Source: Leptodontidium sp. MPI-SDFR-AT-0119 (taxonomy: Eukaryota; Ascomycota; Leotiomycetes; Helotiales; Leptodontidiaceae). From it: a DNA stretch of 64,000 nt. The notes under the pieces were generated by a model. The model saw only the letters and a list, made by a program, of their open reading frames with translations, was not told the origin of the DNA and did not search any database. Made by a program: the position numbers and the translations under genes. Below, piece by piece: positions 1 through 64,000 of this stretch (positions are counted from its first letter, which is position 1; every line of letters begins with the position of its first letter). The DNA is taken from positions 3,432,652 to 3,496,651 of the forward strand of contig JAHLEZ010000004.1 of the NCBI GenBank assembly GCA_020726505.1, written 5' to 3'.

Positions 1-1057
1 TTGTGGAGGCTGGCGCTTCTGGAAGTGAAGAATTACTTTTAGAGGCGATTTGGTTTTTGAATAGTTGCTTATTATACTGTATCCTCGATGAGTCGTGGTT
101 CTCGTGGTGGTTTATCTGATCCCCACTTCTCCACTGTGCTCGCTTCCACTGGCGTTGTTTTTGGTGGAAAAGTCCAATCAACCAGCTCACACGTGGTAGA
201 TGATGGAGAGTCGAGGTTCAAGAGGTGCAGCGAGGACCCGAATAGAACGAAGCGATTCGGGTCACCGAAAATATCGGTCCGCTTGATTTGAAGAGAGCCC
301 AAAGAAGCCGCCGCCTAATTTAACAATGCTGCAGTCATAATAGGCTGCTCTTAAATCAGGTGAAAATTACAGTCATTTACAAAATCGGCTTCCCTCACCA
401 AACTCGCCAGAACATTCTCAGCCCCACCTACTGTACCATTTGCCGATATCAGAGTCAGCAGCAGTCCTTTTGACCCAATCAGACTCAAATTCAGTGCCGC
501 TATTTTAACTACTTATGCTACTGGCCGGAAGAAAAAATTGCGAATGAATTTGTGCATGTGCTATAAAATACTAAACTAAACACACTGCTAAAATTACAAA
601 AACTATTGCTATTATCTTGTCAAGAGCTGAAGCGTAGCCATATCAAGGAAAAATGTCATATGAGCCTGGCACTCCGAAATAGAAGAGATTTCCAGAGGAG
701 TAGATTTCCAATTTCCACCCAGCTGCCCAAAATCACAAACAGAATATCTCTATCGCCTTCTCAGTGCCAAAATACAAAAAAATACAAAAATCTATAGTCC
801 TAGAATACAGCAACGCAACCCTCTCCTTGACCCTCCTCACGAGACGCCGGCGGAACTCCAGAGCAGTCTGATCGAAAACTACCCTTTTGTGAGAAGAGTT
901 CGTAATCTAATGTTATTTTCGCCTCGTTCCCCCTTGACATGCCCTCCGGAAATCCATCTCCGAGTATGTCTTCCTGGCTCTCGTTGTCGGGGCTTGTTTA
1001 CTGTTTGCTCTTGCGGGGGACACTACTCTTGTGTCTATCGCACAAGCCAAGTTCGTA
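1..1057. other. No recognisable gene
   Basis: This stretch holds only short open frames in several directions. An antisense frame around 72-302 is the longest at the left edge and I recognise no family in it. Nothing here has a convincing domain, and the window edge may cut a gene. Confidence 0.5.
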
Positions 1058-1585
1058 TTAGTCGGTCAATGTTCGAGGAAGAGTATTAGCGGCATTCCTA
1101 CTAAATGGCGTTGTGGTAGGTGGTACGTCGTGGCTGCTCCTAACCACCTTTAGGAAATGACGTCGAAAAAAAGGTTTAAAGCTAGAAAGACAAGTACAAA
1201 TGATTCCAATATACACCTCTAAGACGCTAAAAGTGTTATTAGCGCTAAAGCTCGCTAGTGTTCTCGAAGGGAGAAATAAACTTACGACCATACATTAAGC
1301 TCAGCCCCTAACCATGTGAAATCTGGAGAACGAACGAGGTCCCAAATTACCTTTAGCCGGATGGCACTGACGATGTAAACACTTGTGGAAATTAGCTATT
1401 GTTTGATTTGTAGGCACATCTAAGGAGGGGAAAGCGTATAGTGATCCGGTTATAAAGAGGCTAACTAATGCCACTTTTTGTTTTATTTTCACTTTCAGCT
1501 TCCATACTAGCGCCATTGGCAGGACTAGCATTGCAACATCAGTTACGACATTTATCGAACCATGTGCCAGGAGAATTTTCGACAC
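1058..1585 (-). pseudogene. SAT4-type fungal rhodopsin-like membrane protein, fragment
   Basis: This is the C-terminal half of a fungal integral-membrane protein of the SAT4 / Fung_rhodopsin family (seven-helix proteins of mostly unknown role). Reading leftward, the first exon has INVVTDVAMLVLPMALVWKL, then KQKVALVSLFITGS, both family hallmarks. A change of frame between about 1390 and 1440 leads to IVSAIRLKVIWDLV and PDFTWLGAELNVWS. A 59-bp intron (1227-1285, GTAAGT to TAG) then joins to VLEVYIGIICTCLSSFKPFF, the usual end of the domain. The N-terminal helices are missing and I found no start, so it is called a pseudogene. The family assignment is strong; function cannot be inferred. Confidence 0.75.
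1227..1285 (-). other. Intron in SAT4 relic
   Basis: The minus strand reads TC|GTAAGT at the donor and TTTTAG|C at the acceptor. Removing these 59 bp restores the conserved run from the aromatic TW...W segment to the LEVYIGIICTCL segment. A CTAAT-like branch sequence lies shortly before the acceptor. Confidence 0.75.
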
Positions 1586-3717
1586 GTTGATGTATTTCCC
1601 CTTTGTAATAGTGAGATCCCAGTTTTTGGCGACAGGCTAGCAGTTGAAAAGAAATTCGAATGAGCCGAGAAAAGAGTATAAGACTGTTGTTACTAAGATT
1701 ACCTATACCGCGATTCTAAATAGCTTATATAGCAAGAGTCTTAAGTAGAGTAAAAGTATTAATAACTTAACGCACATGAAGGACATGCCATAGAATATAC
1801 TAAGGATAATACCTATTTAAATTTAAGGTTAGTAAATAGTAAAGATTGGCATGGAATGTCTTATCTCGTTCTGGACTCTAGTAACTATTCACTTACTTGT
1901 AAGAGACTAGGACTGAACGTAGTAAATGGAACGTCCCAGATATACACACCGAGGCCGAGATGGGTCGCTTTAGAGCTAAGAATTAGCAAAAAACCAGTAG
2001 GGTGCACTATAAGTATCTACTCACAAACTATAAGCAAAGCACTATAGGGAATGGAGAAAACCTTTCGGACAAAAAACATTAGTATTCTTTCTGTGTATAT
2101 ACTTTCGTGACGAACCGACGATTCATACCCATGCAAAGCCAATCGCGTCTAGACTTAGTTAATCCAACACACTCAGGAACTTTAACAACAAATAAACTTA
2201 TAATCGTTAATCTTAACCTTCCGAACGATTACAATCCTTGTATAAAGTCGTAGAAGTAGAACGATAGTCGCCAGCGGGAACATGATTACAATGGCAAGAG
2301 TAACCCGGTATCCTTAAGAGTCGGGATTTTTGAAGTTCGGAATAACTCTAAGTAAGGGGGGAAAGGCGCCAATAATGCTATCTCTCTCAGTGTTAAGGAC
2401 AGGACTCATCGCGCTAACGAGCTAGGGGATGCTGAGCATAAAAACTTCGTCGGGACAGAGGACTGTTCTGTTATTGAATTATAATCTGCTGCGGAGGGAG
2501 AAAACGGGAGTGAAAGATGATGATGGATTGGTCTTCTGGAGCTGACCTCTGAATATAAGAAACGAACGCTCTTTGTTTGTAGCTCGAATTGAAGTTAGAA
2601 GCCAACATCCATATCCGAATCCTCACACTAAATAACGCCACAGGGTCAACGCAGTTGATGGCGGTCATCAAAAACAATGGGTGGTCAATCCGGGGAAGGC
2701 ACCCAGCCAATCAGAAATTTGAACTGCGGTCGTGCTTAGGACCCCTACTTGATGCCACAACAAAGACCGTCGAAAAAACGAAGACCAAAAGCGGAAGATG
2801 CCACCAAGACTCACACCACAAATATGGAGGAGCCCGTAAGCACACCAGCGGCAATTGCTTCCGAGTTCTAGTTATTTCTTGTTACCGCCCAAGCCGACCT
2901 CACATGTCTCCGCCGAACGCCATTGCCATTGCCGGATGCGTCCCCGCATGCCTTGTTAAGCCACCTGTGGGCAAATGGCATCTCCCTCATCAAGCCACCT
3001 CTGCGCAAATGGAAGCAACTGCATCTCCCTCGTCTTGATCGAGAATGCGAAGACAATCGATGGGCCCGCGGAAGGCGGCACCAATAGCTCGACCGATCCA
3101 GATCGAGGGGCTGCTGTTCCCGCTTCGCAGACAGGATCCAAAAACACGGGAGGGCTTCCAGGAGACGCACGGATCGTTTTTGTATTGACTCTTTGTCTTC
3201 TGGCTCAGGTAATTAGAAGTGATATATTTCAGCCACGTACTGTGCTAATTGAATTCCGGCGACTTCCGTCACATCGGCGCGAAATCCAGCAATGCGAGTC
3301 TATCTCGTCCTGCTTTTCTAATCTCTGCTGTCTTCCTTCCTGCCCTCAGGTCCGTTCGAAAGTGGCTTCGAGAGAAACTAATGGTCTGTCTACCTATGCT
3401 TTCCTCTACTACTGCAAAAGGAAATAAAAAGGGTGAAAGACAGCAGTCTGGAATTTGGAATGGTTTATAAGCTCATCGTCTTATTGTACTTATCGCTGTC
3501 CTAGCCGGTTGTGCGATTGTCGTGAAGACTCTTGGTGGTGAAGGGGAGCTTAGCTGCTGAGAAAGCTTAAGGGTTAGGTTAGTCCGTTTTGCGCATGCAT
3601 AGTTGCACAAAAACATACAAGTACAAGTAGATAGAGGGTCCTTGGCCACGTTGAAATTTATATTCATTACGTCCTTTCTGGCTTGTATCGGCTAATTAAC
3701 CAATCCATCAGCCAATC
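1586..3717. other. No recognisable gene; relic DNA
   Basis: Several open frames exist (for example plus strand 2589-3038 and 2975-3427, minus strand 2868-3170) but they overlap each other on both strands and none shows a recognisable motif. A short imperfect duplication is visible around 2958-3037 (CAAATGG and GCATCTCCCTC occur twice). I see nothing else that can be supported. Confidence 0.45.
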
Positions 3718-4740
3718 ATGAACTGCCTTTTGCTCTCCATTTTGGTCCCCCTTGCGGCCGTTGGGACGGCGCTCGTTGACACCGTTGACAATAACAACAA
3801 TGTCGGCCGACGAGTCGGGACGACAAGTAGTTTTGTGACTAGTCATCCGGCTCAGAACGCCTCACAGGTGTTGGAGTATCTCGGCATCCCGTACGCAAAG
3901 CCGCCGGTAGGATAGTTGAGGGTTCGCGCTACTAGTGGCATTTGTGAATCCTTCAGGAAGAGTGGATAGGTCAAAATTCGTTAGCTGTAAAAACAAAACA
4001 CTAAATACTACCTCCACCCTGCCCTAGTCTCCCTAACTCTTAAGAGTCAGTATCAGATTGCTGAGACCCTGCCTTTCTGTCTTTCTAGTTACCGTAAGCA
4101 AGCAAAACGGCTTCCCAATACTCTTCCTGCCCCCACACTGTACCCGATGTCCCCAGCTAACGGGTAACGAGCGTGTAGTGACTGCCCAGTAAATACTCTC
4201 CCCATTTCAAGCATAGACCTCACCGGCTCCCCTGAAAATGCACGCAACGTGTTCTTGATGCTCGATCAACTTGGCCATAGTCAAAGCGAGGACTGTCCGT
4301 CACTCAATGTCTGGACAAAGTCCAAACCCGGACAGAAAAAGCCTGTTCTCTTGTGGCTTTACGGTGGTTGTTAGTTTCCCCTCCTGACTTAGCTACAGCG
4401 GGAAGAAGAAGGCTAACTGGCCTACAGCCTACCAAGGAGGCACATCACATGCCTCCGTATCGTCTGGCCAATAGCTTGCAGGTAAGGAAGACGTTGTCGT
4501 AGTTTCTATAAAGTGAGCTACTCACCCCTCAACCAGTTCAGAGAAGACAGCGCCCATGCTGACCCGAATTCCTCATTTCACAGCTACCGTCTCAATATCT
4601 TTGGCTTCCCTGCCCTATGACGTGGCAGCTCAGAGACAGGAACCGCAATTACGACTAGTGTATTTAAGAATCCCATCTAAAGGACATTTTGTGCGCGTGG
4701 AGCAAAACTCGGATTGTATCCAAACATGGCAGACGTAGCA
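3718..4740 (+). pseudogene. Secreted type-B carboxylesterase/lipase, broken
   Basis: The remnant starts with an ATG and a hydrophobic signal-like stretch (MNCLLLSILVPLAAVGTAL). It then has the family landmark VLEYLGIPYAKPPVG. The next codon is TAG, followed in frame by LRVRA, so an internal stop has replaced the residue between PPVG and LR. Further on, SEDCPSLNVW (4285-4314) and KPVLLWLYGG (4336-4368) are the next two conserved blocks. DVVVVSI then runs into a 71-bp intron (4513-4583), after which YRLNIFGFP restores the VSINYRLNIFGFP block. The GxSxG nucleophile elbow and the rest of the alpha/beta hydrolase are not recognisable. In life such enzymes are secreted esterases. Confidence 0.8.
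4513..4583 (+). other. Intron in carboxylesterase pseudogene
   Basis: GTGAGC donor and TTTCACAG acceptor. Splicing joins ATAAA to CTACCG and restores the conserved SINYRLN run, which is why I accept it. Confidence 0.75.
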
Positions 4741-4856
4741 ATCCCGAATTCGATACCTAGGACCTTAACTTGCTGGATTTATATCGACATGGAACATCGA
4801 AAGGCAATCTGCACTGGCACTAAATGTATGCGAGCCATTGCAGCAAGAAGCACAAG

Positions 4857-5634
4857 AAGTGGTCCTCTAAGCAGCTCCGCGCATTCATGAGTTCGTTGAG
4901 CAGCTAGGATGGAGTCCTTCCCGGGACGACGAGATTGCTGAGGATGGATAGGCGCCACCCCCGCATCTCTGGGTCGGATTCAATCATGGTCTGGAGAAGG
5001 ACCGTACTGGCTGGTTAATGAGAGTAAGTGTTCTGAAGACAACAGCCTGTGGAGATATGATGCAGAGTTCAAGCGAATACAGGAAGTTGGTGGATGAGCA
5101 GATGGATGAGCAGGCAGATAGGAAAGTCGAGGACTTATCAGTGTATCAAGCTGGTATTGTGGATGACTTTATTGATGTAGACGGCTGTGATTGGGTTCTG
5201 GTAGAGCTACCAGGACAGAAGTAACGGCGGGTGCCCGAGTGCTGCGAGACATACCCAGTGAAAGTGGACAATGCCAACGAACAGCCATTCTCGACCAGGA
5301 GGGAAAGGTTCTACCTGGGGTTGCCGACGTCCTAGGAAAGGAAAACGACATCCACATAGCCAAGATCGGGTGGCTGAGTAGGAAAGACACGGGGAAAGCT
5401 ATGGTTGTCTATGTCACGAAAGGCAGCGAGGCAGCACGACTATTGCAAGACCAATACTTCCACGTTGCTAAAAGAACAACACCCACAGACTGCCCCTCTT
5501 GTACGGAAAGCACAGGCGGAGAAGACGCTAAGCGCCTCACTGGCTGTTGGGCTCTGGCAGAAGCGGATCGCGGGTCCGCATCCTGGCGAGTCCTAGTGGC
5601 CAATAAACACCGCTTTGGGATACACTTGGAATAA
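4857..5634 (+). pseudogene. Degraded LINE (Tad-like) ORF1 fragment
   Basis: From about 4885 the plus strand encodes HEFVEQLGWSPSRDDEIAED, then after stops and frame changes a charged stretch. From 5191 to 5634 it encodes a frame containing KIGWLSRKDTGKAMVVY and KGSEAARLLQDQYF. From memory, this WL-R...SMVVYLTK..DA..LL....F pattern is typical of the gag-like ORF1 of fungal non-LTR elements, just upstream of the zinc knuckles. The zinc knuckles themselves are not visible, and the frame changes near 5480-5500. It is unrelated at the sequence level to the intact LINE at 9.7-15.65 kb. The family call is moderately secure. Confidence 0.55.
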
Positions 5635-5898
5635 ACAGACGCCTTATGTGCATTCCGGGGGCTGCTGGCCTGCGAAATCAATTCAGAGGACAAGCAATCA
5701 CTTAGAACCTGAACATATGCCCAAGTAAACCACTATACCCGGCATTACTGTATCACTTAATGTAATGATCTTGCGAACGAGTAACTTAGATAGTTGTTCC
5801 TACTGTAACACCATATTGGACTTGGGCTCTGCAGGTTCGATTCTTCATCGGCCCATTTGGCCTGTTCTCTCCTCTCGCCAGATCGTGACGTTCTGTTC

Positions 5899-5926
5899 GT
5901 GTGTGTGTGTGTGTGTGTGTGTGTGT
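5899..5926 (+). repeat. (GT)14 microsatellite
   Basis: Uninterrupted GT dinucleotides, 28 bp. Confidence 0.95.
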
Positions 5927-6379
5927 CTCCCCATACATACACACTGTGCACCGCCATTTCAAAGAGATATAGCCAGGAATTTAGACTCGTAAAGCCAATT
6001 GCTTCTAGCATTTAGGGCAGTCGTCTTCTCAAATCCAAGCCCGTCGACGGGCGCTGTATATATCTGCGAAATGTGTGTTGACGTTACTGCTCGTAGGTAA
6101 CTTGATCCGAAGAGAGTGTTCAGGTTGGTAAGGAGGTAGGGACTTCAACAACGTTCGCGACCTTGCGTGCCTCTATTGTCAGTATCTAGGTCAGCGTGCT
6201 TAATGAAGCTGTGACTATAGAGTTTAGGGTTCTGTAGGCAAAGTACATTGACACCTTACTAGGAAGAGCTGGGTGAACAAAGCATTGCGTTCGATGCTAC
6301 TGCTAACCTGGTACTGTTGTAGTGAAGGCCCTCCTCACCTCAGGGACCTGGATTGCCCGAATAACAAAAACCAGAGATA

Positions 6380-6531
6380 CGGAAGGGGGTTGACAGTGGG
6401 TCTCGTCCACGGGTGTAGGGCGGTAAGGCAATGCGTTCTATAGAATAGTGTTAATTATTCTGATTTTCCCCAGAAATTTCCTGGATTAGTGAGGCCAGGG
6501 CTGGACGAGACCCACTGTCAACCCCCTTCCG
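6380..6531. repeat. 30-bp perfect inverted repeat, MITE-like
   Basis: Bases 6380-6409 and 6502-6531 are exact reverse complements (arm begins CGGAAGGGGGTTGACAGTGG). They flank a 92-bp AT-rich centre. Total length is 152 bp. No clear target-site duplication is visible, so this could be a miniature DNA transposon, a hairpin or a chance product of rearrangement. Confidence 0.7.
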
Positions 6532-6654
6532 GACTTCAAGCATCTCAATTTTCAAACTAATCAATAAAAATAAAAGTTCCGAATCAACCAGGGGCTCCTC
6601 CTCACCACCTCATTCCCCCGACCCTTCAATGTCGATGGGGATTTTGAGGATACC

Positions 6655-6741
6655 CATTCGATGTTGATGGTCATAATGACCACCTCGCTTAAAATATCCA
6701 CATAAGACTAGTGACAACCACCACAAAACGGCTAGTAATAA
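6655..6741 (+). repeat. Direct repeat, left copy
   Basis: About 87 bp (from CATTCGATGTTGATGGTCAT to GGCTAGTAATAA) recurs at 8052-8139 with scattered transitions. It contains the short palindrome GGTCATAATGACC. It might be the remnant of a terminal repeat enclosing the membrane-protein relic between the two copies. Confidence 0.65.
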
Positions 6742-7022
6742 TTCGTTAGTACGTGATTACTTAACTATTAAATAGTTATTATCTACAAGCCTCGTATTTC
6801 TTTATACCCTGGTTATCATAGTTCCAGCGTCTTATCCCCTTCTAGTCCGATTTTCTAGTTTACTGACCCTAAATAATTACTAGCGCATTTAGTCTTAAGC
6901 TTATATCTTAGCATTTAAGTAAATCCGTATTCGCCAAATGTAGAATTTTTATCTAGTTATATCCTCGTAGTTCCCTCTCAATGAGTTTCATTTCCTAATT
7001 CCCTCCCTACTCTGCTATTGAC

Positions 7023-7765
7023 ATGCGTTCCTTTTTAGCCGTCAATATAGGCCTCTTTACCGCCTTACTAATTATTATTTTTATATTAGTAGCTGTCGCG
7101 GAACTTGCTATATATATTTTTACTTTACGAGCAGAGACATACAAGCTTACAGGTGTGATAGTAATAGTTATATATTACTACATATGTTATTCTACTTCGC
7201 GTACTAACCTCGATAGTTCTAGAGTATTAGACCCTAAAGACTCTTGTGACATAGTCTACTAAACCTAAGTCCCGACGATCCCTTTAATGCCCGGCTCCAA
7301 AACATTACATTTAGAACATTTTAATGTTGTCTCAGATTCGCTACGTACACTGATTACTAATTATTGCCGATATACCTTACGACGCTAAATATCCCTCTAG
7401 GGCCTACGACGAGAATTAAGGATATATATGCTCTCAAGGGTATTACCTCCGAAATAACTTATATATCGTTAGCCTAGGCAATTGTATCTATAATGATACT
7501 TATCCTTACTATAGTAGCTATAGTCTCTTCTTATTACTATACTTTTATATAGCGCTTTCGCCCCTCTAATATACTACTAAAGGGTTTTGTTGTTTTCTAG
7601 AGCATTACTGCCTGCTCTTTCCTTATACTCCCTATAATCTTCACAAAACAAGCGTCATAAGACTTGCGCGATATCGTTAGTATTAAAGTTTCGAATAGGC
7701 ATATCGTAGGGCTGAGTTTTGGTGCTCTTTGTTACACACTTGTTTTGTCCCTTTATATATTGTTT
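7023..7765 (+). pseudogene. Multi-pass membrane protein relic, unrecognised
   Basis: The plus strand keeps one frame from 7023 to 7262 (79 codons) with a strongly hydrophobic stretch, FTALLIIIFILVAVAELAIY. After interruptions it has a second hydrophobic run around 7475-7560 and a third, LSFGALCYTLVLSLYILFI, around 7710-7765. Interrupting stops are mostly TAG/TAA of the RIP kind. This looks like a decayed multi-helix membrane protein. I considered the fungal DUF3433 family but could not match a diagnostic motif. It lies between two direct repeats. Confidence 0.35.
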
Positions 7766-8051
7766 ATTTGTAATTAGAACTTCTGTAATTAGAGCAACTC
7801 AATCCAAGTTAGCACTTGTCTTCCTCTCTCTAACTTTGGGCAACGGTTTGCGCTTTGTCAAATATTATACTAGTTAAATGTACAAAGCTCTACAAGTTGA
7901 CTTACCGCACGTAGTGTTGCTCTGGCTTCGTCTGCGTGTAATTAGCCTTAGTAAACCGTTCTCCACAACTATAGGTCAGGAATGCCGTGGTTCCTAGATC
8001 GAGTGTGCCTTTACTCAGAAGGCTTACGAGTAAAGAGGTGGTGATTAAACC

Positions 8052-8139
8052 TATTCGAATGTTAATGGTCAAAGTGACCACCTCGCTTAAAATATCCACC
8101 TGAGACTAGTGACAAGTACTACAAAATAGCTAGTAATAA
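8052..8139 (+). repeat. Direct repeat, right copy
   Basis: Matches 6655-6741: both contain GACCACCTCGCTTAAAATAT followed by a shared GACTAGTGACAA block and an ending GCTAGTAATAA. Differences are mainly A/G and C/T. Confidence 0.65.
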
Positions 8140-9702
8140 CTACAGATCATATATTCTCGGTTATAATACTCTCTAAGAAGATTAAGAAGTCTCCTAAAAG
8201 ACAATAAGTAATTTCCCCGTTATTAATATAATAAGCCAACTAGTACTCTATTATTTACGAAGGGTTTAAGCCTTTTGGCGCCGCCTATCTAATAATACTA
8301 ACGAGGCTCCTTTAAGTTCGACAGATTCAGGAACTCCCTAAAGACTCTAAAGTGTGCTTAGGGTGTTACTTAAGAATCCGTGGGATGACTATAGCTATAT
8401 TCGACATCTTGGCTAGACCACATTAACCTTGCGCAAAGTATCGTCCTTTTAGCTTGCCGATATTCGAGAGGTTTCTCCTTTTAAAGTTTTAGGGGACCCG
8501 CTAATCTTTCCTTAGATTAAGTATCTAAACATCGCAGCTATCGAAGAGATTTATTATTATGATAATAGGATTTTTCTTATTATAAAACATCTTAACGTCT
8601 CTTTCGCTTAGTTAGAATTCTAGAAATATAAACTAGAAGAGCGAGAGATAACTACAATACTTACCGAAGTACTAGTTACCCTCACTCACGAACGACGTAA
8701 TAGTTAATAGTAGCAGGTTCTAAAAGGCGTGGCTTATGTCTCTTCACTTAGGCTTTCTTACAGAGACCTCTCGTAAGAAAACATCTAGTTGTCTCTTAAT
8801 AGAGATATTAAACTTAGTTAGTTCATCCCACATATAACACACAACTTGTACTTATCTATTTGTCACAGTCCTAGATCCTTGAGAGCTCAAGTATAATGGA
8901 CTATATAAGAGCCCTAAAGTCTCACAGGTTCTATTAGATTTCCTAATTTTGGCTAAAATTATAAAAGAAATAATACTTTCTTGCTATCACCTCACCCTAA
9001 ATAATGAGAAATAGTCTAGGGACGCGATTGATTTTATCTCATGTACTCTAGAAGGGTCGTTTAAGAGTTTAATAAATGTAAGGAGCAACTAGATGGTGTA
9101 TTGCGAATATTAGCTAATTAAACTAGCATTACTTCCTCAAGCAAGTTGTATCCCTAAGAAGGCTGATTCCACGCATCCGTTTCGCCTACGAAGCCGAGCG
9201 TAGGTCTTGGAATTCTAATAGCGAAAAGGAGCAAGTTGTTGACTTTGATTTTATTACGGCGGCTTAAAGATAAGATTTTCCTAAATATTATACTTGAAAT
9301 TCATAATAATAGACAAATATTATAGTATATTACGCGGCTAGTTCCTCGACTTTTATGACTTTAGGTACTCTTAGGCCCTATGTCGTCCCGCCACGTTAGG
9401 CAAGGTGTGCCTAATTCTAGAACACCCTTCTAACTCATTCCTTCACAGGCGGTGGAGGGGAACTAAAGAAAACGTGAAAAGACTAAAAAGGAACTCTTTG
9501 ACCGTAAACTTTAGAGAGGGGAGAAGAGTATAACGAGTATTCGCAGCGAAGTATTAAGTGCGATACTATTTCGGATTAGTATTAACGCCGAGCAAGAAAT
9601 ATAAATTAATTGTATTAAATGCAGAGGAACTCTTTCTATTAAGTCTTATAAAGAGATGCTATTTATTATAACCGTCGCTACTGTATGATTTGCTTTACAT
9701 TC
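8140..9702. other. AT-rich RIP-decayed DNA, no recognisable gene
   Basis: TA-rich, stop-dense DNA in all frames. Short stretches read as protein when TAG/TAA are taken as former Gln codons, but I could not recognise a family. It ends at the insertion point of the LINE. Confidence 0.45.
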
Positions 9703-9710
9703 TCTCCTCC
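9703..9710. repeat. LINE target-site duplication, 3' side
   Basis: TCTCCTCC here and at 15652-15659 flank the LINE. Identity continues for six more bases (TTATTA), which on this side merges with the element's own trinucleotide tail, so the duplication is 8 to 14 bp. Confidence 0.8.
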
Positions 9711-9730
9711 TTATTATTATTATTATTATT
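9711..9730 (-). repeat. TAA-repeat 3' tail of LINE
   Basis: On the minus strand this is about seven TAA/ATA units, in place of a poly(A) tail. Such trinucleotide tails are known from I-group LINEs. Confidence 0.8.
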
Positions 9731-9772
9731 CCATTTTCGTCCTGTATGAGAGCTCAGGGAGCACGTAGGACG

Positions 9773-9793
9773 TCCACCAGCTAGGCTGGTGGA
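9773..9793 (-). promoter_or_regulatory. Stem-loop in LINE 3' UTR
   Basis: TCCACCAG, a 5-base loop, then CTGGTGGA: an 8-bp perfect stem about 45-60 bases before the tail. Some LINE reverse transcriptases recognise a stem-loop near the RNA 3' end. That role here is inference. Confidence 0.5.
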
Positions 9794-9955
9794 GTTTCTA
9801 GGTTGTTATAATACACAGAAGTAGTATACAAGAGTGGTCTGGTCGTTGCTTTGCAGCATTGTATACTGATGAATGATGAGGGTCAGTCCCTTGTTGACAA
9901 AAGGAAAAAAGGTATTGTGCTAGCCCAACTGGTCTCTTCCCTTCGCTCCTTCCCC

Positions 9956-12900
9956 TCACTCCCCTTCGTCCTCATCGTCTGTGTCATCTCTTCTTCTTTG
10001 GAGAGACCATTTTCTGGTGCAAATCTTAGTGGTTTGGAGGAATTGTAGTGTTGCGTCGATACCCACTTTGGAGTGGAGGAGGAGGGGGACGGTTAGCTCC
10101 ATATCGAGGGCTGCTTTGAGTGTTTGGCGAGCTTGTGAGAGCTCTGGGCATGTGAGTAACAGGTGATGTGTAGTCTCTTTCTGCCCACAACGGCATCGGT
10201 CGTTGGTCACATGTCCAAGCTGTTTGAGGTAGGATTTGAGGTACCCATGGCCGAGTTTGAGTTGAAAGAATGCGCTAGCTGTCTCTCTTGGGGTACCGAC
10301 AGGCGTTCGGATCTTTGATGAGATACTCCAGGGGAAGTATTTTCTGTACGAGTATGTGTTGTTGTGTTGTTTGGGTCTTGAACTAGCGAGATACTCTCTC
10401 CATTCGTCGCCGATCTTTTCTTTTATTCTTAGGCCTAGCATAGCAAAGCTGAGTTGGTTTGTTTGAGGGCTTTTGAAAGAAGCGCTTTTAGCAAGTAGGT
10501 CGGCTTCTTCGTTCCCTTGGATGTCCTCATGCCCTGGGACCCAATGGATTGTAATTTTTGCTCCTTTTTGGGTGATGATTCGAGCAGCATTGATGGCCCG
10601 GATTTGGCATGCTTGTCCGGGGTTATCAGAGGGGGTTTTGAGTCTCCAGATGCCTGCTTGGTTGTCAGAGTACACGTGGTAGTGTATTCTAGGTTTGGCT
10701 TTTTGGCTGGCGTATTCAATAGCTAGAGTGACTCCTTCAAGTTCTCCGTTGTAGACGAGTTGATTCTTGCCAAGGTTGGCGAGCTTTCGGTGGTACACAT
10801 TGTTTGAGGGTGGCGAATAGACTGCAAGGCCGACTCCGATACCTGTGCTCTTTTCCATAGATGATGCGTCCGTATATATGAATATACTGTTGTTTGGGTT
10901 GGTCTTAATAATCTTAAGGTGTTGAATTGTCTCGTCCTCTTTCGACAGGGGGCTGATCTCTACATCATAGAAAGTATCGAGGTTCCAAGGTGCGAAGTGA
11001 AAGTGAGAGATCTTTTCTACGTTGACTCCCTCGTAGAGTTCAGCTATAGAATCGAAGATTCGACTCAGTTGGAGTGGTTGTTTTGACTTATCTCGGGGAG
11101 CAGTTTCCGTCGGGTTGTGTATGTTGTTGATAGCATTGTTGGTTGGATGTGTTGGATCGAGTTTAGTGAGCCTGAAGGCATATCTTCTGAGAGTAGCGTT
11201 AAGTCTGACTGTTGGTGGTTGGAGTGCACTTTCTACTTCCATGGGGAGGATTGGTGCTGTTTTGAATACTCCAAGGATCTTGCGCAACGCAAGGTTTTGG
11301 AGCTTTTGAAGTTGGTTTATGAGGTGCTTTTGTCCCTTCCACCAAAGCTCAGCTCCATAGTCAGCGATACTGATCACACATGCAGTGTAAATTTGACGGA
11401 GGGCGAAAGGGGTGAGGCCGTTTCCTATGGAGGCAAGTCGAGCTAGGCGGTAGAAGGCTCGTTTGGCACTGTTTACTTTAGTCGCGACGTGCTCTTTGAA
11501 TGAGAGGCCGTAGTCGAATTGGATTCCTAGCCATTTGACTGATTTGGATGGCGTGACTTCTTTGCCGTCGGGGAGAGTTAAGTGCTCGTTTTTGTGACTC
11601 TTTGTCCAGTGGATGAGATCCGTCTTGGAAAGATCGAATTTGATTTGGCATTCTCCTGCGTGTAGATACAGCTCTTGAATCTGCTTTTGGAGGACCTTGA
11701 TATTGGTTTTGATATTTGGTGAGGCAGTTGTGAGAGTGACGTCGTCGACGTACGAGATCCATGTGACTTTCGTGGATTTGAAGAGATCTCTGATATATAT
11801 CAGGAAGAGGATTGGTGAGATGGGGCTGCCTTGGGGGACTCCAGACATAATGCTTGACGCGTTTTGTATTTCTCCGTCGAACGCGAGGCCAAGTTGACGA
11901 GAATCGAGGAACGAGGATACCCATGCAATTAGAGAGGTTGGGAGGAGGAGTATCTGGAAGATGAATAGGAGACGATATTTGGCCACATGGTCGTACGCCC
12001 CTTTCACGTCAAGGAAGCACGTCGTAGTCTTCCATCTGCGTTTCTTGTACCGCTCAACAGTGTCGTTGAGTATTAGAGCTGCGTCGATAGCTGATTTCTT
12101 GAGTCTCCCTCCGATCTGGGAGTTGTGAAGTAGGTTTGTTGTTTCTGCGAGGAACCCAAGGCGTCTAGCCATGATTCTTTCGGAAATCTTGCCTAGGCAG
12201 TTCAAGAGGGTGATGATTCTGTATGCTTTCGGTATGGAGTAGTCAGGCTTGTTTGGTTTCGGTAAGATTGCTCCAGTAGCTATTTTCCAGCATTTTGGGT
12301 GGTGCCCTAGGTCTATGAAGATAGAGTATATTCGGAAAAAGAGGTCGGGGAGAGCTTGGAATGCTTTGGTGATTATTTCCTGGTTGATGCCGTCTGGGCC
12401 AGGAGATTTGGCTTTGATTTTGTTAGAGCATACGTTGTAGAGCTCTTGTCTCGTAAGTTTTGGCCATTCCCATCTGTTGAGGTCGGGCTGGTAGTCGTCC
12501 CAGTTAGGCTTTTCAGCAACTGGAGGGGATGGGAAGAGAGTGCTTCGGAAAGCTTCGCATTTTCCTTCAAAGGTTGATTGAGGAATGTTTTGGAGGTTCT
12601 TGATCAGTGGGATGCGCGAGACGAGGTTGTTTTTGGTGTATTTCATTGCTCTGAAGATACTTTTGGAGTCTTCCTTTTGGAGGAATTGGTTCCAATGACC
12701 TCTTTTGGCGGCTGTGATTGCTTGGAGGTATGTTTTGTTGGCTTCGCAGTATCTGGCGATTGAGTCTCTGTCCTCTGGCGTGGTATTCCTCCGGAGATTG
12801 GTCTTTGAGTGTCGGAGTTCACTCAATTCGGGGGTCCACCATGCTTTGGCTTTAGCATTAGGTTTGACTTTTGGAATAGACGCATCAGCTGCATCGTTGA

Positions 12901-13885
12901 TTGCTTTCGTGAATGCGTTTGCTATCCTTTCAAGGAGATTGATCAGAGTTTGGTTGGTCTCTTCGAGAATAGCCTTGGAGTTCTCTGCTGTAACGAGGTC
13001 GGGACCGAAAGTTGGGTTGGACAGGACGCGTGATGTTGCAGCATTGGCTTTGAGAGTCTTTTCAAATAGCTCCCAGTCGGCGAGATTAGTGTTATATCTT
13101 GTCTGTGTCGTTGGGTTAACGACGTCATCGTTGGCGATAGCTTTGAGGTGTAGTTGGAGGCTGTAGTGGTCGGAGCATATGTCGGGGTTAACATTGAAAT
13201 ACTCGCACGTGTTTGAGACTGATGGTGAGGTAAACGCAAGGTCTATCGTTGATTCTGATATACCGCCGTTCCTGGGGCGGCTCCATGTGACGATTCCAGG
13301 GGTATTTTGCAGGTTGAAGTCGAATTTTTCAGTCCATTGGGCAAGCTCTTCGTCAGCTTGTGAAATACTCACAGCGTGAGGTTCCCACGTGGGGTGGTGT
13401 GCGTTGAAGTCTCCGATTATGATCGAGTTTGAGTGTGGGATAAGGTTGATGAGGTGTCGTTGGAAGGTATTAGTGTTTCCGCCCTCGAGACTGAGTTGAT
13501 TGTAAAGGTTGATGAGTTGAATGGTAGTTTGGCCGTCTGATACAGAGAGGATTTGAATGTCTGTATCGAGTGGTGATTCTTGTGAGAGGTTGACGTTGAG
13601 CTCGCATGATTTGGATACGTATGTGAGCGTGCGTGGACGAAGGTTAGTAGGATGATTAGGGGGGATTTGCATAAAGCTGTGGTGGGATGTAGAGGTAAAG
13701 TTGGTGAAATCGTCTCTTGGGGGGTTGGAGTTCTTTCCAAACCACCATGGTTCTTGGACGATGATTATATCAAATTGCTGTTCAACTCCTTGTTGGAGAA
13801 AGTCTTCGGTAACTTCTTGAGATGCATTTGCGTTAATGGAGAGGATTTTGAGAGGTTTTCCTAACATATAGGTCGGACTATACAT
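9956..13885 (-). CDS. LINE ORF2: endonuclease, reverse transcriptase, RNase H
   Basis: A 1309-residue protein that nicks target DNA and copies the LINE RNA into it. Residues about 12-245 form an exonuclease-endonuclease-phosphatase domain (VQEPWW at 43-48, GDFNAHHPTW at 158-167, STIDLAF at 212-218, SDHYSL at 238-243). The reverse transcriptase spans about 540-800, with AYRIITLLNCLGKISERI, CFLDVKGAYDHV, SGVPQGSPISP and the catalytic YVDD at 712-715. RNase H spans about 1001-1135, with YTDASS, NGELEG, YSDNQA and WVPGHEDIQGNEEADLLAKS, so the catalytic acidic residues are present. A CRCGQ...HHLLLTC zinc motif lies at 1231-1246. It has no internal stop. It overlaps the end of ORF1 by 25 bp; the methionine at residue 7 lies in ATGTTAG, where the ORF1 stop overlaps an ORF2 ATG, so reinitiation at this ATG is plausible. 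Confidence 0.95.
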   Translation of the reverse strand: MYSPTYMLGKPLKILSINANASQEVTEDFLQQGVEQQFDIIIVQEPWWFGKNSNPPRDDFTNFTSTSHHSFMQIPPNHPTNLRPRTLTYVSKSCELNVNLSQESPLDTDIQILSVSDGQTTIQLINLYNQLSLEGGNTNTFQRHLINLIPHSNSIIIGDFNAHHPTWEPHAVSISQADEELAQWTEKFDFNLQNTPGIVTWSRPRNGGISESTIDLAFTSPSVSNTCEYFNVNPDICSDHYSLQLHLKAIANDDVVNPTTQTRYNTNLADWELFEKTLKANAATSRVLSNPTFGPDLVTAENSKAILEETNQTLINLLERIANAFTKAINDAADASIPKVKPNAKAKAWWTPELSELRHSKTNLRRNTTPEDRDSIARYCEANKTYLQAITAAKRGHWNQFLQKEDSKSIFRAMKYTKNNLVSRIPLIKNLQNIPQSTFEGKCEAFRSTLFPSPPVAEKPNWDDYQPDLNRWEWPKLTRQELYNVCSNKIKAKSPGPDGINQEIITKAFQALPDLFFRIYSIFIDLGHHPKCWKIATGAILPKPNKPDYSIPKAYRIITLLNCLGKISERIMARRLGFLAETTNLLHNSQIGGRLKKSAIDAALILNDTVERYKKRRWKTTTCFLDVKGAYDHVAKYRLLFIFQILLLPTSLIAWVSSFLDSRQLGLAFDGEIQNASSIMSGVPQGSPISPILFLIYIRDLFKSTKVTWISYVDDVTLTTASPNIKTNIKVLQKQIQELYLHAGECQIKFDLSKTDLIHWTKSHKNEHLTLPDGKEVTPSKSVKWLGIQFDYGLSFKEHVATKVNSAKRAFYRLARLASIGNGLTPFALRQIYTACVISIADYGAELWWKGQKHLINQLQKLQNLALRKILGVFKTAPILPMEVESALQPPTVRLNATLRRYAFRLTKLDPTHPTNNAINNIHNPTETAPRDKSKQPLQLSRIFDSIAELYEGVNVEKISHFHFAPWNLDTFYDVEISPLSKEDETIQHLKIIKTNPNNSIFIYTDASSMEKSTGIGVGLAVYSPPSNNVYHRKLANLGKNQLVYNGELEGVTLAIEYASQKAKPRIHYHVYSDNQAGIWRLKTPSDNPGQACQIRAINAARIITQKGAKITIHWVPGHEDIQGNEEADLLAKSASFKSPQTNQLSFAMLGLRIKEKIGDEWREYLASSRPKQHNNTYSYRKYFPWSISSKIRTPVGTPRETASAFFQLKLGHGYLKSYLKQLGHVTNDRCRCGQKETTHHLLLTCPELSQARQTLKAALDMELTVPLLLHSKVGIDATLQFLQTTKICTRKWSLQRRRDDTDDEDEGE

Positions 13886-15390
13886 TCTTTAGTGTATGCT
13901 ATGTGGGGTTCATTGCAGTTGCAACATTTGTATATAGTGTGCTCGCAGGGGCTACCTATGATATTGCAAGTTGGGCATGTATGCTCTCGGGTATGGTGTT
14001 TAGCAGCGCAAAAAGCGCAGTTTGGCTCTGTTTTAGGGCATCTTTGCTGGAGATGGCCGAATCCAAGGCATCTAGTACATTGAGTGGAGGGGAGCACATG
14101 ACGGAGCTTTTCAACTCTAACACTTACTCCGCCAATGTTGAGTCGGTTGCGAATAGCTCTGGTTTGTTCCTCTTCTGTGGCGAAGGCGATTATCATTGAG
14201 GCGGCTTTTTGAGGTCCCAACCTTTTGCTTTCTGACGTGAGCCAGTAGGGGGTGCCTACGATGTTAAGGTTAAGTGATTTATTGAAGGTGTTAATCTCGT
14301 CACGTATCATTTGAGGCATTTCGGGGGTGTCAAGCTGTAGAGTCACTCCGTGAACTGCAACTTTGAAGAATGAGATATCTTTCTTTGCTTCCTTGAATTG
14401 GATGAATTTGGCGAGTATGTCGCTTTGTTGAATGAGGTATTCAGCTGAGTATTCGGCTGTGGTTGTGAGGATTAGGTTTTGTGCAATTGACTTGGTGATT
14501 GTCGCTAGAACTGGTGTAATAGCGTGGCGTTGTTTGCTGAGTTCTTCGTTGATTTTGGATCGCAGTTCCAGTGGGTTGATGTCGGTGAAGCTGGTGAGCG
14601 TGTGTTTAATTAGTATAACCGTATGATCTCGTTTGAGCTGCTTTTTCGCCTTGAGTTGTTGCTGGCGGTTGGGTTTTGGGTCTAGTATTGTAACTCTCTT
14701 GCCGTGTTGGGACGTATTAAATTGAGCGCTGAAGAGTGGTCTGGGTAAGGATTCGGTAGGGGCGCCTTCGTCGGACGAGTCAGAACTGGAGGGAGTGAAA
14801 GATGTATTGATGGCTTCTCTAGGGAAGTGTCTAGAGGCTTTGGCAATGATTTGTTCCATATGGTTCGCCGCGTTGACAATCATATTGCTTGCTTTGGTGA
14901 TAGGAAATCCACTATTGATTTGTTCCATGGTGGCGAGTACTTGGATGAAGCTGTTTCGGTACTCAGGTTCTTGCACCTTCGAGACTATCAGAGCTAGGTC
15001 GTTCATAATACGGTCTGAGAGACCCCTGATTGTAGTTGGTTCTCCGTGACGGAGGAATTTGGCAGTTGGGAGTTCCATGGGGGCCTCTGAGGGGCGTTTA
15101 GACTTCCGAATTGGGGATCGGTGAGGTCTGGCAGAATGAGTTGAAGTGGAAAAGCTTGGCTGGGAGCCTCCATTTGTGAAGGATGGGATGTTTAGGAAGC
15201 CAGGAGAGTTGCTTTGGTTGAGGTTTAGTTGGGAACCTCTAATTGTATTGTTGATAGGGCTGGACGGTGCGTGTCCACCGGCGGGGTGGTGGTTGTTGAG
15301 ACGGGGGGTGTTTGGTGTACTGTGGGCAGACGAGCCTAAAATGACTGGCCCTGAAGGGAGGTCTAGGTTGTCTATATTCATTGCGGACAT
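13861..15390 (-). CDS. LINE ORF1: gag-like RNA-binding protein
   Basis: A 509-residue nucleic-acid-binding protein expected to coat the LINE RNA. The first 100 residues are rich in Ser, Pro and Asn. A basic segment (KPNRQQQLKAKKQLKRD) follows near 240. The C-terminus carries three zinc-knuckle-like motifs: CTRCLGFGHLQQRC (438-451, canonical CX2CX4HX4C), CAFCAAKHHTREHTC (458-472) and CCNCNEPHIAYTKEC (489-503). The start ATG at 15390 is the first of the frame and leaves a 5' UTR of about 260 bp. It is not similar in sequence to the decayed ORF1 at 5.2 kb. Confidence 0.93.
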   Translation of the reverse strand: MSAMNIDNLDLPSGPVILGSSAHSTPNTPRLNNHHPAGGHAPSSPINNTIRGSQLNLNQSNSPGFLNIPSFTNGGSQPSFSTSTHSARPHRSPIRKSKRPSEAPMELPTAKFLRHGEPTTIRGLSDRIMNDLALIVSKVQEPEYRNSFIQVLATMEQINSGFPITKASNMIVNAANHMEQIIAKASRHFPREAINTSFTPSSSDSSDEGAPTESLPRPLFSAQFNTSQHGKRVTILDPKPNRQQQLKAKKQLKRDHTVILIKHTLTSFTDINPLELRSKINEELSKQRHAITPVLATITKSIAQNLILTTTAEYSAEYLIQQSDILAKFIQFKEAKKDISFFKVAVHGVTLQLDTPEMPQMIRDEINTFNKSLNLNIVGTPYWLTSESKRLGPQKAASMIIAFATEEEQTRAIRNRLNIGGVSVRVEKLRHVLPSTQCTRCLGFGHLQQRCPKTEPNCAFCAAKHHTREHTCPTCNIIGSPCEHTIYKCCNCNEPHIAYTKECIVRPIC

Positions 15391-15528
15391 GTTGGAAAGA
15401 TCTTAATATGGGTAGAGGAAGGTATTTCGTGTGATTATTATGGTTTAGAGGCGTTGCGGGGTGAAGGGTTGTAGGATGTGGTGTTTTTAGTGATTTTACC
15501 GATTTTTGGCGACGACGTGAATCAACAA

Positions 15529-15549
15529 CCAGTTGTCGTAGACAACTGG
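15529..15549 (-). promoter_or_regulatory. Hairpin in LINE 5' UTR
   Basis: CCAGTTGTC and GACAACTGG pair as a 9-bp stem with a 3-base loop. A second stem (TTCGAAGAA / TTCTTCGAA, 15613-15635) lies closer to the element's 5' end. Both could structure the leader RNA; no function is shown. Confidence 0.5.
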
Positions 15550-15651
15550 TGGAAGCTTGAAAAAGCTCGAAGAGCTGTGGTGAGACGAATGGATTAGCCA
15601 GATATGGGCGTATTCGAAGAAATTTCTTCTTCGAAAAGTTGTTCCGTGTCG

Positions 15652-15659
15652 TCTCCTCC
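15652..15659. repeat. LINE target-site duplication, 5' side
   Basis: TCTCCTCC (plus TTATTA) repeats the sequence beside the 3' tail and marks the 5' end of the LINE at about 15651. Confidence 0.8.
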
Positions 15660-15665
15660 TTATTA

Positions 15666-16516
15666 CTTGGTATGCTCACCGCATCGAACAAATAGAGTGG
15701 AATTGATTTCTCATTGATGGTCTACTAAGTAGTATCTTTTACTTGGGAACGAGGTGCCCAAACCGTCTTATTAGACCGGAACATGTTGCTCCACCTCGAA
15801 GTGACGCGGTAGAAGATTCGTCGGCATAGGGTACGCGAAATCCTGGATGATACGGATTAGTTATATACGGGTTCGATGCCAGTTCAACTTACAATTTCTG
15901 CCTTTACTAGCCACTAAGTTTCGTTATCGATTGAACGGTATGAGGTGACTCGGCCCCGCCGACGAATGAATAGAGCTACCTCAAACCTAGGAAGTTGGCC
16001 TAATTCGTGGGCTTTCTTAACTACTGTGTCTTTCCTCCCCGAAGCCCCTTTATACGGATTCCTTCTCTTTGCCATCGTGATGTAACACAGGATATACTCT
16101 GTAAGGAAATGGGATGCCTCACAACGTTTTATATATGGACTAAGTTGAAAAGATTATCTCTTAGCCCTTTAATACGTGATAGTATTATTGCTTTATTATT
16201 AAATTCCAAAGACGTTACCTTCTCGTTACTCGATTGTTGTTAGCTAGTGGTGGTGATACTATTAGAAAATTGACCCCCTATAGAAACAAGGGTAATTTAC
16301 TACCAATAACCCACAAATTCTACGAGTCAGTGGCGAACAACTATTTGCTTCCCTAACTCCTTAAATAGAAGACTAAGCTTGTCACTAAAAGTATTTTATT
16401 AACCTATCCGTGACCTGCCTGATGACTACAACTTGAGGGTGTTTCCGCATTAATATGATCACACCGGGATAAATAAGGATAGCATTAATCTAACGCAGAG
16501 TACTTCGGCATTAACT
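15666..16516. other. Relic DNA, no recognisable gene
   Basis: Decayed sequence with many stops in all frames. This is presumably the continuation of the relic into which the LINE inserted at 9.7 kb. Nothing recognisable. Confidence 0.4.
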
Positions 16517-16882
16517 TTAGTACGCTTGATTCTGGAGGAAATAGGGGTGTTGTTCGATGGGAAAGATTTATATGAAGCTGCGCAGGTGGTGATTTAGAAT
16601 GATGACTTGAAGAAAGATCTCGAGAGGGAAGGAAACTGAGGTGATAGCGTATTAGAGCTACGGAGAAACACACAAGCAGCTCCTCCACGATAATCTCACT
16701 TTCGCATTCGACAACAGGCTGAGCCAGACATCGATATTCACCGCCTTAGCGACCCCGAGTTCTTAGAGAACCCTGAGATTCCAATTATATAGCGCGTTAG
16801 GGATGACGGAATAGTGATTAGAGTGCTTGAGCTGTCTCAAAAGCAGCGTAGTGAGTACCGAGTAGTGTCTGACTCAGAATAA
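16517..16882 (+). pseudogene. Unrecognised acidic/polar ORF relic
   Basis: One plus-strand frame runs to a TAA near 16882 with only a few internal TAG/TGA/TAA. Its content is protein-like: LILEEIGVLFDGKDLYEAAQ, later QAEPDIDIHRLSDPEFLENP and VRDDGIVIRVLELSQKQRSE. The mix of charged and Gln residues suggests a former helical C-terminal region. I recognise no family; a retroelement protein is possible. Confidence 0.35.
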
Positions 16883-17836
16883 ATATGTATGCTCAGCACC
16901 ACCAACGACGCCGCCATTACTCCTTAAAACCCTGCAAATTTAGCCCTACACCATTGAATTGCTTCCATGAACACGGTGTGACGACATCAAGAAGAACTGA
17001 AACGAAAGCTTTGTTGCTGTGGATTTGGTGCGAGGACGCACCTCAAGTCTTTGAAGGGGGGGACGACATGCTGTCGCATATTAAAATGATTTCATGCCGC
17101 TAAGAACCGCTGTTTGGAGCATCTCAGGGCCACAACACACTGAAACAAACTCAAGAAGAAGAGCCTATGTAGCCCTGAGCAAGTCAGAGAGAACATTGGC
17201 CCCGCGTTACAAGACCACTGATCTCTCGGAGCAAAACTCAATAAGAAACCAGCGTCCTCGTAAACTACCTGCCGTATGCGAACATACAATAGGTTTAGAA
17301 CGAGACTGCCATCATCAAGCCGGCGATATTCTAGGCGGCAGAAAAGTAACTTCGTTGAAATGGGCTAGTTGTCGGGCTCGATCCGCAGGACTAGATTCCA
17401 AAACGGCAGGTTGAACCTGTGGCCTAGGCCAGAAATTCGAGTCCAACGTGCTAGACACCCCGAAAAATGCGAAACGCAACACACCCAGGCGCCAACTCTC
17501 GGCAACCGATAAAAAGAGAGGAAACAACGAAGCAAGTCCATTGTTCCCAGAGACTGAGCCATAGGTACCGGGGGTTTTCAGGGCCAAGTGAATGAAACCG
17601 AGCTGAACCTGCCGTTATGCACCTCCCGGACAGAGCCACCAACCCCGATTGCGTGAAGCAAACGATGTAGCGCACAGCGATCTATGAAGGCCGACACCAA
17701 GAGCACCATCGACAAACTGGCCTTGAACCGGTAAGCAGATCGCACGATCTATGTAAGGTAGGCAGAAGTCTAGGAAATCTCCCAGCGAGGGACCGACAAC
17801 ACGCTTTGGAATCAGAGCCATGCTCTCTGAAACCTC
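16883..17836. other. No recognisable gene; polypurine-like tract at 17049
   Basis: Near 17049-17069 the sequence CAAGTCTTTGAAGGGGGGGA resembles the codons and polypurine tract found at the 3' end of fungal Ty3/gypsy pol genes (VFEGGDD), and a near-identical copy occurs at 20166-20186. The rest has overlapping short frames on both strands with no motif. Confidence 0.35.
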
Positions 17837-17892
17837 AAGTCAACAACCACAAGTCAACAACCACAAGTCAACAACCACAAGTCAAAAACCTC
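17837..17892 (+). repeat. 14-bp tandem repeat, four units
   Basis: AAGTCAACAACCAC repeated three times and then once with changes (AAGTCAAAAACCTC). Confidence 0.9.
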
Positions 17893-20165
17893 AAGAACTG
17901 TCCACAGTGGCCTCAGATCTAGGAATTCGCCGGTCAGCACTCTCGTTAACAAGCCTAGGCAAGTCTCGGGGAGGTTTGCGATCTATCCAAGAAGATCTCT
18001 CATCACAGGCGACAGAATATAGCCAACGCCAACCCCACCCCACGTGCTAGAGATCTGAGCATGCCATCGGCCGACGACCCCTAGCTGGTGAACCTTTCAG
18101 GGATCGAGTGTTAGTCGACTACCCCCAATCAGTTCTGTCCAAAGTCTCTCGCCTGCTAGGTCAGGGCCCCTTCTGCATATACGCCGATACCTCCCAGCCC
18201 TCCCGTCGGAAAGTCTGAAAGAATAAGAACTTCTCTTGCCGTTCACCAGTGCTAGTAGACAAGAGGTAGCATACTTCGCACTCAGAGTGCTAACAGGAGA
18301 CTGCAAGTTATGGACAACTTTCAAGTACGGTACAGTGGTTCTAGGACCACAACAAACCTGCAAGCAGGAGTGCCGCCGTTCCAGGCTCGCATCAACATCG
18401 CTAAAGCAATGAAGACTCCATACCCTCGACCTCCAGCCAGGTTCAGCAATGAGTACTAGCAACCAATCAAGGCTAAGGGAGCGACCCGAGGTGTTCTCAT
18501 GGATGTTTCGTCACCGCCTACTGCTTCATTCCGAGAGGTGTCGTTAGGTAGAACGGACAGGGACAAAAGCCGACAACCCACGGAGCGGACAACCCACAGA
18601 GCAACCGGCCAGGAGTCAAGTCAAGCTTCGGCCTCAAGATCAACAACAAGTTCTTCAACCCCCATTAAAGAACTGAAGTAATCAAGAGACCTCAACTCTT
18701 GTTGAACCACTATTCCCAGAATGCTCGAACCAACAGGACCCCACAGCATGCCATCCCATGCTTAGCTGCTGCCAGCCCAACAGTGCTTGAGTTGACCAAA
18801 CTCTTTTGCCCCCAGAAAGCTCAGCTGTTTCGAAGACCCTCTGTTGAAGGAGAAGGGCAATTTCCACCACACCAAGAACCAAGAACCTATTGTAGCCTTC
18901 CAACCCTGCTCGACGCATTACGACCGTTAGTTTGCCCATTCTTCCCGGCTTTCTGCCATAAACCTTCGAAGTTGGCGGATCCAGCCTCCACCCCATCCAA
19001 CCAACCAATTGATGAGAGACTGGCGGAATGATGTCACCTATCTTCAACAGTGTGACTTGCGCAGGTGCACAAGAGCGTATCTGTGGAGGGACCCTAAAGC
19101 TACTCAGTGACCCATTACTAAGGGAAGATCAGTACGGCGCGACACGCACGTTCTTAGCCCAAGGGGTGGAGTTTGATGCGGGTAGTCGCACGAGGTGGCC
19201 TTGATTCCCATTGGGTTTACGAGCCTGAAGAAGGCAGATGGCATCGTTTCCTTGACCTGTGAAGAGAATGTAAGCACCGGCGCTGCGAAGAGGTTGGGCA
19301 GTTTGATACTTAGCTTGGATGACGTCAAGGTGAAGTCCTGGAGTTCACTTTGGTCACTTCTCAAAACACGAGTTGAGGATTGAAGACCGTGGTGGTACTT
19401 CAAATTGTCGCAGGAAAGGTGTTGGTGAAGTTTGTGTGTGGTTAGCTAAGTCCAAGGGAAGAGGTGGGAGCATAACTCACGGCGTTGAGACACGTTGAGA
19501 CCTCTATGGTGTTGACCTTTGGTGTTGAAGCTGAGAGCGCTTGGGCTAAAATGGAGCGAACCGATTTTGATGGCACCTCTAAGGTGGCTGACAACGAGAG
19601 GAACTCTTCTTGAAGGTCTACGGCAGGTTAGTAAAGCTCGGGGGAGATTATAAGAGGTCAACTTACTATGTTGAGGCGCGTTGACTTCATGTTGAAGTTG
19701 ATGTTTGGAAGATCGGGTCGTGGTAGCTGAGGTTATCTTTGAATGGAAGGAGATCTTGCCTTAGTAGTGTGGGGAGAAGTGATGGTGAAGTCGATCTTGA
19801 CACAAGTTGGCGGGGAAGTTTGTTTTCTTTGGAGAATTGAAGTGAGAGAAGGTGTAGGAGGTGTTGTTTGATTGGTGAGAGAAGGAGTGAAGAAGTTGGA
19901 GCGTGTTGAGGTGCTCCATGGAAAGAATAGTGTTAAGGAGAGGTTGTTGTATTTGGAGAGTTGAAGTTGGAAAGTTGATGGGGGAGAGTCAACCTTATAA
20001 AGGTAGGCTGGCGGCGCTAAGCGAGGCGATTGTTTGCTTCCAAAGGTGACAGGTCAACTATCACGGGACTTCAGCTATACCTCTCCCTCCTGCTGACTAT
20101 TCAAGTTATTGATGCTCTGATTAGTTGTACGTTCTTTTTACATATAAATTGCTCGGGGACGAGCA
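17893..20165. other. No recognisable gene
   Basis: Open frames on both strands (for example minus 18097-18462, 18682-19047 and 19104-19403; plus 18699-19031) show no motif I recognise. From about 19400 to 19990 the plus strand is purine-rich with many GTTGA-containing words (GTTGAGG, GTTGAAG), looking like an old low-complexity or promoter region. Confidence 0.4.
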
Positions 20166-20460
20166 GAGTCTTTGAAGGGGGGGACGCATGTGGTGGGGAC
20201 AGCCCCTCGATTTCTTTTGTCACATGACTGCGCCGGTCCTTCGCATATAAAACGAGCCAACACTTGATGATACAACATCAAGAACGGGACACCACATATA
20301 TTCCATTTAATAGAACCTTCCCCCCCCCCCCTTCTTTGTCAATTCGTACTCTCCAGATATGTGATATCTTTAGATTTGATTGATCTGTTATTTATTGAAG
20401 CTAGGAAATCCTCTAGTTCACAAATCTGAGATCCTGCTGTGAACAATCGTCGCTCAATAT
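20166..20460 (+). mobile_element. Possible solo LTR / gypsy 3' end remnant
   Basis: AGAGTCTTTGAAGGGGGGGA (20167-20186) matches the tract at 17049 and encodes VFEGGD, like the end of fungal gypsy polyproteins before the LTR. After it come a TATAAAA-like box (CGCATATAAAACGAGCC, about 20242) and a poly-C run at 20320-20331. No inverted TG...CA ends or target duplication could be fixed, so boundaries are tentative. Confidence 0.3.
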
Positions 20461-20522
20461 CCGAATTGCTATCCCACGGATTCAGCATCATGCAGACCAA
20501 GTTCAGCGTGGCTCACTGCATG

Positions 20523-21154
20523 CTACCCTCTTGTTGTGTGGGATTGGGGTTCGTCCCTCCACAATACCATTAGAGACGACCAACTTGCCTTAGAGGCCCC
20601 ACAGCAAAGAATCCCATGTTTTGTAGCCGCGGTTTCCTGCACAATCCACGCCCTGGTCCAGTAGGGACGGCCACAAAGCTTGGACAGTGCCAGCCAATGC
20701 CGGTCATAGGACTTGTCCCTCATGATGTCCGACCAGAATTGAGGAATTTTCTTCTTGGATTTACCACTCTGGATGCGTGTCTCGATATTCTTTAGAATTT
20801 GAACAAGTTCGATTGCCAAATTAATCTCATCCTTCTCCTCGCCCAACCAGATATACACTGGTTGTGCTCCCTTATAAATGTTTCCCATTTAACGAATTTG
20901 CTGACCTTTCTCTAGATTGTCATCTTGATTGATGCAAAGCGCATCAACCCAGATTTTGATTGTCTCAGTTGCGTGGCGTAGATGTCGAAGAGCGGCAAAC
21001 AGATTTGGCGTAACGTGAGGGGTTCAAGGGTCTTCCTTGACAGGCCGTAACGGATCTCAGCTTCTCTACTCAGGGCTGGATGAAGATGTAGAATTCGAAT
21101 TTCATCTTCGGCGAGTAGTGATGGAGGTTGCAGCTCAGGGGCCAAACGCTGCAT
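20523..21154 (-). pseudogene. HET-domain (heterokaryon incompatibility) gene, broken
   Basis: HET proteins trigger cell death when unlike fungal strains fuse. Leftward, the relic opens with DEIRILHLHPALSREAEIRY, the usual start of the domain. It then jumps, with a frame change, to VTPNLFAALRHLRH, so the YEALSYxWG segment that should lie between is deleted. IWVDALCINQDD follows (20919-20954). An in-frame TAA at 20889-20891 then interrupts the run before MGNIYKGAQPVYIWLGEEKD. The core ends with RPYWTRAWIVQETAATKHGI and CCGASKASWSSL. Everything after the HET core is missing. Deletion, frameshift and stop make it clearly nonfunctional. Confidence 0.85.
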
Positions 21155-22340
21155 TCAGCTGTCGTGCTTTAGTACACTGATGTTGAACGGGCCCCTCAAT
21201 CACGGAATCCTCTACTTCGAACATGGACGAAGTAAGATGTCGGATTCGCCTCTGTAAACCTCCACACCTTGAAGGCTGATGTGTCGTCTCTGCCCACGAT
21301 CTGCATGCTTCAGTCTGTCAAGCTTGCTGGGTAGGCTGACTTCTGGTGTTGGAACCTAATCCAAGGCAGATTTAATCGACAAAGTATAACGGTGCTATAC
21401 CCACACGGTCCACCTGATTAGTAGCCTGTAACAGAGTGGGTGCCAAAACAGTAAGGAAGTATGCTCCTCCTGTAGCTGAGAATAACCTTCATTCTTGCAG
21501 GATGCGGTGTAGATGCCCAGTAGTAAGCCGCGACGGCCGCCAGCACTGGTCCAGTGCTGTGACTCTTTTGGATGTGCGGCAGACTAAAATGGGTAGTCTC
21601 TAAGAAGCATTTGCCCTCAGGCCGAATGTCGAAGATGAGGATTCCCAACACTTGGTTGCGTGGGCCGTTAGCGCTAGTAGTATTGAAGTACTGAACACCG
21701 ATATATAAGTCTTCTCATACTGTCCTCCTTCATCGTCTCTCCCATCACCCTCTAACCTCGTCCATCGACTTGATACAAGAACCGAATCTACTCGAGAGTT
21801 TCTAATATATGCCTGCTTCTCTGCTATAACTACTACCTGCTACAACTTCCACCAACTTCGCCATCGCCGACCTGGGATCTGGGGCTTCTCGTGGACGTGA
21901 TTACGTCAAGGTGGTGGGACGCAGAAGCTCGCAAAATGCTAATAACCGCCATAATCGGCAAAGTTAAAGTACTTTACTTATTACTTCCTAAGGAGGATAA
22001 AAAGACCGTAATCAAATATTTTAAGGGACGTCCAGATCTCGACATGCTCCTCGCGCTACATTATAGAGACCAAGACTTCTCTAGGGAGCAATATGTAGCG
22101 CCGCCTGCATTTCGAATTGGAGTGTTTGTCGATGAGGGGTAGGCAGGCTTCGAGGAGCGCCTCGAGGAGCGTTTCGTGGTGGTCAGGGATCGTAGTAGGC
22201 CAGGGGCAGTGCTTGGTGCATTTTTAGTCTTTTTCAGAGAGGGCATGGTACGTAAACCTTTAAATGAATGAGTTACTAAAGAGGAATTCTTTTCATTTGC
22301 ATTTTACTACCTTAATCTAGAAATAGTGCTATCTAACCAT
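21155..22340. other. No recognised gene; two open frames
   Basis: A minus frame (21418-21651) and a plus frame (21891-22142, containing WWDAEARKMLITAIIGKVKV) are open. The second has protein-like composition but I recognise no family. It may be the downstream part of, or a neighbour to, the DUF3435 relic. Confidence 0.3.
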
Positions 22341-24820
22341 TTACCTCCCCTCCTTATGCTTACGTGCTGTATAGCTTAGAAAGTGTACAGAATTGCCTAT
22401 GACATCCGAGTATCCTTTATAAGGACACAAGAAGCCACTATTAGCCAACTGTCTTTGAAGATGCTGAACTCGAACGTGCTTCCCTAGACTATCTTTGCGT
22501 GAAAATGGACCCCGTTCGTAAAATGGGCAATATAGTGTGGAGTCTATATATAGTCTATTATTCACCGTCTGCGTCCCCTGAACTCCTACTAGTGTGTCAC
22601 CTCCTTCTTCCTGGGAAATCTCGTTATTATTGTTAGTACTTGTATTAGCATACGAATGGCTTTTCTTAGAATGTCGCTTTGACTATACTACTTTGAACTA
22701 GCGAGGCGTTTCTTGGCGGTGGCAGAGCTATGCTAGAGTATAAACGAGTTAGACTCGTATATCGAAAACCTGATCCTCATGAAGCTTATTAAGCGGTTAA
22801 AAGAGTAGCTTGGCCACTGTAGCCCACTCCTCGAGCTTATACTCGATAGTCGACGGCGTGAGCACTTTTGTATCGGGAAGAATGCCCCGCATCTGGCGAT
22901 TTACTTTATTGACGTGAACGGTTTCGTGGAAGTTGTTGATTGTATTGTCGAGTAGCTTATTTCTTAATTTGTTTTTCTTGTAGTTAATCTTGCGTTGAGC
23001 TTCGTAGTGTTTCTTATACTAGAACGTACCCTCGGCTGCCTTGATTGTAGCGTAGCCGTCTTCCTTTATCTTAAGCGCGTAGCTCTTCTGGGCTTTCACC
23101 TTTTTTAGGATATATGGATGGTTCGAAATCTCCTTTTTTTGTGTGTCATTTAGCTTATCCGGGGCATTATTATGACGTTTAAGGCGGCCGACAGCTCGAA
23201 TAAGATCCTCGCGGCGAGTGGTTCTAAGGTAAATGGCTTGACAGTCGGCGTTAATAAACGAGGGCATATAATGTCGTTTATATACGTCCTTACTATTTCT
23301 TATGGCGTGTCTTCTCTCCTCGGGGGTTAGTGCCTTTATATTGTTCGCCTTTAGTAAATCTATATTGGCAAGGGTCACATAGAAGATTGTTCTCACTATT
23401 TAACCGTTTCCCGGATCCTCTTCGTAAGTTATACTATTAGAGCCGTTTCCTGAAACGACAAGTGCGGCCAAGACGAATAAAGTAGTACCGGTGCTTCTCG
23501 TATGTAAATGATTTCGTCTTCGATATCTGGACTTTAGTTGGCGTATGCTCGACGTCGCGGAAAATAGGTCGTTTTGCTTAGTTGTCGTCTTATTTCAAAC
23601 GAATACGATCTGTTCCTTTCGGAACAACAAGATTGTAGATCTGTCGTAGTGATGTGAATTTATTCTTAAATGCGTTGTCTGTAATAGCCAAAGCCATGAT
23701 GAATATGACTGGGCAGTAAATTATGCTTTTATTGTCGCGGAACGTGAACTTTTTCTTATATAAGATTAGACAATTCAAGTAAGTATTAGAAGGAAAATAA
23801 ATATGTACTTACGGCTTTTTCTTTTTACTTGACCGCTTGATGTGTTGAAGGTTAAGGATAAGCTGTATAGTAGGCCGCCGTCCTTTTATTAGGGGAGGGA
23901 AGACTTGAAACTCAATATCTTCGTACAAAAGGGGTATCTTCTTAACTAAAGCCGTAGGCCTTGTAGACATATAGCTAGCGAAAATGTTAATCGGGGACTC
24001 CTATACTCAGAGTCGTTCATAAGGAAATTTCTCTTAATCATAAACCCAGAGACTGTTTTGAAGAACACACAAGTCCTTTACGTACAGGGCAGACTTCTCG
24101 ACTTCTGAATCATTGAGACCGAGTGTAGGAATCCACTATAAATTTATTAGTATTATTAATTTTCTAAAAAAGACGAGTAATAAACATTGCGGAGGTCTAT
24201 TATAATCCCCTTATCTATGTAGCGCTTTACTGTGCGTTGGTAGTTTATGTTAAGTACGTGCTAGTACGTGGACATAGTTGCCTGCCTCTTAATACGCGAA
24301 TTCTTCCTTGCCTTCCGCTAGATAAGGAACGTCTTGAAGTCTTCCGCGGTTGCACCTTTGAGAGCAGCTACCGGATCTCCCTTCCTTATTTTCTTACAAT
24401 GCCTAAAGTGCCGCTATTAGTAAGTATATAATATTAAACGATAATAACGACTTATAGTTTCCACATTTATTCTTCTCTTTTTATTATTGCCTTTGTCTCG
24501 TCACAGGGGTTTACTAGATTTGGACCGGCGACTACGAACTCGGCCCTGATCTTCCGATAATGCTCGGCTTCTGAATCGAGGTAACGGTTGGAGCTGTAGC
24601 TAGAGTCAGACTCAGAGTCGGAATCGGAGTCAGAATTAGAGGCGGCGCTGGAGTCGTTGGCATCAGAAATGGGCACCTTCTGCCTTTTCTTGGCCTGTGG
24701 TTTGATTGCTTGAGGATTCTTAGTACTAGATAAATCCAACGGAGGGGTTTTATGACGGCTATAGTAAAGAGTCTTACGTTGGGCGTGACGTCGAGGCAGC
24801 TTTTGTAGTGGAAGAGACAT
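22341..24820 (-). pseudogene. DUF3435 (tyrosine-recombinase-like, 'FluG-type') protein, RIP-broken
   Basis: The relic starts at about 24820 with MSLPLQKLPRRHAQRKTLYY and an acidic Ser-Asp-Glu repeat tract. Further left, with many stops, come FRDNKSIIYCPVIFIMALAI, KFTSLRQIYNLVVPKGTDRI, then YEKHRYYFIRLGR and YNLRRGSGKR (23404-23432; its Arg matches the first catalytic position of tyrosine recombinases). Next is KDVYKRHYMPSFINADCQAI, whose Tyr fits the nucleophile position. The C-terminus (22341-22565) holds a degenerate C2H2 pair (CPFYERGPFSRKDSLGKHVR, where one Cys has become Tyr). This layout matches DUF3435 proteins, the family that includes Starship captains. Whether this one was a captain is uncertain. 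Confidence 0.7.
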
Positions 24821-24829
24821 GTTGTCACT

Positions 24830-25489
24830 TAGTGGTAATACTAAGGATACAACGACGATTGTTGATTATTGTAACGTTAGACTTCTTAGACGGTTAAGGA
24901 CGATATTGTCCTGGGAAGAGGATTGTTTACCACGTCGTAAGGAGTTGATCTTAAGTTGTGTTGCGCAATACTGCCTGTACTACTTCGACTCCTTGGCAGC
25001 TTTGAGTGTGGGGTAGTAGTGTTTGAGGAATTAGAGGCACTTGTTACGGTGTGTAACTAGTCTAGCGATACGTTGATTATGCGAGTTCATAAATCCTCGA
25101 TTGGTAGTTTAAGAATGTAAAAAGGTACGGGAACTGTAATGGAGGAAAAAGAATTCAATGGTAAGGAGGCAATGAGTAAGGAAGGTAATAGGAGAAAAAC
25201 GACGGCGAGACTAATGATTTAAATACATCTTTAATAGGGTGTTAGGGCCTCTTATGTGGATAACCTTCTGTTGTGGTTAACCCTTACTGTTCTGATGGTT
25301 ATGGTTATTGACTTGGAATAGGCGAGGGAGAATTTCTCGGTTGGAAGGTGCTTAAGGCGGCGTGTGGGCTAATGCGCTAGAGCTCGTAGCTTAATGTTTG
25401 AGTGCTTAAGCGAGGTGGAAAGGGTTGGTAAAACAGCGACCACACTACCCCAGAAACGGGGATGAAATCACTAACATCTCAATAATAAT
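24830..25489. other. Flank between DUF3435 relic and the repeat unit
   Basis: Contains an antisense open frame (24819-25016 plus) that I regard as fortuitous. The base composition is moderate and then becomes very AT-rich exactly at 25490, where the long repeated unit begins. Confidence 0.5.
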
Positions 25490-26560
25490 AATTAAGTTAT
25501 TATTTTTATTATAAATTAATTTTTGTATTCTTAATATTCGTATTTATTATAGTTTCATATCTTATAAGAATTTTTTCTTAGTCTTAAGTTATATTAATTT
25601 ATTATATATAGTTTAAATTATTTTATAATTAACTATATTTATCTTTTTAAAGATAACGTAAATAACGTAAGTTATTTTAAGAGACTTATATTACTTAATT
25701 TGACGTTTACTTTTTAAAACTTTAATTAGAAATTTATTATATTAATATACGTATAAAATTAAAGTTATAAATAAGTCGAAAAATTAATAATTAATTATTA
25801 TTAAAAAGATTAAAATTAAAGTAATGTTTCTTATATTTTTACACTTTATAATTAAGTAAAGAAAAAACCGCGAACTAAAGAGGTATAAATAATCGATTAT
25901 TATTTTTTTATTCTTGTAAATTTATATACCTTAAATATGTTCGTTTTTTATAATTACGTAAATCGTCCTTATTATTATTATTTTCTTATACTTAATATTA
26001 TAATAAAGTTAACTTGTTATTTCCTTTCTATTAATTTAAATATTATATAAATTATTTTAAGTATTAATAATAATAAGAAAGATATTTATAATATAGATAG
26101 GCTTATTTAGTCTAATACGAGATAAATATAAATATTTCGCAGATTTAATTAATTTAATTTTCGAGGTATTTATATAATTAAATAATAAGAGATAAGATTA
26201 AAGGCTAACTAAGAAGTAGTCTTAAAGAACACTCTAAAAAGAATAATAGTAAAAAAGGTGAGGAAGATATTATTATAAAGATTAAAGAAGGCGATATAAC
26301 GCGAGTTTTAATAATTAAGAATATATCTTTTCTCGTAAAGTAAGGCATTCTTTTAGATATATTAATTATAAAAGAGAAAGAATAAAAGTATTTAAAGATA
26401 AAATAAGGAGTTAGTAAATAAAATTGCGTTTACTAGTTAAATAAGTAGTAGTATTTAGGCCCTACGTACGCTAGAGTTTTATTAATCTATAGTAGTTCTT
26501 TAGGCATTCCTTGTGTTTTCCCCGCGCCGCGGTTATAGGGACAACGCGCCAGTCGTATTA
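25490..26560. other. AT-rich left end of unit A
   Basis: Very AT-rich, with no gene I can support. A short plus-strand stretch near 26255-26380 reads as KIKEGDITRVLIIKNISFLV without stops in both copies, and could be a relic of a small protein. GC rises sharply near 26520-26545 just before the first palindrome. Confidence 0.5.
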
Positions 26561-26584
26561 TTTTGGCATAATAATATACCAAAA
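26561..26584. promoter_or_regulatory. Boundary palindrome 1, copy A
   Basis: 10-bp arms TTTTGGCATA / TATACCAAAA around ATAA. Copy B keeps the perfect form (TATGCCAAAA), so the mismatch is a G-to-A change. Confidence 0.85.
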
Positions 26585-26630
26585 TAATCGCGCACAGACC
26601 CCCACGTCGCCCCCCTAGCGCCCACTTACC

Positions 26631-26654
26631 TTTTAGTATACTAGTATACTAAAA
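26631..26654. promoter_or_regulatory. Boundary palindrome 2, copy A
   Basis: Perfect: TTTTAGTATA, CTAG, TATACTAAAA. Separated from palindrome 1 by a GC-rich spacer with CGCGCACAGACCCCC. Confidence 0.9.
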
Positions 26655-26851
26655 TAATTTCCCTTAAACTTATATTAATATCACTAAAATCCTCGACCCG
26701 CATTCTATTAACTAAAACTAAACCGCGTCAATATACTGATTTTACTCTTCACTAAGAATAATAAAAACCCAAATATACTTGTAAGCTAAGCTTCGATCTA
26801 ACTAATAGTAAGAAAGACTAACTTATTAGCCTTAATCTAAACCCTATTAAT

Positions 26852-27978
26852 ATACCTCGTCGTCGCAAAACAGCCAAGCAGGCGTCTAATTAGCCCTTAT
26901 ACGTTTTAGCCACTACCTTATTATAAACTATTTGCTAATTCTTTTAGACTTTCTTTCCCCGTGTCTCGACTTATCTTTTCTCTCTTTTACAAGGCCTTAT
27001 CTTAAGGCGAGATTCTCAGTAACGAAATTATCCTTTATTATATTAATCTTATATACTCGAATAATATATTAGATTAGACCTTTGTGTTTTTTCCGCTTCT
27101 CCTCGCTGAGCTTTAAATCCAAATATAGAAGGAGGCTAACTAAAATACTATTAATACTATCCGAATTTAATGTGCCGATTTCTTCTTCGAAACTAGTAAG
27201 GTCGTGTTTAAATATATTATACTTAAGAAGTCTACACTATTAACCCTTTGTAAGCGCAGTCGAGTCGTATACGTAGAGGTATATAAAAATACTAATTATA
27301 TTTACTATAGTACTTATTTACAGATAAATAAGAATACCTTAGGATTAATAGTAAGATCTTGTAGAGAATTCTTATCTCTTATAAATAATATAAATACAAA
27401 CTTAGCGAAGGGACTAATTAAGTTAGAGTTATTATTTTAGGTATACTTCTCTTGTAAAGTAGGCAAGATTAAAGTAAAGTAGAAGTTTAAGCGGAATCGC
27501 GATAAGTTCTTATAAAAGTTATTATAATTTAAGGGCTTAAAGTAATTATTATTTGTTATTAATAAAACAGAGTAGTTTATCTAAAGACAGAATAAGACCG
27601 AGGCAGTGGACTAATTGCAGCTAGTATAGAAGAAGGCCTTTAAGAAGTCTGTGAGCCCTCCTAAAGTCAAAGGGATACTTGTGAAGTCGGAGGTAATTAA
27701 ACAGTACTCGGGTATCTCGGGATTACAGACATATTATAATAGACTATTCTAAGTAAGGAAGAGGGCAATTAAGAAAGTGTATTAAATTTTTATTAGAAAG
27801 AAGTATATAATAATATTATATAAGTTTTTAAGTTTTCTTAATAATATAATTTTCCGTGATAACTAATTATTAGTCATCGCCTTAATAATAAGATTCTAAT
27901 TACTAGTATAAAACTTTCCTTTATCCGCAGTCTTTATATATAACAAGTTTTTAGCTACATACTATATAAATAAAGTCT
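26852..27978 (+). pseudogene. g1, unrecognised protein, copy A
   Basis: This is the more decayed copy of the gene described at 50724-51850. The position of the likely ATG reads ATA here (26852), a G-to-A change. The codon after TAKQAS-type basic residues is still CAG where copy B has TAG, showing directly that the stops derive from Gln codons. A central stretch (27204-27440) remains open. Confidence 0.55.
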
Positions 27979-27982
27979 ATTA

Positions 27983-28006
27983 TTTTAATATACTAGTATA
28001 CTAAAA
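27983..28006. promoter_or_regulatory. Boundary palindrome 3, copy A
   Basis: TTTTAATATA, CTAG, TATACTAAAA. One arm base differs from copy B (51855-51878), which is perfect. Confidence 0.85.
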
Positions 28007-28041
28007 TATTTCTCTCTTACCTCGATATTAAGAGTTTATTA

Positions 28042-28065
28042 TTTTAGTGTACTAGTATATTAAAA
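28042..28065. promoter_or_regulatory. Boundary palindrome 4, copy A
   Basis: TTTTAGTGTA, CTAG, TATATTAAAA, 35 bp after palindrome 3 and between the convergent 3' ends of g1 and g2. Confidence 0.8.
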
Positions 28066-28203
28066 TATTCCCCCCCTTGCCTCGTTATCGTAAGAACGCT
28101 CGTGCCTAAGCTATTAAAATCTCGTTATATATAAACAACGCGCTTTTTAATATATTATTATTTTATTTACCCTTTATTAACTAGCGTTTACACTTACTTA
28201 CAA

Positions 28204-30109
28204 TGGGATTTAAACTATCAGTCGAATCACTCCGAGCAGCAGTAAAAGCCCCCTCCTCTCCCGACTTGCGTTATTTATACTAATACTCTCTAGTTCGTGA
28301 ATGTAGTGGAGGACCTCTTTATAAGACAAAGTACAGTTAATATATATAATATTATATATTAAGGTTAATAATCTTCCTCGAGCTTTGACGTCGCCTAACA
28401 AGAACAATACAATACCCCCTTGTCTCCTAGAATTCAGAGTCGACTTTTGCTAGTTATGCCTCTTCTTCCTCTCCCTTTTTAACATCGGTTTTCTTACCTT
28501 CACTTCCTAAAGTCCTAGCTTCCTTAACCCCAGCGAACTTAAGTCCTCTTCTTATTGAGACCTTAGCTGTAACCTTTATATTGAAACCGGCTTTTTACCT
28601 TTTAAAAACCCTTGCCTTTTTATTAATACTAAAATCTTCTCTTTCCCTTATTAAACCTCTGGCTTCCTTAACGATATTATAGTCTTCTTCTTCTCTTATT
28701 AAGCCTCCCGCGTCGAGTTCCTAGCAATTATTGATATAGACTCCGGCTAACCCCTTAATTACTACATTTATAGTAAATATTATAGTAAAGAATATATTAT
28801 TAGCGAAGATTGCGAAGATTAGGCCACTCTTGTACTTAAGTAGTTTATAGTAAAGAACGTTAATACGCTAGTTAGATAAGAAGGTAATCACATTCAAGGC
28901 AATTTTAGTGTATATATAAGTCTATAACATTTGTATTTGTGATTCTTAAACCAAACCTACAGATATAATTATTTATATATAAACTGCTTACCTCTTACTT
29001 TCTCATAAGCCTCTTACCCTCTAGGAGTATGCCCTATTACCGGTTTAATTTCTTATAGTATATGTATAAGCCGAGAAGCCATTTAAGCTAAACTAATTAA
29101 CCCCTTATTAAACCGAAGTAGCTTGTTGATCGTCATTCGCCTTTTCCACTAATATATTATGCTTAAAAATAAACTAGTAAGCATATAACTTAGCCCTAGT
29201 CAACTCGCTTAATACTTTGTTCATTTTACTTAGCACTTCATCGACTACCTGGGAAAATTAATAAGGAGTCGCGATATAGTATATAAAGCTTATTTAAAGC
29301 TTTTCGTAGAACTCGTCGTAGTATGTAGTGTTAACCTTAACCTTAATCTCCCTACTCTTGTCTACGAGTTTGAGATTAAACACCTTTTAGTTTATAGTCT
29401 CGAAATACTTAATCTTTAACTTATAAACTACATAAACTTTAATAATCTACTTAAGAGTATAAAGCGACAGTAATTTAATAGGAGATATATTCACGCGGAA
29501 GGGAGGGTTCAAAGAAGAGGATTCGCTTTAGAAAGGATTAAGATTAAGGCCCTTTAGCTTCGTAAGTCAGATCGTAGTAAGTGTAATAAGTTGACCAATC
29601 TTCTCGACTTCACTTAAGCCCTCGAGGACGTCGAAATCAAAAACTATTAAGATTCTACTAAAGTTAGTAAATAATCTTAAATTAAGTACGAGTAATTATA
29701 GACCTTAAGTTATTAATAAAGTTAGCCTAGTATTCCTTTAATTATATTATAGAACTTTTCTTTAACTTCTCGTCTTAAATAACTCTCTCAGATTGTACCC
29801 TTAACGACGGATTAGTATATACTCAACTTTTATATAAGGTAACTTATTAGCTAGTACTATACACCTTACTAAGTTATTAATATCACTTAAGATAATAATA
29901 TATCTTGTTATTATAATAATTAATACGTCTAAAACTAGTTCGACTTTCAAGCACTAACAAATTAAGGATTAGCCTTTGGAGATCGCTGACGTGTTATGTA
30001 AGGCATCGCTAAAGATATCACTAAGTTAAATTAATAAAAGCGCATTCCTTTTCTAAGTAACTTACTTTAATACTTCCCGAGTAATCTAATCGCGCACTAC
30101 GTTTGCTAT
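28204..30109 (-). pseudogene. g2, RPA70-like protein, copy A
   Basis: More decayed copy of the gene at 52076-53981. The start codon equivalent at 30107-30109 reads ATA in place of ATG. The last 65 codons (28210-28407) stay open and are nearly the same as in copy B, with LLGDVKARGRLLTLI and HELESISINNASRERRG. Confidence 0.65.
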
Positions 30110-30252
30110 TTTGTGTAAGTGTAAATAATATCTTTATTAATAAAAGAAGGACGACCTTACTTTATTTGTTTTGGCTATTTAGTTAGTGGCGTAAGGGTGG
30201 CGCATCTCAGGGTGGGCTAGCCCGTGCGCGCGCGTTAGCCGGCAATTATTTA

Positions 30253-30276
30253 TTTTAGTATACTAATATACTAAAA
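30253..30276. promoter_or_regulatory. Boundary palindrome 5, copy A
   Basis: TTTTAGTATA, CTAA, TATACTAAAA. It lies between the divergent starts of g2 (minus) and g3 (plus), preceded by a GC-rich block with GTGCGCGCGCGTTAGCC. Confidence 0.85.
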
Positions 30277-30331
30277 CATTTAACTTATAATATAACTAAA
30301 CCCTATTACTTACTTAACAAATACTATAATT

Positions 30332-32274
30332 ATAGTATCTTATAATCTCAAGACGTAAAGTAATAGCTCGAAATAGCTAATCTTACTCTATAAGATTACT
30401 ACAAAACACAAACGCGCGACTGAGACTAAAACCTTAAGCGATAAGAGTAAGAAAGCTCTAAAGAAGGGGCGAAAGAAGAGTAAAGTAAATATTATAATAA
30501 AAGATACGGAGTAAAGAGAAAGGAATAAGCTTTTCTAATAAAGAGTTTAGGCGGCGAAGGCTAAATAATATACTTTTTTATCCCTCTTTTCTTATCTTAT
30601 ACTAACTATCTTAGGGCATTATTGTTAACCGCGCTGTAAAGTATCCTCGAAACTCACTCCGGCGCGTAAAAGGCGGTCTAGTGCGTGATATACGTTATTA
30701 GCGGTGAAAAACTAAGCGACAAGATATCCTTTAATTCTAGTATACCTAAGATAATCCTTATAAAGGCTTATTATAAAGGCCAAGTTCTAACGTTTGACTA
30801 GCTGTAGGATCTTATATATAAAGACTTAGATTAAGAAACCCTTGTTAATATAATCGTTAATTATAGTGAAAATAACTAAACTAAGGACTAAGTTACTTAG
30901 AAGATCGTTACTAAAACATTATTTAGAGAGATTAGTTAACCGCCTAAGACCTTTAGTAACATCTCGGGTATCATTGATTTCCCTTTACCCCCGATAGACT
31001 TCAAACTAAAGCTCCCCTCTAAACTTAGCCGTACTATTATAAACGCTAAAGCCGCTTCTGAATATATAGTTAATATTGTCTTTACTAATTAATTAATTAA
31101 GTACTATATTAACATAAGTTACGCTAGGCTCGTAACTCTCGCGGGATAATATAAAAAGATTTAGTTCGTCGTATTATATACTAAAGCCAACGTCTCCCTT
31201 CTTCTCGAACCGGACTATAACTTCTAATCCCTTATTACTAAGTTATATAATCTTATAGTAATTCGCTAAATTTCAAGCTACGTCCTTTTTCTCCCTTTAA
31301 GGTTAATTCACGTAACTTTTACGATTATAACTAGAATTTTATATAACAATTCTTTCCGTATACACTAGAATATCTAAGGGGCAACGATAGGAATAGTTTA
31401 CGCCTTAGATAATAATAAAGAAGGAGATAACGAAGATAAACTGAATTATGTCGTTAAGTTATAGCTAAATACTTTAAAAGAAGGTATAAAGTAGAAGCCT
31501 TTATGTCAAGAGATTAAGGCGGCGATTAAATCAGCTTGCCTTTAGAACCTTCGTAGAGACAAGGGGCTCTTGAAATATATTAACTAAGTAAAGGCTTTTA
31601 TTATAAAGTATTTCCTAGAAGTTACACTTAAGGCTTTAGATATAGTAAAAGATAAAGTAATAAACTAACCGTCAGTACTTAAGTTACAGGACTAAGGCGC
31701 GGAGTAAGACGAGGATAAAGGTAATAAGTTAGAGAAAAAGGATAATATACTAGAATAATAAGGTGTGGAGGACTAAATAAAAGGCAAGGGTAAAGAATTA
31801 AAGGATACGAGCGTAAATAGTGAGGAGGAGTTAGAGGAAGATATTAATAAGTAAGGAGATTATGTTTTAAAGTAAGAAGATAACAAGGGAAGTGAGTATG
31901 TGACTAATAAGGCGAGTGAGGAAGAGGGTAATAAAGACGAGAATAATAAGGCGAGTAAAAAAGAAAGTAATAAGGAGGTATATAATTAAGCAAGCGAGGA
32001 AGAGGAAAGTAAAGAAGTATATAATTAAGTAAATAAGGAAAAGGAAAGTAAAGAAGTATATAATTAGGCGAGTAAAGTAAAAGGAAGTAATAATAGGGAG
32101 GATAAAGAGAGCGAGAAGGGTAAAAGTGAGGATAAGGAGGATAAAGAGAGCGAGAAGGGTAGAAGTGAGGATAAGGACAATAAAGTAAGCTAAGACCAGG
32201 ATAATGCCGTAATTTAAGACAGCGACGAGTAAATAAAGGTTTAGGAGACTGAGTAGTACTAAATAAGTAGTTAA
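30332..32274 (+). pseudogene. g3, basic-to-acidic unrecognised protein, copy A
   Basis: Copy A of the gene described at 54204-56146. The same frame is readable with a few more Gln-to-stop changes. The acidic repeats near the C-terminus (around 31950-32080) remain visible as GAGGAAGAGGAAAGT-like units. Confidence 0.6.
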
Positions 32275-32561
32275 GTAGTGTAGTATTATATATAAAACTA
32301 ATAATTAGATTACCTTATGTTAAATTATTAGTTATTAACTAAGTTAGGAAGTGATAATAGATTAGTAGTTATAACTTAGATTAGGAAGGTATAACAAATT
32401 ATTAATTATTAGCTAAGTCTGGGGGTAATAACACAAGAGTAGTTACTAACTAAGTTAAGACGTGATAATAAATTAATAGTCACTAATTATTTTTGGGATA
32501 GATAGTTATAAGTAATATTTCTATATAAACAAAATCCCTAATAAAAAATAATTACTAATTC

Positions 32562-32585
32562 TTTTAGTATACTAATATACTGAAA
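32562..32585. promoter_or_regulatory. Boundary palindrome 6, copy A
   Basis: TTTTAGTATA, CTAA, TATACTGAAA. It sits between the convergent 3' ends of g3 and g4. Confidence 0.85.
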
Positions 32586-32593
32586 CCCCTTAT

Positions 32594-35500
32594 ATTTATA
32601 TACTCCTAAGCATTTACTCTTTTAATATAAAGAACTTAGCAAGGTACTATAGGATACTCCCCGGCCTATATATACCCTTCCCCTACTAAGATGAGCCGTC
32701 TTATACTACCGACCACTAAATCCGCCTACTAGTATTCTTTACCGTCGAGATTAAAGTCCTATTTCTATCTAGTAACGGAATTATTTAATAAATAAAAAGA
32801 AGTTAACAAAGAAGTTATGTTATTATTCCTTCTAAATCTCTGGGTATAAGTTTAAAGCGATATTTACCTTTTAATACATTACTTAGTACTACTTATTATT
32901 AAAATATTTACAATTATAACCCGGACTAAATAACTATAAACAATCGAACATTATTCGTGAATCCTTAATCTTTATCTTATTAGAAATACATAAATATAAA
33001 GGAGCCTAAAAGTATTATACTAAGTCGTTATAATAAAAGGTAATATTATTATCTTCGATCTTACTTCATATCTTTAGTTATTCTAAATTCCTTTCCTTTA
33101 TTAGTACTTAAAGGATAACTTGTCGATACTTTCAGAAATATAAATAATTTAATAAATTTAAGACTTTCTTTAGGTATAAGTACTTCACGGCCTTTAGGAG
33201 CAGCTTTAAGATATTATCAAGCTCTTAGGCAGCTCGCCTTACTTCGCGTGTCTTCTAATCGAGCCCTAAGACATCTTTAGATATTATTAAAAAATTAAGT
33301 TAAATATTCTCCCGTATCTTAAGGCGCGCCTAATTAACGATCAGTAAGAACTAAGTGTAGCCCGTTTAAATTAAGGTTAACTCGAATCCTAACTTACGGC
33401 GTAAAGTCCCATCTTACCCTTAATACTAGTTATATTAAAGGGTTCTCACCTTATATAACGCCCCTTAAGTAAAGAAGTGTTACAAGCATTTTAAGAGGGC
33501 GTAAAGCAAGTAACTTTAACCTTTACTAATCTTGTTACTTAAGGCGGTTACAGTAACTGCCTTAAATAACTTACAAAACTTCTTAATATTACCTATTATA
33601 AAGTCGTAATACTACAAAAACGTAATTACTTATACGAAAGGCGGGGTTTGTAATCATTAGCAGAACGTAATATTTTCCCAGTCCTTAATCGCCTTTGTCC
33701 AGATCTTATTAAAACAAACTAAAAGAATAGTACTAAGTAGTCGAGCTTTTAGCTAGAGCGACTTTACCCAGTCACGAGCCGTCTTATAACTAATTATAAA
33801 TCGTGTTTTACTATTCGTGTAATTATTCTCGATCGTCGCTCACTTCTTTTTTCTTATAAGTTTCTTATTTAAGACAATAAAGAGCTAAGTGACCTAATTA
33901 AGACAAAGCTTTAAGAGGCTGGGGTTATTAAAGAAATAGATTATTCCTACGTCGTAGATTTCCTTCTTAATTATATAACATTACAAGTACTTTAATTTAG
34001 CTTTATAAATCTAAGAACCTTTGGCTAGTTTGTGCGTTATATTATACGCCTCAGCTAAGAACTTGACGTTATAGTACTTTATTACGCTTAAGGGCTTTTC
34101 AAGGTATAAGTTCTTTAGAAGTTTCTCTAAGTAATATCGCTTTTATAAGTAAACTTAAGCTTCCTTATGATTATTCCCACTTATAGTAGGAGCGCTAAGG
34201 TAGATTTCGATTGCGACATTAATAAAAAGATCCTCGTGTAATAAGAACTCTTAATTAAATATAGTATTTAGCTTATTATAATAGTTTGTAATAACTATTA
34301 AGAAAGATTCTTGACCTTAGAACTATAACTTATGTCCTTTGCCCGTAATATATAAAAAAGGGTTAATAAAGTCCTCAAAACCGTCCTTAAATATAATATT
34401 TAAGATTATTATCTAAATTACTTCGAGATATTTTACTTAGATTAAGTAAGTTTAGTACTGTTTCGTTTTCGAATCCTCTTTTCTAGTCTATGTCTCGCTT
34501 ACTTTTACTCTAGCATTTAACTAAGTAATAAGCTAAGTAGGTGGCATATACTAAGTAACTATATTATAAGCTTAAGCGAAAATACTCTTTATTATAATAT
34601 AATTAGAGAAGTGAGCCAATTGTTTATTTATTAATCCCTTAGTTTAAGTATTATCTAGATTATAGAGGTTAGGGAAGAACATATAAACGACAAAATTATA
34701 AATACTTATAATACTACTGATATATAAGTGTGGAATATGTCGAAATTACACTATTACCTCCCTTAATTTACAGGTGAATTTATTATATAAATATATAAAC
34801 GTTCGCTCAATCTTAATATTACTTGTAATCCCCTGTACGTATTAGTATAATAGATAATAAAAGAACTCGCATTAAATAACTACGAGAGATATTAATAAAG
34901 CCCTTATATTATTAATATCACTATTTATTAAAATGAATATTTATACGACTTCTTTTAATTTAAGACAAATATTCTTCGCTAGTGACGACGCGTCTATTAT
35001 TCCTATTATAAGCTCTTTGACATGTGAAGCTAGTAAGACAAAGAGCTTCTTATTTGCCCCTTAATTACTACGAAAAAGCGTATTCTTAAGCCCAGTAGTT
35101 ATTTTTAGAAACTAATAAACTGCCTTATACATAGCGTCTAAAGTGTAGTAATTACTATTAACTTTACGCTTATAGCGCATGGCATTTAGCTTATATTGCC
35201 TTTTACTATACCTTAGAATCCCTTCCTAAATTATTTTCAAGAAGGTCGATATTAAATAATAAACATTATTAAGTTAGTCTAATAACTTGTATTAATTAAT
35301 AAAGTCCGAGAGTTCTAAGTCTTGATCTTCTCGTGGTAGTAAGCCTCCTTACTCGTCGAAGAGATCTATAAGCTTGCCTATAAAATCAAGGGCTTCGTTA
35401 TTATTAGGAATATTTAGAATATTATCGTCAGAATCCGCGGGCGGTACTATAAGTAATAACATCTTTATATCTTCATCTTAAGTAGTACCTTGACCTAATC

Positions 35501-36830
35501 TTGCCTTAGTTTTTAACAATTGCGAGAGCCTTTTCTTAACTTCTCTTATCTTCTAGTCTAACTTCTTACGATAAACTAATTAACCTTTTCTTTCTAAAGG
35601 GCTTACGGAACTGCCCTCTTTTATATTAAATAATTTTAACGACAAGGGTTTTATTTCTTAAGAAGTAAAGTATTAAGTATTTAGGGATAAATCGACTAGG
35701 TCGCTGGAAAAGTGATGTCTTGACTCTAATAAAAAAGGTCGTATAGTTATAAAACGTGAGTTTAAGTTAAATAAGATTCCTAGACTACTCCTCTTATTTA
35801 AAAAAAGGGTTTATATTAGAGCGGGGCTAAAGGTTGTTACCGGCGATACTCGAGGATTATTATTTACGTTTAGAGGGGATAAAGATAAGTAAGGAGATTT
35901 AGAACGTGTAATTAATATAATTATAGGATTATTATTTAAGTTTAGAGATAATAGAGATAAGAGAGTAAACTTAAATTATATAATTGACACTATTCTAGGA
36001 TTACTTTTTATATCTAGTAAGAGAGAATAGATAGTTGTAAAGCCAGAATCCTTATTAGATAAGATCCTTATACTGTGGCTTACATTTAGTAGGAGAGAAT
36101 AAATAAAAGTAAAGCCAGAATTTAAATTAGATAAGATCCTTAGATTATGGCTTATATCTGGTAGGAGAAAATTGATAGTAGTAAAGTTAGAATCCGCATT
36201 GGATAAGATCCTTAGATTGTGGCTTGTATTTGGTAAGAGAGAATGAATAGTAGTAAAACTAGAATTTGTATTAAATGAGATCTCTAGATTATTTCTTATA
36301 GTCGATAAAAGTGATAGTACTAGAGTAAACTTAAAGCTTAATAACTTCGAAGTATTTGAATCCTCTTTATACTTGCGACTTTACTTTAACGTCAAGAAAT
36401 TTACAGTAAGGAGTCTAAGAGTTAGTCAAGGAGTACTAGATGTATTAGGTTTTAGTGGAGGAAAAGTAGCGTAAGAAGTGGCCGATAGAGTTGTGGAGGA
36501 GTTATATAAAGAGTTCTATTACGAATTAGTAAAAGCGACTTTAGTTTAGATAATTTATACAGTAATAAAACAATTTATTAGCCCTACGACATTACTTCTC
36601 GATTGGCTCCTAGCTATAAACTAGCCCAGTAAAGCACGCGGCCTTCTACGCCCTTTAGTTAATCAACTTCGAGAGGTAGTCGGCGATACTCGTGGCCTTC
36701 TACACACCCTTCTTAGTTTTGGCGAAGCTTTTGCCATCGAATAAGTAACTAGTGCTATATAGTAAAGGTTTAGATAAGCAAAGTATATATCGAGGTATAA
36801 AGAAATAAAGAGCTAAGAAAAAAATATTAA
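32594..36830 (-). pseudogene. g4, giant AT-hook repeat protein, copy A
   Basis: More decayed copy of the gene at 56465-60775, with the same single minus-strand frame interrupted by Gln-to-stop changes. The block of about 69-bp repeats (about 35990-36310) appears to have one unit fewer than copy B, which accounts for most of the 73-bp change in offset between the copies. Confidence 0.65.
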
Positions 36831-36847
36831 AGGTAGTTTAGTTAATA

Positions 36848-36871
36848 TTTAAGTATACTAATATACTAAAA
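36848..36871. promoter_or_regulatory. Boundary palindrome 7, copy A
   Basis: TTTAAGTATA, CTAA, TATACTAAAA; one mismatch between the arms. It lies just upstream of g4. Confidence 0.8.
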
Positions 36872-36880
36872 CCCTAAGGA

Positions 36881-37388
36881 TTAGTTTTGTTTACTAAGCG
36901 ACCGCGGAAAACGGCCCTCACTATAAAAACCCCTACACTTATAAGAAATTAGTTTTATATATTTGTAATCATAATATATAATTAAGCGTAAATTCATATA
37001 ATAACTTATATATAACCTTAAGTAATAATTGTCCTCCCTTAAAGTAATAATTAATAATAAGTAATAATAAACAATATAAGTTAAGTACAAATGTTATTAA
37101 AGAGAAGAGGCCTCGCTCGTAACTTTCTCTGTCTCTTATAAGAGGTCGAGGGTTTAAAGTAAAAAGAGGTTTAGTTTATAAGCCTCTCGTGGTATTTGAA
37201 GAGAAGAGAAGGTAGTACTTACGTCTCTTATAACGTAAGGAATTAGATATTCTATAGCCGAGTAAATACTAATTACTTTAAGGAAGGTGTCAAAGAGTAC
37301 CTTAGTGATTTTCTCTGTTTTCTAAGTCCCGAGCTTATGAATTCTAAAAGCCGTTAGAACTATAACTAGTAGGGGCCAAGGAAGCTAC
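36881..37388. other. Spacer between palindrome 7 and g5, copy A
   Basis: A minus frame at 36881-37090 (69 codons, YKYIKLISYKCRGFYS) is open in both copies (60832-61020 in copy B, 62 codons), so it may be a small conserved gene or a 3' exon. I recognise nothing in it. Confidence 0.35.
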
Positions 37389-38898
37389 TTACTAGCTAGT
37401 AGTACCCTTCGGAAGAAGTACTACGATACCTTTCTTAAACTATTATATTAGTGTGTAGATCTTATAATACATTTGTAATTAACTACTTAATTGTTTCTTC
37501 GTTAATTTTAACTAAGTGGCCAGGTATTTCAGGATATAACTATAAATGTCGACTCCTTGTTTAGTTTTATAACCTACTACCTAAAAGAAGTCTCGTAACT
37601 CTACCCTGTCTAGTCTTATTACTTTCGTCCGCAAATATATATAGCTTTTATATAACTCAAATCTATACATTATATTAACAATTTCAACCGTCATTTCCTC
37701 TTTTGTGACCTTAGTCTCGACTTTAGCGTATAACGAGAAGAAGGTTTACATCTCAGGCATTAAGCTCTACTTAAACGCCTTCTTTACTATAAGAACTACT
37801 ACTAACGCCTTGGCCTTATCAAATTTAATAATCTTATTTAGAAGCTTAACGATTCGCGTTTAATAAGCTACTTTAAAGGTGTTTTTAAAAAAGAACTCTT
37901 TAAGGAACGTAATTTATATTAAAGTAACGTTATATAATATAGCGGAATTATTTCTTTTTCCTTTAATTATTAATTACTATAACTCATACTAGAAAACGTT
38001 TATTACTTCTAAGTCTAAGCTTTAACTTCGTTATTATATAATAGCCAGTTAAAGACTTAACGTCGATCTTACACTAACTCCTAGCTTATTAAATACCTTT
38101 TTCTGTTTCGAAGGGCGTTATTCCGCGGAGTTTAATATAAAAGGTGGTTCTAGAGAAGGACTTACTCGAGGTTCGTTTAAAGATAATATATTTAAAGAAG
38201 TAAAGTTTAACAAGGGGGGATTCGAGGACGGCAGATTCGACGAGGGGGGATTCGACGACAGTAAATTTAAAGACGGCAGATTTAACGAGGGGGGATTCGA
38301 CGACGGCAGATTTAAGGACAACAGATTTAAGGAGGGGGGATTCGTAAAAGGGATATTTAAGGAGGGGAGGTTTAGAGGGGCGAGCGTGGGAGAAAGGTGG
38401 TTCAAAGAAGTAAGGGGTGAGGTAGCGAGGGTCGTAGAGGATATATTAAGAGAAGGTATAGTCGTAGAAAGTAAGGGGATTTAGTCCTAGTAAAGTAAAG
38501 GGAATACTATAAATGTATTAGGGAGAGCTTAAATTAGAGTTAATTAATAATATATTAGCGGTTAGAGCGTAAGGAGAGGCTCTCGAGTAGACAGTTCTAA
38601 TTGTAAAGGCAAGGACGACGTCGAGGATATCTGTAGGGTTTCTGTGAGCGATCGAAAGGTATCTTAGATATAAGAGATCTTCTCTAGCTAAGTGTTTAAT
38701 AGTTCGAGGATTAAGTGGTATATAATTTACTAAAGGAGCTACGTCTATTAGTACCGCGTCTAAAGAAAGGGGGGAGGAGCGTATAGATTAGTATTCCCCT
38801 ATAAAGGCGCTGCCTTATAAGATAATATTAGTAAGACGTATTTTATAGTAAGTTACTAGAAATATTCTTAGGAATAAGAGGGAGAGGGCAAGTAGGAT
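37389..38898 (-). pseudogene. g5, Ser/Pro/Asn-repeat protein, copy A
   Basis: Copy A of the gene described at 61325-62836. The start codon equivalent reads ATA (38898). The repeat region 38118-38405 is still open with NLPSLN/NPPSSN units. The remaining part has several Gln-to-stop changes. Confidence 0.6.
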
Positions 38899-39093
38899 AT
38901 ATTTTATTATAGATATTACGGGGTATATTTTATTGTGAGTATTATAGGGCGCTAAAAATATACTAGTGTATTATAAGGAAAAGCGTATTATTACACAAAA
39001 AGTATATTATTAAGAAAGAGCTTGTTACTAAACTGGCGTTATTTTACTTGTGCGACTAATTTCGGCAATATTATAGCAGACATAAATTTATTA

Positions 39094-40310
39094 CTACCCC
39101 TCCTTGTGAGTCTTATAATCTGCATTAAATAAGTCGACATATAATGCCGCTATAATAAGATTATTATTACCGCGAGTATTTTAAGAGAAGAGCTATCGTC
39201 GTACTCGCGATAATATAATCACGGTTATGTTTAATATATAATATATAATATATTACTACGAGCCTTACTTCAAAATTATATTATTACTTTATCAAATTAT
39301 AATATTTTATTATATATGCGGCCGGGCCCCTCTCTATAAGGTCTTCTTCTTTACTTACTTCGTATCTATTGTCTTCACTAAACCCATAAGAATTAAAGCT
39401 CTAAGCGCCTTACTATCTAACTTCTACTTCTACTTCTTAAATACTAACTCCTTCTTGTCTCTTAATAAGGAGTACTTCTTAGAAGGAGAGATATAAGTTT
39501 GTGGCTTAGTCAGGGTATATACACTAGAAGGCTTAAACGAACTAATAGGCATTAGTTAGTCTAATAGGGATTTTACTATTAAATCGTTAATATATAAGCC
39601 TTATTAATAAAAGTACGACTTACTATTAGAGGCTAGGGGAGGGCTCGAGTCTAAAGTGGCGCCCTTGAACGGAAAGTTTAACTTTTAAGTAAGGGTTAAT
39701 AAGTAGACAAGGACAACTAAAGTCCTCTTTAGTGTACTTTCTTTAAAGGCGGGGAAGGACTAAGACAAGGGTTGAGAGGAGGGTTAAGGGATTAGCTTAG
39801 GCTTAGTCTTAGGAGCTTGTGTTTTAGGCGTTAATAGCTTAGGGCCTGTCAATAGTATAATCTTGGGTTTAGCTTTTAGACGAGTAGTTAAGGCCGTAAT
39901 AGACAATATATTAGGTTTTAGTTCCGCGGTAACGTTTACTAAGGCAACCGGCTTAGTTCTTATAGATTTAGTCAAAGAAGGTTAAGGTCCTTTAGGATAA
40001 ACAACTACCTTTATTAAAGTACATCTAGTAAGTAGAAAAAGAAGCTTACTTTTATAGACGAGATAATAGAGCTCTACTCCGTCCTTAGTTATAGCGAGTA
40101 ACTCCCGACCTGTATTAAGAAGCTAGAATTGTAAGTACGAGCTTAATATAAAAGCTAGGAAGGGAGAATTACCTATACTTATAGTTAATTTATAATTAAG
40201 ATTCCGCTTAGTCTTAAGTCTATTGTGAATGCCGTTACTATTACTATTAATAAAGTTAGTGATGTTTAGAGGAAAGGAGGGGTACTTATAATTGTTTATA
40301 TTTTAATACA
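39094..40310 (-). pseudogene. g6, Lys-rich unrecognised protein (only complete copy)
   Basis: From about 40310 leftward one frame encodes NITNFINSNSNGIHNRLKTK, then a hydrophobic stretch LAFILSSYLQFQLLNTGREL. A Pro/Lys-rich segment follows (TPKTQAPKTKPKLIPQPS). The C-terminus is basic and includes SPSKKYSLLRDKKELVFKKQ. It ends at a TAG near 39094. Interruptions are TAG/TAA only. I recognise no domain. Copy B of this gene is cut in its middle by the telomere. The start codon is not certain (ATA where ATG is expected). Confidence 0.55.
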
Positions 40311-40327
40311 CAGTAAACCGTGCGCCA

Positions 40328-40351
40328 TTTGAGTATACTAGTATACTAAAA
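40328..40351. promoter_or_regulatory. Boundary palindrome 8
   Basis: TTTGAGTATA, CTAG, TATACTAAAA. Together with palindrome 9 it brackets a GC-rich 65-bp spacer between the divergent starts of g6 and g7. Confidence 0.85.
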
Positions 40352-40416
40352 CCCGGCTGCTAGGCCACCTCGCGCGACGTCGCCGCAAGCTTAGTATTAT
40401 AGTAACCCCACTAATG

Positions 40417-40440
40417 TTTTAGTATACTAATATATTAAAA
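40417..40440. promoter_or_regulatory. Boundary palindrome 9
   Basis: TTTTAGTATA, CTAA, TATATTAAAA, upstream of g7. Confidence 0.85.
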
Positions 40441-40449
40441 CATTCGCGC

Positions 40450-43400
40450 ACTTTTAATCTTAATCCTCGACCACACCCCTAACTCTCTCCAGTCTATATT
40501 CCTATAACTATACTACTATAAAGGAACTCGAAACCTTAACTTCAGAGATTCTTAGCATAATTTGTTAGTTCAACTACTATCTCGACTAGTAAGCCGACCC
40601 TTAATTTACTCTTATAACATCTCTTAATTATAAACAGCCTCTTTTAAGAATTCCTAGACAGAATCGTCCCAAGTAGTCTAGATATCGTCGTCTTTACTTA
40701 AGTATTAAACGACGACATTATCTCCTCTGCCACTAATACTATTATACGCGATACTAACTTCAGTCGCTTATTTATAACTCACGTTCGTGTTAAATTAAAA
40801 AACGTCTCTGTCCTCGACTTCCCTAATATCCCTCTTAAACGCTCTTACTATATTAATAATACTTAGTAGTAGACTTCCTATAACTAGGCTAATCGGTTTA
40901 TTCGAGGACTTATCTAGAAGAGTAACTCCTGTGCCTTAGACTCCGTTATTATCTTACTGTTATTTCTTGATATTAGTAGAACTCAAGTAGATCAAGTTGC
41001 CGCTCGCCTTATACGTGACAATACTCCTCGCGACAAGGTTTTCTACGTAACTATAGCGATTATTAAGAAGCCTTAAGCATCCCTCACTCAAGATGACATA
41101 ATAAATCTTCGGGACGTATTAAGGACCGCGCTAGCCCTTAAAGATCCGAGTTACTACAAAATCAGCAAATTCTACAGTACCACTATAATATTCGAGGACC
41201 TTGCCTACTATATCCCCTAATATAATATAACCTAGCTTGTCGCAAACAGATATTGTAATAATAGGCAGTGGATATAGAGGCTTAAAGGGAACTAACCCTT
41301 CAAGTTTATTTAGAATAGTCTCTTTCTCGTCGTCGACTTCGTTAATTAAGTTATTAATACCCTTACATTTTAATAATAATTATAAATCTTCTTAGCTATA
41401 TGTATAAAAACTAAGGCCTATACGAACTAGACTATCCCTCGCTACGAGCTTTGCAGAGACGAGAGACTTGATATAGATCGACTGCCTATGGTACTAGACC
41501 GGCCTCTTATAACACTTACTATTTAGAACTTTTAAGCCCCAGGCGCCCAGAAACCTGGCAGCTTTAAGCCGGTTACCCTGGACTTTCCTTAAGTAAGCCT
41601 AGATAAAAGTATTATTTAAGTCTAAACCTAATATATATACTTTACTATAATCTTTAATCTAAATAGTAACTATTTCGTTACAGTAGTTAATATTATTATA
41701 AGAACTAGCGGTACTGACTTCGTCTTATACAATAATATCCCTAAACGCGGACTTATCTAATTAATTCAAGAGAGTTTTCAGGATTATACTAAGAAGCTAA
41801 AGTATTCTATAGACTTAATAATATATATTAGGATTAAGTTGTGATTAGTTTTAAGGTTTATCTTTAGTAGGAAAATTAAGTAAGAAAGTAGAACGCATTT
41901 AGGCTTACAAGACGTTTAATCTATTAGAATACTATATAAGATATTATTATAATAACACACAAGTTTATGAAGACATAAATCGAATCTTCAGGCAAATACG
42001 TGACTATTTATTATTATTAAGACCTGATTTTCTAACATGAACTGCGATAACAATTTCTCTATCATTATAATTAACGAGAGATACTACAAGATCAACCTTA
42101 CTAAGATTAATATTTTACTTAATACTAATTCTCTTAAAAAAAGCTTTAAACGTCGTAATCTTCTTTAAGGAAATGATTTAAGAACATTTAATAAACTAGT
42201 ACTTTAAACCTTAGCTTTTTTTACTTAAGGCTTTTTTTTTTTAATACGTTTCTCGAGATATGTGGTCTTGAGTTTAACTTACTCTTACTTTATCAATGTA
42301 ATACTGGCGCGATTCTAGGCATCTTAGAGCTGTCTTTAGTACTTACTTTCTTAATCTTTCTTAAAAATAATACTCGCTTATAAAGTTTAAAAAAGCTCTT
42401 CTTTAGTCTTAGCTTTTTAGCTTTACTTTTCTAACTCCTCTTTTACTTTATCGTACTAAGCCTGCAGCTTCTTGTAAACTTTCGTTTACTATTTTAAGAA
42501 AGCCTTGAGTTCCTTTATGTTCTTTTAAATTATAGACTTTCGTTTCTTCTCCTTTACTAAATTAGATTTCTTAAGATCTATAACAGTCGTTAATTACATT
42601 ATCTCATTAGAATATTACTTCACTTATACTTTAAGTGTTTAAGCTTTGCCTCTCCTCTTAAGCTCCTTCTCACACTTTCTAACTCTTATTAGTTTCCTAC
42701 TTACGACTAAGTACTTTTGTCTTATTATATACCCTTAAATTAAGGCAAACTATATCACAATAAATAATAAAGTAAAAGATTAAAGACTCGAATTGTATTT
42801 TTATACCCTCGTCGTTACATTTGTCCTTATACTTATTAACTGAAGTATAACCTTGCCACGCCTCTCTAATTCTAAAACCTAGTATATTTACGCCGACTAA
42901 TTAATATTTAGTGCCGAGTTATAATCCGAATCGAATTCGACTTTACTCTCAATAAATAAGCGCAAGATACGTGGAGTTCCGAGTATACTTTTATTATAGT
43001 CCGCCGAGATTAGAAAGTTAGTAGAGATCTAATATAACTAAGGTAATAATATATATAATACGCGATTTATATAAATCTTTAATAATACTAAAATACGAGA
43101 GAAGTAAATTACACTTATATTAAGAAGTAAGAAGTTAACTAGAATTAGTAAATATACTCTTAGCTAAGATTCGGAATAGTTCTAGTTTTATACTCTCAGA
43201 GCCCCTAAAGACGATCTTATAGACGATAGTTTGTAGCTTAGTCCTTATTAACTATGACGTCTAATATTATTAAAGAAGGACTTATATTTATAACGAGTAT
43301 TAAAATAGACTTAAGTGCTTATTATTAAATAAGGCTTGCGGTTAAGCCAGGCGATGACTAGCCTTAATAAGGACCCTTCGAGTTAAACATTGTCAAGTTC

Positions 43401-43465
43401 GTGGCGGAATAAAATCTAAGTAGTACAATAAATACGAAAGTGAGAGTATTTACTTTATAGTAAGA
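40450..43465 (+). pseudogene. g7, large protein with C19-like cysteine peptidase features
   Basis: One plus-strand frame can be followed for about 970 codons, broken only by TAG/TAA/TGA of RIP type. Around 40921-40947 it reads SNSCALDSV, which looks like the catalytic Cys box of ubiquitin-specific proteases (Cys codon at 40930-40932). About 250 codons on, NLNSNYFVTVVN followed by GTDFVLYN looks like the His box, with the expected His codon now TAT (41671-41673), as C-to-T mutation would cause. Between them is a strongly protein-like stretch, DERLDIDRLPMVLDRPLITL and PGAQKPGSFKPVTLDF. The second half is unrecognised. If the reading is right, the protein removed ubiquitin-like tags or processed element proteins. 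The family call is tentative. Confidence 0.5.
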
Positions 43466-43469
43466 AATA

Positions 43470-43493
43470 TTTTAGTATACTAATATATTAAAA
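43470..43493. promoter_or_regulatory. Boundary palindrome 10
   Basis: TTTTAGTATA, CTAA, TATATTAAAA, followed directly by GCGCACGGACCCCCGTGCC. It lies between the convergent 3' ends of g7 and g8. Confidence 0.85.
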
Positions 43494-43499
43494 CAATAG

Positions 43500-44615
43500 C
43501 GCACGGACCCCCGTGCCGCGTTACCCCCCGGCTTGACTCGCCTAGTAACTAAGCCGTATCCGCGTGATAGTTTTCTTATTATTAGTTATAATATAGTTTA
43601 AATAACAGATCTCTTATTATTAGACATTTTCTTAACTTAAGGACTGACTCTTGTCCTGCCTTATACTAATTAATATAGTCTTACACTTCCTCGCTCTCGA
43701 CTACCTCTTAATTAAGATAAGCTTTTTCTTATTATAGTTTCCCCCGCTATTTAGAATATATAATAGCGATAGTTTTAATATTAATATAGTGTATTGTCTT
43801 AATAAAGTATATATTACAGTAACTAATTAAAAAAGGTACTATTATAAATCTGAATTTAATTTAATTATAACCGACTTCTTATTATTATTTTATACTATAT
43901 AAACAAGGATTTATAACCCTTAATCCTATTATCCTCTATAAGACCTCTAATAAACGTAGACCTAGACCTCTCTAACTACCGTTTCCTCCTTAGTATCGCC
44001 GATCTCGCTAGTTATAATAAAGAACGAGATTAATAGTATAAGGGACTTAAGCAGGCTAGAATTCCGTAAGGGCGTGACTAAAAAGTAAGTATATCTCTTA
44101 AGGAGTTAGGGCGAGGGAATATATATAATAATCACTGAACTCTTGTTTTTAATAACAGACGGTTTTAGGTTTAGAGGAGCCTTACAGGGCGTATAGGGGT
44201 GACAGGTGTCTTATTAGCCGTTGGGCTTGTAGTAACTAAGGCAGTCGGGGAGCTCAAAGTAAAAGTGACATTTTCTACTATATTAAAAATAACTGGGCTA
44301 TAATTAGAAGCTATAAGGTAAGAGGCAGGGCATAGACTTACCCTCTGAGACGATCTAGTACAAGTCTATAATATATAAGTTCCTATTACAGCTAACTACC
44401 TCTTTTACGATTACACGGAACTTAAGCGTAATTAGCGACGCAGGCTTACACGGCGTGGAAGGGGAACGAACCTAGGCGAGAAGCTATTTAATAGAACGAG
44501 GCTCTTCCTCGAAATCAATTAGAGATGATAAGCTAAGTGTAAGTGCGCCCTAGAAGGTCGGTTCTCGGTTTTCAAGTATAGTTACTAAGGAACTAAGATT
44601 AAGTGTAATATTAAT
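43500..44615 (-). pseudogene. g8, unrecognised protein
   Basis: From about 44600 leftward a single frame is readable for roughly 360 codons with RIP-type stops only. It starts near LKTENRPSRAHLHLAYHL. It then has a Thr/Pro-rich middle (SPTALVTTSPTANKTPVTPI), a basic stretch (LRRKR.LERSRSTFIRGLIE) and a charged C-terminus containing EVVESEEVQDYIN and KAGQESVLKLRKCLIIRDLL. No domain recognised. It is transcribed away from g9, and paired palindromes 11 and 13 lie between them. Confidence 0.5.
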
Positions 44616-44621
44616 GAATTG

Positions 44622-44645
44622 TTTTAGTATACTAATATACTAAAA
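44622..44645. promoter_or_regulatory. Boundary palindrome 11
   Basis: TTTTAGTATA, CTAA, TATACTAAAA, in the divergent g8/g9 interval, followed by a GC-rich block (GGCGGGCGCAGGGGCGGGCG). Confidence 0.85.
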
Positions 44646-44701
44646 GGTAGGCGGGCGCAGGGGCGGGCGTAAGTATAGGCGCGGAGGTCCGTGCGTAAAT
44701 A

Positions 44702-44725
44702 TTTTAACGTGTCGTCACACTAAAA
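44702..44725. promoter_or_regulatory. Boundary palindrome 13 (variant)
   Basis: TTTTAACGTG, TCGT, CACACTAAAA: same 10-4-10 layout with GTG/CAC in the inner arm and two mismatches. It lies 56 bp after palindrome 11 and follows GGTCCGTGCG, the reverse complement of the GC motif near palindromes 1, 2 and 10. Confidence 0.65.
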
Positions 44726-44789
44726 CATTTGGTGTCACCTAACAATAGGCCGTGTTAATAATAGTAATTACTATATATAAAAACAAATA

Positions 44790-46180
44790 ATATTCCTCCC
44801 CCCGCGACGTATCTTCTTATAACTACTTTGCCCACTACCTCGTCTTATATCCCTCCTTTTTATATTACATTTACTCTTAATAAAACTTCTTTATATACTA
44901 TTATCTCGTATAAAGAGATCCTAATTATAGATACACTTATATAGCCCCTACGAACCCCGGTCACGCCGCGGACGTAGTAAACTTTGACTCTAGTAAGTCG
45001 AGGCGCGTGCAGAGATTGATTACTTACTAACTCTTTTAGGTCTTTATAACGTTAAGGGATATAATCTTGAACCTTAATAATAACGACACCCTAGAAAACA
45101 AAATGCGATATAATATAGAAGTAATAACGGGGCTAACTGCGAGAATAAGAGTTATTAATAATTTAATCCCTCAATTTAACTTCAGTACAAACCTTTCTAG
45201 CACTAGTGTTCCGGGCCCTAAGACTTTACTCTTAACTATAGAGACTAGTGTAAATCCATTAGCGTCAGTCCCTCCTCTGTTCTCCTTTTAATTATCCTCC
45301 ATTTTCGACGAGATCTATAAGAAATTTAATCCGTTAAATAAGGAGCCTAGCTTTAGTCTACTACCCTTAACCGCACTTAAGCTAATAGGCGACGGAAAGA
45401 CTAGATCGACTCCTTTAAAGAAACTATTAACGGGCTTTATATCCTTAAGAACCTTTACTTCTACCTCTACTAAGCCAAAGACTACTAAACCCTCACTAAT
45501 ACCTAAGAAGCTTCTTTTATAGTTTTTACTTACTAAAGTCATATAGTCGGAGTAAATATAGGCCTTAAGAGTTGACTTCGTCAACGCTTTATAAGAGGCT
45601 CGATTCTAATTCACCTTTAAAGATAAGCAGACTAATGAGGTCAATTTCACGGCCGATAAGGTTACTAAAATCACTACTGTCTTTTTTACTACTATATTTA
45701 ACTTTAACAGTCGAAATCGCGCACTTATTATTATTACGGCTTACCACACATCTGAGGAAGGCGAAATCCCCGAATCCACTTAAGCTAATACTCGCCGATT
45801 AACTTTAAATAATACGCTCCCACGTCTACTTAAGCAGTTCTACTCGGCATATACTTCTTCGTACGCTAGAAATAATATACCTGCGGCTATTATATCTCTA
45901 GTGTCACTTACTAATAAGTATCTCTTCTGACGGTATCTTAATAAACTATAGTAAGAGACCCCAAAGATGGTGGCATTCCTAAAAAGCCAGGGATTTTCTA
46001 AGTCGACAGGCTGTAGCTAAGCGACCGTTGTCATATAGTTCATTACTGAACAGCTCGGCGGAGGCGCCCGTACCGCGCTGCAGAATCAGACCTATAAAGT
46101 ATAACTCGTGTTTTTACTTTATTTAACCTTTAGTATTAGTGTTCTTACACTTGTCTTTAGCTTAATTTTACAAATATAAG
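44790..46180 (+). pseudogene. g9, unrecognised protein
   Basis: A single plus-strand frame runs to palindrome 12 with RIP-type stops only. It contains PNYRYTYIAPTNPGHAADVV and NFDSSKSRRVQRLITY, then LNNNDTLENKMRYNIEVITG (45067-45291 is fully open), SNRALIIITAYHTSEEGE-like sequence and VAFLKSQGFSKSTGC. No domain is recognised. The true start is unclear. The opposite strand also has an open stretch at 45315-45584, but the plus frame is longer and continuous. Confidence 0.5.
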
Positions 46181-46182
46181 TG

Positions 46183-46206
46183 TTTTAGTATACTAATATG
46201 CTTAAA
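46183..46206. promoter_or_regulatory. Boundary palindrome 12
   Basis: TTTTAGTATA, CTAA, TATGCTTAAA, between g9 and g10. The retained GC inside the right arm hints at the ancestral sequence. Confidence 0.75.
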
Positions 46207-46238
46207 CCTAATAATATATATTAATATAATATAATTTA

Positions 46239-46735
46239 AAGGCGCTTAATTCCTAGAAGTTAATCGAGGTCTTTACTATTATTACTAAAGTAAGACTTGT
46301 AGCCGCCGTTACTCTTATCTATAAGTAGGCCTAAACCGTGATTGTCGACTTAATTCTATAAGGCGGCTTAGTCCCTTATTTGACGTTAAAGTAATATATA
46401 TCGCTTATACCTTATGAGACGCTACTACTTTCTTTCTAGATTAAAGAAGTAAATATAGAAATAGAGGGTTTAAAGTTAAGTAGTAGTAATAATAAAGGCG
46501 GTGACTCGAATAATAGTAGTAAAGGCGCCGGTTAAGAGAAACTAATTAAGGAGGATCTATTTGCGGAGGAGGAACTAATTAAGGAAGATTTATTTAAGGA
46601 GGAAAATAAAGTTAATATAAACGACTTAGAGGAGTTTATTATTATTCAAAAACTTGTCCTTAATGTATAAACCTTAAGTTCAGATAGTAATAGTTTTTCA
46701 GACTTCTCAGAGGATAATATGAAGGAATAGGGTTT
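46239..46735 (+). pseudogene. g10, small acidic protein
   Basis: About 165 codons in one plus frame with RIP-type stops. It starts near KLIEVFTIITKVRLVAAVTL, includes KEVNIEIEGLKLSSSNNKGG and an imperfect duplication (EKLIKEDLF / EELIKEDLF), and ends in SSDSNSFSDFSEDN. Its acidic Ser-rich C-terminus resembles a transactivation-type tail, but no family is recognised. Confidence 0.45.
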
Positions 46736-47339
46736 ATATAGAGCATAATATATAATAAACTAAGGTAGAGTAGGGCGTTTTTTAATAAGTAGATAATAAG
46801 ATAAGATTTATAAGATAAAGCAAGGATTTTATGAACTACTTTACTTACTTGTTTTGATTAAATCAGTAACATAATGAAGCTTTGTAACGAATTTAACTTG
46901 GATAAAAAGATAATTTAAAGCTTATTATAATTTTGAATTTAATATATAATACGTTCTTTAGAGTAGTTATTTAGCGTATAACTAATATCTTATTAAAAGT
47001 TAGCTTTAACATTTCTTAATTATATTTATATAATTAAGTAATTTAGGGTTATAACACGGTTTTAGTTATAAAGTTATGAGGTCTGAAAAATTAATGACTA
47101 TACTCTTGTTATTAAAGATTTGCTCGCCGTAATATAATTTAAGTTATTAAATTTATAGAGCTTAAATACTAATAATAATATTTCATTTATAAAAAAGGAA
47201 AAGGTCGTAACACGCTTTATATTATTACGTTCTAAGATATAAGATTTAGTAATAATCATTATATTATTATGAGAAAATTAATTTTATAAGATAATTAATA
47301 TTATATAATTCTAAGATTTATTGTTTTAGTAACTAGATT
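46736..47339. other. AT-rich spacer before tandem arrays
   Basis: Very AT-rich, stop-dense in all frames. Degenerate versions of the downstream repeat begin toward its right end. Confidence 0.5.
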
Positions 47340-48125
47340 TATGTTATTATAAAATCAAGAGCTATGATACGATTTTTATTATTTAAGTTTTAAGAATTGA
47401 AATTTTAATAATAAGATTTATATTATTACAAATTTTAAAACTATGACACGATTTTTGTCATTATAAATGACACGATTTATGTCATTATAAATATAAAAAC
47501 TATAATACGATTTCTGTCATTATAAATGACACGATTTATGTCATTATAAATATAAAAACTATAACACGATTTCAGTTATTATAAATATAAAAACTATAAC
47601 ACGATTTTTGTCATTATAAATGACACGATTTATATTATTATAAATATAAAAACTATGACGCGATTTCTGTTATCATAAATGTAAAAACTATGACACGATT
47701 TTTGTCATTATAAATATAAAAACTATAACACAATTGATGTTATTATAAATATAAAAGCTATAACACGATTTCTGTCTTTATAAATGTAAAAACTATAACA
47801 CGATTTCTGTTATTATAAATGACACGATTTATGTTATTATAAATATAAAAACTATAACACGATTTATGTTATTATAAATATAAAAACTATAACACGATTT
47901 ATGTTATTATAAATATAAAAACTATAACACGATTTATGTTATTATAAATATAAAAACTATAACACGATTTCTGTTATTATAAATGACACGATTTATGTTA
48001 TTATAAATATAAAAACTATGACACGATTTATGTCATTATAAATATAAAAACTATGACACGATTTATGTCATTATAAATATAAAAACTATGACACGATTTC
48101 TGTCATTATAAATGTAAAATCTATA
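47340..48125. repeat. Tandem array 1 (24/35-bp units) of TGACA-N7-TGTCA dyads
   Basis: Units of TGACACGATTTATGTCA or a RIP-like variant (TAACACGATTTATGTTA) are joined by ATTATAAATATAAAAACTA (about 35-bp period) or by a short TTATAAA linker (about 24-bp period). Roughly twenty dyads are visible. Each consists of TGACA, seven bases and TGTCA, or a transition variant of it. Confidence 0.9.
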
Positions 48126-48289
48126 CACGTAAACAGGGTTAGGCTTAGAAACAGTTAGGTGTTTAAAAAGTTAAATTTAAAATTAAAATTTAAAAAGTGT
48201 TTAAGATATAAATTATTTCTAAGTTATAAAAAAATATTTCATAAATATTAATACTATTTAAGTATTTATTAATAAAATAATTTTATGAA

Positions 48290-49130
48290 AAACGAATGAC
48301 AAAATCCTTGTCATCAAAATTTCAGATCTTAAAGTTTTTTTTATAATGACAAATACTTTGTCACTCGAAAGCTTTCCCCCCCTTATTGACTAGAATGACA
48401 TAAATATTGTTATTTCAACTTTTTTAATAATATTTTATTAGAATGACAGATACTTTGTCACTTAAAAGCTTTTCCCTCCTTATTAACTAGAATGACATAA
48501 ATATTGTTATTGTAACTTTTTTAATAATATTTTATTAGAATGACAGATACTTTGTCACTCGAAAGCTTTCCCCCCCTTATTGACTAGAATGACATAAATA
48601 TTATCATTTTAACTTTTTTAATAATATTTTATTGGAATAACAGATACTTTGTCACTCGAAAGCTTTCCCCCCCTTATTGACTAGAATGACATAAATATTA
48701 TCATTTTAACTTTTTTAATAATATTTTATTGGAATGACAGATATTTTGTCACTCGAAAGCTTTTCCCCCCTTATTAACTAGAATGACATAAATATTGTCA
48801 TTTCGACTTTTTTAATGATATTTTATTAGAATGACAGATACTTTGTCACTCGAAAGCTTTCCCCCCTTATTAACTAGAATGACATAAATATTGTCATTTC
48901 AACTTTTTTAATAATATTTTATTAAAATGACAGATATTTTGTCACTAGAATGACATAAATATTGTCATTTTAACTTTTTTAATAATATTTTATTAGAATG
49001 ACAGATACTTTGTCACTCGAAAGCTTTTCCCCCCTTATTAACTAGAATAACATAAATATTATTATTTTAACTTTTTTAATAATATTTTATTAAAATGACA
49101 GATATTTTATTACTTGAAAGCTTTCTTTTT
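48290..49130. repeat. Tandem array 2 (about 97-bp units), two dyads per unit
   Basis: About eight units. Each contains TGACAGATACTTTGTCA, then CTCGAAAGCTTTCCCCCC, then TGACATAAATATTGTCA and AACTTTTTTAATAATATTTT. Both 17-mers follow TGACA-N7-TGTCA. The same spacing in array 1, despite unrelated linker sequence, argues that the dyad is the functional part. Confidence 0.9.
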
Positions 49131-49361
49131 TTTATTACTTAAAGTAATCTAAATATTATTTTTTTAAACTCTTATAATAATAATTCTTAATATTTTACTA
49201 GAATAATATAAATATTATTATTTAAGTATTATTAATAATAACCTTAATATTAAGATAATAAATATTTTATTATTCGAACTATTATTATTTTCCTTTAATT
49301 AATAACCTTAATTACTTTATGATTTCTATTTATCTTAAAATTAGACAAATTATTAACTTTT
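49131..49361. other. Degenerate right end of unit A
   Basis: AT-rich DNA with decaying versions of the array 2 sequence, ending at the junction where the second copy starts. Confidence 0.5.
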
Positions 49362-50432
49362 AATTAAGTTATTATTTTTATTATAAATTAATTTTTGTAT
49401 TCTTAATATTCGTATTTATTATAGTTTCATATCTTATAGGAATTTTTTCTTAGTCTTAAGTTATATTAATTTATTATATATAGTTTAAATTATTTTATAA
49501 TTAACTATATTTATCTTTTTAAAGATAACGTAAATAACGTAAGTTATTTTAAGAGACTTATATTACTTAATTTGACGTTTACTTTTTAAAACTTTAATTA
49601 GAAATTTATTATATTAATATACGTATAAAATTAAGGTTATAAATAAGTCGAAAAATTAATAATTAATTATTATTAAAAAGATTAAAATTAAAGTAATGTC
49701 TCTTATATTTTTACACTTTATAATTAAGTAAAGAAAAAACCTCGAACTAAAGAGGTATAAATAATCGATTATTATTTTTTTATTCTTGTAAATTTATACA
49801 CCTTAAATATGTTCGTTTTTTATAATTACGTAAATCGTCCTTATTATTATTATTTTCTTATACTTAATATTATAATAAAGTGAACCTGTTATTTCCTTTC
49901 TGTTAATTTAAATATTATATAAATTATTTTAAGTATTAATAATAGTAAGAAAGATATTTATAATATGGATAGGCTTGTTTAGTCTAATACGAGATAAATA
50001 TAAATATTTCGCAGATTTAATTAATTTAATTTTCGAGGTATTTATATAATTAAGTAATAAGAGATAAGATTAAAGGCTAGCTAAGAAGTAGTCTTAAAGA
50101 ACACTCTAAAAAGAATAATAGTAAAAAAGGTGAGGAAGATATTATTATAAAGATTAAGGAAGGCGATATAACGCGAGCTTTAATAATTATGAATATATCT
50201 TTTCTCGTAAAGTAAGGCATTCTTTTAGATATATTAATTATAAAAGAGAAAGAATAAAAGTACTTAAAGATAACATAAGGAGTTAGTAAATAAGATTGCG
50301 TTTACTAGTTAAATAAGTAGTAGTATTTAGGCCCTACGTACGCTAGAGTTCTATTAATCTGCAGTAGTTCCTTAGGCATTCCTTGTGTTTTCCCTGCGCC
50401 GCGGTTGTGGGGACAACGCGCTGGCTATATTG
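49362..50432. other. AT-rich left end of unit B
   Basis: Equivalent of 25490-26560, with the same lack of a clear gene. Confidence 0.5.
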
Positions 50433-50456
50433 TTTTGGCATAATAATATGCCAAAA
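50433..50456. promoter_or_regulatory. Boundary palindrome 1, copy B
   Basis: Perfect 10-bp arms TTTTGGCATA / TATGCCAAAA around ATAA, followed by CGCGCACGGACCCCCGCG. Confidence 0.9.
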
Positions 50457-50502
50457 CAATCGCGCACGGACCCCCGCGTCGCCCCCCTAGCGCCCACTTA
50501 CC

Positions 50503-50526
50503 TTTTAGTATACTAGTATGCTAAAA
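50503..50526. promoter_or_regulatory. Boundary palindrome 2, copy B
   Basis: TTTTAGTATA, CTAG, TATGCTAAAA. Here GC survives where copy A has AC. Confidence 0.9.
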
Positions 50527-50723
50527 TAATTTCCCTTAAACTTACATTAATATCACTAAAATCCTCGACTCACATTCTACTAACTAAAACTAAACCGCGT
50601 TAATATACTAATTTTACTCTTTACTAAAAATAACAAAAACCCAAATATACTTGTAAGCCGAGCTTCGATCTAACTAGTAGTGAGAAAGACTAACTTATTA
50701 GCCTCAATCTAAACCCCGCTAAT

Positions 50724-51850
50724 ATGCCTCGTCGTCGCAAAACAGCTAAGTAGGCGTCCAGTTAGCCCTTGTACGTTCCAGCCGCTACCTTACTATAGAC
50801 TATTTACTGATTCTTTTAGACTTTCTTCCCCCGTGTCTCGACTTATCTCTCCTCTCCTCCGCAAGGCCCTATCTTAAGGCGAGATCCTCGGCGACGAAAC
50901 CATCCTCCACTACATCAATCTCATATACTTGAATAATACATTGGATTAGACCTTTGTGTTCTTTCCGCTCCTCCCCGCTGAGTTTCAGATCCAAATATAG
51001 AAGGAGGCTAGCCAAGATGTTATTAACACTGTCCGAATTCGATGTGCCGACCCCTCCTCCGAAACTAGTAAGGTCGTGTCTGAATATGTTATACTTAAGA
51101 AGCTTACACTATTAACCCTCTATGAGCGCAGCCGAGTCGTATACGTGGAGGTGTATAAAAATACTAATTATATTTATTATAGTACTTATTTGCGGATAGA
51201 TAAGGATACCTTAGGATTAATAATAAGATCTTGTGGAGAATTCTTGTCCCTTGTAGATAATATAAATACGAACTTGGCGAAGGGACTAGTTAAGTTAGAG
51301 TTACTATTCCGAGTATACTTCTCTTATAAGGTGGGCAAGATCGGGGTAGAGTGGAAGTTTGAGTGGAATCGCGATGGGTTCTTATAGAAGTTATCACAGT
51401 TTGAGGGCCTAAAGTAATTGTTATTTGTTGTTAATAAAGCGGAGTAGTCTATCTAGAGACGGAACAAGACTAAGGTAGTGGACCGATTGCAGCTAGTATA
51501 AAAGAAGGCCTTTAGGAAGTCTGCGAGCCCTCTTAAGGTCAGAGGGATACTTGTAAAGTCGGAGGTAACTAAACAGTACTTGAGTATCTCGGGATTGCGG
51601 ACATGCTATAATAGGCTATTCTAAGTAAGGAAGAGGGCAATTAGGAAAGTGTATTAAATTTTTGTTAGAAAGAAGTATATAATAGTATCACACAAGTTCC
51701 TAAGTTTTCCTAACAGTGTAATTTTCCGTGATAACTAATTATCAGTCATCGCCTTAATGACAAGATTCTAATCACTAGTACAAAACCTTCCCCTATCCGC
51801 GGTCTTTATATATAACAAGTTTCTAGTTACATATTATATGAACAGAGTCT
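50724..51850 (+). pseudogene. g1, unrecognised protein, copy B
   Basis: An ATG at 50724 opens with MPRRRKTAK followed by TAG; copy A still has CAG there. The first frame reads PLYVPAATLLQTIY-like sequence, then the readable frame changes near 50870 (former intron or indel) to GEILGDETILHYINLIYLNN. A fully open stretch follows (51076-51387) with LTLLTLYERSRVVYVEVYKN and DKDTLGLIIRSCGEFLSLVD. It continues with Gln-to-stop changes to about palindrome 3. The protein would be 350-380 residues, mostly helical and charged. I recognise no family. Some of the reading in its first 60 codons is ambiguous. Confidence 0.5.
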
Positions 51851-51854
51851 ATTG

Positions 51855-51878
51855 TTTTAGTATACTAGTATACTAAAA
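51855..51878. promoter_or_regulatory. Boundary palindrome 3, copy B
   Basis: Perfect: TTTTAGTATA, CTAG, TATACTAAAA. Confidence 0.9.
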
Positions 51879-51913
51879 TATTCTTCCCTTACCTCGATGT
51901 CAAGAGTTTATTG

Positions 51914-51937
51914 TTTTAGCGTGCTAGTATACTAAAA
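51914..51937. promoter_or_regulatory. Boundary palindrome 4, copy B
   Basis: TTTTAGCGTG, CTAG, TATACTAAAA. The left arm retains GC-rich bases lost elsewhere. Confidence 0.85.
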
Positions 51938-52075
51938 CATTCCTCCCCTTGCCTCGTTGTCGTAGGAACGCCCGTGCCTAAGCTATTAGAATCCCGTTAT
52001 ATATAAATAACGCGCTTCTTAGTACATCGCTATTTTGTCCACCCTCTATTAGCTAGCGTCTACACTTACTTACGA

Positions 52076-53981
52076 TGGGATTCAAACTATTAGTCGAATC
52101 GCTCCGAGCAGCGGTAAAAGCCCCCTCCTCTCCCGACTTGTGTTATTTATGCTAATACTCTCTAGTTCGTGGATGTAGCGGAGGACCTCTTTATGAGACA
52201 AAGCGTAGTTAATGTGTATGATGTTGCGTATTAAGGTCAGTAATCTTCCTCGAGCTTCGACGTCGCCTAACAAGAACAGTATAACACCCCCCTGTCTATT
52301 AGAATTCAGAGTCGACTTCTGTTAGCCATGCCTCTTCTTCCTCTCCCTCTTTGACATTGGTCTCCTTACCCTCGCTCCCCAAAGCCCCGGCTTCCTTAAC
52401 CCCAGCGAACCCGAGTCCTCTTCTCACCGAGACTTTAGCTACAACCCCTGTATCGAAACTGGCCCCTCACCTTTTAAAAACCCTTGCCTCTTTATTGACA
52501 CTAAAATCTTCTCCTTCCCTTACTAAACCTCCGGCTTCCTTAACAATATTACAGTCTTCTCCTTCTCTTACTAAGCCTCCCGCGTCGAGTTCCTAGTAAC
52601 TATCGACACAGACTCCGGCTAACCCCCCAACTACTACATCTACAACAAACACTACAGTGAAGAATATACTATTGGCGAAGATTGCGAAGATTGGGCCACT
52701 CTTGTACCTAGGCAGTTTATAGTGAAAAACGTTAATACGCTAGTTAGATAAGAAGGCAATCACATTTAAGGCAATTTCGGTGTGTATATGAGTCCGTAAC
52801 ATCTGTATTTATGATCCTCGAACTAAACCCACGGACATAACTATTTATATATAAACTGCTCACCTCCTACTTTCCCACAAGCCTCCCACCTTCTAGGAGT
52901 ATGCCCTATCACCGGTCTGATTCCTTATAGTATGTGCATAAGCCGAGAAGCCATCTAAGCTAAGCTAACTAACCCCTTATCAAACCGAAGCAGTTTGTTG
53001 GTCGTCATCCGCCTTTTCCACTAGTGTATTATACTTGAAAATAAGCTAGTAGGCACATAACTTAGCCCTAGTCGACTCGCTCAGTGCTCTGTTCATTTTA
53101 CTTAGCGCTTCATCGACTACCTAGGAAAATTGGCAAGGAGTCGCGATATAGTATATAGAGCCTACTTAAAGCTTTTCGTAGAACTCGTCGTAGCGCGTAG
53201 TACTAACCTTGACCTTAATCTCCCCACTCTCGTCCACGAGCTTGAGATTAAACACCTTTTAGTCTATAGTCTCGAAATACCTAATCTTTGACTTATAAAC
53301 CACGTGAGCTTTGATGATCCACTTAGGAGTATAAGGCGACAGTAGTTTGATAAGAGATATATTCGCGCGGAAGGGAGGGTTCGAAGAGGAGGATTCGCTT
53401 TGGAAAGGATTAGGATCAAGGCCCTTTGGCTTCGTAGGTCGGATCGCAGTGAGTGTAATAGGTTGACTAATCTTCTCGACTTCGCCTAGGCCCTCGAGGA
53501 CGTTGAAATCAAAAACTATTAAGATTCTACTAGAGTTAGCAAACAATCTTAAATTAAGTACGAGTGATTATAGACCTTAAGTCATTAATAAAGTCAGCCT
53601 AGTATCCCTTCAACTACACTATGGAACCTTCCTTTAACTTCCCGTCTTAAATAACTCTCTCGGATCGTACCCCTAACGACGGATTAATATACACTTAACT
53701 TCTATATAAAGTAACCTACTAGCTAGTACTGTGCACCTCACTAAGTTATCGATATTACTTAAGACAATAGTGTATCTTGTTATTATAGTAGTTGACACGT
53801 CTAGAACCGGTTCGACCTTCAAGCACTAACAAATTAAGGACTGGCCTTCGGAGATCGCTGACGTATTATATAGGGCATCGCTAAAGATATTACTAAGTTA
53901 AATTAGTAAAAGCGCATTCCTTTTCTAAGCAACTTACTTTAATACTCCCCGAGTGATCTGATCGCGCGCTGTGTCTGCCAT
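52076..53981 (-). pseudogene. g2, replication protein A large subunit (RPA70)-like
   Basis: RPA70 binds single-stranded DNA during replication and repair. The minus strand starts with ATG at 53981: MADTARDQITRGVLKQV, then ITRYTIVLSNIDNLVRC, and after a stop KLKEGSIVQLKGY. These match the order of the RPA70 N-terminal domain (MxxxxITxG..., RYRL.LSD, G.L..GS.V.L..Y). A frame change follows, then ILIVFDFNVLEGLGEVEKIS, the usual end of that domain. The open stretch 53259-53546 continues with a Ser/Asn-rich linker and LSPYTPKWIIKAHVVYKSKI. Next are KVFNLKLVDESGEIKVKV and FYEKLQVGSIYYI, the hallmark of DNA-binding domain A. The region to 52306 has acidic repeats instead of DBD-B/C, and 52082-52273 may be a last exon. 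Stops are RIP-type. The family call is firm; a cut-down, element-specific RPA is inference. Confidence 0.8.
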
Positions 53982-54124
53982 TTTATGTAAGTGTAAATAG
54001 TGTCTTTGTTAACAAAAGAAGGACGACCCTACTTTGTTTGTTTTAGTTGTTTAGTTAGTGGCGTAAGGGTAGCGCATCTCGGGGTAGGCTGGCCCGTGCG
54101 CGCGCGTTAGCCGGCAACTATTTG

Positions 54125-54148
54125 TTTTAGTATATTAGTATACTAAAA
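54125..54148. promoter_or_regulatory. Boundary palindrome 5, copy B
   Basis: TTTTAGTATA, TTAG, TATACTAAAA, between divergent g2 and g3. Confidence 0.85.
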
Positions 54149-54203
54149 CATTTAACCTATAACACAACTAAACCCCATCGCCCACTTAACAAATACTACA
54201 ACT

Positions 54204-56146
54204 ATAACATCTTATAATTTCAAGACGCAGAGCAACAGCTCGAAACAGCCAATCCCACCCCGCAAGATCGCTACGAAACGCAAACGCGCGACCGAGACTG
54301 AAACCTCAGGCGATGAGAGCAAGAAAGCTCTGAAGAAGGGGCGGAAGAAGAGTAAAGCGAATATCATAATAAAGGATACGGAGTAGAGAGAAAGGAACAA
54401 GCTTTCCTAATAGAGAGTTCGGGCGGCGAAGGCTAGATAGTATACTTTTTCAACCCTCCTTCCTCATCCTATACTGACCGTCCTAGGGTATCATTGCTAA
54501 CCGCGCTATAGAGTATCCTCGAAACTCACTCCGGCGCGTAGAGGGCGGTCCAGCGCGCGATATACGTTATTAGCAGTGAAAAACTAAGCGACAAGGTATC
54601 CTTTAATTCTGGCACACCCAAGATAATCCCTATAGAGGCTTGTTATAAAGGCTAAGTTCTGACGTCTAATTAGCTGTGGGATCTTGTGTGTAAGGACTTA
54701 GATTAAGAAACCCTTGTTAGTGTAATCGTCAATTATAGCGAAAATGACTAAACTAAGGACTAAGTCACCTAGAAGATCGTTGCCGAAACATTATTTAGAG
54801 GGATTAGTCAACCGCCCAAGACCTTCAGTGACATCTCGAGTGTCATCGATTTCCCTCTACCCCCGACAGACTTCGAACTAAGGCTCCCCTCTAAACTTAG
54901 CCGTATTATCATAAACGCTAAAGCCGCTTCCGAATATACAGCCAACATTGTCTTTGCCAATCAATTAATTAGGTACTACATCGACATAAGTCACGCTGGG
55001 CTCGCAGCTCTCGCGGGACAATATAAAAAGATTTAGTTCGTCACACTATGTACCGAAGTTAACGTCTCCCTCCTCCTCGAACCGGACCACAGCTTCTAAT
55101 CCCTTACTACTAAGTTACACAATCTTGTAGTGATCCGCTAAACTTTAAGCCACGTCCTTTTCTTCCTTCTAGGGTTAATTCACGTAACCTTTACGATTAT
55201 AGCCGGAATTTTATATAGCAATTCTTTCTACACATACTAGAATATTTGGGGGGCGACAATAGGAATAGTCTACGCCTTAGATAAGAATAAGGAAGGAGAT
55301 AACGAAAATGAACTGAACTATGTCGTCAAGTTATAGCTAGACACCCTGAAGGAAGGTATAAAGTAAAAGCCTTTATGTCGAGAGATTAGGGCGGCGATTA
55401 AATCGACTTGCCTTTAGAACCTTCGCAGAGACAAGGGGCTCTTGAAATATACTGACCAGGTAGAGGCTTTTATTACAAAGTATTTCCTAGAAGCCACACT
55501 TGAGGCTTTAAATATAGTAGAAGATAGAGCGATAAACCGACTATCGGTACCCAAGTTACGGGACTAAGGCGCGAAGTAAGACGAGGATGAAGGTAATAAG
55601 TTAAAGGAAGAGGATAATATGCTAGAACAATAAAGTATAGAGGACTAAATAGAAGGCGAGGGTAAAGAATTGGAGGATACGAACGTAGATAGTGAGGAGG
55701 AGTTAGAGGAAGATATTAATAAGTAAGGAGATTATATTTTAGAGTAAGAGGATGACGAGGGAAGTGAGTATGCGACTGATAAGGCGAGTAAAGAAGAAGG
55801 TAGCGAGGACGAGAATGGTAAGGCGAGTAAGGAAGAGAGTAATAAGGAGGTATATAGCTAAGCGAGCGAGGAAGAGGAAAGTGAGGAGGTATATAGCTAG
55901 GCGAGCGAGGAAGAGGAAAGTGAGGAAGTGCATGGCTAGGCGAGTAAGGCAAAGGGAAGTGATAATGGGGAGGATAAAGAGAGCGAGAAGGGTAGAAGTG
56001 AGGATAGGGAGGATAAAGAGAGCGAGGAGGGTAAAAGTGAAGATGAGGACGATAAGGTAAGCCAGGACTAGGATAATACTGTAGTTCAAGACAGCGACGA
56101 GTAGATAGAGGTTCAGGAGACTAAGTAGTGCTAGATGAGTGGTTAA
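54204..56146 (+). pseudogene. g3, unrecognised protein with basic N-terminus and acidic repeat tail, copy B
   Basis: The readable frame starts near 54204 (ATA where an ATG is expected) with a basic segment, KIATKRKRATETETSGDESK, then KALKKGRKKSKAN, probably a nuclear localisation signal. After a frame change near 54560-54660, one frame runs to TAA at 56144-56146. It passes through FPLPPTDFELRLPSKLSRII and RYYIDISHAGLAALAGQYKK. It ends in a 180-residue acidic tail with repeats of ASEEEESEEVYSQ type. All interruptions are TAG/TAA, consistent with former Gln codons. No domain recognised. Its divergent arrangement with g2 suggests co-regulation. Confidence 0.6.
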
Positions 56147-56226
56147 GTAGTGTAGTATTATATATAGAACTAGTAATCAGATTGCCTCATGTCAAATTAT
56201 TGGTCATTAACTAAGTCAGGAAGTGA

Positions 56227-56354
56227 TGACAGATTAGTGGTCATAACCTAAATTAGGAAGGCATGACAAATTATTAGTCATTAGCTGAGTCTGGGGGTAA
56301 TAACACAAGAGTAGTCACTAACTAAGTCAGGACGTGATGACAGATTAATAGTCA
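56227..56354. repeat. Three 17-bp TGAC-N9-GTCA dyads beyond g3
   Basis: TGACAGATTAGTGGTCA (56227-56243), TGACAAATTATTAGTCA (56264-56280) and TGACAGATTAATAGTCA (56338-56354) have the size and outer half-sites of the dyads in the 47-49 kb arrays. Copy A has the decayed equivalents around 32355-32482. Confidence 0.7.
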
Positions 56355-56433
56355 CTAATTACTTTCGGGATGGATAGTTACAAGTAGTATTTCTATATAA
56401 ACAAGATCCCTAATAAAAAATAATTACTAATTC

Positions 56434-56457
56434 TTTTAGTATACTAGTATACTGAAA
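56434..56457. promoter_or_regulatory. Boundary palindrome 6, copy B
   Basis: TTTTAGTATA, CTAG, TATACTGAAA, at the convergent g3/g4 boundary. Confidence 0.9.
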
Positions 56458-56464
56458 CCCCTTA

Positions 56465-59400
56465 TGTCTATACACTCTTAAGCATTTACTCTTTTGACAT
56501 AAAGAGCTCGGCAGGGTACCGTGGGATGCTCCCCGGCCTGTATACACCCTTCCCCTACTGGGATGAGCCGTCCTATACTACTGACTACCAAATCCGCCTG
56601 CTAGTGTCCTTTGCCGTCGAGATTAAGGTCCCATTTCCATCTGGCAGCGGAATTATCTAATAGAACAAGAAGAAGTCAACGAAGAAGTTGTGCTGCTATT
56701 CCTTCCGAATCTCTAGGTGTGAGTTCAGAGCGGTATTTACTTTTTGATATATCACTCAGTATTACTTGTCATTGAAATGTTTACGATTATAACCCGGACT
56801 AGATAACTATAAATAATCGAACATTATCCGCGGATCCTTGATCTTTGTTTTGTTAGAAATACACAGATGTAAAGGAGCCTGAAAGTATTATACTAGGTCG
56901 TTGTGATAGAAGGTGATATCGTTATCTTCAATCTTGCTCCGTATCTCTGGTTATTCTAAATTCCCTTCCTTTATTAGTGCCTGGAGGACAACTTATTAAT
57001 ACTTCCGGAAACACAAATAATTTAATAAATTCAAGACCTTCTCTAGGTGTAAGTGCCCCACGGCCTCTGGGAGCAGCTTTAGGACATTATTAAGCTCCCA
57101 GGCAGCTCGCCTTACTTCGTGTGTCTTTTAATCGAGCCCCAAGACATCTCCGGATACTATCAAAAAATTGGGCTGGATATCCTCCTGTATCTCAAGGCGC
57201 GCCTAATCAATGACCGGCAGGAACTAGGCGTAGCCTGTCTAAGTTAAGGTCGACTCGAATCCTAACCCACGGCGTAAAGTCCCATCTTGCCCTTGGTGCT
57301 GGTCATACTAAAGGGTTCTTACCCTATGTAACGCCCCTTAGGTAAAGAAGTGTTATAGGTATTTTAGGAGGGCGTAAAGTAAGTAACTCTGACCTTTGCT
57401 AATCCCGTCACTTAGGGCGGTTACAGTAACTGCCTTAAACAACTTACAAAACTTCTTAATATTACTTACTATAAAGTCGTAATACTGCGGAGACGTAATC
57501 GCCTATGTGAAAGGCGGGGTTTGTGACTATTGGCGGAACGTAATATCTTCCCGGTCCTTGATCGCCTTTGTCCGGATCTTATTGAAATAGACTAAGAGAA
57601 CGGTATTAAGTAGTCGAGCCTTTAGCCGGAGCGACTTTGCCCGGCCACGAGCCGCCTTATAACTAGTTATGAATCGTGTCTTATTATTCGTGTAATTATT
57701 CTCGATCGTCGCTCGCTCCTTTTTTCCTGTAAGTTTCTTATTTGAGGCAATAGAGAGCCAAGTGACCTGATCAAGACAAAGCTCTAAAAGGCTAGGGTTA
57801 CTAAAGGGATAGACTGTTCTTGCGTCGCAGATTTCCTTCTTAACTATATAACACTGTAAGTACTTCAATTTAGCTTTATAAATCTAAGAACCTTTGGCTG
57901 GTTTGTGCGTTATATTACACGCCTCGGCCAAGAACTTAACGTTATAGTACTCTATTACGCCTGAGGGCCCTTTAGGGTATAAGTTCTTTAGAAGTTTCTT
58001 TAAGTAACATCGCTTCTACAAGTAGACTTGAGCTTCCCTATGATCGTTCCTACTTGTAGTAGGAGCGTTAGGGCAGATTTCGATTGCGACATTAATAAAG
58101 AAATCCTCGTGTGGTAAGAACTCCTAATTAAATATAGTATTTAGCTTATTATAATAGTTTGCAATAACCGCTAGGAAAGATTCCTGACCTTAGAACTACA
58201 ACTTGTGTCCTTTGCCTGTGATATATAGAAAAGGGTTAGCGAAGTCCTTAAAACCGTCCCCAGATGTAATGTTTAGGATTATTGTCTAAATTACTTCGAG
58301 ATATTTCGCTTAGATTAGGTAAGTTCGGTGCTACTTCGTTTTCGAATCCTCTTTTCTAGACTATGTCTCGCTTGCCTTTGCTCTAGCGTTCAACTAAGTA
58401 ATAAGCTAAGTAAGTGGTATATACTGAGTGACTACATTATAAGCCTAGGCGAAAATACTCTTTATCATAATATAATCAGAGAAGTGAGCCAATTGTTTAT
58501 TCGTTAACCCCTTAGTCTAAGTACTATCTAGATTATAGAGGTTAGGGAAGAACACATAAACAGTAAAATTATAGATACCTATGATACTACCGATGTATAA
58601 GTGTGGAATATATCGAAGTTACACCGTTGCCTCCCTTAATTCACGGGTGAATTTGTCGTATAAATATATAAACGTTCGCTCGATCTTGACATTACTTGTA
58701 ATCCCCCGCACGTACTAGTATGATAGACAGTAAAAGAACTCGTATCGAATAACTGCGAGAGATGTTAGTAAAGCCCCTGTGCTGTCGATATCGCTATTTA
58801 TTGAAATGAATGTTTACGCGACTTCTTCTAACTCAAGACAAATATTCTTCGCTAGTGACGACGCGTCTGTTATTCCTATTATGAGCTCTTCGATATGCGA
58901 AGCCGGTGAGACAAAGAGCTTCCTACTTGCCCCTTGATTACTACGAAAAAGCGTATTCTTAAGCCCGGTAGTCATTTTTGGAAACTGGTAGACTGCCTTA
59001 TACGTGGCGTCTAGAGTGTAGTGATTGCCATTAGCTCTACGCTCATGGCGCATGGCATTCAGCTCATATTGCCTTTCACTACACCCTAGAATCCCTCCCT
59101 GAATTATTCTTAAGAGGGTCGATATTAAATAATGAACATCGTTAAGTTGGTCCAGTAACTCGTATCGATTAATAAGGTCCGGGAGTTCTAGGTCTTGATC
59201 TTCTCGTGGTAGTAGGCCTCCTTGCTCGTCGAAGAGATCTATAGGCTCGCCTATAAAATCGAGGGCTTCGTCATCGTTAAGAATATCTGGAATATTATCG
59301 TTAGAATCCGCGGGCGGTATTGTAGGCGATGACATCTTTATATCCTTATCTTGAGCGGTGCCTTGACTTGATCTTGCCTCGGTCTCTGGCAACTGCGAGA

Positions 59401-60775
59401 GCCTTTTCTTAAACCCTCCCATCTTTTAGTTTAGCTCCCTACAATAGACTGATCGACCTTTTCTTTCCAAAGGGCTTACGGAACTGCCCTCTTTTATACT
59501 AAATAATTTCAACGACGAGGGTTTTGTTCCTTAAGAAGTAAAGTATTGGGTATTTGGGGATAAATCGACTGGGTCGCTAGAAGAGTGATGTCCTGACTCT
59601 AATAAAAGAGGTCGTATAGTTGCAAAGCGTGAGTTTGGGTTAGACAAGATTCCTGGACTACTCCTCTTGTCTAAGAAAAGGGTTTGTATTAGAGCGGGGC
59701 TAAAGGTTGTCACCGGTGATACTCGAGGATTGTTATTTACGTTCGGAGGGGATAAAGATAAGTGAGGAGATTTAGAACGTGTAATTGATGTGATCGTAGG
59801 ATTGTTGTTTAGGTTTGGAGGTGATGGAGATAAGAGAGTAGGCTTAGATTGTGTAATTGACGCTATTCTAAGACTACTTTTTGTATCCGGTAGGAGAGAA
59901 TAGATGGTTACAAAGCTAGAATCCCTATTGGATAAGATCCTTATACTGCGACTTGCATCTGGTAAGAGAGAATGGATAGAAGCAAAGCCAGAATCTGGAT
60001 TGGATAAGATCCCTAGACTGTAGCTTGTATCTGGTAGGAGAAAATAGATGGTAACAAAGCCAGAATCCGCATTGGATGAGATCTCTGGACTGCGGCTTGT
60101 ATTTAGTAGGAGAGAATGGATGGTAGCAAAACTAGAATCCGCATTAGATGAGATCCCTGGACTGCGGCTTGTATCTGGTAGGAGAGAATGGATAGTAGTA
60201 AAACTAGAATCCGCATTGGATAAGATCTCTGGATTATTTCCTGTGGTCAATAAAAGTGACTGTACTGGAGTAAACCTAAAGCTTGATAACTTCGAAGTAT
60301 CTGAATCCTCCTTATGCTTGCGACTCTGCCTTGGCGTCGAGAAATTTGCAGTAGGGAGTCTAGGAGTCGGTCGAGGAGTACTAGATATATCGGGTTCTAG
60401 TAGAGGAGAAGTAGCGTAAGAAGCGGCCGATAGAGTTGTGGAGGAGCTATATAGAGAGTTCTATTACGAATTAGTAGAAGCGGCTTTGGTTTAAATAATT
60501 TATACAGTAACAAAACGATCTATTAGCCCTGCGACATTACTTCTCGATTGGCTCCTAGCTATAGACTGGCCCGGTGAAGCACGCGGCCTTCCACGCCCTC
60601 TAGTTAATCGACTTCGAGAGGTAGTCGGCGATGCTCGTGGCCTTCCACGTACCCTCCCTGGTTTCGGCGAAGCTTTTGCTATCGAATAAGTAACTGGTGC
60701 TGTACGGTGAAAGTTCAGATGGGCAGAGCATGTATCGAGGCATAAAGAAATGAAGAGCTGAGAGAGAAATAACAA
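56465..60775 (-). pseudogene. g4, giant AT-hook and 23-residue-repeat protein, copy B
   Basis: Four open stretches (beginning 60775, 60250, 59422 and 57868) lie in the same frame and are separated only by TAA/TAG, so they form one gene of about 1430 codons. The N-terminus has two AT-hooks (RGRPRASP near 60640 and 60590), which bind the minor groove of AT-rich DNA. Next comes a block of about nine 23-residue repeats (LSNADSSFTTIHSLLPDTSR-like, 59870-60250). Then there is an acidic segment (NIPDILNDDEALDFIGEP) and a long region with AIEICPNAPTTSRNDHREAQ, KYLQCYIVKKEICDARTVYP and KARLLNTVLLVYFNKIRTKA. The last part resembles, from memory, a widespread family of large fungal proteins annotated only as hypothetical. 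A transposase or capsid-like role cannot be shown. The true start codon is uncertain. Confidence 0.7.
59870..60250 (-). repeat. Coding repeats of about 69 bp in g4
   Basis: Units begin with TCTGGTAGGAGAGAATGGAT-type sequence on the plus strand and encode the 23-residue repeat of g4. Copy B appears to have one unit more than copy A. Confidence 0.8.
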
Positions 60776-60792
60776 AGGTGGTTTAGTTAATA

Positions 60793-60816
60793 TTTAAGCA
60801 TACTAATATACTAAAA
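60793..60816. promoter_or_regulatory. Boundary palindrome 7, copy B
   Basis: TTTAAGCATA, CTAA, TATACTAAAA, about 20 bp upstream of the g4 reading frame. Confidence 0.85.
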
Positions 60817-60831
60817 CCCCAAGGATCAGTT

Positions 60832-61324
60832 TTATTTACTAGGCGACCGCTGAAAACGGTCCTTACTATAAAAACCCCTGCACTTATAGGAAATTAGTTT
60901 TATATATTTATAATCATAATACATAGCTAAGCGTAATTCATTTATATACAGCCCTAGGCAATAATTATCCTCCCTCAAAGCAATGATTAATAGCAAGTAA
61001 TAGCAAACGATATAAGTCAAGTACGAATGTCATTAAGGAGAAGAGGCTTCGCTCGTAACTTTCTCCGTCTCTCGCAGGAGGTCGAGGGTTTGAAGTAAAG
61101 AGAGGTTTGGTTTATAAGCCCCTCGTGGTGCTTGAAGAGAAGAGAGGGTAGTACCTGTGTCTCTCATGACGTAGGGAATTAAGTATTCTGCGGCCGAGTA
61201 AACACTAACTGTTTCAGGGAAGGCGTCGAAGAGTACCTTAGTGATTTTCTCCGTTTTCTGAGTCTCGAGCTTGTGAATTCTAAAAGCCGTTAGAACTACA
61301 ACTAGTGGGGGCCAAGGAAGCTAC
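60832..61324. other. Spacer between palindrome 7 and g5, copy B
   Basis: The minus frame 60832-61020 (62 codons) is open as in copy A. The rest has no supported gene. Confidence 0.35.
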
Positions 61325-62836
61325 TTACTGGCTGGCAGTACCCTTCAGAAGAAGTACTATAATACCCTTCCTAAACTGCTGTACTAGTGTGTAGATCCCA
61401 TAGTACATCTGCAACTGACTACTTAGTTGTTCCTTCGTCAACTTCAACTAAGTAGCCAAGTATTCCAGGACATAACTGCGAATATCGACTCCTTATTTGG
61501 TTTCGTAACTTACTGCCCGGAAGAAGTCTCGTAACTCTACCCCGTCCAGTCTTATTACTTTCGTTCGTAGATGTATGTAGCTTTCGTATAACTCAAATCC
61601 ACGCATTATATTAGCAATTTCAACTGTTATCTCCTCTTTTGTGACCTTAGTCTCGACCTTGGCGTATAACGAGAAGAAGGTTTGTATCTCAGGCATCGAG
61701 CTCTGCTTAGACGCCTTCTCTACTGCAAGAACTGCCACTGACGCCTTGGCCTTGTCAAATTCGATGATCTTATCTAGAAGCTTAACGATTCGCGTTTGAC
61801 AGGTTACTCTGAAGGTGTTTTTAAAGAAGAACTCTTTAAGGAACGTAATTTGTGCTAAGGTGACGTTGTATAATGTAGCGGAGTTGTTTCTTTTTCCTTT
61901 AATTGTCAATTACTATAGCTCGTGCTAGAAAACGTTTACTACTTCTAAGTCTAAGCTTTGGCTTCGTTGTTATGTAGTGGCCGGTTAAGGACTTGACGTC
62001 GATCTTGTACTGGCTCCTAGCTTGTTGGATACCTTTCTCCGTTTCGAAGGGCGCTGTTTCGCGGAGTCTGATGTAAAAGGTGGTTCTGGAGAAGGACTTG
62101 CTCGAGGTTCGTTTAAAGATGGTATATTCGAAGAAGTAAGGTTCGACAAGGGGGGATTCGAGGACGGCAGATTCGACGAGGGGGGATTCGACGACGGCAG
62201 ATTTAAGGACGGCAGATTCAACGAGGGGGGATTCGACGACGGCAGATTCAAGGACGGCAGATTCGAGGAGGGGGGATTTGTAAAAGGGATGTCTAAGGAG
62301 GGGAGGTTTAGAGGGGCGAGCGTTGGAGAAAGGTGGTTCGAAGAGGTGAGGGGTGAGGTGGCGAGGGTCGTAAAGGACATATTAGGAGAAGGTACAGTCG
62401 TAGAAGGCAAGGGGATTCGGTCCTGGTAAGGTAGAGGGAATGCTGTAAATGTACTAGGGAGAGCCCGGACTGGAGTTGGTTAGTAGTACATTAGCGGTTA
62501 GAGCGTGGGGAGAGGCTCTCAAGCAGACGGTTCTAATTGTGGAGGCAAGGACGGCGTCGAGGATATCTGTAGGGTTTCTGTGAGCGATCGAAAGGCATCT
62601 TGGATACGAGAGATCTTCTCTGGCCGGGTGTTTGATAGTTCGAGGATCAAGTGGTGTATGATTTGCTGGAGGAGCTGCGTCTGTTAGTACCGCGTCTAAG
62701 GAAAGGGGGGAGGGGCGTACGGATTGGTATTCCCCTGTGAGGGCGCTGCCTTGCAAGATGATATCGGCGGGACGTATTTTATAGTGAGTTACTAGAAACA
62801 TTCTTAGGAATAAGAGGGAGAGGGCGAGTAAGACAT
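61325..62836 (-). pseudogene. g5, Ser/Pro/Asn-repeat protein, copy B
   Basis: The ATG at 62836 (MSYSPSPSYS) and the open stretches starting at 62410 and 61909 share one frame of 504 codons, broken only by Gln-to-stop changes. The N-terminus is Gln/Pro-rich. Residues about 165-230 are short NLPSSNPPSLN-type repeats. A basic QRPSKRRKVSNK segment looks like a nuclear localisation signal. The C-terminal half is a compact conserved-looking domain: ATLYNVTLAQITFLKEFFFK, FDKAKASVAVLAVEKASKQS, PEIQTFFSLYAKVETKVTKE and LRTKVIRLDGVELRDFFRAV. I recall similar fungal hypothetical proteins but no named domain. Confidence 0.65.
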
Positions 62837-63029
62837 GTTTTATTATAGATATTGCGGGGCATGTTTTGTTGTGAGTGTTGTGGGGCGCTAAAAATATGCT
62901 GGCGTGTTACAGGGAAGAGCGTGTTGTTACGCAAAAAGCGTGTTATTGGGAAGGAGCTTGTTACTAAACTGGCGTTATCTTACTTGTGCGACTAATTTCG
63001 GCAATATTATAGCAGACATGGATTTATTA

Positions 63030-63840
63030 CTACCCCTCCTTGCGAGTCTTATAATCCGCATTAGATAGGTCGATATATAATGCCGCCATAACAAGATTAT
63101 TATTACCGCGAGTATTTTGAGAGAAGAGTTGTCGTCGTACTCGCGATAACACAATCACGGTTATGTTTAATGTGTAATACACAATATATTACTACGAGCC
63201 TTGCTTCAAAATCATATTATTGCTTCATCGAATTATAATGTTTTACTGTACATGTGGCTGGGCCCCTCTCTACGAGGTCTTCTTCTTTACTTACTTCGTA
63301 TCTATCGTCTTCACTGAACCTATGGGAATTGGAGCTCTAAGCGCCTTACTATCTAACTTCTACTTCTACTTCTTAAATGCCGACTCCTTCTTGTCTCCTG
63401 ACAAGGAGTACTTCTTAGAAGGAGAGGTATAAGTTTGTGGCTTAGTCGGGGTATATATACTAGAAGGCTTGAACGAACCAATAGGCATCAGTTGGTCTAG
63501 TAGGGATTTTACTGTCAGATCGTTAGTATACGAGCCCTATTAATAGAGGTGCGACTTACTATCAGAGGCCGGGGGAGGGCTCGAGTCTAGAGTGGCGCCC
63601 TTAAACGGAAAGTTTAGCTTTTAGGTAGGGGTCGATAGGTAGACAGGGACAACTGAGGTCCTCTTTAGTGTACTTTCTTTAGGGGCGGGGAGGGACTGGG
63701 ACGAGGGTTGAAAGGAGGGTTAAGGGATCGGCTTAGGCTTAGTCTTGGGAGCTTGTGTTTCAGGCGTTGACAGCTTAAGGCCTACCGACGGTGTGGTCTT
63801 AGGTTTGGCTTTTGGACGAGCGGTTAGGGCCGTAATGGAC
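63030..63840 (-). pseudogene. g6, copy B, truncated by the telomere
   Basis: The 3' two thirds of g6, ending at TAG (63030-63032). It contains SPSKKYSLSGDKKESAFKKQ and APIPIGSVKTIDTKQVKKKT. The frame enters from the telomere side, so the 5' end (promoter, start and about 135 codons present in copy A) was lost when the chromosome end formed here. Confidence 0.65.
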
Positions 63841-64000
63841 TTAGGGTTAGGGTTAGGGTTAGGTAGGGTTAGGGTTAGGGTTAGGTTAGGGTTAGGGTTA
63901 GGGTTAGGGTTAGGGTTAGGGTTAGGGTTAGGGTTAGGGTTAGGGTTAGGGTTAGGGTTAGGGTTAGGGTTAGGGTTAGGGTTAGGGTTAGGTTAGGGTT
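63841..64000 (+). repeat. Telomere, TTAGGG repeats
   Basis: About 26 units of TTAGGG run 5' to 3' to the window end, the correct orientation for a right chromosome end. Irregular units (TTAGG and a TAGGG joint) occur near 63860-63890 and near 63990. Confidence 0.98.

Follow-up and report, generated by a model that had tools for sequence, protein, structure and literature searches.

A probable giant mobile element, recently active and present as two damaged copies, at a telomere of Leptodontidium sp. MPI-SDFR-AT-0119

The repeated block next to the telomere in the window (the whole stretch of 64,000 nucleotides that was analysed) represents a giant mobile element of roughly 24-27 kb that was recently active and is present here in two damaged copies; it most likely belongs to an unrecognised family of DNA transposons. 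In the tandem, one copy adjoins the array of an older one, which is itself bordered on the left by a Starship-type element. The coordinates are collected in Table 1.

Table 1. Location of the element copies, their parts and their neighbours in the window.
Feature	Position	Strand	Basis or remark
Part of Starship-type giant element, outside the repeat unit	1..25488	-	Runs leftward; 5' terminus about 25488
RIP-damaged DUF3435 (Starship captain type) gene	22800..24078	-	Pfam PF11917
Element copy 1	25489..48119	+	Older; GC about 31%; heavily RIPed
RPA70-like gene, copy 1	29075..29512	-	Genome search with RPA70-like gene
Copy 1 counterpart of the 54689-55687 gene	30820..31815	+	Genome search
P0001, copy 1	33663..36515	-	Genome search
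Right subterminal array of copy 1, 35-bp units	47443..48119	+	Same TGACA-N7-TGTCA palindrome type
Element copy 2	48120..63840	+	Young burst copy; GC about 42%; exact left terminus to telomere
Left terminus	48120..48335	+	Begins TCTATACACGTAAACAGGGTTAGG...; genome matches and fetched junctions
Left subterminal array, 97-bp units	48297..49124	+	17-bp palindromes, TGACA-N7-TGTCA
Possible 2EXR-domain gene, copy 2	50953..51210 (approximate, carried over from C15)	+	PF20150
RPA70 DNA-binding-domain-like gene, copy 2	52947..53387	-	PDB 1jmc, E 1.2e-10 (C15 copy)
Gene of no recognised family, copy 2	54689..55687	+	Acidic repetitive stretch follows in frame
P0001, long frame of AT-hook protein, 977 codons, copy 2	57530..60460	-	Candidate mobility protein
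AT-hook-like stretch	60506..60682 (approximate)	-	Same frame as P0001
Gene-like frame, no recognised family	61451..61909	-	No stop present in every aligned copy over 153 codons
Gene-like frame, no recognised family	62457..62906	-	No stop present in every aligned copy over 150 codons
Telomere (TTAGGG)n cutting copy 2	63841..64000	+	Repeat scan

Alignment of 25489-39904 with 49361-63840 gave 86.3% identity over 14.49 kb, far above chance, and the repetition of the regions at 25490 and 49362 reported in the first-pass annotation is therefore real. The loss of the second copy into the telomere was likewise confirmed, with (TTAGGG)n present from 63841 and copy 2 cut after 15.7 kb. The proposed 23.9-kb unit agreed with the offset of corresponding points (23.87 kb), but the element itself is longer, and its copies do not start at 25490 and 49362, since the common left terminus lies at 48120, 1242 bp upstream of the second of these positions. 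Nor do the copies abut exactly as had been described: copy 1 stops at 48119 inside its own 35-bp array, and copy 2 starts inside that terminal array. Copy 1 lacks the left 1.24 kb, its right limit falls within its 35-bp array, and its start at 25489 is the border with the DUF3435 Starship-type element, not an end of the element. Judged by sequence match (98% over 214 bp in the genome search with the left terminus), its absent left end is probably located at C34:3203532-3203745. The junction of copies 1 and 2 was taken from the assembly alone. The RIP pattern of copy 2 differed by 5.9-13.3% from those of all seven other aligned copies, so that copy 2 is not a duplicated contig end.

The left end at 48120 reads TCTATACACG... 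and gave 19 matches in the genome, 17 of which started at query base 1-3 and one at base 25; the remaining match was a weak inner one. The left-end base was identical in all ten junctions that were fetched, and the flanks were all different, with a GC-rich flank at C27. TAN preceded the left end in eight of the ten, a preference without control in flanks that are AT-rich, and the base immediately ahead of the 5'-TC was A in five, T in four and G in one. Permissive pairwise alignments mostly ended at the left terminus; the exceptions, C15a-C35 and C2-C33, ran about 230 bp and 45 bp further left, with flanks that differed by eye. Telomere repeats were absent from all ten left flanks.

Two element genes each matched ten copy places in the 77-Mb genome, giving ten copies with element body. 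The annotated unit is thus found outside the window, though not with the borders it had been given. Among the burst copies C33, copy 2 of the window, C15a, C27, C2 and C35, each pair differed by 509-2304 transitions and 0-4 transversions (gaps excluded), compared with 7-38 transversions in pairs involving copy 1 or C18. C15b showed no transversions against the other six burst copies in a 4.5-kb comparison, and C32 showed one over 3.65 kb. Differences that are almost exclusively transitions indicate that the burst copies were identical before RIP, and therefore that the burst was recent; RIP acted on each copy separately. Such a record is an unusually clean dating tool. The older partial copies at C28, C59 and C30 carried transversions and small indels, nearly all of lengths that are not multiples of three, and by this measure there was no sign of coding constraint in these three copies.

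The arrays at both ends of the element were built on one 17-bp palindrome, TGACA-N7-TGTCA. With a spacing of 5-9 and one mismatch tolerated, 16 sites were counted in 48120-49361 and 10 in 47440-48119; 30 shuffles gave means of 0.10 and 0.00, respectively. Subterminal transposase-binding arrays and a CACTA TIR are features of CACTA/En-Spm-type transposons; the element resembles these in having short transposase-binding-like motifs arrayed near both ends, but no CACTA TIR and no known transposase were found. The fixed left end in many flanks, the recent burst and the terminal arrays together upheld the large mobile element suggested in the first-pass annotation.

Where about ten long proteins had been annotated, one long frame of 977 codons (P0001) and several shorter gene-like frames were found. 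The clearest genes are those of the AT-hook protein and of the RPA70-like product. The latter had been recognised beforehand and was confirmed as an RPA70-type single-stranded DNA-binding protein by the match of the C15 copy to PDB 1jmc (E 1.2e-10); identity of its domain to the presumed RPA70 of the host was 39%. The 2EXR candidate (E 0.018) reached 16.5 bits where the cut-off is 24.8, and the supposed peptidase had no match. The AT-hook giant corresponds to a protein of about 1,000 codons, whose AT-hook-like motifs precede the long frame in the same reading frame; the short stop-rich piece that separates them is possibly an intron.

Five stops in the P0001 frame were common to all aligned copies, so that the source element itself may have been damaged. 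P0001 had five distant relatives (20-26% identity) at other loci of the genome; in three of these there were 11-18 stops, as in RIPed repeats, while the related gene at C15:241308-242612 is nearly open. A genome search with a second element gene found no relatives at these loci; its weak matches (C12:2876468, C12:2882552 and C69:2515770) lay at other places. There was no convincing match to P0001 in Pfam or PDB, including a PDB profile search, and no relative among viral contigs; its AlphaFold model was unusable (pLDDT 33.9). Weak matches to 40S S13 (E 0.38), designed beta proteins (E 0.055-0.19), PilJ (E 0.23), WD40 (E 0.19) and BP74_N (E 0.18) were attributed to chance.

In line with the first-pass annotation, no transposase, integrase, reverse transcriptase or helicase was detected in the Pfam scans made, which were of limited sensitivity, particularly on whole frames. 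Scans of whole 3333-aa frames missed the RPA domain that was visible in a 147-aa piece, and these negative results are consequently weak. Six-frame scans of C15 1-20,000 and C33 430,101-435,000 found no reverse transcriptase family, and no helicase family, RecQ/DEAD type included, turned up in the Pfam scans; both negatives share this weakness. The scanned sequence stopped short of the final 3.3 kb in C33 and of the rightmost 2 kb in the C2 element. In the portions of the literature that were available, no published element of such composition was found.

Taken together, the unit is probably a giant DNA-level mobile element with a protein of the AT-hook P0001 family as its candidate mover. An element-encoded DNA-binding protein, for which the P0001 family is the best candidate, would bind the palindrome arrays and would move or copy the element into AT-rich DNA, and the RPA70-like protein may protect single-stranded intermediates. 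In the window, copy 2 would have arrived within the array at the right of copy 1, after which a new telomere would have replaced the distal part of copy 2. The enzyme in this explanation is a guess, because no recognised transposase or recombinase was found, and the common direction of the copies is unexpected of an ordinary transposon.

This direction was marked: 17 of 18 left ends faced the nearer contig end (p = 7.2e-5; C8:1832252, a 72% minus-strand match inside another match, was left out of the 19), and the one exception was on the 16-kb contig C59. The controls, counted on contigs of known length only, were not flat either (350-bp repeat, 12/15; Helitron Rep, 8/11; 3-kb repeat, 5/9). 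As a tentative and rather doubtful extension of the favoured reading, the element may represent a new superfamily of giant DNA transposons in eukaryotes, which would encode a single-stranded DNA-binding protein and an AT-hook transposase of unrecognised fold and would insert only facing the chromosome end, for example via entry into single-stranded DNA at outward-moving replication forks. Uniform polarity, arm exchange and head-to-tail pairs are also characteristic of subtelomeric yeast Y' and telomere-linked helicase blocks. The element shares all of these, including the subtelomeric position, but no helicase was found and its exact left end occurs in different flanks.

Spread as a subtelomeric block by ectopic recombination and break-induced replication only, as for yeast Y' and with no transposition, would fit the polarity, the telomere-cut copies, the head-to-tail pair and the distal 6.2 kb that C2 and C18 have in common at 99% despite different left flanks. 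Homology exchange would, however, give varying borders, whereas the proximal base was the same in ten junctions with different flanks, including the GC-rich one at C27, and seven left ends lay 89-359 kb from the nearer contig end. Recombination as the sole means of spread is therefore unlikely, and the cassette spread by recombination that had been offered as an alternative holds in part, for the arm beyond the element, as in C2 and C18.

The right end was less sharply defined. The telomere cut three copies at three different points, and the distal extents were 7.97 kb in C35, 15.7 kb in copy 2 of the window, 23.7 kb in C18, 24.5 kb in C33 (to its telomere) and about 26.6 kb or more in C2 and C15b. 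The element is thus about 24 kb at least and probably 26.6 kb, the length in C2 being the best candidate for the full one. The sequence shared by C2 and C15b ended at a single base, L036:3411, beyond which the two diverged. The right end is uncertain because this point coincides with a Starship-type border; neither a settled right end nor a mere Starship site, it is taken as the best candidate for the right end of the element. TAT was present on both sides in C2 and C15b and is not separable from the terminus itself, and a target-site duplication was demonstrable for no copy. Comparison of the left 250 bp with two candidate right ends revealed no inverted repeat at the termini; the longest inverted match was an internal 13-bp AT-rich word. 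The left flank of C2 is a repeat, the continuation of which was read from C28, and the right side of C2 gave no match to this continuation above the AT-rich background, so that no clean two-sided insertion was demonstrated.

A constant direction and variable distal truncation are known from the HeT-A/MoTeR group. One-sided addition of the element to broken chromosome ends by its fixed left end, with a variable distal cap, in the manner of HeT-A/MoTeR but at the DNA level, would account for the fixed proximal end, the varying distal ends, the common direction and the flanks of C2, which do not form the two sides of a single known site. Mismatched flanks of this kind are explained equally well by arm exchange at a later time and by insertions of Starship type, and one-sided addition is also opposed by the seven left ends at 89-359 kb from contig ends, where some copies have further DNA past them. 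As the Starship-type borders and the arm common to C2 and C18 account for the mismatched flanks, this model is disfavoured and very unlikely. MoTeR and FoTeR are presented as telomere-associated retrotransposons in the text available from PMC7367193 and PMC12857005. The element is similar to these and to HeT-A in its chromosome-end location, constant direction and variable distal truncation, but no reverse transcriptase was found, its genes lie on both strands and its left flanks are not telomere repeats.

Helitrons start with 5'-TC, end in 3'-CTRR with a hairpin and use an AT target, and autonomous ones carry a Rep/helicase gene. Movement as a giant non-autonomous Helitron by the Helitrons of the genome is in keeping with the start at 5'-TC, the lack of a visible TIR, the RPA70-like gene (reported for many plant Helitrons in the part of PMC4683698 that was available) and the 51 genome matches to Helitron Rep (PF14214), a few of them in open frames. 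None of these 51 lay in element copies, the base before the TC varied, and the candidate right end, itself uncertain, carried neither CTRR nor the ATTTT end of FoHeli, a non-canonical Helitron according to the accessible text of PMC5148889. The length of about 25 kb, the direction bias and the palindrome arrays also set the element apart from Helitrons, some of which share an RPA-like gene. Palindrome arrays of large size are not known from Helitrons. With no Rep in the copies and no 3' signal at the candidate right end, the Helitron hypothesis was not supported and is quite unlikely.

Fungal giant mobile elements now seem to be recognised largely through Starship captains. An element of about 25 kb that was active recently and in which neither a captain nor a Rep, reverse transcriptase or integrase was found would suggest another route for large gene blocks, and the shared orientation of its copies towards contig ends is relevant to how subtelomeres form. 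In the available portion of PMC12134995, Starships are giant transposons with a DUF3435 captain; like the element, they are large multigene DNA elements, here in a filamentous-ascomycete-type genome with RIP and in AT-rich DNA. The element differs from them in its left end, its subterminal palindrome arrays, its multicopy burst and the lack of a detected captain, and elements of Starship type insert into or beside it here. DUF3435 genes were abundant, with at least 115 matches genome-wide (100 of the 144 candidates were scored), and this abundance and the borders in or beside copies would suit a degraded Starship after loss of its captain. Such an origin is highly improbable: among the matches listed (the same 100 of 144 candidates scored), no DUF3435 captain, which in a Starship is located 5', lay inside an element copy, and such an origin is contradicted for the left end, where TCTATACACG follows mostly TAN, with neither GGTCGCTGTTTTA nor a TTATTAT-type (Starship ATTAT-type) site.

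The DUF3435 gene in the window was recovered on two gene pieces (PF11917, E 2.3e-36 and 1.6e-23, with X at stops), 1.4 kb from the 25488/25489 border. The sequence GGTCGCTGTTTTA occurred at 25441 (minus strand) and in two other Starship-type left ends, and in all three it lay next to TTATTAT-type sites. Starship-type borders were seen in or beside several element copies.

The window is the final 64 kb of contig C34 (3,496,651 bp), one of 69 contigs that make up a 77-Mb genome. The genome's RIP-type mutations, DUF3435 genes and TTAGGG telomeres would suit a filamentous ascomycete. Its two element copies were 86.3% identical over 14.49 kb aligned, which upheld the repeat described in the first-pass annotation. 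The proposal that the element was cut by the telomere also held, since the second copy reached the telomere after 15,721 bp. The start of the unit had been misplaced, as other copies begin further left; their shared left end was at window 48120. This left end (TCTATACACGTAAACAGGG...) was found at 10 loci (eight exact, two with three mismatches) and was preceded by different DNA in each. Position 48120 also lay at the end of a 35-bp array (from 47443) in the right-hand part of copy 1, and the tandem junction was therefore placed at 48119/48120. The left end, CTATACACG, resembled the array unit, CTATAACACG (window 48105-48130), and copy 2 was joined in register with the array of copy 1. Within the left terminus, window 48135-48143 read AGGGTTAGG, which amounts to one and a half telomere repeats oriented as in the telomere. 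The telomere cut two more copies, on C35 after 7.97 kb and on C33 after 24.5 kb, so telomere truncation is recurrent.

When six copies (C33, copy 2 of the window, C15a, C27, C2 and C35) were compared in pairs over 7.8-24.5 kb, gaps excluded, they differed by 509-2304 transitions but by no more than 0-4 transversions. A seventh copy, C15b, had no transversions against each of these six over the body's first 4.5 kb, and C32 differed from C33 by one transversion over 3.65 kb. The near-absence of transversions indicated that these burst copies were one sequence before separate RIP. Pairs involving copy 1 or C18 had 7-38 transversions; these two copies are therefore older. The RIP index, calculated from the least-mutated state per column among the six aligned burst copies, was 0.65-1.01 for unit 2-22 kb, 0.26 for 1-2 kb and 0.47 for 22-23 kb, whereas the window's left flank had values of 0.73-1.23. 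These values indicated that, before the burst, RIP had affected the source slightly or in part, except near its AT-rich ends. The element is a genuine giant element whose activity was recent.

Palindromes of the TGACA-N7-TGTCA type (spacing 5-9, one mismatch permitted; the perfect ones listed all had spacing 7) numbered 16 in the left 1.24 kb and 10 in the right array of copy 1, compared to means of 0.10 and 0.00, respectively, in 30 shuffles; two body controls had 6 (shuffled mean 2.40) and 0 (shuffled mean 3.13). The three bases preceding the left end were TAN in 8 of 10 junctions, a figure that has no control.

On the right, C33, C2, C15b and C18 all continued beyond the array and entered a repeat of 350 bp that is common across the genome; C18 departed from it after 33 bp. 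This RIPed repeat sits in the element's right part (at 1190-1541 of L036, a sequence that covers it) and was scored at at least 37 other genome places, with 40 of 161 candidates scored. C2 and C15b matched each other as far as L036:3411 and diverged beyond it; the C2 element would then be 26,573 bp. At L036:3411 C15b met a Starship-type left end exactly, and C18 carried a Starship-type right end there, beyond which came the flank of C2. Because of these Starship-type borders, L036:3411 is a candidate right end only, and the right end is less certain than the left.

Left of copy 1, a DUF3435 (captain-type) gene was detected at window 22800-24078 (Pfam E 2.3e-36 and 1.6e-23), pointing away from the border at 25489. 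Window 22800-25488 comprised this gene, RIP-damaged, and the 5' terminus of a Starship-type element adjoining copy 1, which the first-pass annotation had missed. The motif GGTCGCTGTTTTA at the copy 1 border was common to two other borders, in the C32 copy and at the end of C15b, both with DUF3435 matches 1.4-2.2 kb inside (C32:253367-254400, C15:129702-130840). About 186 kb separated the two parts of the C32 copy, with ends in inverted orientation and ATTATAT on each side. Since a left end at C34:3203532 was 98% identical to that of the window over 214 bp, it is probable that a Starship of about 253 kb has split copy 1. Other large GC-rich stretches in or beside the element (C32:251119-437003, C15:26838-132268, C18 to 799060) likewise had ends of Starship type at ATTAT sites; only their ends were read, and the pairing of ends into one insert was assumed.

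Gene-like features of the element, in window coordinates
Feature	Position	Strand	Detail
RPA70 DNA-binding domain gene	52947-53387	minus	PDB 1jmc, E 1.2e-10
Gene, then acidic stretch	54689-55687	plus	10 copies and three weak matches elsewhere in genome
Possible 2EXR gene			E 0.018, below cut-off
P0001, long frame of the AT-hook protein	57530-60460	minus	977 codons, 5 stops common to every aligned copy

The PDB match confirmed the RPA70-like gene of the first-pass annotation; weaker Pfam matches, to RADX (0.0015) and DUF223 (0.0045), were below cut-offs. A genome search with this domain returned 10 element copies and one further gene, 39% identical, whose open frame has 506 codons and which is presumably the host RPA70. 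Widening the P0001 span to 1177 codons gave 59 copy-variable stops and 14 common stops. In frame upstream was a stretch with two motifs that we read by eye as AT-hook-like, in keeping with the AT-hook protein originally described, then a short stop-rich piece. The genome contained five distant relatives of P0001, one of them interrupted by a single stop; P0001 had no convincing match in Pfam or PDB and no relative among viral sequences. Further gene-like frames in the element had no matches, and the Pfam scans made, which were not very sensitive, agreed with the earlier observation that no mobility gene is recognisable.

The body faced the nearer contig end in 17 of 18 left ends counted (p = 7.2e-5); the sole exception was on the 16-kb contig C59. 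Omitting C59 gave 17/17 (one-sided p = 7.6e-6 if independent, which does not apply to two ends 12 kb apart on C8 or two on C34, that at 3203532 being probably that of copy 1); the C32 score rests on 203 versus 250 kb. The count was 7/7 for contigs whose right end showed a telomere. Contig starts were taken as chromosome ends by assumption, because no telomere repeats were found there (0 reverse matches, whole genome), perhaps an assembly effect. All 265 genome matches to TTAGGGx4 were on the plus strand and none on the minus strand. Since three other repeats on contigs of known length, used as controls, scored 5/9, 8/11 and 12/15, part of the direction effect might be general.

The left flank of C2 was a repeat, which eight other genome places matched up to the junction. 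When one of these, on C28, was read past the junction, its continuation had no above-background match on the right of C2; the right arm of C2 matched the C18 end at 99% over 6.2 kb. The simplest reading of these sequences is insertion, then arm exchange between element copies; a less likely alternative is one-sided addition of the element to the chromosome. For movement, a DNA transposon whose ends would be bound by the AT-hook protein is favoured. We regard the giant-element reading as a whole as somewhat probable, and its end-binding component as less so.

Elsewhere in the window, an apparently intact non-LTR retrotransposon occupied 9956-15390 on the minus strand, with two long open frames of 1309 and 509 aa; the shorter had no match, and the longer encoded endonuclease, RT and RNase H.
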